Below are positions 1 through 64,000 of a DNA stretch of 64,000 bases, piece after piece. Each line of letters begins with the position of its first letter. Position 1 is the stretch's first letter. Both the position numbers and the translations under genes were made by a program. Source of the DNA: Porphyra umbilicalis (taxonomy: Eukaryota > Rhodophyta > Bangiophyceae > Bangiales > Bangiaceae); contig KV919003.1 of assembly GCA_002049455.2 (NCBI GenBank), positions 1 through 64,000 of the forward strand, given 5' to 3'. The notes beneath the pieces were generated by a model. The model was not told the DNA's origin. It ran no database searches and saw nothing but the letters and a program-made list of their open reading frames with translations.

Positions 1-150
1 GCCGGCGCCCCGGTCCGTCTGCGACAGCGGGTCTCGTTCCCCGACCGCCGCCGGCCGGGCGCCCCCCTTCCCCCCCCCCCTGCGATAGCGGCGCTAGAAG
101 CGCCGCCGTTTGCAGCGGCGCCCAGCAGTGGCCACCGACACCCCCCCCCC

Positions 151-1005
151 ATGGCGCCCGGCACGGCCACGGCGGCCGCGGCCGCGTCGACCCTCCACGA
201 CGTCTTTATCGTGTCGGCGGCGCGCACGCCGATTGGCTCCTTCCTCGGCTCCCTCCGCGCCTTCCCCGCCGTGGAGCTCGCGTCGGTGGCCATCTCGGGC
301 GCCCTCGACCGCACGCGCGTGCCGTCGGCGGCGGTGTCGGAGCTCGTCCTCGGCACCGTCTTGGCCGCCAATGGGGGGCAGGCGCCGGCGCGGCAAGCCG
401 CCCTCGCCGCCGCCCTCCCCGTCACGACCGTGTGTACGACCGTCAACAAGGTGTGTGCGTCGGGGCTCAAGGCGGTCGGCATGGCCGCCGACAGCCTGGC
501 GCTCGGCCGCGCCGGCGCCGCGGGCGTTGCCGTCGCGGGCGGCGCCGAATCCATGTCCCGCGCGCCCCACTATGTGGACGGCCTCCGCGGCAGCGGCCGG
601 GCGGCCGGCGCGCGCTACGGGTGGCCGACCGTCGGGGACCGGGTGCTCGTCGACGCGATTGCGCGGGATGGGTTGACCGACGCCACGCTCGGCGCGTCGA
701 TGGGCGCCCTCGCCGACGCGCTCGCCGCCGCGGAAGGGATTAGCCGGGAGGAGCAGGACCACCACGCGACGCACTCCTACTCGCGGGCGGCCAAGGCCGC
801 GCACGCGGGGCTGTTTGCGGATGAGATTGTGGCGGTCAAGGCCGCTGACGGGTCGGTGGCGCTCGGGGAGGATGAGGAGGTCCGCCGCTTCACGTCGGTC
901 GAGCACCTGCCGACGTTGCGGCCGGCGTTTGCGCCCGCCGCCAATGGGGGGGCCGACGGCGGTGGCGGCAAAAGGAAGGGGGGGGGGGGAAGGACGACAA
1001 GGCCG

Positions 1006-1036
<31 letters not shown>

Positions 1037-1514
1037 CGGCGGTGGCGGCGGCACGATCACGGCTGGCAACTCGTCGTCGCTCTCAGACGGCGCCGCGGCG
1101 GTCGTCCTCGCCACGGGCGCGGCGGTCAAGAAGCACGGGCTGTCCCCCCTGGCGCGCATCCTCGCGTATGCCGACGCGGAGGGCCCGCCCGAGGCCTTCC
1201 CCACCGCCCCCGTCCCCGCCGTGGCGGCGGCGCTCGGGCGGGCGGGCATCGCGGCGGCGGACGTGGACTATTGGGAGATCAACGAGGCGTTTAGCGCGGC
1301 GTCGGTGGCGGTCAACCGGGGGCTCGCCCTCGACGCGGCGCGCGTCAATGTGCGGGGGGGGGCCGTCGCGATCGGGCACCCAATCGGCGCGTCGGGCGCG
1401 CGCATCCTCGTCACCCTCCTGAGCGTGTTGAAGGAAAAGGGGGGGGGGTCGGCGTGGCCGCCGTGTGCAATGGGGGGGGGGGCGTCCGCGATGGTCGTGG
1501 AGCGGCTGCCTTGA
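151..1514 (+). CDS. Acetyl-CoA C-acetyltransferase (thiolase), frame broken at G-runs
   Basis: Thiolase that joins two acetyl-CoA to acetoacetyl-CoA or cleaves it in reverse. The N-terminal half reads from ATG 151; the acylated cysteine is Cys102 in VNKVCASGLKA. The C-terminal half has the TITAGNSSSLSDGAAAV strand, the catalytic His in GHPIGASGARI and the second Cys in AAVCNGGGG. The frame moves at a 12-G run (978-989), then again at G-runs 1439-1448 and 1472-1482. The last two shifts cancel, and only the shifted frame between them gives the conserved Cys motif. A (GGN)n poly-Gly insert at about 1004-1050 sits before TITAGN and is unusual for the family. No clear organelle-targeting peptide is visible, so cytosolic or mitochondrial placement is open. 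Family identity is secure; the exact frame depends on the true run lengths. Confidence 0.9.
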
Positions 1515-2770
1515 CGTGCAGCCGCCGTGGCCGTGTAAAGGTGTACAGCTGACCTGCTTGGGTGGCTGGCGTCCGCGGCGGTGGGGCGCCGCCGACGTCG
1601 GTGCGGCGGTGCTGGTCCTTCGTTCCTCTGTCGCGCCCGAGGCCCATTGCCTGCGCTCCCTTGCCCTCGTCTGACTCCGAGTGCTCCTGTTGTTTTCTGA
1701 CAGCTCTGCGGGCTCGGTGTCGTGTGCCGTCTCGTCTTGCTCCGTTTGGCGGCTCGGTCACGCGGCGCACGTGCCGCTCTGCTCTCTGTACTCGACTCCC
1801 GGCCTCTGCCCGCACTGCCTTTTCTCTCCAGAGGGGCCCTCGCCTCACGCGCGCGCCTCCGATTGCCCCACCCTGCGCACCGCGCGCAGCGCACGCCCGA
1901 CACCCGCTGCACTCCCCCCCTGGTACGCCCCGCGCCCCTCGGGGTGCCACCAGTGGGCGGTGTCTCGCCCTTGGCCCCTCGGGCGCCCGCCCTGGGGCAG
2001 TGTCGCCCGTACAGCCCCGTCGGTGGGTGCCCATGTGCCAATCCGGTTTTCCCGCCCCAACGGCGGGCGCCGCGCTTCAACTCACACGCCGCACTTCGTG
2101 TGGCCTCGGCGCCGTCTGGCGCCTCGGACCGGACGCCAAATTGGGCGTCCCCGTCGGTAGCCACGTCAGCGCCGTCCGTGCCCTCGTCGGCCGCCGGCGG
2201 CGCACCGCCGGTCACGCACCGGCGGCTGTCCCGCGTGGCGGTTGGGTCGGCCACCTGCGACAGCGCGCCGGTCGCGCGCCGTCCACCGTCCCGGGTGGCG
2301 GCGCCGCCCAACACTGACACCTTCCGCCAGCGTGATTGTACGCATGTGTCCAAGGATGAGGCATTCGAAGCCCCTCTCCCCCGCACCGTGTCACTCTGGA
2401 GTCGGACACGGAGCGGCTCTGCTGTTCATGGCAGACGGAATCACGACAGACGCTTGAGGTTCTTTTTCTTGTATTTCCTTTTTTCATTTATGTACTTGAC
2501 TTCGTCTGAGAGCTGGACAGATTCAAGGACGCGGCAGTCACGGCGGCGGCGTTGACGACGACTTGGTCGCGGCTGGCATGCGGCTCTGAGCGGCGTCTCC
2601 ACCCCCTTTCTCATTTGCTGGCTACCGCTCCCTGTACCGGCTACCGCACCCTGCGCAAGTGCCACCTACCCCTCAACCCCTACCCGCCACCCACCCTCCT
2701 TCCCGCTTTGGTCCGCTTCTTGACGCTTCTCCCGTTTCCTACTCGCCCTCCCCCCCCCCCCACCTCCACG
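1515..2770. other. Intergenic, thiolase to NIP7
   Basis: About 1.25 kb with no supported gene. It is GC-rich with a short T-rich patch near 2458-2490. Open frames here on both strands are Arg/Ala/Pro low-complexity and match no family I recognise. The last 130 bases are C/T-rich and probably hold the NIP7 5' UTR and promoter. Confidence 0.6.
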
Positions 2771-3325
2771 ATGCGGCCGCTGACCGAGGAGGAGAACCGG
2801 GCGGTCTTTGACAAGCTCGCCAAGTTCCTCGGCGTCCACCTCAAGCTCCTCCTCTCCCGCACGGACATCCCCCACGTGCTGCGCCTCCACCGGGAGCGCG
2901 TCTACTATGTGTCGGAGCTCGTCCTGCGCAAAGCGTCCAACGTTGCGCGGGAACGGCTGGCCGCCCTCGGCACGTGCGTCGGCAAGTTCACGCACGCCCG
3001 CAAGTTCCACCTCTCCATCACCGCCCTGGACGTGCTCGCGCCGTACGCGGTGGGCAAGGTGTGGCTCAAACCGTCGGCGGAGATGAGCTTCCTGTACGGC
3101 AACCACGTGCTCAAGGCCGGCGTCGGCAAAGTCACTGAGGGCATGGCGGGGGGGGACGGCGTCGTTGTGTACACCATGGCGGGTGTGCCGCTCGGCTTTG
3201 GGCTGACCGCTCGCGCGGGGGCTGAGTGGCGGAAGGCCGCCCCGACGGACATTGTCGTGTTGAACCAGGCGGACGTGGGTGGGTACTTGCGGGACGAGGC
3301 GAGCAGCCCTGCATCGGCACTGTAG
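2771..3325 (+). CDS. NIP7: 60S ribosome subunit biogenesis protein NIP7
   Basis: A 184-residue protein matching NIP7 over its full length (family about 180 residues). NIP7 is a nucleolar/nuclear factor for 27S pre-rRNA processing and 60S assembly. It starts MRPLTEEEN, the conserved NIP7 start, then has RVYYVSE, LGTCVGKFTHARKFHLSITAL and LAPYA of the N-terminal domain. The C-terminal RNA-binding PUA domain follows (VWLKPSAEMSFLYGNHVLK, VVVYTM, PLGFG, VVLNQADVGGYLR). ATG 2771 is chosen because it lines up with the family start; the frame is open upstream only as Pro-rich leader. One exon, no long homopolymer and no frame break. Its frame is an internal control for the sequence. Confidence 0.97.
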   Translation: MRPLTEEENRAVFDKLAKFLGVHLKLLLSRTDIPHVLRLHRERVYYVSELVLRKASNVARERLAALGTCVGKFTHARKFHLSITALDVLAPYAVGKVWLKPSAEMSFLYGNHVLKAGVGKVTEGMAGGDGVVVYTMAGVPLGFGLTARAGAEWRKAAPTDIVVLNQADVGGYLRDEASSPASAL

Positions 3326-3420
3326 GCGCTCGTGACGCATTCCCCGGTGTCCGAGACGCGATGGACGAGACGCGCGCCGTTTTTTCTCGGCAAAGCACCA
3401 TCGTGAGCTTTGGCTCAGTT

Positions 3421-3550
3421 TCCCAACGGCGCCCAACGGTTCCCCAACGGACGGCCCGTTGGGTCCAACCTCATACTAACGCGAAACCGTTGGGCTTCGT
3501 TGGGGCCCAACGGGGCCCAACGGAGCCCCAACGAACGCCATTTCCGTTGG
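3421..3550. repeat. Cluster of CCAACGG/CCGTTGG motifs
   Basis: About ten copies of CCAACGG or its complement lie within 130 bases in both orientations, so the segment can fold on itself. A similar cluster lies at 5749-5834. Confidence 0.7.
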
Positions 3551-4240
3551 TCTTCTCCATCCCGTTTGCTCGCGATCACAGCACAGGAAGCTTTACAGTC
3601 ATTCTCCATTTCTGTGACATCCTTTCTTGGGCACCGGTGCCTAGTAACGAATGTAGGTCGACCGGGCTCTACGGTGCGATCAAGGCCGATCTTGAGCAGC
3701 GATCGCCCTCTTCGACACGAAAATCTGGGGCCACTTGCACTCAGTTGTGGATTGAATGGCTGCCACAAAGGGTGCCTTTGAATGGAGAAAGACTGTATCC
3801 CGTACGATCGATTTTCAGATTTCTAAGCCCACTATATCGGCGGAGGGCCCATTTATGTCGTGGGGCGAGATCGTTGATGTATGTGGGAATCCGGAGGTTC
3901 CTGAAGTATAGGTGGTCCAGGCGGGAATACGTTTTTGCTTCGTGTACAAGCTACCACAACCACGCCGACGCGGACCCGGCCGATGCCGACCGAGTGTCGT
4001 CCGCGTCGGACCCGGCCGATGCCGGCCGGGCGTCAGATGTTACGCCGCAGGTTCAGGTGGGTGCTGTTGGGTGCAGTTGGGCCAGGTACTTGGAGGGACG
4101 CTCGAACCAGAGCGGGCGGCGGCCGGCGCTGGGACGGTGCACAAAAGCGGGGCACTGTAGTTTGCTCGCCTCTCCAGCCAACCCTCCTTATCATTCCATC
4201 GGCCGCGACGGCTGCGGAGGCGGCCGCTTTGTCTGGTGGC

Positions 4241-4309
4241 GTAGCCGGCAATGCGCCGACTGCGTAGCTGGCAGTGCGCCGGCTGCGTAGCCGGCAGTGC
4301 GCCGGCTAC
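4241..4309 (+). repeat. Three 23-bp tandem repeats
   Basis: Units 4241-4263, 4264-4286 and 4287-4309 begin GTAGC(C/T)GGCA and differ at a few positions. Related GCCGGCTACGC words follow to about 4330. Confidence 0.85.
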
Positions 4310-5748
4310 CCGCGCCGGCTACGCACGCCGGCGATCGCCAAGCGGCGCTGGCGGCTCGCCGGCCAGCCCGCACGGCTATTGCGGTGGCGGCGTCCGTGGC
4401 CACGGCACGACGTCTGGGGCGAGCCTCCACCGGCCCCACTCCGTCCCGATTCGGCCACGCCAGGCCGGGAACACCGTTTTCCGTCGTGGCCGCCATGCCC
4501 GGCCCTGCCGTTGCCCAACGGGCCGCGGGGGTAGCTGACAACCTTCAAAACCACCGCCCCCCCCCCCCCCCCCGGCTGCTCTCACATCCACGTTACCCGC
4601 GTCTACCGCAGGCGTGCGACAGTTGGCACCCCCACCTCTACCGATGGCGGCGTCGCCGCCGCCGCCGTCGACGGAGTCGAAACCGCGCTAACGCTAACGC
4701 GAGTCACCGCCCTCACCCCCCTCCCGGGACGCGGCTCTGTCCCGGTGGCTCCCGCGGTGCCGGTGCCCCCCCCCACCACCCGCCGCCCGCACCGCCCCCC
4801 CCACCGCGCGTGCACGGGCCGACCCCCCCCGGACGGCGAGCGCCCGCTCAAAAGCTGGCACGTCGTCCTCGGCCGCGCCGCCGCCGCCGTCGCCGTCTTT
4901 GCCGCCGGTGCCACCGCTCGGGGCGCCGCCGTCCATCTAGTCTCGAGTCGCCCTTCCCCCCCCCCCCCCCCCAACCTTTGTCTGCTGCCCGCCGCGCGCG
5001 CGCCGACGCAAGGCGCTCACGCACCTGCGCACGGCGGTTGTACCCCCGCCCCCGCGGCTTGGCCGCCATCTCCTCCCAACGCGGCGGCGGAGACGCGGCG
5101 CTGACAGCGCCAGCGGCGCCGGCGACAATCACCTCCGGGTCCGACCGGGGCACCTGCAGGCGACAAACCCCCACCAATCCCCACCGAGTCCGTCACAGGC
5201 GCCCACAAACTCCCCCCGCCCCCCAAACCCCTCCACCAACGGCGGCGCCGGGGCTAGGTCCACTCGGGCGGCCTCCAGACGATACCCCCACCCCTCCCCA
5301 CCCCCCCGCCGCCGCCACCGCAGCCGCCGCCGGGTCCGCCCGGGGAGCCTCCACACTAAACCCCCCAACCCCCTTCCCCGCCGCCGCCGCCGCCGCCGAG
5401 TGAGGCCGCGCCGCCGGCCAGCGCCGCCCACTGGCCAGCGGGGATTCAGGCCGTCGTGGGGCGGCGCGCGCGCGGGCATAGTGCGGCTCTGTGCGCCTAT
5501 TTTTAGGCGGGATCCACAGTCTGCGCACTGCTGTTCGCGTCCCGCGAGAAATGTGAACAAGCTTTGTGACTGGGCATCTGATTGGCTGACGCATTCTAAC
5601 CCCACCCTGTTTCCCATACTGTACCTATAGAGGTCGGCTTCCATGTCAACGTGGCGCATTCAGACACCCTGAGCATTACAGCATCTCAACATGCCTCCAC
5701 CAATGGAATTCTTGCATGTATCTTAACCCCACCTTCCGTACAGGAACC

Positions 5749-5834
5749 CCGTTGGGGCATTGCCCAACAACGAAGGAAAGGCCCGTTGGGCCCCAACCTC
5801 CAACGGTTCTCCAACGGAAAGGGCATCCGTTAGG
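5749..5834. repeat. Second CCAACGG/CCGTTGG cluster
   Basis: Several inverted copies of the motif, including CCCGTTGGGCCCCAACC. It shares its layout with 3421-3550, which suggests a diverged small foldback element. Confidence 0.6.
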
Positions 5835-5856
5835 CAACTTCGTCAAAGCTGACGAA

Positions 5857-6593
5857 TTCCAGGCACGTGCGTGCAATACCCTGGCCTTCAGGGCGGTGGC
5901 GCGCTCGGCGACGCATCGACACCGGGCACGCCGGCCGGCTCCATGGCCGCGAGCGCGCACGTGGGCACGTACAGCCACGTTGCCGTGGTGGGGGGGGCGT
6001 GGGGCGGGGAAAGGGGTGCCGCCTCCGCCACCGCAGCGGCGGCGGCCCGCCGGCGTCGCGCGACGCCCGCGGAAAGGACCGTCACTCCGCCGCGCAGCGC
6101 ACCTGCACACGGCGGGCGGGGCGGCCGACATGGCGCACGGGCGGACGGCTGGGACCGACCGCCGCGCGACGCGGTGCCCCTAACCGCAGCGGTAGATGGC
6201 GTCAGCAACCGCCGACGCGCCGCCGCAACAGAAGCCGGCGCGCAGGCACGATCACCCGCGGGTCATCGTGGGCGCGTCGAACCCCGGAAGTCGCTGCGCG
6301 CGGTCGTCGCGCGCAACTCGGGGCGGTGGGCCCACCGCCCCATGGGGGGGGGCAGGAGGGCAGGCGCCGACCGGGCCCAGTGACCCCTGTGGCAGGACAG
6401 TCCTTCTCAGCCACGTAACTTCACATTCGCTTTTAGCGTCATCGCGACCCTTCCAACACTGACACGCCCTCAGAACCATGAGGACACGAATGCAGACTGC
6501 CACCTCTGAAACGGAGAGCAAGTCCCTTGATCTAAGTATTTATATGTGTGCATCACTACACTTTGAGAGCACCCTGTCCTAAAGGCCAGGGAA
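5857..6593. repeat. Dispersed ~0.7-kb element, copy 1
   Basis: Starts TTCCAGGCACGTGCGTGCAA and ends near CTAAAGGCCAGGGAATAC. Near-identical copies lie at 46210-46925 and 59276-59960 (the last is cut short by another insertion). The inner part is GC-rich with a poly-Ala/Gly-coding look; the last 170 bases are AT-richer and best conserved. No transposase, terminal inverted repeat or clear target duplication is visible, so it is probably a non-autonomous element or solo long terminal repeat. Frames are open for 300-500 bases in it but do not begin with ATG. Confidence 0.85.
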
Positions 6594-6729
6594 TACAGCC
6601 GTTCTCCCGAAAATCCCGCACTCCAACAGTTGCACAAGAGTTCCTAATCGGCCTCTACGACCCCGCAGAGGGCGATTTGGAACTGTTTTGTGACAGTTGG
6701 AGTGCGGGATTTTTGGGAGAAAGGCTGTA
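6594..6729. repeat. Foldback MITE (~136 bp)
   Basis: The left arm from TACAGCCGTTCTCCC and the right arm ending GGGAGAAAGGCTGTA are inverted repeats of about 58 bases around a short loop. It abuts the end of dispersed copy 1. A related single arm lies at 45478-45541. Confidence 0.8.
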
Positions 6730-7258
6730 CAATAGCAACCGAGGCACGCATCCTCTGATTCGGCTTGCGGTCCAGCAGAGAGAATGGAGCGGCCCGCCTG
6801 TCGACAACTGTCGGCTGAGATGCACTCCTGCCTCAGCGGATTTCGCTGTGAGCTCTCCGATACAGTACGTGCCAGAAGGGGCGTTGGCCGGCACGGTAGG
6901 GCGGGCACCGCCAACAAAAAAACGCTGGCGCGCAGAGGTCGCGCGACTGCTGATATCTTCGGCGGGGTGGCACCCGCTTAGCCGTGTAGGTTAGCGCAGT
7001 GCCCACAGGGCCCCGCACTGATGTGGTGGGCTTGGCGGGGGCGGGCGAGGCTTGCGAGCGTCGCGCAGGCCCAACATCGCTTGACCGAGCACAAAGCCAC
7101 CAGCCTCGCGGTGCGAGTTGTCGTGCGCGCCGGGCCAGTTCAACAAGAGCCGTCCGTAGCTTGTCCAACCCACCGGCTCCTCCGCACGTGCGCTTGACCC
7201 CGCCGGCCACCCTTATACCCGTGGCCCGCTTGGTCCTCCATCCCCACCCCCCGCCACC
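6730..7258. other. Intergenic upstream of the RidA gene
   Basis: About 530 bases with no supported gene. CCTTATACCC at about 7209 might be TATA-like, roughly 50 bases before the RidA start, but this is weak. Confidence 0.5.
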
Positions 7259-7774
7259 ATGAAGGGCCCGTGCGCGTCCCTGTCCACGACCGCCCTCCTC
7301 GTCGCCGCCCTCTGCGTCGCCGTCGCCCCCGCGTCGGCGGCGTGGCCGGCGGCCGTCCAGCCGACGGTCCGCGCGCCGACGTGCCCGTCCATCTCCCGGG
7401 GGGGCAACAACCCCTCCTTTAGCGACGTCATCACCTTCAACGGCGTCGTCACCACTGCCGGCCTCGTCGCCCCGTCGGCGGTGGCCGACGCCGCGGCGGG
7501 GGGCCTCCCCAACGTGACCGCCCAAGCGGAAGAGATTTTTGCGCGCGCCGACGCCCTCCTCGACGGCGCCGGCACGTCCAAGGGCCGCCTGCTGACCGCC
7601 ACCGTGTGGCTCGCCGACATTCGGGACTTTGGGGCGATGAACGCGGCGTGGCGCGCGTGGGTCGACCCCCGCGCGCGGCCCGTGCGGGCGACGGTGGAGG
7701 GCAAACTGGCGCTCCCCGCGTTTGTCGTGGAGATGCAGTTTAGCGCAGCAGCGGGGTGTGCGCAGCGGGGCTGA
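7259..7774 (+). CDS. Secreted RidA/YjgF/UK114-family protein
   Basis: 171 residues. Residues 1-27 form a signal peptide (hydrophobic core then APASA). The rest is a RidA-type domain: ITFNGVVTTAGLVAP, an Ala-rich linker, ALLDGAGTSKGRLLTATVWL, DFGAMNAAWRAWVDP and PVRATVEGKLALPAFVVEM. RidA proteins are trimeric; many hydrolyse reactive enamine/imine intermediates using a conserved Arg in the (P)xRA(T)VE segment, which is kept here (PVRATVE). A signal peptide is unusual, because RidA normally works in the cytosol, mitochondrion or plastid; this could also be a plastid-targeting presequence. ATG 7259 is the only start that includes the hydrophobic leader. A broken copy follows at once. Confidence 0.88.
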   Translation: MKGPCASLSTTALLVAALCVAVAPASAAWPAAVQPTVRAPTCPSISRGGNNPSFSDVITFNGVVTTAGLVAPSAVADAAAGGLPNVTAQAEEIFARADALLDGAGTSKGRLLTATVWLADIRDFGAMNAAWRAWVDPRARPVRATVEGKLALPAFVVEMQFSAAAGCAQRG

Positions 7775-7966
7775 GGTGGTGGGGGCGACGGCTACGGGGG
7801 GGGTCGGCGGTGCCACGCGCCGCCCGCGGCGCTTGTCCGCTTTCGGGGCGGAAGAGACGCCAAACGTCAAGACTCTTTTTTGTTTGATCCTTTTTTGTTT
7901 CGCGGCGCCGACCGACGGTGCCGCTCCCCGCCCGCGGCAGCGCCCCACAGCGGCGGCGCGCCGCCC

Positions 7967-8184
7967 AAGCGGCAGAGATGCTTGCGCGCGCGGGCGCCCC
8001 CTTCGACGCGGCCGGCACGTCCAAGGACCGCCTGCTGACCGCCACCGCGTGGCGCGCCGACGGTCGGGACGTTGGGGCGATGAACGCGGCGTGGTGGCCG
8101 CGGGTCGACCCGCACGCGCGGCCCGTGCGGGCGACGGAGAAAAGCGAGCTGGCGCTCCCCGCGTTTGTCATTGAGATGCACTGA
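7967..8184 (+). pseudogene. Truncated tandem copy of the RidA gene (3' half)
   Basis: Repeats 7517-7743 of the neighbour. The frame reads GTSKDRLLTATAWRADGRD, GAMNAAWWPRVDPHARPVRA and ALPAFVIEM then stop. The signal peptide and first half of the fold are absent. The downstream segment including the word CGCCAAACGTCAA is duplicated too (about 7850 and 8312, with a third variant near 8549), so a unit of about 450 bases was copied in tandem. Without its N-terminal strands it is unlikely to fold as a RidA trimer. The Arg of PVRA is kept but the following VE is changed. Confidence 0.75.
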
Positions 8185-8360
8185 CGCTGGCGGGCGGCCG
8201 CGGGGTGTGCGGCGCCAGACTGAGGTGGCGGGGGGGGGGATGCTGGCCAGGGGGGTGCGCGCCGCCCCGCGGCCGCCGCCGCGCTCAGCGGGGCTTCGGG
8301 GGCGGAAAAAAACGCCAAACGTCAACAGAATCGTGTTTTCCCCGCGTCTTTCTTGTCCCC

Positions 8361-8735
8361 CGCAGCGGACCGACGGGCGCCGCTCGCCGCCCGTGGCGGC
8401 GCACCGCAGCGGCGGCGTGCCGCCGGCGGGGGTGCCCCCCCCCGACGCGCGTGCACGCCACCCCCCCCCCCGTCACGGCGCGGCCGTGCCTAGCGGCGGC
8501 AGGGACGACCGCCGCGCTCGACGGGGGGTTGGGGGCGGGACAAGCGCCAAGCGTCAAAAGGCTCGGGTTTGCCCCTGGCCTGTCTCGCCTCCCGCAGCGG
8601 ACCGACGGGCGCCGACCGCCGCCCGCGGCGGCGCGCCGCAGCGGCGGCGCGCCGCCGGCGGGGGGGCCCCCCACCCGACGCGTGCGCACGGCGCCCCCCC
8701 CCCCCGCCGTCACGGCGCCGCCGTGCCTCGCGGCG
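8361..8735. repeat. Tandem ~232-bp repeats
   Basis: CGCAGCGGACCGACGGGCGCCG occurs at 8361 and 8593, and similarity continues through the following GC-rich segment, C-runs included. A more diverged version is near 7908. These repeats run over the 3' end of the minus-strand gene at 8490-9773. Confidence 0.7.
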
Positions 8736-9773
8736 GCGGGACGACCGCCGCGGCGGCGGCGCCGCCGACGGCGCCGCCGCCGCGTCGGCGGCAGCGGCGG
8801 CGGCGGGCCCCTTGCGGCGCTTGGCCGCCGCCGCGCCGGCCGCGTCGGCCGCCGCCGCCGGCCGCGCGCGCGTCCGCGACGGGCGGCCCGTCGGCGGGGC
8901 GCCGTCGGGCGCCGCGGCCACGGGCGCCTTGACCCGCCCGCCCTGCGACCGGCCGGCGGCTGCCACGGCCCGCGTGCCGGCCGCCGCCGCCGTCGCCTCT
9001 GACGCAACCACCCGAGACGCACCGGCCGCGGCGGCCGGCGGTGGGGCGGCACCGGCTTTGCCTGCCGTCGGCGCCCCCCCCCCCCCCCCGCATGGAGGTC
9101 GACGCCCGCCTCCCCCGCGTGCGCCGCCGCAAACAGCGCGCGCTCGACCGCCGCGGCGGTCCACCCCCCCCCCCCCCCGCGTTGAGCGCGGTGGCCTTGT
9201 CCCCCAACGCCCCCGCCAGCGCCACGTACCGCCCGACCGTGTACGCCTTGGCGCGCCCGCGCGTCGCGTCCGCCACCACCGCCGCCTCGTCGCTCATAAA
9301 CGGCACGGCCGGGCGGGCGGCGGCGAGGACCGCCGACGCGGTCGCGGGGCCGACGCCGACGAGGACGCACAACGCGTCGAGCGCCGCCCGCAGCGTGTCG
9401 GGTGCGGGGAGTCGGTCAAAGCCGCCGTCGGCGGCGGCGCCGCTCCCCGGCCCCCCCCACCCCCCGTCGAGGGCGGCAAAGGCGGCGGCGGCGGCGGCCG
9501 CGACGGCGTCGTCGCCGTTGGTGGCGGCGAGCGCGACGAGGCGCGGGCGGGGTTTGGCGCGCAGCCGCTTCCACGCGACGACCGCTTGGAGGGCGGGGGA
9601 CCCAAAGCGGGGCGTCGCCGCGGGGGGGGGGGGTGCCGCAACCGCTCGACGGTCGTGTGGGCGGCGACGAGGCCGGCGCGGCGCTTGTCCGTCGGCCGGT
9701 CGAGGCCGGCGAGGACGGCGGGGTAGGCGGCGGCGGCGGCGGCGTAGGCGTCGGGGGGGGCGTCCCAGTCCAT
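8490..9773 (-). CDS. Helix-hairpin-helix protein of a eukaryotic conserved family, frame broken at C-runs
   Basis: Starts MDWDAPPDAY at 9773. It then reads (after a shift at the 12-base run 9622-9633) TPRFGSPALQAVVAWKRLR, AKPRPRLVALAATNGDD and the hairpin LVGVGPATASAVLAA followed by PFMSDEA. After a second shift (15-base run 9164-9178) comes WTAAAVERALFAAAHAGE, and after a third (16-base run 9074-9089) an Ala/Arg-rich tail with AAAAKRRKGP. The GVGPATAS hairpin is the DNA-contact motif of HhH-GPD glycosylases, but the usual catalytic VDTHVxR after it is replaced by VPFMSDEA. I recall similar uncharacterised plant and fungal proteins with the same order (WK...RPRL...N...GVGPATAS...PF.SDE). DNA binding is inferred; glycosylase activity is not supported. 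The stop is TAG at 8490. Confidence 0.6.
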
Positions 9774-10569
9774 GGCGGGGGGGGGGGGGGGCGGCGGTTG
9801 GGGGGGGCGGCGGTTTGGGGGGGGGGTGGGGGCAGAACGGAGGACGCCAGACGACGATGGCCGGGAGGCGGGTGGAGCGGGGGGACTGAGCACACTACCT
9901 GCGAGCAACCCGCGAGGGGGGCGAGACCAGGGGGCCAGAGGAGGATACGGGAACAACGAAAGAGAGAAAGGGAGAGATGGCGAGCAGTGAGGTCCACGCT
10001 TGGGGGCCAGGATCCCGACAAGGCCTGGCGACTGTGGTGACGAGGATTTCCTTCCGGAAGGCCGCGAGGAAGAACCGACGGATCGTTGCCGAGGCGGTGC
10101 GAGCGTCCACCGCGCAACCGTTCCCGGTCATGGCCCAAAATATGGCGGGAAAGAACCGCCCGCATCGGCGTTTGGGGTCGCGGCCGATGGAATTCGTGCC
10201 GCTCGCTCGTGTGCGTCGGGCTCCCGCGACCCGGGTCGGTCGACCGGGTACTCGGTCTGCGGCCGTGCCGACCCGGTTCAGAAAAGGGGCGGAGCAGCCC
10301 GCGGCAGGCGTCCATTTACCGCCTCGTAGACGCTGACGTTGCCAGACGGCCACGACCGTCGCACCTTCAAAAAAGTTGTACCGTGCAGGTCGCCCCACGG
10401 ACAGAGGCGTCGACCTTGGACATCCACCACGCAGCGCGTCGTTTGCGCGCGGTCCACCCCCCTTCCCTCTCGCCCTCCCATGCCACCACCGTGGAGCTCG
10501 ACGCCATCCACACCAAGCCCCGCCCCCCCCCCCCCCCCAGCCGCGCCCCCCCCCCCCCGTCCCCCACCC
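9774..10569. other. Intergenic
   Basis: About 800 bases between the start of the minus-strand HhH gene and the 3' end of the next minus-strand gene. It probably holds the HhH promoter (G-rich leader 9774-9850). I see no gene, and two C-runs just before 10560. Confidence 0.5.
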
Positions 10570-11110
10570 TCAGTACAAGTAGATGTTGGTCATGTGGCGG
10601 GTGATGTACGCCCGCTGCGGGGCGGTCACGTTGGCCTGCCGCAGGTGCCACTCGAGGCTCGCCGCCGCCACCCGCCGCAGCCGCTCGTACGCTTCGGCGG
10701 CGGAGCGGCTCGTGCGGCGGAGCGCCTCAACCTCACCGCCGACGGCGGCGACGGCCGCCGGGTCCCCGCCGCCCGCGTCGGCGGCGGCCGCAGCGGTGGC
10801 CGCCGCCGCCCCGTCAGCGTCGGCCATGGGCGCCGCAAACGGGTCGGCCATCCCCCCGCCTTGCCCTGCATGTGCAGCAGCTTGTCGTGGAGGAGGCGCA
10901 GGAAGCGGAGGAGGAGCGACGCTTGGCGCTGCTGCCCGCTGCCGGCGAGCGCTGGTGCCGCCGAGGCCTCCTCGGCGGTCGCGGGGGTGCCGTCGTCCCC
11001 ATCCCCGTCCACGCCCAGCTGCTCGTCGGGCCATGTGTCGCCGCGGCCGCTCCACTCGCACGCGTCCATGACGCGGGAGATGTCGTCAATGATCTCCTCC
11101 AGCACCACGT
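10570..11110 (-). CDS. 3' exon of an unrecognised protein-coding gene
   Basis: The frame reads DVVLEEIIDDISRVMDACEW, an acidic linker, then QASLLLRFLRLLHDKLLHM. After a one-base shift at a 6-G run (about 10852) it continues MADPFAAPMADADG, EVEALRRTSRSAAEAYERL, ASLEWHLRQANVTAPQRAY and ends TRHMTNIYLY at TGA 10570. The exon is preceded on its strand by GACGCGCACAG, a good 3' splice site. A donor GTACGTGTG lies near 11377, giving an intron of about 267 bases. Upstream coding in the hyper-GC block could not be assembled. The helical, charged composition looks like a real protein, but I do not recognise the family. Confidence 0.45.
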
Positions 11111-14100
11111 CCTGTGCGCGTCAGAGGGGAACGGGGGGTAGACAAACACCGAGCAAGACGCGGGCATGAAACGGGCAGCAGCCGGGTGGACAACAAGGGC
11201 CAGCGTGAAACACAAGAGGGCAAGGCAAAGGAACAACCACCGTGCGCCCGTTAGTTGCTGGACAATGAGGGTGTAGACACACCGCAGAGGACGCAACGCC
11301 GCCGACTCGCACAACCACAAGGTCCATGGCGCGACGCCCACCAACACGGAGACCCCCCCCGCACAGGTCCCCCACACGTACCGCCTGCTCCTTCCCGCCC
11401 CCCCATTGACCATGTAGCCCGGCCGGTGTTGCCGCCGCTCTGCCAGCGCGCACGCTGCACGGGCGGCGGCGGCTCCGCGGCGGCGGTAGCGGCCGTCGCG
11501 CACGGCCCAGGGGGCCAACCCTCCCCCACCCGACGCGCGCGCCGCCGAGCCGCCGCCGCCCCCCGCCGCCGCCGCGTCGGCCACGGCCGCCGCGGCGGGC
11601 GGCCGACCGGCCGCCGCGCCGCCCGCCGCCGACGAGGGGCCGCCCGGCCCCGCGGGCCGCCCCGACGGCAGCGGCGGCAGCGGCGGGGGGCCCCCGACGC
11701 GGCCCGCCGCCCGCGCTCCCCCGCCGCCCACGCCGTGGCCGCCCGGCGGGCGGCGGCCAAGTCGGGCGGCAGCCGCCGGGCGGGCGCCCGCAGCCGCGGC
11801 GGCGGCGGCGACGGCCGGCCGCCCAGCAACGACGGCAATGCCGTCGGTGGCCGCAACGGCCGCAACGGGGGCGGCGGTGGCGACGCCGTCGCCGCCGCCG
11901 CTGCTGCCGCCGCCGCCGCCGCCGCCCGACACGCCCGACACGCCCGCAACGGGGCGGGGGCCGGCACCGGCGGCAGCGTCGACCGCGGCGGGGGCGGGGG
12001 CGGCGGCGGCGGTGGCACGGGGCCCCGCCCCGCGGCCGGCGCGTCCGCCGCGACGCGGCTACCGCTGCGCGCCACGGGCGCGGCGGCGGCGGGCGCGGCG
12101 ACGCCCGCCGCCGCCGCCGCGGCGACGGCAACGGCAACGGCGACGGCTGCGGCGGCGGCCGCCGCGCGGCGGCGGGGGGGAGGGCGGACCGCCCCACCGC
12201 GCCCCGCCGCGCCCCATCCATGGCGGGTTGCGGCGGCGGGGGTCCCCTCTGCGGGAGGGGGGAGTCGGGGGGGCAACCCCACACGCCGCCGCCCCGCGCG
12301 CGACCGGCGGCGACGCACACGGCGGCGCGGCCGCCGCCGCGCCGACCGCCGCCCCGCAACGGCGCCGCGGCGCAATCCCCGCGCGGGCGCCCGCCGCCGC
12401 CGCCGCCGCACCCCCGCCCGCCGCCCGCCGCCCGCCGAGTGCCGCCGCCGGCGCCCCCCGCGTGGCAGAGACCCCCCCCCTCCCCGGCAGCCCCCCCCCC
12501 CCCCCCCCCACAAACAAACGCCGCCGCGCCCGCACCGGCCGCCGTCGCGGCGGCGGCGGCGGCACCGCCCGCGACACCGCGCGGGCGGGGGTGGCGGCAC
12601 CCCCGCGCGCGGGGGGAGAGGGGGGGGGGTGTCCCGCCCGCACGCCGCCGCCGCCGCCGCCCCGGCCGGCGCGCGGGGGGGGGGGCACCCGCCGACCGAC
12701 GGGGGCGCGGCGCGGGCGGGAGGCGCACCGCGGGGGGGGGGGGGGCGTTGCCAGTGCAGACGGCCACGGGTGTGGGGGCGGGGGGGGGGGGGGGGCACCG
12801 CAGCGCCCGCAAGTGGGGGGGGCGCCGCTGGCGGCGGCAGGGGGGGGCGGGGGGGGCGCCGCCGACCGGCGCCGCGCGGGCGGCGGGCGGGCGGCGCGGC
12901 GGACGGCGCCCGCGCGTCGGCGCGCCGACGCGGCGGGGGGGGGGGGGGGGGGCGCCGCGCGTGCGGGGGGGGGGGGGGCGCCGGCAGGGTGCGGGGAGGA
13001 GGGCGGCCGCCGCGGGCGGCGGCGGCGGCGGCGGCCGCCGCCGCCGCCGCGCGCGCCCGCCGCCCGCGCCGCCCGCGCGCGCGCGCGCCGGCGCGGGCGG
13101 GGGTGGAATTTGGGGCACCGCCGCCCCCCCCGCGCGTGGCGGCCGCCCCGCGGGCGCCCCACCGCCGCCGCCACACCGCCCGACGGGCGGCGCGCGGCGG
13201 CGGCGGCGCCGCGTGCGCGGCGGCGACGGGGCGGCGCAGCCGCCGCGGGTCGGGGGGGGGGCCCCCCGCGACCGCCCGACGGCCGGCCGGCGGGCCGGCG
13301 GGGGGACGGGCGCCGCGCGCTGCGCGGCGTGGCGCAGCGGCTGCCGACGCCGCCCGCGGGCGGCGGCGGGGGCGCCCCGCCCGAGCCGCCGGCGGGGGGG
13401 GGGGTGGGGGGGCAGGGCGCCTCTCGGGCGCCCTTGCCGTCGCGGCGGCGGCCGCGGGCGGCGCACCGGCGGCGCGGCGTCGGTTGCTACGGCATACCCG
13501 GGGGGGGGGGGCGGCGAGGCACCCGCGGGGTGCGCGGCGTCGGGGTGATGCGGGCGGGCGGGCGGCCGCGGCGCCCCCCGCCGACGGTTTGGGGGGGGGG
13601 GGGGGCGCGCGGTGGTGGTGGCGGGGGGGCCCCCGGGGGTCGTGCCTGTGACATGCGTGGTGGCGGTGGCGGTGGCGGTCGGTCGCCGCGGCGGGCGGCC
13701 GCCGCCGGGCGGGCGGGCGCCCCTGCCGTTGCGGCGGCGGCGGCGCCACCGCCGCGCCGACGCGCGTCGGCGTGGGGCGGCCGCGGGGGGCGCCGCGGGG
13801 GGTGGCGCCCGAGGGGCGGCGCCGCCCCGCCCGCGCGGGGGGGCGTCGGAGCGGCCGCGCGCCGACGGCGCTGGCGCCGGCGCCGCCACTGCGGCTGCCG
13901 CCGCCGCCGCCGTCGCCGCCGTCGTCGTGACCGCCTCGGCGCCCGCCGCGCCGTGGCGGCGCGGTGCGCGCGTGCGCGCCGCCGTGCGCGCGTGGCCGCC
14001 GCCACCCGCCGTGCGGCGCCGACGCGCCGCCCGCCGCCGCGCGCGGGGGCGCCGCCGGCGGACGTGCGCTGCCGCCGCCGCCCCCGCCGCCGCCGCCGCC

Positions 14101-14640
14101 GCCGCCCCCGCTGCCCCCGCCGCCGCCACCGCCGCCGCCGCCGCCGCCACCGCCCCTGCCCCTGGCCGTGCCCCCCGCCTCTGGCGCCGCTCCCGGCCCG
14201 GGCCGCCTCCTTCGCCACTGGCCGCCGCCCCTGCCGCTGGCCCCCGCCCCCGCCTCGTGCCGCGACGCCCGCTGCTACCGACGCCCCGGCCGCTGTCTCT
14301 GCCCTGGGTCCTGGACGCGGCCGCCGCCACTGGCGCGGCCCTCGCCGCTGGCCGCTACCCCCCCTTCTGCCGCCGCCCCCGCCGCCGCCGCCACCCCTGC
14401 CCCTGGCCGCGGCCCCCGCTGCTGGCGCCGCCCCCGCCCCTGGCCGCCTCCCCCACCTCTTGCCGCCTCCCCTGCCGCTGTCACCACTCCCGCCGCTGGC
14501 CGCCACCGCACCTGCTGGCGCCGCCCCCGCCCCTGTCCATCTCTCCCTCCGCTGGCCGCCGCCCCCGCCGGCGGTCGGTGGCGGCGACCCCTCGGCGGCA
14601 GGGCGGGCCGTCGGTGGCGGGTGGCGGGTGGCGGGTGTTG
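11111..14640. other. Hyper-GC low-complexity block (possible upstream exons, minus strand)
   Basis: About 3.5 kb of mostly GCC/GGC/CCG words with many G- and C-runs. Frames are open for over 1 kb on both strands because stop codons are rare at this composition, so length is no evidence of coding. Fragments on the minus strand (for example PARRLPPDLAAARRAATAW near 11750) look more protein-like and may be exons of the gene ending at 10570. No domain is recognisable. Confidence 0.45.
14090..14570. repeat. Degenerate C-rich minisatellite
   Basis: Variants of a (T/C)TGGC(C/G)CCGCC(C)CC word recur. CTGCTGGCGCCGCCCCCGCC appears at about 14417 and again about 95 bases later. Confidence 0.55.
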
Positions 14641-16008
14641 GGATGAGCGGTCCGCGGCCGTCGGGTGTGGGTGGGGCAGCTGGTGGTGGTTATTGGGTGG
14701 GAGCAGCCGGCTGCGGTAGGCCGGCGTCGGTGTAGTATGTTTGTTATACATTCGCCCATAAATTGTCATGAGCCACGGCTACGTGTGCGCGGGGAGCTCT
14801 CGGGTCAGCCAGGGAGGGCCTAGAGTGCAGTGGCAGTATGCCGCCTCCCAGGCGACTTATACGCACGATTTTGGGGTGGCTGGGCTGGCTGAAAGGACAC
14901 AATGCGCCGTGGTTATCCTACGACTGTCCTGGTGTGGCTTTTTAGCCTCTATCGAGTGCATGAGATGTAACAAAGCCAACGCACACAGATGCTTGGCCAG
15001 CAGGCAGCCAGGGCACCGTGGGGAGGTAGCGGCTCATCTGGCGGCTGTGAACTTTGAGGGGCGAGAAAAGTAGGAAGGAGGCGTTGGTAGCAGTGCTGTG
15101 TCAAATGTTGACCACCGCCGGAAATGTTAACCAGACTCGAGACCTCCCCACGGGGTCGTACGCGCCGATTCCGTGACCTGGATAAAGGCATAGCGGGAAT
15201 ACTCTACGTACCAGTGCCCAGAAGACGGCCTACAGCAGGTCCAAGAGTTCCTTTTTCTCCAGATGTATGCATGTAGGTCTTTTTGATTTTCTGACGAAGA
15301 ATGGGATACCGGGCACAAACAGCCTTCTCGTGCTGTTTTTTATTCTCTTTTTCCTGTATTTCTTGGTCATGCCAGGAGGCGCCTCAGAAGGCCCTGCAGG
15401 CCTCCCCACCCTCCAGAGCGTGAGAAACGCACTGCAATGCGTCAAATTGATTGGCGTGTGGCGCGCCACGTCAAAAAACCGACAGCATGATTGGCTGAGA
15501 GGGATGGTCAACTTTAAAGACGCATCCCATTACATCAGCTCTTCTTCTTCTGCTCATAAATCACTATTAACACACGCTATGAGAAAAAGAAAATCACCAT
15601 CATACTCCTCGTGCTCTCCTCTTTCCATATGTATGCATTATATGTCGTGGAGCAAGCGTCGTGCTGAGAAGGTCGACAGAATGGTCAACATTTGGACTAG
15701 ACTGGCTACACCTAGCGACCTACGTTTCCGTTCCCAGGACCCTTCAAAGCACGAGGAACGACTCTCTCTGAAAAAGTGGTGTTTTGGTCGAGTTCGTCCC
15801 AGACGTGCCGTATGCTCCTCCTTCTTGGACCAGATGGCAGCGTGTAACCCGGCGGTGACCAGACCATACCGTCTCCCACAAAACTTGAACATAATGGGCA
15901 AAGGGTGCTTTAGGAGGTACAGTATGCAGTGTTTTGTTTTGCCAGAAAAGACGCAAAACTGTTATAGGCAGCAAGTGAAGCGCAGGGTCCCAACCCACTG
16001 GATTGAAC
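14641..16008. other. Lower-GC spacer left of the Harbinger element
   Basis: About 1.4 kb with a clearly lower GC content than the blocks around it. One ATG-started frame of 248 codons (15267-16013) has a hydrophobic N-terminus and many Ser/Lys/Arg residues but matches nothing I know. It ends inside the neighbouring element's terminal repeat, so I do not call it a gene. Probably degraded mobile DNA. Confidence 0.45.
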
Positions 16009-16011
16009 AGT

Positions 16012-16029
16012 AGAGAGCGTCGGCAAGTC
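16012..16029 (+). repeat. Left terminal inverted repeat of the Harbinger element
   Basis: AGAGAGCGTCGGCAAGTC, preceded by target duplication AGT at 16009-16011. Followed by AAATGTGGGTCGG, a word repeated at the other end in complement. Confidence 0.93.
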
Positions 16030-16352
16030 AAATGTGGGTCGGCGGCGTGGATCGAGGACACGTTTCGTGCCACGTAGCAGCCGTTACCCACATTTGGAAC
16101 CCATTTGTGGCTATCTGGGTCATCCGACCCACGCCAAATACCGGTCGGTGAGGACCACGTGGCCACACACGTGGCGCTAGTTGTGCCACCACCGCTCGTC
16201 TCAGCCCGGGCTTGGCGCCCACCACGGGCGCTTGTGTCTCCATTTTCGGGTGTATCGAGAAGGCGCATCATCTTGCACCGTACAAGCTGCCTTTGTCAAC
16301 CGGCACCATACCCCCCCCGATGCCGTCACCCCCCCCCCCCCCAACGCCCTTA

Positions 16353-16382
16353 AGGGCAATCCCAACAACGTCGGCCCCATCT
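16353..16382 (+). repeat. Left copy of 30-bp subterminal inverted repeat
   Basis: Matches the complement of 24938-24967 at 29 of 30 positions (begins AGGGCAATCCCA, ends GGCCCCATCT). Likely transposase or Myb-protein binding DNA, by analogy with subterminal repeats of other Harbinger elements. Confidence 0.85.
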
Positions 16383-16551
16383 CATATTCGTTACACGTTG
16401 TGCCACGAAGCAGAAACGTGTCTCTTTATTAAGGAAATGGGGCCACTGGGCTTTTCTGTCAACGTGATCGACCCCATTCTGGCCTTTAATGGTCATGATG
16501 GAATCCTGGAAGTACGAGACAACTCCGAAGCGCAAAAATGGGGCGGGCGTT

Positions 16552-16589
16552 GGACCTGCCCCATTCGTGAAGCGAAATGGGGCAGGTCC
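16552..16589. repeat. Perfect 14-bp hairpin in the element's left end
   Basis: GGACCTGCCCCATT and its exact complement, separated by 10 bases. A possible protein-binding or replication-related structure. Confidence 0.8.
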
Positions 16590-17006
16590 GGCGTCGGCCC
16601 CAATGCGTTCTGTGCTCTCATTGGTGGAGTGTAACCAAACATGTATTACTATATATTGGTTGAGCGCGCAACGTGTGTTGGGATGATCTTGATCAGTTTT
16701 GAAAGATAATGGTGCGGACCTGCACTCTTTGGCGATGAGGCCCGACCTCAGCATTCGAGAGCGGTCCAAAAGCTTTCGTCCATTGAACCAGGCTGATAGC
16801 GCAGGTGGTTGGCGTCTCGTGATTCGATTCCGACGCAGGCCGTCATTGTGGGCCGCGTGGGACGGGATCGGACATGTGGCTCAGGCAGGCGTGGAGTGGG
16901 ACTCTCTCTCGCCTCGTGACCCCCGATCTGGGCTCTTGAGGGCCTGTTGGCGTGGGGACGATGGATGGTTCGCGTGGCGCCATCACGACCATGCGGTCGT
17001 TAGGTT

Positions 17007-17460
17007 GTGGCGGGCCGCCCACCACTGATACAGCGCCACTGAGGGGGGGGCGGCGGTTGAACGAGGTCGCGCGGGCGGCCTGGTCCCACACCCACACAGA
17101 TATTTTGAGGTGGCAGGCCGCCCCACACTGCGTCAGAGCCTCTGGAGGGGGGGGGGGGTCGGAGGGGATCGCGCGTGGCCCCTGGGCGGGCACCCGCACA
17201 GAGATTTGCATGTGGCAGGCGGTGCGCCACCGCACCCAGAGCTATTTGAGAGGGGGGGGGGGGGTGGGCGGCGGCCGCGGGTCGCCTCCTGGCTCGTGCG
17301 CGGCCCAATCAGGGAGGTTGGTGGTCCGCCACCACCCACAGTGCCTTTCAGTGGGGGTGCGGCGGTCGATCCTGGACCACGCGGTGCCTCGTTGGCTCCC
17401 GCGCAGCCTTTTCGGGGGTGGGGGTGGTCCACCACTGCGCACAGTGCGTTTTGAGAGGGG
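17007..17460 (+). repeat. Five ~100-bp tandem repeats with G-tracts ahead of the transposase
   Basis: Units begin GTGG(C/T)(A/G/C)GGC(C) or close variants at 17007, 17110, 17212, 17321 and about 17423 (steps 102-109). Each carries a run of G and a CACC/CACA block. They lie 400-860 bases upstream of the transposase ATG, where promoter elements would be. Confidence 0.75.
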
Positions 17461-17865
17461 GGGGCTCGGTCCGTCGCTCCTCATTCCGCGCTGCCGCACC
17501 GTGCACACACCCGACCCATCGACGTCGCGCCCATCGTTGTGACGCGTCCGGCCATTACCTGCATCGTCGGCCCCCCGCTACTCTGTTGCCCTGTTCCTCG
17601 TCCACGACGTGCCCGCTTCGCCCGCACGTTCCCTGTCGTCGGCTTGAGACGCACGATCCGCGCACCCGCCGCACTTTCTTTGCTACCCCACCACGTTTAC
17701 GACCCCTATCCTTGTGTTCCGTGCTCCACCACCATTTGCCCGCGCTCGCCCGCGACCCTCCCCTCCGCTGCTGGCGTGGAAGCTGCCGAGACGGGGCTGT
17801 CCAGCGCTGCCTCTCTCCTGGCCGAGGAAGATGGCGCCGTCGTTTGCGCTGCGGTGCAATCCCAC

Positions 17866-19301
17866 ATGGGCCTGCTGATGCTGATTCGACGACGGTCGCG
17901 CGCCGCCCGCGGACACCGCCGTCGCCACTACCGCGGTTCTGTTCCTGGGCGTCGGCCCAACAAGCGGCGTGACTTTGCCGCTGGCCTGTTCAACATCCAG
18001 CGTGACTACTTCGGGGTCAACGCGGAGCCGCCGATCTACGACGACCGTGATTTCAAGACGCGCTTCCGTGTGCCGCGCAGTGTGTTTCGGCGCATCTACC
18101 TGGCCGTCAAGGACGAGCCGTTCTTCCAGCAGCGCATCAACGCGACGGGTCGCCTGCAGGCGCACCCGCTGCAAAAGGTCGTGGCCGCCTTCCGCGTCAT
18201 CGCGTACGGCGAGGCGGCCGACCGGTCGGACGAGTACGTGCGCCTTTCTCGCTCGACGGTGGCGCAGGCGACGAAGCTTCTCCTAGAATTCATCGTGCGG
18301 CGGTGGGCATCGACCTACCTACGCCGTCCCAACCAGTCGGAGCTCAAGGCTATGATGGCGCGCAACGCAGAGCGCGGCTTTCCCGGTTGTATGGGCTCGC
18401 TGGACTGTACCCACTGGGAGTGGCATCAGTGCCCGACGGGCATGGCGGGCGCGTACCAGAGCCGGAAGGGCTCGCGCGGCGTTGACGTCGAGGCCGTATG
18501 CGACGAGGACCTGTGGATTTGGCACCTGTTTGTCGGTGCTCCCGGCAGTTTGAACGACATCAACGTTTTGAACCAGTCGCCTCTCTACCTAGACGTCACG
18601 GCAGGCCGGTGGCCGCCGCGGGGCGTGACGTTTACCGTGAATGGGACCACCCGCACGCTACCTTACTACCTAGTCGACGGCATCTACCCTCGCTACGCGT
18701 TCCTAGTGTCCCCCCACCCCATGCCTATGACCGACGAGGACAAGACGTTCAACCGGCTGCAGGAGGCCATTCGCAAGGACGTTGAGCGGCTGTTCGGCGT
18801 TCTGACAAAGCGGTTTCACATCGCCTTGCACCCAGGACGGTACCGCTCCGTGAAGCAGCTGATCACCACGTACAAGGCGGTCTGTATTTTGCACAACATG
18901 TGCGTGGAGAGCCGTCGAGACGGCTTTTTGAGCCGCCGCAGAGGGGGACTAACGAGGGAGGGGGTGCGGGTGGTGAGGGTGAGGGTCCTGCAGGCGCGGC
19001 TGCTGCCGCCGCGGGGGGTCATGATGGGAACGACGGTGGGGCGGAGGATGGTGGCGCTGCTGCCGCCGGGGGACCTGCGCCTGGCGGCGGCGGCGCCGCC
19101 GGCCCGGCCGACGCTGTCGATGCTGCTAACCCGCCCCCCGCATTGAACGCTGTGGGGCAGCCGCCCGCGGGCGGCATGGTTGCTGTCTTTGATGCTTGGG
19201 GCGAGACTTGCAACCCCACCGAACACGCGCAACTCCGTGCCGACCTGTCGGCGCACGTGTGGAGCGACCGCGGCGAGCTGCTGGCACCCTATGTTTTCTA
19301 G
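17866..19301 (+). CDS. Harbinger transposase (DDE, plant-transposon-protein/ALP1-like family)
   Basis: Cuts and rejoins the element ends as a DDE nuclease. From ATG 17866: basic N-terminus, then FKTRFRVPRSVFRRIY, and GFPGCMGSLDCTHWEW with Asp180 as first catalytic acid. A conserved GSLNDINVLNQSPL (Asp231), YYLVDGIYPRYAFL (Asp271, a candidate second acid) and KDVERLFGVLTKRF (Glu307) follow, then ILHNMCVE. The C-terminal end typical of the family (EHAQLRADLSAHVW) is in the +1 frame and ends at TAG 19299-19301. A one-base slip is therefore needed between about 18915 and 18960; uncorrected, the protein ends at 19146 with a different tail. An Ala/Gly-rich insert precedes the C-terminus. The true start could lie upstream, since the frame is open to 17539. 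Confidence 0.9.
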
Positions 19302-19320
19302 AGCAGCTGTACGGTTACAC

Positions 19321-19366
19321 AAAGTTTTTTTTTTCCCCGTTGGGCAGGGTTTTTTTTTCCTTGACA
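19321..19366 (+). terminator. Shared 3' element after the transposase gene
   Basis: AAAG, a run of T, CCCCGTTGGGCAGGG, another run of T, then CCTTG, starting 20 bases after the stop. It is the inverted near-copy of 20781-20825, which lies after the Myb gene. Position suggests 3'-end processing or termination; that is inference. Confidence 0.5.
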
Positions 19367-20780
19367 TGGTAGTCCATTGTGTGTCCCGGTGGGTCTGGGC
19401 CAGTTGGAACGCACGCGCGCGGATCCGGAAAAACGGAACAGGACAAGCAGTCGCCCGCGGGCGGCGTGCATAGAGATGCGATGGTCGCACGCGGGAGCGG
19501 TCGGCCGCGCGGAGGGGCGCCAAAAGGCGGCGCTGGTGGTGCCGGCCGACCCGCACGTGCCGCCGTCAGTCGCCAGCGAAGGGCCGGCTGCGACCGTGAG
19601 GAGAGGCGCAGAGCGCCGCGCCCCCGTCGGCGGTGCCCGGGGAGGCAACGACGCACCGATGGTAGCTGGGGCCACCGGCTCCTGGGAGGACGCGCCGGCG
19701 CTCGCGGCCAGGGGCAGCGCGCACGACAACACGCAGCCACTCGCGGGCGGCGGCGGGCTCTGCTCTGACGAGCTGCTGGCCTTGGCAACGACGGGCCAAC
19801 AGCAGCGTGGTCTTCGACAAAGACACGGAATCCTTCGGCGGCAGGCCACTGACGCTTTGGGATTTTACAAAGAGAACGGGTGTTCATTGGCTGCACGACA
19901 CTAATTGTAATAAACATTTTGTTGAAGCTTGGAATTACAGTCGGATCTGTCCTAGTATAGACGAAATCACAATCCAAAACGCCGGAAATGCCGGCGTTCG
20001 ACCAATGAGCACAACACAGCTGAATACTATATTTGCATTTCAGCCGTACTCTCGATGAAACACCTTCGCTGCTGTCGGTGGGGCCGTCCACCGCGGTGGC
20101 TTCGCGGTGGCTTCGCAACGCTGGAAACGGCCCCCGGGGGCCCTGTCCTGAGAAGGCCGCTGCGGCCACAGCCGCCGCGGCCGCCCTCCTGCTGCGCCAC
20201 AGCGCCGCCGTCCCTGCCGCCAGCCGCGGCCGCCGCCCCACTCCGCAGGCGAGGGTGGGCGACAGCGGGGGTGGCGTCAGCGGCAGGGGCGCCGGCGGCG
20301 GCGGCAGAGGTGTCGGCGGTCGAGGCGGTGGCCGCCGCCTTACCGAGGAGCTGCCGCGCCTGCTGCGCCTGCGGCGCCCCGCCCTGACGCGCCGCCTGCA
20401 TCACATTGGTGTCGAGCGGCATGGGGCGGGGCGGGCGTGTAGCCGCCGCTCCCTCGGCGTCGTGCGTCGGCGCGGAGCCGAGGAGCGGCACGCGGCGCGG
20501 CGGCAGCGCATCGCGCTCCAGCGGGGCGGGGCGCATCGCGCGCCGCCGGGGGGCAGCGCAGGTCCACACCGCGCGTTACCCCACGCGCCGCGCCCTGGTC
20601 GGCCGCTGCGACGGAGATGTGCGCGCATGTCACGCGCGCGGGGGGGGGGGGCGCGTGTTTAGCTGGTGTGGAGGATGCGACTCGGGCCGGAAAAGAGTGC
20701 GGGGGGTGCGGGGGGTCATAGGCAAACGCTGCGCGCTCGGTCCTTTTCATGCCGCACGTGGGCAAGCAATGATACTTGTG

Positions 20781-20825
20781 TAGGAAAAAAAACCCCTGCC
20801 CAACGGGGAAAAAAAAACCTTTGTC
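20781..20825 (-). terminator. Shared 3' element after the Myb gene
   Basis: Complement of the 19321-19366 element with a few differences, about 57 bases after the Myb-gene stop. The two arms could pair in a read-through transcript. Confidence 0.5.
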
Positions 20826-20882
20826 ATACTCAACATACACACGCAACACGTCGCACACAAAGGCAACAAACTACAGGTCCCT

Positions 20883-22085
20883 CTACTCGGAATCATCGCT
20901 GTCGTCCAGCGACTCGCTGTCCTCGTCCAGGTTGCGAGTCGTGTTCGGGCTGCGCGCAAGCTGAGCCGCGGCTGCCTGCCGCTTGGTCTCCAGCGACCGA
21001 CGGCCAGCGCCAGTCTTGGCGTGTTGACGCACGCGGGCCGGCGCAGCCTTGGCCGCCGCCGCCGCCGCCAGAGCAGAGGCTGATGTACCATCAGCACCCA
21101 AAGGCGCCGCCAGCGCTCCTCGCCCCGGCGGCGCCCGCGCTCCGGCGGCAGGGCCGGCAGCCGCCCGCACCGTCCCCGTCGAGTTATCAACACCCAGACC
21201 GGCGACGCCGTCGCCCACACCGCCGATAGAGTCGTCAGTCCCCTCACCCCCTCCCTCGTCAATAGCAGACGAGCTCGCCACACCCGCACGCTCCAGCATC
21301 TTCTGCGTAATGGCTAAACGGTAACGAGCCGCCTCAGGGGTGTGCCGCATCAGCGGCGAATCAAAAAAGCAAAGGGCAGTGCGCTCGTGCTGCGCGTCGG
21401 TGAGCTTGTGGAGAGCTTCAGTGCTGGCCTTGACCTGAGCGTCCATCTGCACGTCCTCTTGGCGCTGCATCTTGGCCGCCTTGATGCCGACAGGGCGACC
21501 CTGAAAGCCGCCGTTGCGTCGGCTGCGGCCGCTACCGCTGCCGCTGCCACTCTCCCCCTCGTCAGACGACGTGTCGCCCATAATGTCCATGCCCGAGGCG
21601 TCGCCGCCGTTGGCGGCGCCGCTAAACTTGTCGCTCTGCCGCAGGACGCGCCAACACGCGACCCACTTGCAGTGCGCGACTTTGGCCTTGCGCTTGCGCG
21701 TCTTGTCGTCGACCTTGTCCTGGTTGCGGTCCGCTCGGATCGCGTCGTAAATGTCCAGCGAGCAATAGCGCGCCACAGCGCCGCTGATAATGTCCTCCTC
21801 CGTCGGGTTGCCAGTGGTCGGCATGGCCTTAACAGCCAGGTAGTGCGACGTGAAGGCGCTCACACCCGCCCGAATGCGCTTAAACTGCTTCTCCAGCGCA
21901 CTTGGAAGGCGCTCCACTCTCATCGGCCCCTTCCTCCGCACTTTCTCACCCCACACCTTGTGCACCGTCTCCCATAGGTTGTCCTTGGTCCGGGCAGTCC
22001 CCTTCACCGCGTCGCTCGTCACCTCCAGGTACGCCTCACAGAGGGGCACACGGTCGGCGTCCGTCCACCCCAGAGCAGACCCCAT
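20883..22085 (-). CDS. Harbinger Myb/SANT-like DNA-binding protein
   Basis: 400 residues from ATG 22085. The N-terminal trihelix/Myb-like domain has ALGWTDADRVPLCEAYLEV, GTARTKDNLWETVHKVWGEK and LEKQFKRIRAGVSAFTSHY. This is the plant and animal Harbinger second-ORF pattern (W..aeD..L..aw..vs.d...G....fW..i...f). The middle is acidic/Ser-rich, followed by a helical stretch (EDVQMDAQVKASTEAL) and an Ala-rich tail ending DEDSESLDDSDDSE. In known elements this partner binds the transposon ends and brings the transposase into the nucleus. The frame is open upstream to at least 22334, so a longer N-terminus or a 5' exon (see the Pro-rich ORF) is possible. Confidence 0.85.
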   Translation of the reverse strand: MGSALGWTDADRVPLCEAYLEVTSDAVKGTARTKDNLWETVHKVWGEKVRRKGPMRVERLPSALEKQFKRIRAGVSAFTSHYLAVKAMPTTGNPTEEDIISGAVARYCSLDIYDAIRADRNQDKVDDKTRKRKAKVAHCKWVACWRVLRQSDKFSGAANGGDASGMDIMGDTSSDEGESGSGSGSGRSRRNGGFQGRPVGIKAAKMQRQEDVQMDAQVKASTEALHKLTDAQHERTALCFFDSPLMRHTPEAARYRLAITQKMLERAGVASSSAIDEGGGEGTDDSIGGVGDGVAGLGVDNSTGTVRAAAGPAAGARAPPGRGALAAPLGADGTSASALAAAAAAKAAPARVRQHAKTGAGRRSLETKRQAAAAQLARSPNTTRNLDEDSESLDDSDDSE

Positions 22086-22105
22086 CCTCTTGGGCAGCGA
22101 ATACG

Positions 22106-23236
22106 TCACAGCCGGTAGGGAGGCGGCGGGTGGGCAGGGAACAGCTGGGGCGGCCGCCGAGGTACAGGGACGAGCTGGTAGGTCGGGTCGACAGAGGGAT
22201 GGTTCCCCTGCAAGACGTACACCGGACGGCTCAGGGGCTCGGCCGACGTCGGCTGCCGCAACGGCTGCGACGGCGCGGGCCACCAGGTCCACGGCGAGGA
22301 AGTGCTCCGTGTCGGCGTCTGGGTCAGCACCCACTGCAGCTCTTGCGTGTCGCCCAGATCTCCGTACTGGTCGACCCGCCAGGGCGAGGGGGTATCAGGC
22401 ACACGCCAAAGAGGCGCCGGTCGTGAAGCCTCCCAGGTTGGGACTTGGTCGTCGCCCCACGCCTCGCAGGAGGGAGCCCACCTCCAACTCGGAGGGGGGC
22501 CCGCCGGACGACGGGGCAGGGTGCACGGGCGGTCCCAGCCGTCGCCCCTTGGCGAGCGCCAGTCGCCCTGTGGCGGGCCAGGCGGTGGGCCCCACAGCTG
22601 GCGCGGCGGGCTGCGCGGGCGGTAGTTGTCCCGGCCGCCCCTGAAATGGGGCGGACCTCTTGGCGGGCTTGGGGGAGGACCCGGCGTCGGAGGCCGCGGC
22701 GGGCCGGGAGGACCACCAGCCGGCGGGCGCCGAGCGCTCCCACCAAAGTGGTTGGGGGAGAATGGCGGGCCCCTTGTCGGCCGGGGAGGGGCGCCCAAGG
22801 GCGGCCGAGGGGGGCTCGGTCGTCGCCAGCCGTCGTTGTCGCCACCGCCACGCGGACCCGCACGCACAGGGCCAGGAGGGCCGCCGCCAGCACCGCGGTC
22901 GTCCCAATCGCCGCGGTAGCGCACGTTCCGCCGTTGCTGCTCAAAGTCGTCGCGCTCGCCATGTCGGCGGCCGCGACCGAGAGGGGAGTGATGCCGCTTA
23001 AAAGGCCGGGGTCGCCCGCCCTCTGGGGCACCACCAAAGCCGGGGGGCGGGCGATGCCCACCCGGCGCCCCGTGCCGCATGGGCGGAGGAGGGGGGGGAG
23101 GGGGGGGCGGAGGCATGTGCGGGTGCTCACAAGCGTCCTCGCAGGGACTTGGAGGGGGAGGCGGGCACCAGGTACCGTTACGCTTCCGCTGCGTGCGCCG
23201 CCGCAGGGAGTCGTTGGCGCCCTTCCCGCGCGTCAT
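22106..23236 (-). CDS. Pro/Gly/Arg-rich ORF inside the Harbinger element
   Basis: 376 codons from ATG 23236 (MTRGKGANDSLRRR), ending just before the Myb gene on the same strand in another frame. It is rich in PPP, RGP and GPP tracts with scattered Trp and Asp (RNVRYRGDWDDRG), resembling RGG/proline-rich RNA-binding or scaffold proteins. No domain is recognised. It may be a 5' exon of the Myb gene joined by splicing, a third transposon protein, or non-coding. Coherent composition, with Trp and acidic residues spaced along it, argues mildly for coding. Confidence 0.4.
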   Translation of the reverse strand: MTRGKGANDSLRRRTQRKRNGTWCPPPPPSPCEDACEHPHMPPPPPPPPPPPMRHGAPGGHRPPPGFGGAPEGGRPRPFKRHHSPLGRGRRHGERDDFEQQRRNVRYRGDWDDRGAGGGPPGPVRAGPRGGGDNDGWRRPSPPRPPLGAPPRPTRGPPFSPNHFGGSARRPPAGGPPGPPRPPTPGPPPSPPRGPPHFRGGRDNYRPRSPPRQLWGPPPGPPQGDWRSPRGDGWDRPCTLPRRPAGPPPSWRWAPSCEAWGDDQVPTWEASRPAPLWRVPDTPSPWRVDQYGDLGDTQELQWVLTQTPTRSTSSPWTWWPAPSQPLRQPTSAEPLSRPVYVLQGNHPSVDPTYQLVPVPRRPPQLFPAHPPPPYRL

Positions 23237-24937
23237 GCTCAGGAGCGCGGGCGTCGCAAAGGCGGGCAAGACGGTCAGCGCGGGCTAAAGAAGCCGCGCG
23301 AGTGGGGTACGGAGGCGGGCGCCGCGGCGTCGGCGGTGGATGGTGCGCACACACACGGCACGCGGCGGACCCGCGCGCGGGAGCCACCACAGCGCCCCCA
23401 AAGGGGGCGCCTGCGACAGCGGGCGACCGTTGGCGGCAGGCCTGCGCCCGTCCACGCAGCGCGAAAACGAGTCGGGTGGGGGCCACGCGCGGCACCCCAC
23501 AGCATGCCCCCTCTGCGTGCCTGGGTGGGAGGGCGACGGCGTGGGCCCCGCCCGTCCTCGCCGGCACGAGGCCAAAAGGCGTCGAGCGTAGGGCCCGCGC
23601 GCGGGGACAGCGTGACAGGTCCCCCAACACGTCGCCCCGCACGGCACGCGACCGCCTGTCGGCCCCCTCGGACTGTTCACGCTGGGAGGCGCTTATCTGA
23701 GGACCCACGTGTCGGCACTGCGCGCGCCTGACGAACGGGTGCGTGGCGCACGCGCGTGACCAGGCCCGCCCGGGCCCGCCCTAGCCACAAAAAAAGGCTG
23801 CGCCCGCCGGACTCGTGCAAAGAACCTGGTGGGGGTCCTCCCATGCGTCGCCTGGCGAGGCGGGGTACACCCTCGCTGGCGCGCCCGAGCTCACAATGCC
23901 TGTTCATTGGGCCGCCCACGAAGAGGGGACGGACGCCAGGGCCATGGCAGCCATCATCGGTGTCCGCCCACGCAATGCACTCAGCCGAAAGACGTGTGTG
24001 TGAGGCCCAAATCACGATCACGCGACGGTCAAGCGAAGCCACTCATCGCTGCACAACGCTCACTCATCTCTCACCCAGTGTCACACCTGCCCGCCACACC
24101 ATCCGTTTGAGACGAGCGGCGTCCAATCACGTTCACTGCAAAACTGATGGCGGAGCCAGTCCCGCCCAGATCGCGTCCAGATCGCGACATAACATTTTGA
24201 AAATACCTGGACTGAGCGAAAGACATTTTGAGGCCGGCGCACGGCCTGGAATTTTTGCATTTACAGCCAATCAAAGAGCGCCTCTTCCGTCCGCTGACCG
24301 GAGAGTCTGACCCGAGAGCGGCTCAGAGCATTCGATTCTACAAGCTTGCACTCCCGAGAGATGGTACACGGGCGATGCACGCTGTTTGGCAGGACCACTC
24401 TGCGGTGCGGAGAGTGCCTTGATCCGCTCGCGCAGGTGATTGTCCACCAGACTAGCCCAGATCGCGGGTGTCGCGCCTCGTGCAACTCGGGTCGTCGCCT
24501 GTGTCAGGCGTTGATATCGAAAATTCTTGCTCGTGGAGCCGTGGCACTGCCAGGTGTCGTCGTATTCACCCCATGTTATTGCGTGTTGAGCCCGATTCTG
24601 GTCGTATTGGGCCTCATTCGCAAGCTGTGCTTCAATCCTTTGTCGCGTGGCATGCCCGAATCCATTTTCGAATGAATCTAATGACTGTCTCTGCACGATC
24701 TACAATCGGTTTCGGACACATCAGCCATCGTCGTTTAGCTAGTCCCCTGCAATACGAGGCGAGGTCAGATTGGGGCCTCGTTGGACCCACCAACGTAGAC
24801 CCTATCGTTCAATCGGCCAGAGGGCATTCGATGGTCCATGTAGCAAAGTCCATCGCGACGTTTGGGATATGGGGCCCCCAGGATGGTCTTTCCATTCAGG
24901 GACCCACACGTTGCACCTCCAGATGGGGTTAAATGGA
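23237..24937. other. Right internal region of the Harbinger element
   Basis: About 1.7 kb that probably includes the Myb promoter (23237-23750, GC-rich). The rest is lower-GC without a supported gene. ATGGGG words and inverted GGGGCCCC motifs increase towards the right end. Confidence 0.5.
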
Positions 24938-24967
24938 AGATGGGGCCGACGTTGCTGGGATTGCCCT
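24938..24967 (-). repeat. Right copy of 30-bp subterminal inverted repeat
   Basis: Complement of 16353-16382 with one mismatch, 332 bases inside the right end. The left copy sits 342 bases inside its end, so the spacing is symmetrical. Confidence 0.85.
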
Positions 24968-25280
24968 AACTGCCGGCGCCCCTCAATCCAAAACTCGCAC
25001 TATGCCAACTACATCCCCCATCTCCATCGACCGCCGCCCTGTCATATGGTCGGCCGGGGCGTCTCTCCAAGGGGGAAGGGGTGATGGTGCTGGGGGTGGA
25101 GGTCAATTGGAAGGTGTTGCTCGCACAGAGGTCGCTGCAGTGCCGTTGCGGTAGATGTGGAGAGCTCAAATCGTGTCAACCGTTATTTGGACACTTGCCG
25201 ACGCTAAATGTGGGGAAGATGTGGGTACATCCGACGTGGGTCGGCGACCCACATTCTACCCACATTTGATACCCACGCCC

Positions 25281-25298
25281 GACTTGCCGACGCTCTCT
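25281..25298 (-). repeat. Right terminal inverted repeat of the Harbinger element
   Basis: GACTTGCCGACGCTCTCT, exact complement of the left end, followed by target duplication AGT (25299-25301). Just inside are four or more ACCCACA/TGTGGGT words (25215-25275). Confidence 0.93.
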
Positions 25299-25570
25299 AG
25301 TGTCAGAGAAAATACATGATCCACTGGTTTGGACAGTGTCAGTCTCGATCTGCCGAGTACACTGGATTTGAAACACTGTCACAGGGGGTCCATTCACACT
25401 GCTTGGTGGAGCCGTCTCCAGTCTCCTCTGCCTCCGTGCCCCCTCAGCTCGTTCCCGGGACGGCTACGACGCCGCCGCCACCCGCCATCCAACGCAACGT
25501 GGCCCCACCCGAGGCGTGGCTTTCAGCAATTGCCATCCTAAACGAGCCCCCATACCTATATTCAGGTAAG

Positions 25571-25594
25571 AATGTAGGGTGCGCACCCTACATT
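25571..25594. repeat. Perfect 24-bp palindrome
   Basis: AATGTAGGGTGC followed directly by its complement. The half-word AATGTAGG recurs at about 25611. Confidence 0.85.
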
Positions 25595-25626
25595 TCTATC
25601 GTCGTTTAGAAATGTAGGCTGCCATT

Positions 25627-25787
25627 ATTGCAGTCTGCTCAATTTTGCCGGCCCGGGCCGGGACAGAACGCAATCAAGACAGACTCTCAGCCATCCACTC
25701 AGCCGGATACGTGCTGATGGCCAATAGGATTCCGTCCTGATTGCGTTCTGTCCCGGCTCAGACAGGCAAAATTCAGCAGACTGCAAT
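25627..25787. repeat. Foldback MITE (161 bp)
   Basis: Terminal inverted repeats of about 50 bases: ATTGCAGTCTGCTCAATTTT on the left, complement AAAATTCAGCAGACTGCAAT on the right. A shared GGGACAGAACGCAATCA lies inside. No coding capacity. Confidence 0.85.
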
Positions 25788-25915
25788 ACCGGTGCTCCAA
25801 TTCCCAGGGTTACCCCAACCCCACCCCTCCCCCCCCCCCCCAACGTATGTACGAGTCCGCCCACCGCAGCCGCCCATAAGGAAAACAAAACCGTCTAGGC
25901 GCGCCCACAACCACC

Positions 25916-26590
25916 CTACGCGGCCACGCACTTGCCCATCCACCCGTCCAGCACGACGCCGGGCGGCAGTGACGGCTCGGGCGCGTCGCACTCGAGGCCC
26001 GCCACGCACGGCGCGGGGAGGATGATGCCACACGTCGAGTCACAGCACGACTCGCCCAGCGCCGCCCCGGGCGCCGTCGACGGCGTCGCACCAGGCGGCC
26101 GCGGCGGCGCCGTCGCAGGCGTCACGCACGTCCCCATCTGCCCGTCGACGACCAGGCCTGGCGGCGGCGTCGGCGTTGCGGGCACCTTGCACACGAGCCC
26201 CGCCGCGCACGGCGCGGGCGGGATGATGCCACACGTCGAGTCACAGCACGACTCGCCCAGCGTCGCGCCGGGCGCCGTCGACGGCGTCGCGCAGGGCGGC
26301 CGCGGCGGTCGCGTCGCAGGCGCCACGCAAGCCCCCATCTGCCCGTCGACGACCAGGCCTGGCGGCGGCGTCGGCGTTGCGGGCACCTTGCACACGAGCC
26401 CCGCCGCACACGGCGCGGGGAGGATGATGCCACACGTCGAGTCACAGCAGGGGTCGCCCAGCGCCGCCCCGGGCGCCGTCGACGGCGTCGCCGACGGCGG
26501 CGCGCCTTGGCGACGCGCGCCGACCACCCCCGTCGCGACGGCCGCCGCCGTCAGGGCAACGGCCACCGCACGGACGACGGAGCGCGTCAT
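25916..26590 (-). CDS. Secreted Cys-rich protein with three 67-residue repeats
   Basis: 224 residues from ATG 26590 (MTRSVVRAV). Residues 1-24 are a signal peptide. Three tandem repeats start at residues 34, 101 and 168. Each has ATPSTAPGA, a block CCDSTCGII(L/P)PAPC, AGLxC, a Pro-rich linker and VxDGxMGxCV, so six Cys per repeat (for example Cys48, 49, 53, 61, 67, 88), consistent with three disulphides per unit. The units are 201 bases apart at DNA level and nearly identical, so duplication was recent. The CC...C...C spacing recalls small disulphide-knot or whey-acidic-like folds, but I cannot assign a family. Probably a cell-wall or extracellular protein. An Ala-Ala stop follows the last Cys-Val. 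Confidence 0.75.
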   Translation of the reverse strand: MTRSVVRAVAVALTAAAVATGVVGARRQGAPPSATPSTAPGAALGDPCCDSTCGIILPAPCAAGLVCKVPATPTPPPGLVVDGQMGACVAPATRPPRPPCATPSTAPGATLGESCCDSTCGIIPPAPCAAGLVCKVPATPTPPPGLVVDGQMGTCVTPATAPPRPPGATPSTAPGAALGESCCDSTCGIILPAPCVAGLECDAPEPSLPPGVVLDGWMGKCVAA

Positions 26591-27617
26591 GGTCCTTGCG
26601 CCACGGGGGGGGGGGGCGCCAAAGACGGCAGCGGCGGCGTGCGGTACGTCGGGCGGGGCGCGCGCCGAGCAAGAACGGTGTCGAGGGTCAACGGTGACCG
26701 CCCACACGGGGCAATCCGTGCCCGACGTGGACGACGGTGCGAGCGGGGGGCGGTGCAGCACGGCTAGCAGCAGCAGCAGCGGCGGCAGACTGCTGGTTTA
26801 ATGGTGGTTGGTCCAGACTGCGGCCGCAGCGCAGGGGTCTTCCAGTGTGGAAAATCAGCGACACGATGCGCAGACCAAACAGCGAGCGGTGCAGCACGCG
26901 GACACGCAAGACCCCCGCCCGGGGTGTGGTGCTCTCCACAACGTCTTGTCTGATGATCCGGCAACCGCCGCCCGCCCAGCCGGTGCCGGCACGCCCTCTC
27001 TTTTACGCGGGTGGCCCCCCATGGGGCCCCTCACCCGCCCTCCACGCATCCCCAAGGGGGGTCAGCAGACGGGCGTCCACGCGTGGACGCACACGGCTCG
27101 CACGTGAGCGGCGCGTCCGGGCAAGAGGACACAGCAGAGGTCGGGGGCCTCCCGCCTGTCAGGGCTCGCCAGAGCGCCGGCCTGCGCATTGTTTTCGCCA
27201 TTGCTGGCGGCCCACTGGTCAGGTGGGTCTTACAGTCGTTACAGTCACTATCCGCTTATATGGCACCCTTGCGCACTTTGTAGCCCCCGTGCCAGCAATG
27301 CATTCTCACGGCACACCACGGCGAGGCGTTCTCGTTTCACTTCCGATCGCTGCCATTTTGACCGAGAAAGGGGTTGCTCGGGCTCATGATCGTAGGATTT
27401 AAGGACCATTTCAGTTGGTCTATCGCGGGAGGGGGCGTACAATTACGGATTTGATACGACTTCGAGTTTCACACGCGCGTCCTCCAGCGACACGATCCGA
27501 CACGAAGTCTGAGCATCCTCGAGCTGGCAACCACCAGACTTCATACGGGACTGGAGTATGATCAGTTTCTTTTCTGAGAAAAAGAATAAGAAGGGTACGA
27601 CAAGGGGTATATCAAGA
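26591..27617. other. Intergenic upstream of the Cys-rich gene
   Basis: About 1 kb. A G-run lies just upstream of the Cys-rich start (26607-26616), and CAG repeats at 26765-26780 (CAGCAGCAGCAG). No gene supported. Confidence 0.5.
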
Positions 27618-27857
27618 TCATTCATCGTTGCTGTCCGACGGGTTCTCACTCGCTTCCGTGTCGGACCCAGTACGACCCCCGCCGTCCGAGCCGTCACTCC
27701 CCTCGCCGTCCAAGTCGGCACTGTCCCCGCCGTCCGCCCGTTTACATCCACCATCGTCCGACACGCCATTCCTCCCGCCGTCCGAGTCGTCGCTCTCCCA
27801 GCCGTACGAGGCGTCACTCCCGCCGCCTTCAGTGGCATGGCCTCCCTCGCCCTCGTC
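27618..27857 (-). CDS. Possible acidic 3' exon (Asp/Ser/Gly repeats)
   Basis: A minus frame that reads as an acidic repeat: SDASYGWESDDSDGGRNG, DSADLDGEGSDGSDGGG and a Ser/Asp-rich end NPSDSNDE at TGA 27618. Upstream in frame is a TAG directly before GACGAGGGC, which would serve as a 3' splice site, so this would be a last exon of about 80 codons. The DNA is an imperfect repeat of CGCCGTCCGAGTC words. No upstream exon was found. The regular acidic composition is the only support. Confidence 0.3.
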   Translation of the reverse strand, partial: DEGEGGHATEGGGSDASYGWESDDSDGGRNGVSDDGGCKRADGGDSADLDGEGSDGSDGGGRTGSDTEASENPSDSNDE

Positions 27858-29035
27858 CTACCCAGTCTGGCCCTACGTGGCTGGACAACCGCTGTGGGGA
27901 AGAAGACGGTGGAGTCTCTGTCCCCCAGGACAAATTTCAGGGATCAGCAATATCGAACGGTGTACAAACTGGAAATAAGAAGTTCAAGTTTCGATCACTC
28001 GTCGGATCAATGCTGCTTTGGAGGTGGCACGGAGCCACGAGCGCCTCGCCCGCTGTGCCACGCTGCTCCACACCGCCCCGCCACGACGGCGCCTCTGTCA
28101 CCGCTCGATCGCGCCCCCGCCTCGCCCCCCCCCACGTCTCGTCAACGCCTCTCTCCCACACCCATCCCTCAGTCCCTCCTCACTCCCCCCTATCCCTGAA
28201 TCTCGACTTCCGGAACGTCCTCTGGTCCGCCTCCGCGCCTTGGCGCCCGACCGGCCACCCGTCCGCAACCCTCGGCCCGTTCTCGGCGCGGCCGCCCCGC
28301 ACCCGCGCCACGACCAGCCGGCAGCGGGGTCGGGCCCCGGCGGCGGCGGTGGGCCCAGGCGGTGGCGGCGGTGACCAGGGCAATGGTGGACCCGCCGGCG
28401 GCGTCTGCGGCCGCCGACGCGTGTGCCCCCCCCGCGCGCGGGTGGACGTGTCCCCGGCCAGCCTAAGGAATTGTCGCCATGCCCCAACGGTGGGGCCGCA
28501 CCGCGGTAGCCCTATGGAATCCGTTCGTGGCGCCATCGAGGCGGGGGGATCCCATGACGTGTCCACGTGCCGCGTGCCGCCCCCGCCCGACCGCTGCCGT
28601 GCCGCTCTGGCGACGCGCGGACGGGCTTGCCGTCCATCGGCAACAGGTGTGGCGGCATGCCGGCGGCGACGCGCTGCCGTGCGTGGGCTGCCTGGCAGGC
28701 GGCCGTGGCGGCGGTCGCGCGGGGCGGCACCCCGTGCCGGCAGGCGGCCCGCGCCGCGCTGACCACCCGTCTGCGCGAGTCCCGCGGCCCGGCGCGAGCG
28801 GGGCTCTGGGTCGCCCCTCTGGCAGAGCTGCAGCGGCCCCGTAGCCATTCGTCATCCGCAGACGCGCCGTCGCGGGCGTATAATAGGCGAGCCGCCGCGG
28901 GCTACAGGTATCGCCGCCGTCGCTCCATCCGCATCGCAGCCAAGCCGCCACACGATTACCTGCATGCTCATCCCACCCCCCTCCCCTTCTCCCTCCTCCG
29001 TCCTTGTTCACCGTCCCCCCCGCTTTCCTCTTGCC
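27858..29035. other. Intergenic upstream of the Thr/Pro/Glu-repeat gene
   Basis: About 1.2 kb, GC-rich. TATAATA at 28879-28885, about 150 bases before the next start codon, is a candidate TATA element. A C/T-rich leader follows. No gene supported. Confidence 0.5.
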
Positions 29036-30649
29036 ATGGGTCGCTACGTGTGCGTGCTCGGCCTCGCCTCGGCCGTGGTGCTGCTCCAGGCGTCGTCCCC
29101 GTCGGCGGTGGCGGTCAGCCGCCCCGCGTCTATCAGCGGCGCCCCCCCCCCCCGGCGGGTGGACCTGACCGCCGTCCACGGGTGGCCATCGCGCCTTTCT
29201 AACGGGCGCCTCGGCCTTCCAGTCTCCCATCCGGCCGACGGCTATAATGATGAATCGCATGACGCGGGGGAGGACAACGCAGCAGCGGCGAAAGCCGCTC
29301 CAACTCAGATCGTGACGCCGACGCCGACCCCCGAGGCGCTCATTGACGTGACGGCCACGCCGACGCCGACAATGACGCCCACCCCGACGCCCGAGGTGCT
29401 GCTGGAGGTGACGTCCTCGCCGACGCCCACGGACGAGGAGCTGGTGGAGACCCCCGCGCCGACCGAAGAGCCGCTTGCCGAGACGGCGACACCAACCGAG
29501 GAGGCACTCGACGAGACGCCCGACCCGACAGCCGAGGCCCACGAAGAGACCGCGGTACCAACCGAGCAGGCGCTCGACGAGACCCCCGACCCAGCTGTCA
29601 TTGACGTGACGGCCACGCCGACGCCGACAATGACGCCCACCCCGACGCCCGAGGTGCTGCTGGAGGTGACGTTCTCGCCGACGCCCACGGACGAGGAGCT
29701 GGTGGAGACCGCCGTGCCGACCGAAGAGCCGCTTGCCGAGACGGCGGCACCAACCGAGGAGGCGCTCGACGAGACCCCCGACCCAACTGCCGAGGCTCAC
29801 GAAGAGACGGCTGCACCAACTGAGGAGGCGCTCGACGAGACCCCCGACCCAGCTGTCATTGACGTGACGGCCACGCCGACGCCGACGATGACGCCCACCC
29901 CGACGCCCGAGGTGCTACTGGAGGTGACATCCTCGCCGACGCCCACGGACGAGGAGCTGGTGGAGACCCCCGCGCCGACCGAAGAGCCGCTTGCCGAGAC
30001 GGCGGCACCAACCGAGGAGGCGCTCGACGAGACCCCCGACCCAGCTGCCGAGGCTCACGAAGAGACGGCTGCACCAACTGAGGAGGCGCTCGACGAGACC
30101 CCTGACCCAGCTGTCATTGACGTGACGGCCACGCCGACGCCGACGATGACGCCCACCCCGACGCCCGAGGTGCTACTGGAGGTGACATCCTCGCCGACGC
30201 CCACGGACGAGGAGCTGGTGGAGACCCCCGCGCCGACCGAAGAGCCGCTTGCCGAGACGGCGGCACCAACCGAGGAGGCGCTCGACGAGACCCCCGACCC
30301 AGCTGCCGAGGCTCACGAAGAGACGGCTGCACCAACTGAGGAGGCGCTTGAAGAGACGCCCCTACCGACGGCCGACGCCATCGAGGTGACGGCCACTCCC
30401 ACCCCGTCCCCGATGCCGACGCCCTCTGCCGACGTGATTGTACTCGCCACTCCGACGCCGACGCCGACGGCGGCCACGCCGCCCCCCACGACCGCCGCCG
30501 CCCAGGTGATGCTCATGAAGAAGCGCAAGATCGTCGTCGTGGCGGAGGCGGGTGCCGCCCGCCGCCGCCGCCGCCGTGCGGTGCTGCGTCGCCGCGCGGC
30601 GGCCGTCGGCGGGCGCCGCCATGTGCCCGCCGCCAAGGGCATGATGTGA
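29036..30649 (+). CDS. Secreted Thr/Pro/Glu-repeat protein with basic C-terminus
   Basis: 537 residues from ATG 29036. A signal peptide (residues 1-27, MGRYVCVLGLASAVVLLQ) and a short unique region come first. Four tandem copies of an 86-residue repeat follow, built from IDVTATPTPTMTPTPTPEV, SSPTPTDEELVETPAPTEE and AxPTEEALDETPDP motifs. The C-terminus is strongly basic (RRRRRRAVLRRR). The PTPT and PTEE tracts look suited to O-glycosylation, so an extracellular matrix or cell-wall role is likely but inferred. An acidic repeat domain with a basic tail could bind sulphated wall polysaccharide. ATG 29036 is chosen because it starts the hydrophobic leader; an upstream in-frame ATG at 28964 lacks one. 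Confidence 0.8.
   Translation: MGRYVCVLGLASAVVLLQASSPSAVAVSRPASISGAPPPRRVDLTAVHGWPSRLSNGRLGLPVSHPADGYNDESHDAGEDNAAAAKAAPTQIVTPTPTPEALIDVTATPTPTMTPTPTPEVLLEVTSSPTPTDEELVETPAPTEEPLAETATPTEEALDETPDPTAEAHEETAVPTEQALDETPDPAVIDVTATPTPTMTPTPTPEVLLEVTFSPTPTDEELVETAVPTEEPLAETAAPTEEALDETPDPTAEAHEETAAPTEEALDETPDPAVIDVTATPTPTMTPTPTPEVLLEVTSSPTPTDEELVETPAPTEEPLAETAAPTEEALDETPDPAAEAHEETAAPTEEALDETPDPAVIDVTATPTPTMTPTPTPEVLLEVTSSPTPTDEELVETPAPTEEPLAETAAPTEEALDETPDPAAEAHEETAAPTEEALEETPLPTADAIEVTATPTPSPMPTPSADVIVLATPTPTPTAATPPPTTAAAQVMLMKKRKIVVVAEAGAARRRRRRAVLRRRAAAVGGRRHVPAAKGMM
29342..30373 (+). repeat. Four 258-bp coding tandem repeats
   Basis: Units start at 29342, 29600, 29858 and 30116 (ATTGACGTGACGGCC). 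Units 3 and 4 are almost identical. The 258-base step keeps frame. Confidence 0.92.
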
Positions 30650-31834
30650 GGCGGGGGGTGTGGCGCGTTGGCCGGCGGCGCTCTAGGCTCGCCGCGTGAT
30701 GGACGCGGCGTATGAGGCGGGCGGCAAGCGTACTGCGCTCTTGGAGTGACAGTCCTGTCGTCTGCCTCGTGTACAGTTTTGTCTTAGTGAGAGGCGCGCT
30801 CGTGGCGCGCGAGGCGTTTGGACGACCGCTGGCGTGCACGCATGCACAGTGGGTGCTTGCTTTGCACGGCCATGGGCTGGGACGCTGTGCTGTTGCGAGC
30901 TTCCTTGCGTGCCTCATGGTGTGCTGCTGCGCGTCTGGTTTGTATACATACGTGTGGCTCTCAACCATAGAATCCTCATTGTGTGACCGGTGACAGATGG
31001 GCCGCCCCGCTGGCCTTGATAAAAAGCGGGGCTTGGCTGGGATTAACCCTGCCAAGCCCAGCATCAAGACAACCAGCTTTTCTCACACAGGAGCACCGCG
31101 GGGCGGTGGTCGGGCGCAACCGCGGGGGGGTGAGGTGCCGCCCGCCCCCGACGTCTGCAACGACCGTCGGTGGGGCGCCCCCCCCCCCCCCCTCCCTCTC
31201 CCTGCACCACACCGCACGGCGCCGCCCCCCGTGTGGCCACCCCCGCCACGCCCGTGCGTGCCGCCGCTGCGCGCCGGCCGCGCCGTCGACACCGTCGCCC
31301 GCGCCGGCCGTCGACCGTCGGGCGCAGGCGGGTGGGTCACGTCCCCCCCCCCCTACCCACCCCCCCCGGCGTCCCTCCCCAAACGCCGCCCCCCCCCCCT
31401 CCGGCGCTGCGGCGCCCTGCATCCCCACCCCCCCCCCCCCCCACCATGGTCCCCATCCCTCCCCCCCCAACGGCAGCGACATCTGCCCGTCGGTGCCCCC
31501 CCCCCCCCCCGGGAAGGCGGGGGGGGGGGCTGCCACCCCCGCGGGGGGTCGCGGGTCAGCGCCGCGGCGGACGCGGCGGTGGGGGGGGGGGGGGGGGGCG
31601 CGACCGCCGACCCCGCCGCGATGGTTGCGGGCCCGAGCGTGTGGGCGGCGTGTGGCTCGTCGCGGGCGCGCGGCGGGGGCGCCGCGTCGAGTGCAAACGT
31701 GCACCGTCCTTTGTTTTGACTGGGGCCCATTGACGAGGGTGGCTGCCGCTCCGGCGGCCGCCCGGGCGCACCGCGCCCGACGCGGCTTGTGCGTCCCAAA
31801 AGCGCCACTGGCCGACGGCCGTCGGGGCTCCGCG
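30650..31834. other. Intergenic downstream of both neighbours
   Basis: About 1.2 kb between the 3' ends of the repeat protein (plus) and H1 (minus). The right half has many long C-runs and Pro/Arg frames on both strands with no recognisable gene. Confidence 0.5.
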
Positions 31835-32991
31835 TCACAGCTCGGCACCAGGCCCCCCCACGGTCGCAGGCGCGTCGCCCCCCCCCATCCCACCAGGCAG
31901 CCGCCCGCCCCCCACCCCCACCGGTCGACGCACGCCACCGCCGCCCACCCCCGCCCGAGGGCATCGACAACCCCCGCACCTGCCGCCGCCGCCACCCGCA
32001 CCGGCGCGAGCGCCGCGTGCGCCACCGCGCGTGGCACGGCGGTGGTGTAGGCGCTGACGCGGAGGCCGTCGACGATGAGCTCCCCCGCCGCCGGGTGGGG
32101 GTTGTACAACCCCACCCCCAGGGCGGGGGTGACTGACGTGACGGCCGCGGGACTGCCATCGGCGGCGGCGAGCGTGTCACCGACGGCCACGTCGGCGGCG
32201 GGCACCAAGTCGCCGGCGGCCGTGTAGAGGTAGTGCCCGGGGGAAGCGCGGAGGGTGCGGGGTGGCGGGCACGCGGGGACCCCGTCGGCCGACGCGTTGG
32301 CCGCGCACCCGACGCCACGCGTCGTGTAGGTGAGGGCGACAAAGCGGCTCACCGCCGCCGCGTCGGCGTGGCTCCACCCCAAGAGTCGGCTACTCCCGCC
32401 CCCCCCCCCCCCGACGTCCGCGCCGCCACCGCCACGCGGTCGCCGGTCGCGAGGGCGTCGACGCGCACCCCCCCCCCCCCCCCGCCAGCGTCACGAGGGC
32501 AGACGCCGGGAAGCAGGCGCGGCGGCGCCTCGACGCTGCCGCGTCGAGCCGCGCGCACGGCACGCGGCTGACAAACTGCACGCCGAGGGGCAGGGCGCAG
32601 GTGCACACCTCGGCGCCGAGCACCGCGACGGCCGTTTGGTCGGCCTGCCCCGCCACCAAGGCGGGCGGCACGGGCGCGGCGGGCGGCCAGGCGCGCGTGA
32701 GCGTCCACGCCGCCCCGTCGACGGCGCGGACGGCAACGAGGCAGCCGGGGGCGGTGCGGGATTCGGCGACGCGGCCGAGGGGGGGGAGGTCTGCGATTTC
32801 GGCGGGGCGGAGGCGGAGGGGGGACGTCCCCGCACGGGCCGAGGTGGGGGGGGACGCCGCGATGTGGGGGGGAGGGGGGGGGGGGGGGGGATGGCAAACG
32901 CGCCAGAGATGGTCGCCGCGACCAGGAGGGCCAGCGCCCCCCTTCGAGCGACGGCGGGGAGGCGACGCAGCACCGCGCCCGGGGGCGCCAT
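31835..32991 (-). CDS. H1: secreted Hint (hedgehog-type) protein, frame broken at homopolymers
   Basis: Starts MAPPGAVLRRLPAVARRG at ATG 32991 with a signal peptide (ALALLVAATISGAFA). The N-module has LRPAEIADLPPL, WPPAAPV and AVAVLGAEVCTCALPLG. The Hint domain starts ACFPASALVTLAGG, with the nucleophilic Cys. VRVDALATGD, the His block RTLRASPGHYLYT, VGLYNPHPAAGELIVDG and LRVSAYT follow. The tail has HAALAPVRVAAAAG and ends GAEL at TGA 31835. The frame shifts at G/C runs 32874-32890 (17), 32468-32483 (16) and 32399-32412 (14), and once more in the tail near 31875. The total length of about 385 codons equals intact copies. The Hint domain resembles H4 most, the N-module H2. By family knowledge it should cleave before Cys; no assay is implied. 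Confidence 0.8.
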
Positions 32992-34222
32992 AAAGACCCA
33001 AGGCGGCGGGTGCGAATAGGCGGGGCGTCCGCGACGGGGAGGCACGGGAGCCGCAGCGCGGCTCAGCCGCGACAACGCAGGCACCACAGCGAGCCCGTCG
33101 GCGCCGAAAAAGACCGCAACGGACACGCCTCGAGGCGCAGACCGCAGCGCGACACCCGCTCCCTTGGGGGCCGCCGACTCGCGCGCCGGCGCCTCCAAAA
33201 GCGCGCCACCGCCGCTCCGCAGCGGTGCCGCCGCGCCCACACACGGCCCACGCGTCCGCCTCCAACCGCCACCGGCTGGCGCCCGTGGGCTGTGCCGTCG
33301 GCGGGGCCGCCGCCGGGCGGGCGCGCTGGCAGGGCGGGCGGCGGCGCCCGTCGCGCCGAGGCCACCCGCCTTTGGCAGGGCGACGGCCGCGGCCGGCCAT
33401 GGCGGCCGACGGGTGGTCCGCCGGCGACGCCGACGGCGTGGCCGCGATCAGCAACACGCGGCGGGCCCAGCAGGGCAAAAACACGCTCGAGCGAGGGGGG
33501 GGCCCGCTCAACGCGGGTGCCTGTGGGAGTGCACCCGCGGGTGCACCCGCGGCAGCCGACCGCCGACCTCGCACGCCCCGCCCGGTCGGCTGGTCGATGC
33601 GGCGACCGCGCGGGCGGCGCCCGTGCGGGACGTGATGGCCAAGCCACCACCACCGCACGGGGGGGTGCAAAAGGCCGCGACGTGGACCGGCGCTTGCGGC
33701 GGCTGCCGCTTTTGAGGTTGGGAGGCTGCTGTTCCCAGCGGGGACGGAGGGGCCCACCGGCCGGTGGCGCCCGGATGCGCGCGCGTGGGTGTGTGCGTCA
33801 GCAGGGGCGATCATCGCCCCTGTGTCTGCCATCATGGCAGACGCAGGGGCCCCCTGTGTCATGATGATGGCAGACAGCACCGCTGGTGCCGAGTCGAGAT
33901 TGGAGGGCGGCGGCGCAAGGCCCTTGCTCGGCCCGGCCGTAGCGTTACGCGCGATGACGCTGCCACCCGCCATCGACGGGGCGGCTGCCTGCCTGTGGCG
34001 GCAAATCGTTTCGGCGAGCAGGGGGGGGGTGTTGCCGTCGCCGCCACGGCTGTGTTTGGTGTGGTGGAGACGCCCACGTCTGGTGGCCATCCGTCGGCAT
34101 GGAGAAACAATGCCGAGCACCTTGTGCGCGGCCCCCATGGACATCTACTCGTCTTGGCGTCCACGCCCGCGCTCTGTCTACGAAAAAAGTACGAACCCCT
34201 ACTCCCCGCTCGCGCGGGTGCC
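32992..34222. other. Intergenic between H2 and H1
   Basis: About 1.2 kb. It contains a near-palindrome GTCTGCCATCATGGCAGAC at about 33824 and a repeat of its halves to 33885. The GC-rich part (33000-33700) has open frames on every strand; none is supported. Confidence 0.5.
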
Positions 34223-35402
34223 TCACAACTCGCCACCGACCATGCCGGCAGCTACGACCGAGTCGCCGCCCCCCACCGCCGCCAGCCAGGCGCCCACCCC
34301 CACCACGAGGCGGCGCACCCCAGTGACCGCCGGCCACACCCGTCCGAGGGGGTCGACCACCCCCGCCGCCGCCGCCACCCGCACCGGCGCGAGCGCCGCG
34401 TGCGCGATCGGCGGCGGCACCGCCGTCGTGTAGGCGCTGACGCGCAGGCCGTCGACGATGAGCTCCCCGGCGGCGGGGTGGGGGTTGTACAGCCCCACGT
34501 CGAGGGCGGTGGACACGGCCACGACGAGGGCGGGGCTGCCGTCCGCGGCGGCGAGTGAGTCCCCAACCGCCACGTCGGCGGCGGGGATGAGAGAGCCCGC
34601 GGCCGTGTAGAGGTAGTGGCCCGGGGACGCGCGCAGGGTGCGGCGGTTTAGTCCCCGCGGGGACGCCGGCCGGCGGGCCTCGTCGGCCGTGGCATTGACC
34701 GACGGCGCGTCGCCCGCGAGCTCGTACGCAACGACCACAAAGCGGGTGACCGCCGCCGCGTCGTGGTGGCTCCACCCAAGGAGGGGGCTGCTTTGGGCGC
34801 CACCGCCGCCGCCGACCCCGCGCGCAAGGCGGTCGCCCAACCCGAGCGCCCCCACGCGCACCTCGTGCCCGCCCGCCAGCGCCACCGACGCGGCGGCCGG
34901 GAAGCAGGCCGGCTCCTCCCGCGCCGCGCGCACGCGCGCGCAGATGGACGACGGGAAGCGGGCGCCGAGGGGGAGCTCGCACGTGCACACCTGCGTGCCG
35001 AGGACGGCGACGGCAAACTGGGACGATTGGCCCGCCACAATGTCCGACGGGACGGGCGCGGCGGCCAACCAAAAGTCGGTCAGCGCGCACGACGAGCCGT
35101 CGACCGCCTCTGCGAGCAGCCGCGTCGGCAGCGTCGGGTCGACAAAGATGCGGGCGAGGGGGGGGAGCTCGGCGATTTCCGCGGGGCGGAGGAAGGGCGG
35201 CGGCTCCCGGCGGATGGGGGGGGGGAGTCTGCGCGGAGGGCCGACGTGGGGGGGGCGGGGGGGAGGGGGGGGACCCCCCGACCGCGGCGGTGGCGGCAAG
35301 GCAGACCGCCGCCGCCGCGGAGAGGGCGGCGGCGACCGCCGCCGCCGCAAGCCGCCGTCGGACAGAGCGGGGGTGCTGCCGCGCCGCGGGGGACCGCGCC
35401 AT
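34223..35402 (-). CDS. H2: secreted Hint (hedgehog-type) protein
   Basis: ATG 35402 begins MARSPAARQHPRSVRRRL and a long Ala-rich signal peptide. After Pro-rich sequence and G/C runs (about 35216-35275, where the frame changes) the N-module reads PFLRPAEIAELPPL, VDGSSCALTDFW and AVAVLGTQVCTCELPLG. The Hint domain starts ACFPAAASVALAGG. GLGDRLA, the His block RTLRASPGHYLYT, DVGLYNPHPAAGELIVDG and LRVSAYT follow. The tail is HAALAPVRVAAAAGVVDPLG and ends VGGEL. The whole Hint domain and tail are open without breaks. Its Hint DNA is nearly identical to H3 for several hundred bases, while its N-module is closest to H1, which makes it a chimaera. Likely secreted or ER-processed. Confidence 0.87.
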
Positions 35403-35962
35403 CGCGGCGGCTGGGGCGGTGCGACAAACGCAAAGTGGGCGGGGCGCACGGGGATCAGGGAGGATGGCAGCCCACAGGCCACACAAGAGCACTCAGAGAA
35501 GAAGAGACTCGACGCGTCGAGGACCGAAGTATTGGGCGGGCGCCAACGCGCAGCCGCCGACGGCGATTCAAGCGGGGTCACAGGCGGCGTTGCCGTTGCG
35601 AGGCCGGCGCGGCGGGCCACTGTGCGAGTTCCCGTTGCCGCCACACACACTGGCTCGGTGCGGCCGTCTGGCCGGGGGCGCGGTGCGACCGCGCCGGCAC
35701 GGTGCCGGCACCCTGGCATGCCAAGGACCGCCGAGCCACGCCGCCCGCGGGCCAAGCTCAACGGGTGGGGAGGCGTGGGAGGGCGCGCGGCAGTGTGGTG
35801 GGCCCACTCGGTGCCCCCCCACCTCGGTCGTCAGGTGAAGGCATGGGAGCTCCGCTGCGGATACAGCTGAGCTGTACGTCAGGCGGCCCCACCAATCGTC
35901 TCACCGCAGGGCCCACTGGTCTGGGCTGGCGCCCGCGCCAGTGCACACACCCGCCTCACCAG

Positions 35963-36079
35963 TAGGTTGGTTCATAAACTCTTGTTCTCCGCTGGTCAGC
36001 TGGGCCAGTCCAACCCCTCGATCACGTAGTTCAACGTGAGCCTTCCACAGTTGAACCGATTTGACAGATGATCCCAGTC
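35963..36079 (+). repeat. Direct repeat, copy 1 (~117 bp)
   Basis: Begins TAGGTTGGTTCA and ends near AGATGATCCCAGTC; a diverged copy lies 1.02 kb away at 36984-37100. Could be ends of a decayed small element. Confidence 0.7.
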
Positions 36080-36983
36080 GAGAGCACAGGTTCTTGCTTT
36101 GGCATTCGGGCGGGACGTGCATCAGCATTTTACCACATAGCTATATTTACATGGCATTCGTGGAAACAAATCCTCTTCTGGTATCCAGTTTGTCCGTCTT
36201 AATCACTGCCAGTGCGTTGATCTTGTTCCGATGTCGGGTGGCTGAGAGTGCCGCGACAGGACTGGAGATGTGACTGAAGCTGCGTCCTGAGTGAACCAGA
36301 CCCCGTGCACGTTTTGGCTCTGCACGAGTGAACGCGAGCCGTCATGCACCATCAGCGCACATGGAAATTCACGCGAGACGATCTGCAGGCAGGCATGGTT
36401 TCATTGGGCTATGCTGCCCGACCATCGCTAGGCACTCGACAAGCTTGAAGAAGCTCACAAAGAGTTCGGCGAGCCTGATGGCTGTCGTCTTGCCCAAGAA
36501 GCGCATTGCCATGGCTTCTCGTAGAGGCCAGTGGTTCATCATCGCTGCCCCGACCAGACGACGTATCAGCCGACTTGATGACATAAATATGCGTGAGAAC
36601 CTGCTGGTACATGGCGTGCTACTTAAGATGAGGCTGGACTTTGAATAGGCCTTACCCCAAATACAGTTCTGTTCTTGGACGGTCGTGAAGCCTTCTGTCA
36701 GATTTCGACAAGAAGCCCTCGTGCCGGACAAATGCGCATTCCGCTGAGTGCCAGGTCCAGGTGCCAGGTCCAGGTCCAGCCCAATCTGTATTTTTGAAAC
36801 CCCCTAGTGCGCCCGTCGTGGTTGGCCTTGCAGAGCGGGGGTGTGGTGAATCTCGGCGGTCGGAAATGAGCCGTGGCAGGCGACGCCGGTTGCTGCCGCC
36901 CCTGTGGGGTCAACGCATGTCCAAAATTTCGACACTCAGCCTTTAATGCTGACCAGCGGGGCGTCGGGCGGTTCGTCAATGAC

Positions 36984-37100
36984 TAGGTTGGTTCACAAAC
37001 CCCGTTCCTCTGCTCCTTCGCTCCGCCAGTCCAACCCTTAATCACGTGGGTCAACGACAGGCTTCCACATTTTAGAAGCATTGATAGATGATCCCGGTCA
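36984..37100 (+). repeat. Direct repeat, copy 2 (~117 bp)
   Basis: Begins TAGGTTGGTTCA and ends near AGATGATCCCGGTC; partner of 35963-36079. Confidence 0.7.
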
Positions 37101-38051
37101 AAACTTGCCGGCATTCGTGCCAGACTCTCGCAACAAATCGAATCGAGAATGGTAGTTATGTTCAACATTGGCAAGAAAAACACTTCTATCTCGTAACCAG
37201 TCGGAATGTACATACCTCGCCTGCGAGAAGACGGCCACAGCCACGCTGCTCTTGGCCACAAGGAGCAGCGCAACAACGCTTGATCTTACCGAGGCTGTGC
37301 CTTTCTTGACGCTACGTGATGCATCAAAGAGAGTAGTTTGGACTGCGGGTGTCCGCCGCTGCCTGAGCAGCCCCTAGAGCGAAGTAAGATCCAGTGGCGT
37401 CTCTGTCGATTCTGCATTGTTGACCGTGCAGGGATAACCTGAGTGCTGGGGCCTTCCATCTATTGAAACTGGGCGGGATATGGGTGCAGAGGTACGTGGT
37501 GGTGCGTGACATGTTTGGCATGCCGTGTGCAGCGTCTGAATGGCGGTCCAGTCCCATGTCGTGAGTACTTCATGCCCCGGTAGATCGAGTATTTCATGGC
37601 CTTGTTGAACGGAGTTGTAATCAACTTCTCAAAAAACAGATTTTCAGGAGCGTTCTTCAGCGTTCATGGGCCACGAATAGACCCTGTTGTGGCTCTAGAG
37701 CGGGGCTGCTTGACGACAACCCCGCTCGGGGCCTGTGCCCAATTTGCCAGAGCAGCGGAGCAGAGGAGCGGAGGAGTAGATAGCATGTTGTTCGAGTTTA
37801 TGAACACCACCCTACTGTCCCCGAGGAGGTCGACAGTCGCGCTGGGGGACGAGCACTGAATGACCTGCGCATCTTGATTCGACCGGTGCATTCAACCGGC
37901 CGCGCATCGTCAGCTTCTGTCAGAGCCACCCTCCATGGAGTTGGCCCAGCGCACAAAAAAATCTCAGACCAGTCGGGTAGAACGACCGCCTGGAAATTGT
38001 TGTTCGTGTACGGATACGAGCTGAGCCGCACGATTGGCTCGTTCGTGCTGG

Positions 38052-38184
38052 TATTGTGCTTCTCACAAAAACTGGACCTCCGTGCGTCAGCTTCCGTTGC
38101 AAAATCACTGTTTCATTGGCTCAGGGCGCGGTTCATGATGCTGAAGCGGATGTTGCGGATCCAGTTTTTGTGAGAAGCACAATA
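38052..38184. repeat. Foldback element with perfect 25-bp inverted repeats
   Basis: Left arm 38052-38076 starts TATTGTGCTTCTCAC; right arm 38160-38184 is its exact complement; 83 bases lie between. Confidence 0.85.
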
Positions 38185-38935
38185 TACATCATTCACTGTT
38201 ATTGGAATCCACACCGGGTCACAAGTCTTAAATAGAACGAATCAACAGAAGAAACAGTAGGCCCTCATGAGGGCGCTATCGCGTTTTAGCCCGCAGTAAA
38301 TTTTGGCATTGTTTAACGACCCGCGGACCTCGTCGTCATCCCCAAATGTTTCCCACGGCTGTCGGGTGGACCACGTTCAGCACGTTGGACCCCAACGAGC
38401 CCGAGCGAGTCATCCGCGCTGTGGACTTGGGCACGAGTCGTTGGTGGGGCGTTCATTGGGGCGTCGGGGATTCTATTCTGACAACGGTCGAAGTTGACGT
38501 TGGACACCCCGCCCCAGCGGAGTCATGATCAATCGGTGTGCGCCCTGGATGCCGCATCCACACCGCTTTGTTGCAACGTTGGTGCCTCTGCCGCCGCTAT
38601 GTATGAGAGGGGACTCCGGGCGAGTCTACTGTGCCTCGCGTTTCGCCCCGTAGCATCCGTGCGAACGACGGAACGGGCAGCTGTTTGAAAGTGCCGCGCC
38701 GCGGTTTACTGACCCCTACAGTACCCGCCCCCCTGGTCGTGCCCTTCTGGTCTTGATGGTAGTCACGCACACGCGGGCGGCGAGGCCGACTGCGCCCCAG
38801 TCGGCGACCTTGCGTGTTCGCGTCGCACCTGTCTCTGCCGTTTCGGATGCTGGCACGCTACCGCCGGCAGGCGTTGTCACACGACCGCCCCCCCCGCTCC
38901 CCATCGCGTCCAACGCCCCCCCACCGGTGCCCCTC

Positions 38936-40114
38936 ATGGCTCCCACCTGTGTTCGCCGCCGACGGCACGTTGCCGCCACGCGCAAGGCGGCCGCCCTTTT
39001 CCTCCTTGGTGCCGCCACGTTTGGCGCCGCCGCCGCCGCGGCAGCGGTGGCGCCGCCGCCGCCGACGTCTGTCCCGGCGGCGGCCCGCCGAGCAACGGTC
39101 GACCCCCACCGCCCCGAGCCGCTGCCGTACATGCTCCCGTCTGAGATTGCCGCCCTCCCCCCCCTCCGGCGCATCTTTGAGTCGACGACGCGGCCTGGGG
39201 AGCTCCGCGCGGAATCCACCGACGACTGGGCGTGCACGCTCACCTATGACTGGCCGCCGGGCGCGCCCGTCGACGCGGCCGCGCCGTCGGGGCAGCACAA
39301 GGAACGGGCGGTGGCGGTTGTTGGCGACAGCGTGTGCACCTGCTTCCTCCCGTACGAGTACAGCGAGCACACGCAGCGAGACGTGGGGTGTGCGCGCATC
39401 CATGCGTCGCGGGCGGCACGGGGGGAGCGCCAGTGTTTTCCAGCGGCCGCGCGCGTGGCCCTAGCGGGGCGGGGGGAAGGGGTACGCGTCGACGCGCTGG
39501 CACTGGGCGACCGTTTGGCGGTGGCCGCGACGGCGGGCGGGGCCGCCTCGGGCAGCCCGCTCATCGGGTGGAGCCACCACGACGCGGCGGCGGTCAGCCG
39601 TGTTGTTGTGATCACGTACAAGCTCGCCCACGGCGACGGCTCGCGGGTCAATGCGAGTGCCGCGCCTGGCCCTTCCTCTGACCCCACGTCACGGACGCTA
39701 CGTGCTTCCCGCGGCCACTACCTTTACGCTTTCGCTGGCGACCTGGTGCCTGCCGACGACGTGGCGGTTGGGGACTCACTCGCCGCCGCGGACGGCAGCC
39801 CCGCCCGCGTCGTGGCCGTGTCCACCGCCCTCGACGTGGGGCTGTACAACCCCCACCCCGCCGCCGGGGAGCTCATCGTCGACGGCCTGCGCGTCAGCGC
39901 CTACACGACGGCGGTGCCGCCGCCGATCGCGCACGCGGTGCTCGCGCCGGTGCGGGCGGCAGCGGCGGCGGGGGTGGTCGACCCCCTCGGGCGGCTGTGG
40001 GCGGCGGCGGCGAGCATCACCCGACGGGTGCAGGGCGTCGGAGCGTGGCTGACCGCGACTGGGAGGGAGGCGGCGCGGCTCGCGCCCGCGCGTCGGACCC
40101 GCGAGGAGCTTTGA
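38936..40114 (+). CDS. H3: secreted Hint (hedgehog-type) protein, intact
   Basis: 392 residues, open throughout, the best reference copy. Residues 1-38 form an Arg-rich start and hydrophobic signal peptide (ATG 38936; the upstream in-frame start at 38753 has no leader). Residues 61-166 are the N-module (EPLPYMLPSEIAALPPLRR, WACTLTYDWPPGAPV, AVAVVGDSVCTCFLPY, GCARI) with Cys100, 134, 136 and 152. The Hint domain runs from the nucleophile Cys167 (QCFPAAARVALAG) through VRVDALALGDRLAV, GWSHHDAAAVSR and His261 in LRASRGHYLY, where Ser replaces Thr of the usual TxxH. It continues to GLYNPHPAAGELIVDG and SAYT. The tail HAVLAPVRAAAAAG...WLTATG resembles the hedgehog sterol/adduct-recognition end. 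It ends REEL. Predicted to self-cleave before Cys167 in the secretory pathway. Confidence 0.92.
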   Translation: MAPTCVRRRRHVAATRKAAALFLLGAATFGAAAAAAAVAPPPPTSVPAAARRATVDPHRPEPLPYMLPSEIAALPPLRRIFESTTRPGELRAESTDDWACTLTYDWPPGAPVDAAAPSGQHKERAVAVVGDSVCTCFLPYEYSEHTQRDVGCARIHASRAARGERQCFPAAARVALAGRGEGVRVDALALGDRLAVAATAGGAASGSPLIGWSHHDAAAVSRVVVITYKLAHGDGSRVNASAAPGPSSDPTSRTLRASRGHYLYAFAGDLVPADDVAVGDSLAAADGSPARVVAVSTALDVGLYNPHPAAGELIVDGLRVSAYTTAVPPPIAHAVLAPVRAAAAAGVVDPLGRLWAAAASITRRVQGVGAWLTATGREAARLAPARRTREEL

Positions 40115-41456
40115 TCCGCGCGGGTGGCGTCGGCCGAATGGCGTCGGCCCGTGGCCTCGAGGGGCGTCAGGGGGTTGTCTGGACGGGTGCGTGGCATGCC
40201 AAACGGGGAACGAAGAGTGCACCACCGCCTTTGGACAGATGTTTTGCGTTGTTTGTTTCCCGTTGAAGTGGGGGGAGCGGCCAGTGCCAATGTCACGGCA
40301 GGCCACTGCCTCCACCTCACGACTGCACCATTTGCGGCAAAGACACCTTCCAGGTGCCCCTGCCGCGACATCGTAGAATCCCATGGGGTAGCGTCGTCGC
40401 CGGGCGCGTTTGCTTTGAAACACAATAACGTGTCCGACTGCGGGCATTTGCCCGCGGCGTCCGCCTGCGCAGCGCGCTCGTCGCACGCTCGCGGTGGCCG
40501 ACCCCGTGGCGGCAGCTGGCCCAAAAGCACAGCGTCGGCCGGTGAGCGGCGCGAGCGCGGTCGAACAGCTCAGTGGATGCGCCCCGCGCAACGCGAGCAC
40601 CCTGCAACCTGCGCCACGTCCGCACGCGGCGACGCGCGAGAGCGGGAAAGCAGACGGACAAGGGGTGTTTGTCTGCCACTGTCGAGGTGCGGACGGACCT
40701 GGCGACACACTGGTACTTTTGCTGCGGCGCGGCGGGTCACTCGGCCGTGGAGCGGCCCCGCCGGCACCCGGTCCTCTGCGGGCGCGTGGGCGCTCGCGCG
40801 CGTCCTCCGCGGGGAATGGCCCCCGCCCCGTCCCCGTCCACCCACCTCTTCCCTTGACGGAGCCCCCGCGCGGGGGCCCGCGCGGACCGGCGGTCGGCGG
40901 CGGCCGCAGCGGGGAGGTTCCCGCCCCCCCCCCCCCCCCCCTCGCGCGGGGCTCCCCCCCCCCGCCCGACGCTCGCCCGCGCCGTGCCGCCGCGGCGCCA
41001 CGGGACACGCGCCGCCGCGGCCGCCGCGGTCGGCCGCCCCCTTGGCCCCGGCCGTGCGTGACGGCCGCCGCCCGTCGGGGGGAGCGCCGCGAGGGGCCAC
41101 CCCGACGCGGGTGTCGCGGGGGAGGGCCGCACCGAGCCGCGTCGAGCGGCGGAGGACCGAGGGGGGGGGAGGGGGGGGGGGCGGGTGCGGGGGGCCCAGA
41201 TGCGGCGTGAGGGGGCGGCTCTTTTTGCAGGCCGCCGGGGATGCGCGGCGCGCGGCGACGGCGTCGACGTGGGCGTTGGCGGCGGGACGGCCGGGGCGGC
41301 GCGGCGGTGGGGTGGCGCGTGGGGAATTGGCGCGACCGCGCCGCACGCGCGGGGTGCCGGCAGCGGGCGCCGCCGGTGCTCGGGCGGCGGCGCCAACCGT
41401 CCTGAACGTTCGACTCTGGTCCCTGCGGTCCGGCTGCCCCCCCCCCGCCCGGCTTC
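40115..41456. other. Intergenic between H3 and H4
   Basis: About 1.3 kb. The left 700 bases are mixed; 40850-41250 is hyper-GC with C- and G-runs. No gene supported; the H4 promoter must lie at the right end. Confidence 0.5.
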
Positions 41457-42641
41457 ATGGCTTCCGCCCGTGCTCCTCGCCGCGCGCGCGGCGCCTCCAC
41501 CCGGCGGGCGGCCGCCGTCGCCCTCCTCGTCGACGCCGTGGCGGGCCACCCCCCCTGGCGGCGGCGCGGCGCCCCCCCCCCCCCCCCCCCCGACCTTGGC
41601 GCGCGTCGGCCGCGACAATGGGGACGCGGCGCGCCTCGAGCCGCTGCCGTACGTGCTCCCGTATGAGTTTGGCACCCTCCCCCCCCTCCGCCGCGGCTAC
41701 GAGTCCCCAACGGCCGCCGGGCAGCTGCTCGCCGAATCCACCGACGCCGACACGTGCACGCGCACCCGCGAGTGGCCGCCGGGCGCGCCCGTCGACGCGG
41801 CCCCCCCGTCGGGACGGCACAAGGACCGAGCGGTGGCCGTCGTTGGCGACGCCGTGTGCACCTGCTTTCTCCCCTTTCACTACCAAGATCACAAGCAGCG
41901 GGCGGCGGGGTGAGCGCGCATTGCGGCGGCGCGGGCGGCGCGCCCGCCCTGCCAGAGCTTTCCGGCGGCCGCGGCCGTGGGGGTGGGAGAAGGGGGGGGG
42001 GGGAGGGGGAGGTGCGCGTCGACGCCCTCGCGACCGGCGACAGCCTGGCTGTGGCGCCGCGGGCGGCGGGAGGGGGGGTTGGCAGCAGCCTGCTGCTGGG
42101 GTGGAGCCACGCCGACGCGGCGGCGGTGAGCCGCTGCGTCGCCCTCACCTACACGACGCGTGGCCGGGGGTGCGCGGCCAACGCGACGGCCGACGGGGTC
42201 CCCGCGTGCCCGCCTCCCCGCACCCTGCGCGCTTCCCCTGGGCACCACCTCTACACGCCCGCCGGTGACTTGGTGCCCGCCGCCGACGTGGCCGTCGGCG
42301 ACACCCTTGTCGCCGCCAATGGCAGTCCCGCGCACGTCACGTCAGTCACCACCGCCCTGGATGTGGGGTTGTGCGACCCCCACCCCGCGGCGGGGGAGCT
42401 CATCGTCGACTGCCTCCGCGTCAGCGCCTACACCACCGCCGTGCCGCGCGCGGTGGCGCACGCGGCGCTCGCGCCGGTGCGGGCGGCGGCGGGCGCGGGG
42501 GTGGCCGACGCGCGCGACCGGCTGCGGCCGGCGGGCGCGTGCGTCGACGGGCTGGTCGGGGGGTGGGGGGGTGGCTGGCGGCACGGGGAGGGGGGCACCG
42601 ACGCGCCTGCGACGGTGGGTCTGCGCGGCGCGGAGCTGTGA
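41457..42641 (+). pseudogene. H4: Hint protein copy with Cys-to-stop and nucleophile changed to Ser
   Basis: ATG 41457 opens a short signal-like leader. After a C-run of about 20 bases (41572-41591) the N-module continues in another frame (EPLPYVLPYEFGTLPPLRR, WPPGAPV, AVAVVGDAVCTCFLPF). The codon for the conserved Cys of GCARI is TGA (41911-41913), so translation would stop before the Hint domain. Past it, the nucleophile position reads QSFPAAAA instead of QCFPAAAR. After a 12-G run (41992-42003) the Hint body is well kept: VRVDALATGDSLAV, RTLRASPGHHLYT, GELIVDCLRVSAYT, HAALAPVRAAAGAG, end GAEL. If only the N-module were made, it would be a secreted, unprocessed ligand-like peptide. Hint body closest to H1, N-module closest to H3. 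Confidence 0.8.
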
Positions 42642-43127
42642 CGGTCACTGGCGGGGGGGGGGGGGGGTCAGGGCGGTCGCCGCTCCCGCACGACGCGCCG
42701 CAGCGGGGGAGGACGGACGGCAGCCGTCACGGCCGCCAGGACCACGGTGGTCCTTCCGCGCGGCCGCCCTCGGTCGAGGACCACAGGCTGCGCCGCCAGA
42801 GAGCGGAAGAAGGTGAACTCGTGATTATCTGCGACCAATGGGGTGCCAGCTCAACGCGCGACGAGGTCTTCCATCATTGATCCGCTCTTCTTTCCAACCT
42901 CCGGTCCCGAGGACGGGCGGGGAGGACCGACATACAATGGTGGCCGGCAGCCGTCCCGCGCGAGACTCGGGCATGCACCCACAAAACGGCCATCATACGT
43001 TGCATCGCCGCAACGTATCGCGGGCCACCTCTCTGCTTGATCTGTTGTTGACACCGTCGTGCCGTCCTTTGCTCCAAAAGGGGCTGGCGGCGACCCCCGC
43101 CCGTACAGCGCGCCGATCATGGATTGC

Positions 43128-43235
43128 AGCAATATAATGTATGCATTATATTATTTAGATTATTTCATGAATTAATTAATATATTAATTCATCGGCCCTT
43201 CGAGCCCCTTGAATTAATTAAACTTATGGCAGGTA
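43128..43235. other. AT-rich island (left)
   Basis: Dominated by TTAATTAA, ATATTA and GAATTAATTAA words in a genome that is otherwise strongly GC-rich. Contains overlapping palindromes. Confidence 0.75.
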
Positions 43236-43572
43236 CAGCCATTTACACCAGGACTCACCAGGACTGCGTCGTTGCGCCGTATTCCTCGGCGCTTGCAACC
43301 GTCCGGGGGCGGTAGCACCCATGACTTGGGTGGCACCCTACCGGCAGCCACGAGGAGCTTAGCGGCGGCTGGCGGCCGGGATGGCTCCGTCCCGTCGACC
43401 TCAGCGTCGTGCTCGGCGCCGACCCCCGCGGGAGTGGCGGGGCCGGTCGCTGCCACGGCCGCAGCGGCTGGCGGCCGGGGCGTCTGCTCTCCTTTCGGCC
43501 TGCCCTGGTGTGGCTGCGGCCTGCCGTGTCCCGCCGACCACGGTGGGTGCCTCGATTGGTCCATCTTCGTCA

Positions 43573-43662
43573 AAAAATGTAATAAAATGCATTAAAAATG
43601 ATAAAATCAAAAATGAAGTTAATTAATCTATTATTTAATTAAAGCCGGAGTAAGAAATGTAT
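43573..43662. other. AT-rich island (right)
   Basis: Rich in AAAATG, TAATTAAT and ATTTAATTAA words. With the left island it may bracket an insertion of about 530 bases, or mark organelle-derived or matrix-attachment DNA. I cannot tell which. Confidence 0.65.
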
Positions 43663-43977
43663 CATTTTTTCCATCCATGGCGCCGATGGTTTACTGTTCG
43701 TGCGGGGCCCTCGCGGGATGGAGCAAGGGCAGCGGGGTTTGCCTCTGCTGTCTTGGTGTGTGGGGTCTCGCCAGCGACTGTTTGCTGGCTGCGGCCGACT
43801 GTGCTTGGCGGGGGGCCATGACGTTCGGTGAGGCGCGCTTTGGGGCTCTGCGTTGACTCAAGAGGTGAGCGTGCGCGTGCCAGCGGCCTCTGTGTCAACG
43901 TGCAGTGGTGCGTGCACGGCTCGCTCGACGGCTCCGCTCTTCTTTTTGCGCACCGGCTGCACGCCCTCCCCCCCCTC

Positions 43978-45155
43978 ATGGCCGCTCCCCAGACTTTCCG
44001 CCGCTGGTCCCCCGGCACCGCGCGGCGGGCGGTCGCCCTCCTCGGCGCCGCCGCGTCGGCCAGTGTCGTTGCGCTGTCGACGGCGGCCCCCCCCACCCCC
44101 CCGCGCACCCTGCCGCCCATGTGCCCCCCGCGGCGGGGCGTCAAGCCAACTCGGACCCCCTCCGCCCCGAGCCGCTGCCGTACATGCTCCCCCCCGAAAT
44201 CGCGGCGCTGCCCCCCCTCCGGCGCATCTACGCGTCGGTGACGCGCCCGGGCGAGCTCCGCGCCGAATCGACGACCAACTTGACGTGCACGCTCGTCTAC
44301 GATTGGCCCCCCGGCGCGCCCGTCGACGCGATTGTGTCGGGGATGCACAAGAACAAGGCGGTGGCGGTGCTCGGCGACCGCGTGTGCACCTGCTACCTGC
44401 CGTTTGAGTTTTCGTCCATCGCCCAAAAGTCCCTCGGCTGCGCCCGCATCGCGGCGGCGCGGGCGGGGCGGGAGAAGCAGTGCTTCCCAGCGACCGCGCG
44501 GGTGACGCTCGCGGGCGGGCGCCGCGTGCGCGTCGACGCGCTGGCGTTGGGCGACCGCCTGTCGGTGGCGTCGGCTGCGGGGGAGGCGCCCTCGAGTAGT
44601 CCGCTGCTCGGGTGGACGCACCGCGACGCGTTGGCGGTGCGCCAGTTTGTGGCGATTGCTTATGAGCTCCACGGCGGTGCCTCCCGTGCCAACACGTCGG
44701 CCGCGGCGGTACCTCAGCCGCCCCCCTTCCCTCACACGCTGCGGGCATCGCCCGGCCACTACCTCTACACCGTCGCTGGCAGACTCATCCCTGCCGAAGA
44801 GGTTGTGGTCGGGGACGCGCTCGCCGCCGCGGACGGCAGCTCCGCGCTCGTCGTTGGCGTCTCCACTGCCCTGGGGGTGGGGCTGTACAACCCTCACCCG
44901 GCGGCGGGCGAGCTGATTGTCGACGGCTTGCGCGTGAGCGCCTACACGACGGCCTTCCCACGAACGTTGTCGCACGTGGCGCTTGCGCCGGTGCGGGCGG
45001 CGGCGGCGGCGGGGGTGGTCGACCCGCTGGGGCGGCTTTGGCCTGCGGTAGTCGTGGTGGACCAACTTGTTACGGGGATAGGGGAGTGGTTGACGACTGC
45101 GGGAGCGCGTGTTGCGGATGGGATGGTGGCGGGGCTGAGTGGGTTGTCGTTTTAA
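43978..45155 (+). CDS. H5: secreted Hint (hedgehog-type) protein
   Basis: ATG 43978 (MAAPQTFRRW) gives a signal peptide (ARRAVALLGAAASASVVAL). At the C-runs near 44087-44102 the frame moves; the remainder is open to 45155. The N-module has EPLPYMLPPEIAALPPLRR, LTCTLVYDWPPGAPV, AVAVLGDRVCTCYLPF and LGCARI. The Hint domain starts QCFPATARVTLAGG; VRVDALALGDRLSV, HTLRASPGHYLYT, GVGLYNPHPAAGELIVDG and LRVSAYT follow. The tail HVALAPVRAAAAAGVVDPLG continues with IGEWLTTAG. It ends GLSGLSF, so this is the one copy without the -EL end. All Hint catalytic positions are kept, so self-cleavage is expected. Confidence 0.88.
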
Positions 45156-45477
45156 CTACGAGTGCTCGCCTAGCAGACATGATGCGTGAGACGTGCAGGG
45201 TAAGCACGGGAGCCTGTCGCCTGCATACCAACAAACACTCGCACCAACCGCCATTCCAAACAACGCAGCATCCCCCCCGTCAGACTCGCCAAGCCCCCTC
45301 CCCCCCCTCTCCGCCATCACCGTCATCTGCATCCACTCGGGCAGCCACGCGGGGCGGTGGCTCTCGCTCTCTCACCCGCTCCGCCGCTGTGGTGCCCCCC
45401 CCCTACCCGCCGCGCGCCCTCTCCCCCTTGACGGTGGCTGCGGGGTCACGAGCGCACCGTGCAGTCTGCGGAGTCGT

Positions 45478-45541
45478 GAAGGCCGATTTGGAACTCTTTT
45501 GCTACAGTTGGAGTGCGGGGATTTTGGGAGAACGGCTGTAG
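45478..45541 (+). repeat. Solo arm of the 6594-6729 MITE
   Basis: GGCCGATTTGGAACTCTTTT through GGGAGAACGGCTGTA matches the right arm of the foldback element at 6594-6729; the other arm is absent. Confidence 0.75.
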
Positions 45542-46209
45542 CTGTGGTATAGGACAACAGAAGCCCTCCAGGTCAGGTACGGCAGAGAAGACAAGAAACT
45601 TGGCAGCGATTGAGAGGTCAAGTGATCTAGTCGAGTCGTATGGCCACTTGAGCTTGAGAATCGGCCGCACGGGAGTATCCAAATCAGTGCACCAGAGGGG
45701 TGAGTACGTAGTTGTCGGGTTTATTGAGCGTGCGCGTCAAGCAGGGGGCCGTCGCCGACCCGTGGGGGGCCACCGGTCGTTAGCCGGAGGCCAACTGGGC
45801 GGCGGCGGGACGGGCTATCCCCAACCGCCCGGACAGCCGGATGCCCGGCAGCGGGTAGGCGGACAGGGCGCCCGCCGGTACAAGAGAGGGGCGGGGCGGC
45901 GCCGGGCCGGGCGCACAACGACCGGCACCTTCGCTTTCCTCCTCACTAGATCAATCACTTTCACGAAAGTGTAGACCGCGCGGCACCGTCTGTTTTCGGC
46001 GCCCTCCGAGGACGACTGGCAAATCTCGATACATCGAGGCACTAAACACGACCGGTGTACCACACATTACTCAGATTGGCCCGCCTGGTCCCCAAAATCA
46101 AAAATCTCCTGCCGCACTGAATCCTTCAAATTCCGTCCTGCTGACCCGCATAGGACACAGCGCCCCAAACAAGCCACACGGAGACAAATTGTTCATAAAA
46201 CACATTAAG

Positions 46210-46925
46210 TTCCAGGCACGTGCGTGCAATACCCTGGCCTTCAGGGCGGTGGCGCGCTCGGCGACGCATTGACACCGGGCACGCCGGCCGGCTCTATGGC
46301 CGCGAGCGCGCACGGGGGCACGTACAGCCACGTTGCCGTGGTGGGGGGGGCGTACGGCGGGGAAAGGGGTGCCGCCTCCGCCTCCGCAGCGGCGGCGGCC
46401 CGCCGGCGTCGCGCGGCGCCCACGAGCGAGGCCGTCACTCCGCCGCGCAGCGCACCTGCGCACGGCGGGCAGGGCGACCGACAAGGCGCACGGGCGGGCG
46501 GGTGGGACTGATCGTCGCCCGACGAGGCGCCTGTAACCGCGCCGCTAGATGGCGTCAGCAACCGCCGACGCGCCGCCGCAACAGAAGACGGCGCGCAGGC
46601 ACGATCATCCCCGGGTCATCGTGGGCGCGTCGAGCCCCGGAAGTCGTTGCGCGCGGTCACCGCGCGCAACTCGGGGCGGTAGAGGGCGCGCGGGAGCAGG
46701 CGCCGTCCGGGCCCAGTGACCCCTGTGGCAGGACAGTCCTTCTCAGCCACGTAACTCTATTTGTTTTTAGCGTCATCGCGACCCTTCCAACACTGACACG
46801 CCCTCAGATCCCTGAGGACACGAATGCAGACTGCCACCTCTGAAACGGAGATCAAGTCCCTTGATCTAAGTATATGTGTGCATCACTACACTTTGAGAGC
46901 ACCCTGTCCTAAAGGCCAGGGAATA
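46210..46925. repeat. Dispersed ~0.7-kb element, copy 2
   Basis: Same orientation and near-identical to 5857-6593, with small indels in the GC-rich middle. The end (CTAAAGGCCAGGGAATACA) is the same. Confidence 0.85.
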
Positions 46926-47869
46926 CAAAGCTCGATTGTATGAAATGAGGCAGGTGGGGCACAGAACCAGTGTGTGTGCGTTCTCGTCCAAGATGGCCGC
47001 TCTCAGCAATCTGCTATTTTTCTAGATCTGGCACTTGGCACGTCTGATTGACGATGGATCCGACGTTGCATGGCCTCGACAGCCAGAAGCCCATGCGGTA
47101 GCGTCTCCGCATGGCCTTGGCTGACTCAGTCGATTTGAATATTCCCAAGCCGGCAGACGAACTGAGCACACATCTTGTTTTGGACCCTCCTGACAAGTGC
47201 AGCCTTGTCACCTGCCCCGCATTGCTGGACGTCGGCTATTTTCGGCCGGTGCACTGGTCAATCTCCTGCTCTGGTTGATGCAGCTGCTGACTAGAATCCG
47301 GGCTCGCGCGAGGATCAACTTACCGAGAGCGGGTGGTTGGCAGCGGCCGCGCGGGGCTCATGCGTCTTGCGCTGTGGCTCCTGGCGCGGTCGAGAGCGCG
47401 GCATTGCAACGTGACTTCCACACATGTTACTCTGACACGTGTACGCTTTGAGTGAGGGGGCGCTTCCGGCGGGGTGCCGCCCGGTGGGCCCCCACACTGA
47501 ATCCCCGCCCAAGGGTACTGCCCTCGTCCCGGGTGGCGCCGGCGCGAGCTATCCCCGCGCAGCGCTTGGACGTCTAAAATGTGAAGGTGCGGGGGGTGTC
47601 GGGCAGGAAACACCGACCGCCGCGTTTTTGCGCTCTGCGGGTCTCTTTGGCAACGCGCTGGCCAGTCTGGCCATTGTGCTGTGTGGGCCGCAGGGCGACG
47701 CCACGTACCGGGTGGCCCAGCGGTGACGTTGTGTTGCCCCTGGCGTCAAGCGGACCCGCGTCGCACGCCCGTGGTTTGGGTGTCGCGGTGCGGTCGCGCT
47801 CGGGCTTCCGCAGCGGCCAGCCTTCCCTACTGCTCACTTTCTCGCCACCCCGCCTCCCTCCACCGCCCT

Positions 47870-49075
47870 ATGGCTTCCGCTGGTCCCCTCGGGCGACGAC
47901 CTCGCACGATGGCGGTCCGCGCGACGGTCCTTCTTCTCTTCGGTGCTGCGGTGGCGGGCGGCGCTGCCGTCACGGGGGCGGGGGTGCGGCCCTCGCGTCC
48001 CCCCCGCCCCCCGGCGTGGGCGGCGACGTCGACGACGTTCGTGGCCCGACAGTCGTCGTCGCCGCCCGCGCCGCCCCGCGGGGAGCCGCTGCCCTTCATG
48101 CGCCCCGCCGAGATTGCGCGGTTGCCCCCCCTCGAACGCATCTACGAGTCGCCGACGCGGCCAGGTGTGCTCCTTGCCGAATCCACCGACGGCTTCACGT
48201 GCACGCTCACCGACGAGTGGCCGCCGGGCGCGCCCGTCGACCAGGCCATGGTCGCGGGGCAGTCTACAGATGTGGCCGTCGCGGTCATTGGCGACGAGGT
48301 GTGCAGCTGCTTCCTCCCATTTGACGAGAGCTCGCGCGTCACGTCGCGCTGCGCGCGCATTGACGCGGGGCGGGGGGGGCCCAACCGGTTTTGCTTCCCG
48401 GCGGCCGCGCGAGTGGCGCTGGCGGGGGGGGCGGAGGCCCGCGTCGACGGCCTGGCGGTGGGAGCCGCGCTGCGTGTGGGGGGGGCGGCGGGCGGGGCGG
48501 CCGTGAGCAGCCCGCTCATTGCGTGGACGCACCACGACGCGGCAGCGGTCACCCGCTTTGCAGTCATTGCGTATGAGCTACCCGCCGGCGACGGTGGACG
48601 GGCCAACGAGACGGTGGCATCGCAATCGCCTGCGCGCACTGTCCGTACGCTGCGCGCCTCCCTTGGCCACTACCTCTACACCGCCACGGGAGACCTGGTG
48701 CCTGCCGGAGCTGTGGCGGTTGGGGACACCCTTGCCGCCGCCGATGGCAGTCCCGCGCGCGTCACGTCCGTCACCACCGCTCTGGGCGTGGGGCTCTACA
48801 ACCCCCACCCGGCGGCAGGCGAGCTGATCGTCGACGGCCTCCGCGTCAGCGCCTACACCACCGCCGTGCCGCCGGCGCTCGCGCACGCGGCGCTCGCGCC
48901 GGTGCGGGCGGCGGCGGCGGCGGCGGCGGGGGTGGTGGACCCTCTCGGGCGCGTGGGGCACGCCCTCGCGGCGGTCGGCCGCCTCGAAGGCGGGGTGAGA
49001 AGTTGGTGGACTACCGCCGTGGGGGCGGTGGGGGTGGCACCGGGGGCCTCCACCCCCGCCGTGGCGGAACTCTGA
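47870..49075 (+). CDS. H6: secreted Hint (hedgehog-type) protein, intact
   Basis: 401 residues, one open frame from ATG 47870. Residues 1-37 hold an Arg-rich start and signal peptide (ATVLLLFGAAVAGGAAV). N-module residues 72-174: EPLPFMRPAEIARLPPLER, FTCTLTDEWPPGAPV, AVAVIGDEVCSCFLPF, and Cys111, 145, 147 and 161. The Hint domain starts at Cys175 (FCFPAAARVALAGG); His267 lies in RTLRASLGHYLY; GLYNPHPAAGELIVDG is at 308-323 and SAYT at 327-330. The tail HAALAPVRAAAA...RSWWTTAVG ends AVAEL. The acidic/Gly motif ALxxGDRL of other copies is altered (GLAVGAALRV). Expected to self-cleave before Cys175 and secrete an N-product of about 14 kDa after signal removal (estimate from length). Confidence 0.92.
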   Translation: MASAGPLGRRPRTMAVRATVLLLFGAAVAGGAAVTGAGVRPSRPPRPPAWAATSTTFVARQSSSPPAPPRGEPLPFMRPAEIARLPPLERIYESPTRPGVLLAESTDGFTCTLTDEWPPGAPVDQAMVAGQSTDVAVAVIGDEVCSCFLPFDESSRVTSRCARIDAGRGGPNRFCFPAAARVALAGGAEARVDGLAVGAALRVGGAAGGAAVSSPLIAWTHHDAAAVTRFAVIAYELPAGDGGRANETVASQSPARTVRTLRASLGHYLYTATGDLVPAGAVAVGDTLAAADGSPARVTSVTTALGVGLYNPHPAAGELIVDGLRVSAYTTAVPPALAHAALAPVRAAAAAAAGVVDPLGRVGHALAAVGRLEGGVRSWWTTAVGAVGVAPGASTPAVAEL

Positions 49076-50773
49076 CCCGCGGCACGGTACTGCTAGCGAG
49101 GCGAGCGGCGGCATCTCGGCTGTCATCCTGAATGTACGTGCGCTGCTTGCTGCGGGAACTGGGTAAGGCTGCGGCGCGCGGTGCGCGTGACGGTGGCGCG
49201 GCCGAGGGGGCCGTCGCCGGCGCGTGTTTGGGGACAATCCTGTCTGGCACTGTGAGGTGGTGGGCCACCGCCCCCTCTGGGGGGGGCAGCGGTGGCTGGT
49301 GCCGTGGCGGTCGACGGCCAATGGTACGGGTGATGGTGTGGGCCAGGGTGGGGCTGCCCCGGGGCAAGGGGCCCCTTGCGGCGGTGTGTGGTGGCGGGCC
49401 ACGAGAGCCAGTCGACTCTGAGCGAGAGAATGTGCGTGTGTGTATCGAATCTGTGTTCCAGGGGCCCTTTGTGGCCCTGTGTGGCCTTCTCGTGGCCCTG
49501 TGTGTGCGGCCTTCGTGTGGCCTTCGTGGACTTCGTGTGGGTGTCCCTCTGTCGCCTTGCCTTGGTCGTGCTCCCACGTAAGCTTCGTACGACGAGCTCT
49601 GTGTTGCTATCTAATCAACACATTTCTGGCCAGGAGAGCCTGATTCCATCGTATGTAAAACACGCTTGATATGAGGGCACGCAAGAGTAGGAGATGTGTC
49701 GGGTGCTGCCTATCTGTGCCGGATGCCTGTGGGTCAACTATCATTCACAGCCCATCCGGGCTGCCCAGAAACGCGTAACGATGACTCACCATGGTCGTTT
49801 GTCAAACCCATGCGCACTTTTTGTCTTTCTTCACTCGTCAGCGTACATGAGGCTACCTTCTGCTCGGCACAGCGGTCCTCTACTGCCACTCCTCCGGGCA
49901 AGCATCTGGCGCTTTTTCTTGCCGCCTTCCGATCGTGTGCTTTCTCTAAGGCGCCAGCGTGTGGAACACCATGTCGTCGCATGATCGCCTGTGGGCCCCA
50001 CGTCTAAAGTTAGTCAAGACCTGAGAGCGGCTCTGTTGGAATCTGGTCATCGGTCGCGACCGTGCTTTCGATGGTTTCCTAAAACTTATTGTGATCATTA
50101 ATGTGGCCCTGACCTCTAGTTGCCTTCTGGGCACTACAGACGAGTTATGGACCACAATGAAGTCGTGCTGCGCGCAATGTACGCCCAACCCATTATGATT
50201 AGAGAAGCCCGGCACAGATTTGCAGTTGATTGCCGACACCGTATCGCTTTCAATGTCATTCATAGAGAGTTTTCAATTCCAGGAATGCCGTCATGTGTTT
50301 CACCGAAGTACAGTATGTGCCACTTTCTGCACGCACACAAGAAAGAAATCCGGGATCCACGACGCCGAGGACCGTTGGCAACCCCCTTGGCCGCTCCCGT
50401 GCGAGTCCCTTTCCAACAGAGCCTTGCCGAACTGCAACCACAGCAGACCCTCGCTTGCGGGTGGTCGGCGTCGGCCGCGCGAGACGCGGCCACGCTGCCA
50501 ACGCATCGCGCGTACACCAGGTGCGTGCCGTGGGCCTGCATGCCGTCTACGTGCCGCTGCCGTAGCCGCCCCGGCGCATCACGCTTGAGTATGAGGCAGC
50601 ACCATGATGCCTTCACGGGCGCGCGCCGGTGATGCACACCCGGTCGCCCAGCGCAGACGGCGCGTCGGATCTGCCGCGCCGCACCCGCGGGGTGGTAGCG
50701 TCCTTGTGCGGCGGCGGCGACGGCCATCCCGCCAATGTGCGCTCGTGATCGGACGCCGCCTCCCCCTCCTCCG
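49076..50773. other. Intergenic between H6 and H7
   Basis: About 1.7 kb. A short degenerate repeat of GTGGCC(C/T)T words lies at about 49465-49545; a lower-GC middle (49600-50350) lacks a gene. The right end holds the presumed H7 promoter. Confidence 0.5.
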
Positions 50774-51939
50774 ATGTGTGCCTCTTCTCTCCGCCGCCAC
50801 CGGCGCCACGTTGAGCCACGGGGCGTGACGGCCACCCTCCTCGCCGCTGCGGCGGCGGTCGTCGCTGCCACCTCTGCAGCATCCCTGCCCAATCCCCCCC
50901 CACCACCGCGGTGGTCCGCCATTACACCGCGACCCCCCCCCCCCCCCCTCCGCGACCCGCTGCCATTTCTGCTCCCCCCGGTATTGGCAACCCCCCCCTC
51001 CTCGCGGCGTCTACGAGTCGCCGGCCCACCCCGGGGATCTCATTGCCAACTCGACCGACGGGAGGTCGTGCACGCTCATCAGCGAGTGGCCACCGGGCGC
51101 GCCCGTCGATGCGATCACAGTGGCGGGGCAGGCGGGATCCAAGGCCGTGGCGGTCGTTGGCGACGAGGTGTGCACCTACTTCCTCCACACAGTGTCGAAA
51201 CGCCCGACGACGTGTGCGCGCATCGACGCGGGGCGGGGGGGGGGTGGCACGTGACAGTGCTTCCCCGCGGCCGCGCGGGTGAGCCTCGCGGGGAGGGGGC
51301 GTCGTACGCATGGATCGTCTGGCGCTCGGCGACCGCCTGGCGGTGACGGCGGTGGCGGGTGCGGCGACCAGTAGCAGCCTGCTCATGGGGTGGACGCACC
51401 GTGACGCAACGGCGGTCCGCCGGTTTGTGGCGGTGACGTACGAGCTCGACGGTGGGGATGGACAGGCCAATACGACGACACTGGCGGCAGCGCCCACCCG
51501 CCGCACGCTTCGCGCGTCTGCCGGCCACTACCTCGAGGTAGAGCTCTATACGTACGCCGGCGACTTGGTGCCTGCGGCCGCGGTGGCGGTCCGCGACGCG
51601 CTTGCCGCCGCTGCGGGTGGCCCCGCCCGCGTGGTGGCCGTCTCGATTGCCCTCGACGTGGGGCTCTACAACCCCCACCCGGCGGCGGGCGTGTTGATCG
51701 TCGACGGCTTGAGGGTGAGCGCCTATACCACCGCCGTGCTGCCGGCGCTCGCACACGCGGCGCTCGCGCCCGCGCGAGCGGCGGTGGGGCTGGGGGTCGT
51801 CGACCCGCTCGGGTGGGTGTGGCGGAGCGTGGCGGTGGCGGAACGGTTTGCCGGCGGGGTGAGCGGGTGGTGGACCACCGCCGGGAGGCTGATCGCCGCT
51901 GGATCGAGGCCCTTTAGTTCCGACGTAGGGGAACTCTGA
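50774..51939 (+). pseudogene. H7: Hint protein copy with in-frame stop before the nucleophile
   Basis: ATG 50774 (MCASSLRRHRRH) gives an Arg-rich signal peptide. C-runs at about 50933-50948 and 50986-50993 change frame in the N-module, which continues YESPAHPGDLIANSTDG, CTLISEWPPGAPV and AVAVVGDEVCTYFL. The second Cys of VCTC is Tyr here. CARIDAGRG is followed by TGA three codons before QCFPAAARVSLAG; the stop fits a CGA-to-TGA change. A further one-base slip near 51296 leads into MDRLALGDRLAVTAV and an open end. The His block has an extra EVEL after RTLRASAGHYL, which would disturb the active site. The tail HAALAPARAAVGLG ends VGEL. Probably non-functional unless read through. Confidence 0.78.
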
Positions 51940-54844
51940 GCCATAGCCATGGAATGATGATGGGTGGATGCATGGGGTGTGCGTAGGAAGATACCTTCCG
52001 TGCTTCAAAAACTGCTTTGCCTTGTCTGCGAGTGCGGGACAACGAGCGGGCGGCGAAGCTGAGGTGCTCGCCACCCGCTCGCCATGCGGCAGCCGCGTGC
52101 CCTGTGCTTTGAAAGCACGCGTCGCGGTCAATGCGGCGTGCCCCCCGCCCCGTCGTCGACACGGCCAAGTGCTGCGTGGCGGGGCGCCACATTGTGGCGC
52201 GTGTGGACACTCGTGGGACGTGGTGGAGATCTCCGGCTCTCGAGAGCCGTCACCCGTATCAAGCTTCGGTCGCGAGAGCCCATGACGAGAGCCGCACCCA
52301 TCCACGACCAGCGGCAGAAACACGTCACCCAATCAATGGCGGACTCACGATCTGCATCGCTGTGCAAGCGCGGCGGTGCACGGTGCCGGCCGCGGCCGGC
52401 GCCCGCGCGTGCGGCCACAGCCCGCGCCCTCTGCCTACCCACGGGCGCGGGCGGTGCCCGCCCGCCGCCCGGCGAGGGGGCGGCGGCCACGCGCCTCCCC
52501 AGCGGCCACTGCCGGCCGGCCGGCGGCGCCCGCGCCCGCCCGCCCCGCCCGTACCCCGCGACCGCCGACGCGTGTGCGGCGCGGGCGGGGGACGCAGCGT
52601 CGCCGCCGCCACGCGGGCGGTCGACCCCGTTATCACGTCCCGCCGCCGCCGCCTCCAGCGGCGGCGGCGGGGCCCCCATCCCGCTCACCCCGCGTCGCGC
52701 CCCGCTCTGGTCGCCTCGACCGCCGTCTGCGCGTGCCCCCGCCGTGCCGCCGTCGCCCCGTGCGGCTGCCGCCGACGGCCGCGGACGTGGGCGCGGCGCG
52801 GACCGCCCCCGTCCCACGCCGGCGCGGCGCCGGTCGCGGTCACCCCACCCCTCCGCGCCGCCCCCTGCGGTCGCCCTACCTTGCGTCGCGCTCTCCCCCT
52901 CCCCGCCACCGTCACGTCGTCGTGCTTTGCGCCTTCCCCCCCCCCACCCCCCCCCCCCTCTTCCCCATGACGGCGGCGGTCGTCGTCACGCCTCAACGGC
53001 GCACCCCCCCCCCCCACCCATGCCGGCGCTCCCCCCCCCCGCCGCCCGCTCCCCGCCGCCCCCTACAGCAACGGCACGGGCGTGCGGCGGCGCCGCACGG
53101 GCAGCCTCCGCCAGATGAGCCGCACGCCCGACGTCATCCCCCACCCCCCCCCCCCCCCGTGCCACGCGCGGCGCCCCCCCTCACCGCCGCCGCCCGCCGC
53201 GCGGCGGTGGCGGCGGTGCTCACCCCCCCCCCCCCCCCTGGTCACGGGCAGTCCCCCCCCTCCCCCCCCCTCAACCGCCGCCGCCCGCCTCGCCGCCGCC
53301 ACCCCCGACCGCCTGCACACGGTGCTGCTGCACGGGGGCTGGGTTGCGGCCGTGCGCCGCACGGCGGCGGCGGCCACCGCCGCCGCCGTCGCCGCCGCAA
53401 CCGCACGCACCGACGTGGCGGTTGCGCGCGGGGCGGCGGCGGCCGCCGCGGGGCGGCTGGCGGCGCTCGAGCGCCGCCGCGTCGCCGCCGCCGCCGCCGT
53501 GGACGCGACAGAGGCGCACCTCGCGCGTGCGTGGCGGGGGGGGGGGGGGGGGGGGGGGGGGTCGACGCCGCCCTCGCCGCGCAGCGCCTGGCGCAGCGCC
53601 GCGAGCACGTGGCGGCGGTGGTGGCGGCGCCGTGGGCGCCGCGCCGCGTGGCAGCGGAGGCGGCGGCGGCGGGGGCAGAGGCCGACGCGGCGATGGCGGC
53701 GGCGGCGGCGACAGCGGCGGCGGCGGCGGCAGCGGCGGCGGCCAATGACGCCGCGGCCGCCGCCGCGCGGTGGCGCGCCGAGACTGCCGTGGCGCCCCGC
53801 CGGCTGCGTGCGCCCGTTGACCCTGTCGGGGGCGGACGAGGTGACGACGCCGCGCGTGGCGTTGTGGCACCGCGTCTGCTGCGCGGCGGCGGCGACGCGC
53901 GGGCGGCAGAGGCGGCCGCCCCGCCGCTGCGTGTGCCGACTGGCCCGGAGCGGCGGGGCGACGGCGGCGGCGGCGGCGGCGGGGGCGGCGGCGACCGGTC
54001 GGTCGAGGGTGCCGCCGCCCGCCGTCGCCGTGCCGCCGCGCGGCGGGCCCGCCGTCGTCGTGCCGCCGCGGCGGCGGGCGGCGGGGGCCCCCCCCGCCGG
54101 GCGCCGCGTCGTCGGCGGCGGGCGCCGCCGCCGCGGTCGCCACCGCGGCGGCGGCGGCCGACGGGCCGGGGGTGGCGGCGGGGGTCGGGGCAGAGGGGGC
54201 GGGGGGTTCCCCCCCCCCCCGTGCCCCCCGACCGCCGACGGCGGCGGCGGCGCGGCGGCGCGCGGCGGCAGGCGCGGCCGCCGCCGTGGCCCGCGCGGCG
54301 GCGCGGTGTCGGGCGGCGGCGGGGGCGGTGGGGGTCGGGCGGGCGGGGGGGCGGCGGCCGCGCGCCGGTGCGGGGGTTTGAGGGCGCCGCCGGCGCGGGG
54401 CCGCGGGGGGATGCGCGCACACCCACTCCTCCCTCCCCCGCGTGTGCTCGCGGGAGGGGGGAGGTGGGGGTGTGCGGCGAGCGTTTGGGGGGGGCGCGTC
54501 GCTGCTGGGGGGCACCCCCACCGGCGGGGTCTTGCGGGGGTGTGGGTGGGGCGCTAGGGGGGGTGCGTCGGCGTCGTTTCCCAGTGCCGTTGCTGTTGAT
54601 GTGCGGGTGGCGTTGTCCCTTTTGTTTGCAGGGGTATGGTCGCTGCGTATGCGCGGGCGCAGGGGCGGGCAGCGGCCTGCCGCTCGCCGTGCGCAGGGTT
54701 CAGAAGAAACACGGCGCGGGCCTGACAGGCCTGCGCCCTCCGCCCCCCCCCAACCGCGCCGATCTGTGGAAAACGCCAGGCAGTTGCACAGCGTTAGGGC
54801 TGTTGGCGGGCAATAGCATGTCGGTCGCACGAGTGCCGACTTGC
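51940..54844. other. Hyper-GC low-complexity block
   Basis: About 2.9 kb, mostly GCC/GGC words with C- and G-runs (one run of about 22 G near 53538-53562). A plus frame starting about 52966 (MTAAVVVTPQRRT) later gives Ala-rich helix-like text (RLAALERRRVAAAAAVDATE, VDAALAAQRLAQRREHVAA) and might be a real Ala-rich protein interrupted by run-length errors. Equal-length frames exist on the other strand, so I do not call a gene. Confidence 0.4.
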
Positions 54845-55856
54845 ATCGTCGCGAAAATGTACCTCGTACTGAGAACGTGCCTGGGGAGTTGGCCAGCAGT
54901 ATTGCAGGTTGATCTGAAACGGTCCCAAATGGGCCCCCAGTACGATATTTGCCGAGATTTGTCGCGTACTGGACCCCTGTTCTCCACAGTGTTCTTCCAA
55001 ATGGGTAAGGTCCCATATTCGCATTTTAGATCCCCAGTACGATATGACACTGCTCAAAGTCGTGTCTGGGAGCCATGCGCGCACCTTGCGCACACCCCAG
55101 TAGGCATTCTGGAGGCACCCAGAGGCACCCGGAGGCCCCCAGAGGCACCCTGCAGGACGTCCTAGGGGATTTATCCAGGAGTTACGTGGTGACTTCTTGC
55201 GGCGATTCGTAGCCGCGCGGCAAAACGACTACGCATCGCACGCGGGAGCTCTGTCGTATGGGGCAGCAGTGGCGCCACGTTATTCCGCACGGATAGAGAA
55301 CGTGGTAGTGAAGCGTACGTTTTACATTGCGCCCTCACGCCTCCCGGGGGAGAGAGACCTGGTGGGAAGCGGCCGTATGGGCCGGATAGTCCCATCTGAC
55401 TGCTCGCCCACCCCACCCCGCCCCTCCCGCCCGTCCCGCCGACCCCGCCCTGCCCCTCCCGCCCGTCTCGCCCACCCAGCCTCGCCCCTCCCACCCAAGT
55501 CGGGCACCTGAAGAAGTATACACGACGACCACCGTAAGCAGGAGAAGCGCAAGAAAGAAAACAAACAGACAGACGACAGCACAAGCAAGAGTAAACAGCG
55601 AACACAACACCCCAAGTTAGACTCGGCCCCGACAGCGAAAAGAAGCAGGTCTGTACGCCCCCCCACTCCTGTGCCCGACCTGCGCAACGCGGCGGTAGTC
55701 GCGGCAGACAGACGCCGATCAGACATCGCGCGCTCCCGATGGATAAAGCCGAAACTCGTCCAAGTCCGTGCGCAAGTCGCGCCGCCACCGCCTCTGCCAC
55801 CATTCACATCACCTACATGGATACCCACAGCACGGGACAGGAAAGGGGAAATATGG

Positions 55857-55925
55857 GCAGTAAGGGGCAGTACGGGGCAGTACGGGGCAGTACGGGGCAA
55901 TACGGGGCAGTAAGGGGCAGAAGGG
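55857..55925 (+). repeat. 10-bp tandem repeat CGGGGCAGTA (left arm)
   Basis: About six copies of CGGGGCAGTA or one-base variants; the right arm has the complement (TACTGCCCCG) at about 58033-58095 with a different copy number. Confidence 0.85.
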
Positions 55926-56927
55926 AGAAGCACGGGACAGCACCACAGAGAAAAAGCGAGCAGTTTTTCCAGACGAGGACGCAGAAAGACGTCCTACGTG
56001 TAAAAACGGCACGCACCCTCCAACATCACTCCAGGTCGTCACCGCATGCACGGCAAGAGATCAAACGGGCGCTATGGTATACACAACACGACAACATACG
56101 CGTGTGTAAAGTTGAAAGTGATGCTCTAGGTGCACTTCGTGGCGGGAGGGCGGGCTGATCCGGCCACCGTAGAGGCAGTGCGGGCCGATCTGCGATCGCC
56201 AGACTTAGGTGCGCTCGGCCCACAGGATGTGCTGCTGCCAGGCACCCACTCTGAGTAAGAAAGGGCCGTGTGGGAAGGGTCAGGAGGACCCACCCGTTGG
56301 GAACGGGACTGACGGTGGGCGGGGGGGTGGACCGAAGCGGGTGGGGGTCCCTGAGGGGCGCGTGATGCGGTAAGGTGGTACTGGTCACGAGACGACCACC
56401 TGCGCTACACAAACGGACCATAGACCAATACGAGGTGGTGGAAGGGATCCTCGTCCAAGCAAGGCCCTCGTTTAAGATTTGACCGGCCACGAAGGCCCCC
56501 TGCCAGACGTGCTGCCGGCCCCTCACCAGTGGTACGCTCGGCCAAGCGGTTTCTGTTCAGAGGTTGTTCGGCTCCCGTGGCACGAGCCAGAGGAAGGCGG
56601 TTGTCAGAGGTGCAGCCCTGGCGTTCGTCTCCACCACACAGACTGGACAATACCTAGGAAGCCTTCCTCGCCGCCGACGAGGCGCCCTCGCAGTACCAGT
56701 CATTGCGCGTCAATAGATCTCAGCCTGCCACAAGCTGACCGAGATGAGCTATACTCAGGTGACTCCTGACCGGTAAGGGCCCTCACAGTGACCCAAAATG
56801 AGGATCACGGTGCCTGCGCGGGGCCGACTACGTTTCAGTGCTTGGCGGTGCGTGACATGGGCGCGGCTTAGCGGTTGCGGGCCACAGGATCTGTGTCCTC
56901 GTTGCGAGGTGTGACCAACCGGTCACA

Positions 56928-57024
56928 CCATCGAGGATCAATAAGGGCCACTTACGTTCTAGATGGTCGAGCCCCCCAGGATTCGGCGATCAGCGAACGC
57001 AGTTGATCTGTGACCAGTCCGCTG
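56928..57024. other. Spacer at the centre of the inverted repeat
   Basis: 97 bases of unique sequence between the arms. Its length would allow a stable cruciform loop. Confidence 0.8.
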
Positions 57025-59275
57025 TTGTGACCGGTTGGTCACACCTCGCAACGAGGACACAGATCCTGTGGCCCGCAACCGCTAAGCCGCACCCATGTCA
57101 CGCACCGCCAAGCACTGAAACGTAGTCGGCCCCGCGCAGGCACCGTGATCCTCATTTTGGGTCACTGTGAGGGCCCTTACCGGTCAGGAGTCACCTGAGT
57201 ATAGCTCATCTCGGTCAGCCTGTGGCAGGCCCAGATCTATTGACGCGCAATGATTGGTACTGCGAGGGCGCCTCGTCGGCGGCGAGTAAGGCCTCCTAGG
57301 TATCGTCCAGTGTGTGTGGTGGAGACGAACGCCAGGGCTGCACCTCTGACAACCGCCTTCCTCTGGCTCGTGCCACGGGAGCCGAACAACCTCTGAACAG
57401 AAACCGCTTGGCCGAGCGTACCACAGGTGAGGGGCCGACAGCACGTCTGGCAGGGGGCCTTCGTGGCCAGGCACACCTTAAACGAGGGCCTTTCTTGGAC
57501 GAGGATCCCTTCCACCACCTCGTATTGGTCTATGGTCCGTTCGTGTAACGCAGGTGGTCGTCTCGTGACCAGTACCACCTTGCCTCATCACGCGCGCCTC
57601 AGGAACCCCCACCCGCCCCCCTCCACGCCCCCGCCCACCGTCTATCCCGCTCCCAACGGCTGCGTTCTCCTGACCCTTCCCACACGGCCCTTCATCACAC
57701 AGAGTGGGTGCCTGGCAGCAGCACATCCTGTGGGCCGAGCGCACCTAAGTCTGGCGATCGTAGATCGGCCCGCACTGCCTCTACGGTGACCGGATCAGCC
57801 CGCCCTTCCGCTACGAAGTGCCCCTGGAGCATCACTTTCAACGTTGCACACGCGTATGTTATCGTTTTGTGTATACCATAGCGCCCGTTTGATCTCTTGC
57901 TGTGCATGCGGTGACGATCTGGAGTGCAGTTGGAGCGTGCGTGCCTTTTTTACACGTAGAACGTCTTTCTGCGTCCTCGTCTGGAAAACCTGCTCGTTTT
58001 TTCTCTGTGGTGCTGTCCCGTGCTTCTCCCTTCTGCCCCTTACTGCCCCGTATTGCCCCGTACTGCCCCGTACTGCCCCGTACTGCCTCGTGCTGCCCAG
58101 ATTTCCCCTCTCCTGTCCCGGGCTGTGGGCATCAATGTCGGTGTTGTGAATGGTGGCAAAGGCGGTGGCGGCGCGACTCGCGCACGGACTTGGACGAGTG
58201 GTGGAGGGTACGTGGTGGTCGAAGCTGGGGGAGGTGGCGCCAGTGCGGAGAGCGTCGACGGCGGGGCTGTTTCGGCTGTATCCGTCGGGAGCGCGCGATG
58301 CCTGATCAGCGTCTGCCTGCCGCGACTACCGCCGTGTTGCGCAGGTCGGGCACAGGAGTGGGGTGGCGTACAGACCTGTTTCTTTGCGCTGTGGGGGCCA
58401 AGTCTAACTTGCCGTGATGTGTTCGCTGTTTACTCTTTCTTGTGCTGTCGTCTGTCTGTTTGTTTTCTTTCTTGCGCTTCTCCTGCTTACGGTGGTCGTC
58501 TTGTATACTTCTTCAGGTGCCCGACTTGGGTGGGAGGGGCGAGGCGGGGTGGGCGAGACTGGCGGGAGGGGCAGGGCGGGGTGAGCGAGCAGTCAGATGG
58601 GAGTATCAGGCCCGTACGGCCGCTTCCCTGCCCCACCAGGTCTCTCTCCCCCGGGAGGCGTGAGAGCGCAATGTAAAACGTACGCTTCACTACCACGTTC
58701 TCTATCCGTGAGGTATAACGTGGCGCCACCGCTGCCCCATACGACAGAGCTCCCGCGTGCGATGCGTAGTCGTTTTGCCGCGCGGCTACGAATCGCCGCA
58801 AGAAGGCACCACGTAACTCCTGGATAAATCCCAGACGACTTCCTGCAGGGTGCCTCTGGGGGCCTCCGGGTGCCTCTGGGTGCCTCCAGAATGCCTACTG
58901 GGGTGCGCGCAAGGTGCGCGCAAGGCTCCCAGACACGACTTTGAGCAGTGTCATATCGTACTGGGGATCTAAAATGCGAATATGGGACCTTACCCATTTG
59001 GAAGAACACTGTGGAGAACAGGGGTCCAGTACGCGACAAATCTCGGCAAATATCGTACTGGGGGCCCATTTAGGACCGTTTCAGATCAATCTGCAATACT
59101 GCTGGCCAACTCCCCAAGCACGTTCTCAGTACGTGGTACATTTTCGCGACGATACTGGTTCAAGAATCGGATTTATTCTGAATAGAATCTATATCCTGAT
59201 TCATATCCTTCTTTTCTTGTCTATGGTTACAGATCCTATCCGTATTCAAGGAGGTGCGGCAACAATCTTATCTGA

Positions 59276-59960
59276 TTCCAGGGACGTGCGTTCAACACCC
59301 AGGCCTTCAGGGCGGTAGCGCGCTCGGCGACGCATCGACAACGGGCACGCCGGCTGGCTCCATGGCCGCGAGCACGTCCGAGGGCACGTACAGCCACGTT
59401 GCCGTGGCGGGGGGGGCGTGGGGCGGGGAAATGGGGGCCGCCGCCGCTACCGCAGCGGCGGCGGCCCGCCGGCGTGGCGCAACGCCCACGGGCAGGACCG
59501 TCACCCCGCCGCGCAGCACATCTGCGCACGGTGGGCGGGGCAGCCGACACGGCGCACGGGTGGGCGGGTGGAATCGACCGCCGCGCGAAGGGGCGCTTCT
59601 AACCGCGACGGTAGATGGCGTCAGCAACCGCCGACGCGCCGCCGCAACAGAAGCCGGCGCGCAGGCACGATCATCCGCGGGTTATCGTGAGCGCTTCGAA
59701 CCCCGGAAGACGCTGCGCGTGGTCGCCGCGTGCAACTCGGGACGGTGGGGGGGGGCAGGGGGGCACGCGCCGTCCGGGCCCTGAGACCCCTGCGGCGGGG
59801 CAGTCCTTCTCAGCAACGTAACTCCATTCGCTTTTAGCGTCATCGCGACCCTTCCAACGCTGACACGCCCTCAGATCCCTGATGACAAGAATGCAGACTG
59901 CCACCTCTGAAACGGAGAGCAAGTCCCATGATGTAAGTATATGTGTGCATCACTACACTT
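59276..59960. repeat. Dispersed ~0.7-kb element, copy 3 (3' end displaced)
   Basis: Same orientation as copies 1 and 2. Similarity stops after CATCACTACACTT at 59960, where a foldback element begins. More diverged in the GC-rich middle than the other pair. Confidence 0.85.
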
Positions 59961-60481
59961 AGTGGGGATACACGGCGAGAATTGCAAGAAAACACAGCGC
60001 AGCGGGCCCAAAACCGTCGTCCAGAGCACGTCTGCTTTTGGGTGTTTTGGGACGAACAGATAATCTGCAAACCGCCCTGGGGCTCTTTCAAGGCTGGTTT
60101 TTTCCAGAAAGGGCGCCAAAATCATATGTTCGCCGGGATAGATGCATCTCCACTCGTAAAAAGAGAGACACAGCATGAGACGTATACACTTCACCCTTCC
60201 AGAAAGAGAGAGAGACGGAGAAGCATCTATGGCCCTGCTAGCAGGCGGAATGTGTTGAGTGAGGAACGATTCCTGTTCTCGCAAAAATAAATATGCAGGG
60301 ACCTCGCATGGGATGGCCTCTGTGAGACTGTCAAGGGGGGTCCATCTGTTTTTTGCGCAGGAATTCTGTTTCAACAAAGAGGAACACGGGCCTCCAAGAG
60401 GCTCAAAACAGGCAAAAACAGACGTGCTTTTGACGACGGTTGTGCGCCCGCTGCGCAGTGTAGGGTTGCAGAGCCCCCACT
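59961..60481. repeat. Foldback element (~520 bp) inserted in dispersed copy 3
   Basis: Starts AGTGGGG and ends CCCCACT. The outer ~80-100 bases of each side are imperfect inverted repeats (CGCAGCGGGC, CCGTCGTC and GCACGTCTG occur in both arms in complement). The interior (60060-60390) is unique. No coding capacity recognised. Confidence 0.7.
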
Positions 60482-61022
60482 CGGCCAACCGCAGTCCCCC
60501 CCCTTGGGTGACGCGGCAAGGCAGTGTTTGAGGCTACCGGGCCAGCCGCCCCCCCGCTACCCGGTGCGGAGCGGTGTTATATGCCCGCGCGCGCGCGCAC
60601 GCGCGGGCCGACCCGGCCAAACGAGCCACCCAGGCGCCCCCTCCCTCCGACGCACACGGGGCGCTGGGCACACACACGCAGCGTGGGCGGGCAAGGCCTC
60701 CCCAGCTGCAACCACCGCCGTGCCGCTGAACCCCCCCCCCCTCACATGGCCCGGCAACGCACACAATCTCCGGCGGGAAACGGCCCGCAGGTCAAATCAC
60801 ACAAACAGGCAATCACAGCCACACACAGAGACCCCCCCCGGACGCTAGCGGCCGTGCGATCACCCGGCACGGCCCGACACGCCAGCAGAGCCACAGCACC
60901 TTCCATACGCACGGCCAAAGAGGCACGTGATTGGGCCATCGGCGGCCGACACGGTGAGATTCGCGCGAGGATGTGCAGGCTACCGCATCTTCCACATGAC
61001 GCCCAGATCCCCGATCAGAGAT
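60482..61022. other. Spacer downstream of the retrotransposon polyprotein
   Basis: About 540 bases. The copia element's polypurine tract and downstream long terminal repeat should begin close to 61022 and run leftwards, but I cannot define their edges because the other terminal repeat is outside the window. Confidence 0.4.
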
Positions 61023-63122
61023 TCACACTCCTAGCTTTCCGTCATCCGAGCGCGCCTGCTCCGGGGAAGCCGCCTGATGCGAGGGCGGTGCCACCGATAC
61101 CGAAGGCGCCTCTGGCGTGATCCCCTGGGTCGTCGTCGGGTTTGCTGCCGGGTTGGAGCGAATAATCCACTGCTGTACGGGGTTGTTGTCGACCCCCGTC
61201 CGCATCATCGTGTTCAGCGCGGAGCAGAGGCCGGGCTTGGTCAGGCCGTCTGCAATGTTGTGCTCCGACTTGACGACACCAACGTTGGATATCTCGTGCT
61301 TGCTGTAGGCATCTCGTGCGGCCGCGATGTCAATCATGAGCCGCTTCTCGGTCGTGTGAGATTCCCTCGTAATGACGTCAAACATCTGCTTCGAGTCGGT
61401 CAGCATCACCAATGGCAAAGGCTGGTCGTACACGCGTTCCAAGTCGTGCTTGAGGATGTAGGCTGCGTCAAAGGCGTCTGCGAAGGCGTAGAACTCACCA
61501 GCCATGATGCTTCTCACGACGCGTCGTGCCTTCTTACTTGCATAGGTCAGCAAGTGGCACCGGTCCGCCCCGTCGCAGAGCAGCGCGATGAAGCCCAGCT
61601 GGGACGACATATCGTCGTTTGATGCAAAGGAAGCGTCCGCGTACACGCGCAAGTGGAGCGACGCGCGTTCGAGGGGACCGTAGCGCAGCACGAGTGATCT
61701 GGTCGACTTGGCATGTTTGACTACTTTGTTGTACTCCTTGACGTGGCGCTCGGAGAGAAGCGCTTCCGTCACTTGAGCGGCACGGTTGATGGCATAGCAC
61801 AGATCTGGCCGACCGTGTGCGAGCCAGGCAAAAGCAGCACGCGCTCGTACAAAGTCGGTGAAACCGACTGCTAGCGGCAGTCGCGACAAGGCATCAATGT
61901 AGACAGTCTGGTCCAGGGTGAAAGACCTTGGTGGTCCCGGTAGCGTGCGCACGGACACGCCGATGAAGCTAAAGTCGTCGTACACGCGTGGTTTGAACTC
62001 AAACCTGTACAGAGTTGCCGTCGTCAGGTCTTGGAACCTCTTGTTTCCGCCCATGCAGGAGTCGTCCACGTCGGCGCCTAGCAGCCCGTCGGGGTCGCCA
62101 ACGTCCTTCTTGAGGAATAGCGCGGGGTCACCAGTAAGCGGGTTCATGACCAGGTCCTCCTTGACGTGGAGCATGAACGTGACGTCCCAGTAGTCACCGG
62201 CTTCCGGGGCACCGTACAGGGGCTTGAGCATCCGCAGCAGCTCGTCTTCAGCCAGCCCAAAGTATTTGGCGTCGCGTGGCCGCACCTTCAAGTAGAGTTC
62301 ACGTGCCATGGCATCCTTGCTCTGCAGTTACGCCTGGTTGACGTCGTGGGAGAAGAAACGCCAACCAAACACCGCACTCGTTGACACGATGACCTTCGTG
62401 GAGCTCTGTCGCAACGTTGACAAGTTGTGTACGATGAACGGCTTCTCACAGTCCCCACAGCCCTGGGCAACATAACGGGCCTTTGCCGCATCCGTCGGGG
62501 TGTTGGGCAGTTTGATCGCCAACACGAAGCGTGCACCAAGGATGTTGGCGTTGTCCGGCACGTCGTCCTTGTGCACCTTTTCCCAGACACATCGACGCTT
62601 GAGGCCGTCGGCCTCCGCTTGTTTGGCAAGCTCCATCGGCTCTGACGTTGCGCGTGGGTCACCGGGTTGGAGAACCTCCGTGATGAAGGTCAAACTGGGC
62701 TGGTCGTCGGCCGTTGTAGAGCCGCGGTGCTCTCGACGCGCCACCTCCCTGATCCGCCGGCCAACACTGTTGACAAGTGCATCCGCCGCAGAGATACCGT
62801 CGGAAACGTTGTGAGCAGCCGGGGACATCCCGGTATTCACGGAAGACTGATTGACTGTCGTCGTGGCGCTCGTCTTCATGGCTTCTTCGGCAGGCGTGGT
62901 CGCTCCCGTGATCCGCGGTGGTGCGTCCGCCGCTGCCGTGCCCGTTGGTGTCGCCTCGAGTGATGCTGCCGTCTCTTCGGTCCCGCTCGTAGCGCTCACT
63001 GGCGTTTTCGATGGCTTGTACACCTTCACCTGGTGTATGGAGAACAGCTTGAGTTGGTCCTTGATGTTGAGCCACAGCAACTTGCCATCGCTTCCTTCGA
63101 CCATGTATGGGCCCTCCCACTT
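61023..63122 (-). pseudogene. Copia reverse transcriptase and RNase H region
   Basis: Starts KWEGPYMVEG, then a variable Ser/Thr linker. RT follows: ARFVLAIKLPN, KARYVAQGC, FFSHDVNQA, an in-frame TAA (62328-62330) at the position where related elements have Tyr, then LQSKDAMARELYLKV and LLRMLKPLYGAPEAGDYW. The metal-binding box reads GADVDDSCMGGN, with Asp where most copia elements have Tyr (YVDD). RNase H has VYADASFAS, IMAGEFYAFADA, MLTDSKQMFD and SEHNIADGLTK, so its four acids are present. It ends at TAG 61023. Needed for copying RNA to DNA; the stop makes the copy inactive by itself. Confidence 0.9.
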
Positions 63123-64000
63123 CTAGGACTTCTCACAGAAGACAAGCACGCGCGTGCCGGGTCCCACCTCGAGCTCTGCCGCCCTCGGAAGCCGCTCCCG
63201 GAACGCCTTGCTCAGTCGCGCCTGCGCCACGAGCTTGACCATATCGGCGCGCGCCTCGGCGATGGCTTGGCAGCGCTCACGGTGACCGGGTAGGTTCGCC
63301 GGCTTGACAGGCATACGGGGGTTGACCCCAAGCACAAGCGACTGCGGTGAGATGCCGGCAGGTCCTGCCGTCTGGTTCATGGCCCACACAGCCAGAGCGA
63401 GCGCCACGTCGAGAGGAATGCTTGCACGATCCATGCGGACCGTGCGGTAGATCTTCCGCAACATGGCGTGGTACCGTTCGCCGGCGCCAAGCGAGTTGTG
63501 ACTCTCAATGCCCGAGTCGATCGGCTTGATCCCCACGTCGCGCATCATCTGCTTCCACTCGTCCGACTGCAGGTTGGTCCCCTGGTCCGCATGCAGCTGC
63601 TCCGGGTAGCCCGCATACACTGCCACCCAGATGCGGAGGAAGGCGTCCCTCACCGATTTGGCGCTCACGCGATCACGACGAAAGGTGGCGGCACTGAACA
63701 GCGTGTCTCGGTCAACGACGTGAAGGACAGGCATTTGCTTCAACGTCATCAAGTCGATCATCACCCGCCGATTGAAGCAGAGGTCCTCTTCCGGCATGGC
63801 AACACGGAAGCGGCTTGGCTCCTTGGCAAGACGTTGGCACTTTTCACAGGCCTCCGCAATCTTCTCCAGCTGCCGCAGCGTCCCGCGTGTCGCTTCCTGG
63901 TCCTTCGACCGACGCATAAACGCGTAGAGACGCTCGGGCTTGGCATGGCCTGGCATGGTAAAAATGCTTGTGGATGCGTTGCAGCTCGGAAAAGGTGTAC
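63123..64000 (-). pseudogene. Copia integrase region
   Basis: The element's upstream edge shows an HHCC zinc motif: His residues in RIHKHFYHA (in the frame before the 10-bp duplication) and CEKCQRL. The catalytic core follows: an Asp in RRVMIDLMTL, an Asp in LHADQGTNLQSDEWK and a Glu in NSLGAGERYHAMLR, giving the DDE set of retroviral-type integrases. It then has WAMNQTAGPAGISPQ and a GKGTRV-like loop (VGPGTRVLVF). It ends at TAG 63123 within the KxKWEGPY motif region, where the polyprotein would normally continue. Integrase would insert element cDNA into the genome; here it is split from RT by the stop. Confidence 0.88.

What the first reader, a model, noticed from the sequence alone, without database searches (positions are those of the whole stretch)
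31835..51939. Cluster of seven secreted hedgehog-type Hint (Hog) proteins in an algal genome
Seven paralogues in 20 kb share signal peptide, Pro linker, a common N-module, a Hint domain with CFP nucleophile and GHYLY His block, and a hedgehog-like tail. Two are on minus and five on plus, diverging from 35.4-38.9 kb. Hint cleavage that releases a small secreted module would be a hedgehog-like signalling or wall-modification system outside animals. Hog-type Hint proteins are known in some algae and protists; I cannot confirm whether this family is described.
Basis: partly seen in the sequence, partly recalled or inferred. Interest (0 to 1): 0.9.

Follow-up and report, generated by a model that had tools for sequence, protein, structure and literature searches.

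The report
Hedgehog-type self-cleaving proteins, red alga
A red alga carries a cluster of seven genes, three of them decaying, for secreted proteins ending in the self-cutting domain of animal hedgehog proteins, within a set of about 77 such loci that probably cut off and lipid-tag many different surface and wall proteins.

Summary
The observation largely holds. Seven paralogous Hint loci lie at 31.8-51.9 kb, two on minus, five on plus. H3 and H6 are open from signal peptide to stop; H2 and H5 change frame once at poly-C in the proline linker; H1, H4 and H7 look decayed. They are Hog domains (Hint plus short tail): a profile of 40 members finds Drosophila Hedgehog at E=3e-23. The genome is a red alga's with about 77 Hint loci (58 read). 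The window genes, with one copy elsewhere, form one clade with their own four-cysteine module. Elsewhere Hog follows fasciclin, imelysin, copper-monooxygenase or DOMON-like modules, and one clade shows module swapping. All 56 copies scorable there carry His where Hedgehog has catalytic Asp303; the laboratory variant D303H reportedly keeps activity and accepts more sterols. But the Gly before the nucleophile and the HWY motif of Hedgehog are missing. Best reading: a cassette that cuts off secreted modules, probably onto a sterol anchor, not a signalling pathway. Porphyra Hog proteins were reported in 2008; my ten searches found no report of this scale, these fusions or the natural His. Cleavage, sterol attachment and expression are untested.

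The parts
31835..32991 (-). H1: Hog paralogue with signal-peptide-like start, N-module, CFPA (32504-32515), GWSHAD, RASPGHY; frame changes before the N-module and at two poly-G runs
34223..35402 (-). H2: Hog paralogue; N-module and Hog in one open frame, signal peptide in another frame (poly-C runs in the linker between)
38936..40114 (+). H3: intact Hog protein, 392 aa, nucleophile Cys167 (39434)
41457..42641 (+). H4: degenerate Hog copy; stop in the N-module, nucleophile Cys to Ser (41956), frame change
43978..45155 (+). H5: Hog paralogue; N-module and Hog in one open frame, signal peptide in another frame (poly-C runs in the linker between)
47870..49075 (+). H6: intact Hog protein, 401 aa, nucleophile Cys175 (48392)
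50774..51939 (+). H7: degenerate Hog copy; frame changes and a stop just before QCFP
39116..39433 (+). N-module of H3 (106 aa, four conserved Cys), the query for the genome search
39566..39583 (+). GWSHHD in H3: His at the position of Drosophila Hh Asp303
39701..39721 (+). RASRGHY in H3: the TxxH block (Ser for Thr)

Best explanation
The window holds a locally duplicated array of secreted Hog proteins in a red alga, one branch of a genome-wide family of about 77 Hint loci. Each intact protein has a signal peptide, a proline-rich linker, a four-cysteine module of about 100 aa and a C-terminal Hog domain. Inferred mechanism: in the secretory pathway the CFP cysteine attacks the preceding peptide bond and makes a thioester, helped by the TxxH histidine. 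The His at the Asp303 position then activates a lipid alcohol, most likely a sterol, which takes the module off as a C-terminal ester. The Hog part is thus a removable C-terminal cassette for lipid-anchoring wall and surface modules, in the place where many plant fasciclin proteins carry a GPI signal. Shown here: anatomy, homology, residue conservation, module diversity, module swapping. Inferred: cleavage, sterol ester, anchoring, wall role.
For: A profile of 40 Hog domains hits Hedgehog 6td6_B at E=3.2e-23 and the engineered D303H Hint 6tyy_A (81.1 bits) above wild type 1at0_A (74.8 bits); the family His lies on Asp303. His there in 56 of 56 rows with a letter (58 rows in all), TxxH His 57 of 57, Ser/Thr at the T326 position 40 of 40. 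D303H is reported to keep structure and catalytic efficiency and widen sterol range (PMC9163320, section 11 read). Cholesterol is reported as the major sterol of many red algae and present in Pyropia tenera, though only 1.3-8.6% of sterols in a study of Porphyra and Palmaria (PMC8234223 passages). Relatives carry fasciclin (two proteins), imelysin, Cu-monooxygenase, DOMON-like modules. Fasciclin-Hog L042/L045 and DOMON-like-Hog L033 share one Hog clade (100/98). The four-Cys module at C66 and most fasciclin matches have no Hint beside them. Hog dN/dS 0.34-0.52 in 10 of 10 pairs of five genes (rough). Tails look moderately amphipathic. Many plant fasciclin proteins end in a GPI signal (PMC7758453, start of abstract in a listing).
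Against: Gly precedes the nucleophile in 0 of 40 (Ala, Val and others), unlike Hedgehog; the tail is short and lacks the HWY motif of Hedgehog SRR helix 2 in 40 of 40 sequences as cut. So sterol use is not demonstrated, and D303H was tested in a Hedgehog context. The GPI comparison rests on position only; a search for a GPI transamidase subunit in this genome did not complete. No expression data. Structure models were poor (mean pLDDT 47 and 51). The same profile also hit two designed Tako8 proteins (E 8e-5), a sign of some composition noise well below the Hedgehog scores.
Confidence: 0.55

Rival explanations
1. Hog works as a plain self-protease: the thioester is hydrolysed and a soluble module is released into the wall, with no lipid attached.
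For: No Gly at -1 and no HWY motif (0 of 40 each); short tail; Hedgehog D303 mutants A, N, R and E cleave more readily with DTT, and D303A does not transfer to cholesterol (PMC9163320 passages).
Against: An invariant His at the general-base position (56 of 56) and the conserved motif J-K region with hydrophobic tail would not be needed for hydrolysis alone.
Confidence: 0.25
2. The thioester is passed to a wall nucleophile (polysaccharide hydroxyl or protein amine), fixing the module covalently in the wall.
For: Fasciclin, DOMON-like modules and Pro/Thr- or Asp-rich linkers suit a wall; His is described as a base with less geometrical constraint; SRR features are reduced.
Against: No precedent among the Hog papers I opened; the hydrophobic tail favours a membrane lipid.
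Confidence: 0.1
3. A hedgehog-like intercellular signalling system with the small module as ligand.
For: Same precursor anatomy as Hedgehog; three Patched/sterol-sensing matches in the genome, two in long frames.
Against: No Hedge domain in the scanned proteins; N-modules of several kinds with no BLAST link among the loci read; the Patched-family genes are as expected for NPC1 (recalled, not tested).
Confidence: 0.06
4. Mostly dead gene copies: the cluster is decaying tandem repeats with no working product.
For: Three of seven copies are broken and lost conserved cysteines; two more change frame in the linker.
Against: H3 and H6 are intact; Hog dN/dS 0.34-0.52 in 10 of 10 pairs, though these pairs share five sequences, one from another contig, and G+C bias makes the values rough.
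Confidence: 0.04

Closest known systems
Red-algal Hog proteins of Porphyra haitanensis, P. yezoensis, Chondrus, Griffithsia, Gracilaria (Buerglin 2008, PMC2362128; sections 9 and 16 read, other passages)
   Same: Hog with motifs J and K, motif J Cys mostly replaced, a conserved upstream region in the Porphyra pair
   Different: That survey saw one to six ORFs or fragments a red-algal species and named distinct known fused domains only for GmGIN1 and Hoglet; here about 77 loci, several with fasciclin, imelysin, Cu-monooxygenase or DOMON-like modules, and a seven-gene cluster
Cyanidiophyceae non-Hh Hog proteins (PMC13353863 and PMC5405695, passages read)
   Same: Red algae; Hog alone or with another module (kelch); several genes a genome
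   Different: 2 to 17 genes a genome, subtelomeric, mostly haploid-expressed; different modules
C. elegans warthog/groundhog/quahog proteins (PMC1636047, abstract read)
   Same: Secreted, novel N-modules that also occur without Hog, thought possibly to belong to the extracellular matrix
   Different: Ten Hog genes; N-modules were not compared here
Animal Hedgehog C-terminal domain (PDB 6td6, 1at0, 6tyy, 7e2i)
   Same: Hint by profile, C1, TxxH, motif J-K region
   Different: Asp303 is His in all 56 scorable algal copies, no Gly at -1, no HWY, shorter tail, no Hedge domain
Inteins and BIL domains
   Same: Hint core; weak structure matches and one weak BIL sequence match at E=0.0012
   Different: Here a C-terminal domain with a tail and no C-extein; sequence far closer to Hedgehog

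Membership tests
Hog domain protein (Hint plus ARR) | Hint profile PF01079 | tested here: met
   Over the cut-off in H2, H3, H5, H6 and the H7 piece; H1 and H4 pieces just below it on their own (28.4 and 25.6 against 29.7), H1 at the cut-off
Hog domain protein (Hint plus ARR) | N-terminal nucleophile Cys followed by Phe | tested here: met
   CFPA in six of seven window copies, SFPA in H4; CFP in 48 of 50 fetched loci, one of them in another frame
Hog domain protein (Hint plus ARR) | TxxH block | tested here: met
   His 57 of 57, Ser 22 and Thr 18 of 40 at the Thr position
Hog domain protein (Hint plus ARR) | Motifs J and K after Hint | tested here: met
   SxYTTAV and LAPxR conserved, aligned to Hh to residue 442; motif J Cys in only 4 of 40
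Hedgehog sterol ligase | Asp303 as general base | tested here: not met
   His in 56 of 56, Asp in none; the His variant is reported active in Drosophila Hedgehog
Hedgehog sterol ligase | Gly before the nucleophile | tested here: not met
   0 of 40
Hedgehog sterol ligase | SRR with HWY second helix | tested here: not met
   HWY in 0 of 40 sequences as cut (45 aa past the match, or to the stop); tails past TTAV mostly 35-65 aa
Hedgehog sterol ligase | Cleavage and sterol ester | not testable with these tools
   needs protein chemistry
Hedgehog ligand | Hedge (HH_signal, PF01085) domain | tested here: not met
   None in the ten window pieces or the 51 ORFs of A1; genome search 0, but its control genomes were silent too
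Intein | C-extein and C-terminal Asn splice junction | not tested
   The frame ends in the tail, no extein seen
DOMON module (L055 and four BLAST relatives) | PF03351 over the curated cut-off | tested here: not met
   24.2 bits against 32.7 in L055 only; L033, L037, L043, L044 are linked to it by BLAST, so called DOMON-like only

The most novel reading that the evidence does not exclude
Red algae use Hog as a general C-terminal ligation cassette: dozens of secreted proteins with different modules are cut by the domain and joined, through a naturally His-based active site, to a sterol or directly to a wall alcohol, doing without a separate enzyme what GPI transamidase or sortase does elsewhere.
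Probability: 0.3. Interest if true: 0.88.

Novelty: new variant of a known kind. Interest (0 to 1): 0.6.

Why it matters
Covalent cholesterol on a protein is described as singular to Hedgehog (PMC7242414, start of abstract in a listing). If the red-algal Hog family does it, the chemistry is far older and serves wall or surface building, and about 77 natural loci become available for testing. The natural His at position 303 turns a laboratory base swap into an evolved enzyme class with possibly wider sterol range, of use for protein lipidation. If only hydrolysis occurs, the family still gives a clean test of what the Asp303/His position is for.

Tried and rejected
Structure prediction of H6 and of the H5 module plus Hog with window rows only gave mean pLDDT 47 and 51. 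The second model's best Foldseek matches were inteins and, at rank 2, the Hedgehog D46H (D303H) mutant, but 0 of 212 matches reached E 0.001, so it is support at most. N-module profile against PDB: one match at E=0.99, taken as nothing. DOMON-like and four-Cys module profiles against PDB: no match up to E=1. NCBIfam: none for five proteins. PHROGs: none for two. Rfam: none in the window at the gathering scores. N-module of H6 in IMG/VR: 20 pattern stretches, none confirmed. Alignment rows in a wrong frame were found and dropped (H2, H7, L016) and replaced. Considered and rejected: intein, Hedgehog ligand.

Full report
What the window is. The window is C243:1-64000 of an 83.8 Mb, 665-contig genome. 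It is a red alga: one contig (C665) carries phycobiliprotein genes and four linker matches and looks like the plastid genome, and eight further linker matches lie on other contigs.

The seven genes. PF01079 matches lie at 31984-32211(-), 34370-34921(-), 39419-39964(+), 42267-42488(+), 44457-45005(+), 48389-48919(+) and 51292-51783(+) (the 42267 match is below the cut-off). The N-module of H3 (106 aa) finds all seven genes with E from 3.7e-70 to 2.2e-17 and one diverged copy on another contig (C169:112425-112652, E=5.4e-5); the only other row up to E=1 has E=0.16. The C169 gene (L016) is open from a signal-like start through Hog in one frame. The module has four cysteines (CxL, VC[ST]C, CAR/CRS). 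No Pfam match up to E=1 falls in it, NCBIfam gives none, and PDB gives one row at E=0.99.

Intact and broken copies. H3 and H6 are continuous. In H2 and H5 the signal peptide and the module are in different frames, with long poly-C runs between. H1 has frame changes at poly-G runs. H4 and H7 carry in-frame stops, and H4 has Ser for the nucleophile. Homopolymer changes could be sequencing errors, but H1, H4 and H7 also lost module cysteines by substitution or a stop. dN/dS (NG86) over the ten pairs among H2, H3, H5, H6 and L016 is 0.34-0.52 for Hog and 0.38-1.27 for the module. G+C at third positions is 82-94%, so these are rough, and the pairs are not independent.

The genome-wide family. Eighty Hint matches merge to 77 loci on 63 contigs; the window's seven are the largest cluster, and the next are pairs with gaps of 6.5-8.5 kb on C257, C141 and C242. 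The search ignores introns and scores only the best candidates, and some loci may be fragments or pseudogenes. All 51 members of A1 (50 fetched ORFs and H3) match Hint, by construction; two also match Fasciclin (two domains each), one imelysin, one both Cu-monooxygenase domains, one DOMON below its cut-off. By BLAST at E 1e-4 the N-parts fall into groups with no link between them: the window type (six rows), a four-Cys module group of ten, a DOMON-like group of five, smaller groups and many singletons. Singletons need not be unrelated: several share the four-Cys pattern by eye. The four-Cys module also occurs at C66, with no Hog in the 2.3 kb read and no Hint match on that contig. Of 16 fasciclin matches four, in two genes, lie beside a Hint match.

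Module swapping. In a tree of 45 Hog domains the window group with L016 is one clade (100/99; 0 of 500 shuffles as low). Fasciclin-Hog L042 and L045 and DOMON-like-Hog L033 form a clade (100/98) with L033 as sister of L045 (99/88), although their N-modules show no BLAST link. The bootstrap had not fully settled, and 23 of 41 inner branches are open.

Active site. On the HMMER alignment to 6td6_B the family cysteine, His, TxxH and motif J-K region fall on C258, D303, T326-H329 and the SCY-LAPxR region. The D303H mutant chain 6tyy_A scores 81.1 bits against 74.8 for wild type 1at0_A, with one more aligned column; seven chains matched in all, four Hedgehog, two designed Tako8 proteins (E 8e-5, taken as noise) and one BIL. 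The D303 column holds His in 56 of 56 rows with a letter, TxxH His in 57 of 57. The C1 count of 50 of 50 is by construction, since rows were cut at CFP; of the five loci without CFP in the scanned piece three have it within 600 nt upstream and two do not. Against Hedgehog: no Gly at -1 (0 of 40) and no HWY (0 of 40 as cut). Tails are short and moderately amphipathic: for seven tails, 6 to 50 of 500 shuffles were as high.

Meaning of the His. PMC9163320 (section 11 read whole, other passages) reports that D303H keeps the structure, pKa and catalytic efficiency and greatly improves coprostanol and epicoprostanol as substrates, while D303A stops full sterol transfer but not thiol cleavage. PMC7242414 and PMC7906309 (passages) describe the SRR helices and HWY motif; PMC4695875 (passages) calls Asp303 Hedgehog-specific; PMC13060885 held none of my six terms. 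Cholesterol in red algae: PMC8234223 passages. I did not test whether other protist or nematode Hog proteins have this His; none of the passages read says so.

Literature. Buerglin 2008 (sections 9 and 16 read, other passages; [quoted passage not shown] PMC13353863 (passages) and PMC5405695 (passages) cover Cyanidiophyceae; the first suggests extracellular-matrix construction by lipid modification as one possible role. PMC5784728 (passages) adds nothing on these genes, and PMC8307928 (passages) does not mention hedgehog. Ten searches listed no report of a large Hog family with fasciclin or Cu-monooxygenase fusions, nor of a natural His at 303; only listings were seen for most rows, and the library lacks most subscription papers. 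The P. umbilicalis genome paper (recalled) was not among the 12 rows listed.

Verdict. The genes are new members of the Hog kind. The family as a whole is a variant: very large, modular, with an invariant His in place of Asp303. The most likely job is self-cleavage and lipid anchoring of wall and surface modules; the lipid step is an inference.

Noticed in passing
window 54845-59153: Long palindrome: arms of about 2.1 kb in several stretches, 85-97% complementary, 86 nt apart in the middle. Either a fold-back element or an assembly artefact.
   Followed up: partly
window 5856-6597, 46210-46927, 59275-59960: A dispersed repeat of about 700 bp in three copies at 88-90% identity, one inside the Hog cluster between H5 and H6.
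   Followed up: no
window 28964-30649 (+): ORF for a Thr/Pro/Glu-rich repeat protein (258-bp unit, four copies) next to H1; signal-like start by eye; could be a wall protein.
   Followed up: no
window 17539-19146 (+) and 20883-22334 (-): ORF resembling a PIF/Harbinger-type transposase (by eye) and a neighbouring ORF that may be its partner.
   Followed up: no
window 12001-14000: Stretch with 90% G+C full of short tandem repeats.
   Followed up: no
L063, L064 (C75, C27): Copper type II monooxygenase domains (partial matches over the cut-offs) in one open frame with Hog in L063; L064 below the cut-off. An enzyme made as a Hog fusion is unexpected.
   Followed up: partly
L035 (C21:227242): Two imelysin (Peptidase_M75) stretches followed by Hog in one frame.
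   Followed up: partly
L027, L032, L036 (C141): Three genes within about 44 kb with near-identical Hog domains and Asp-rich linkers, very long in two of them, between module and Hog.
   Followed up: no
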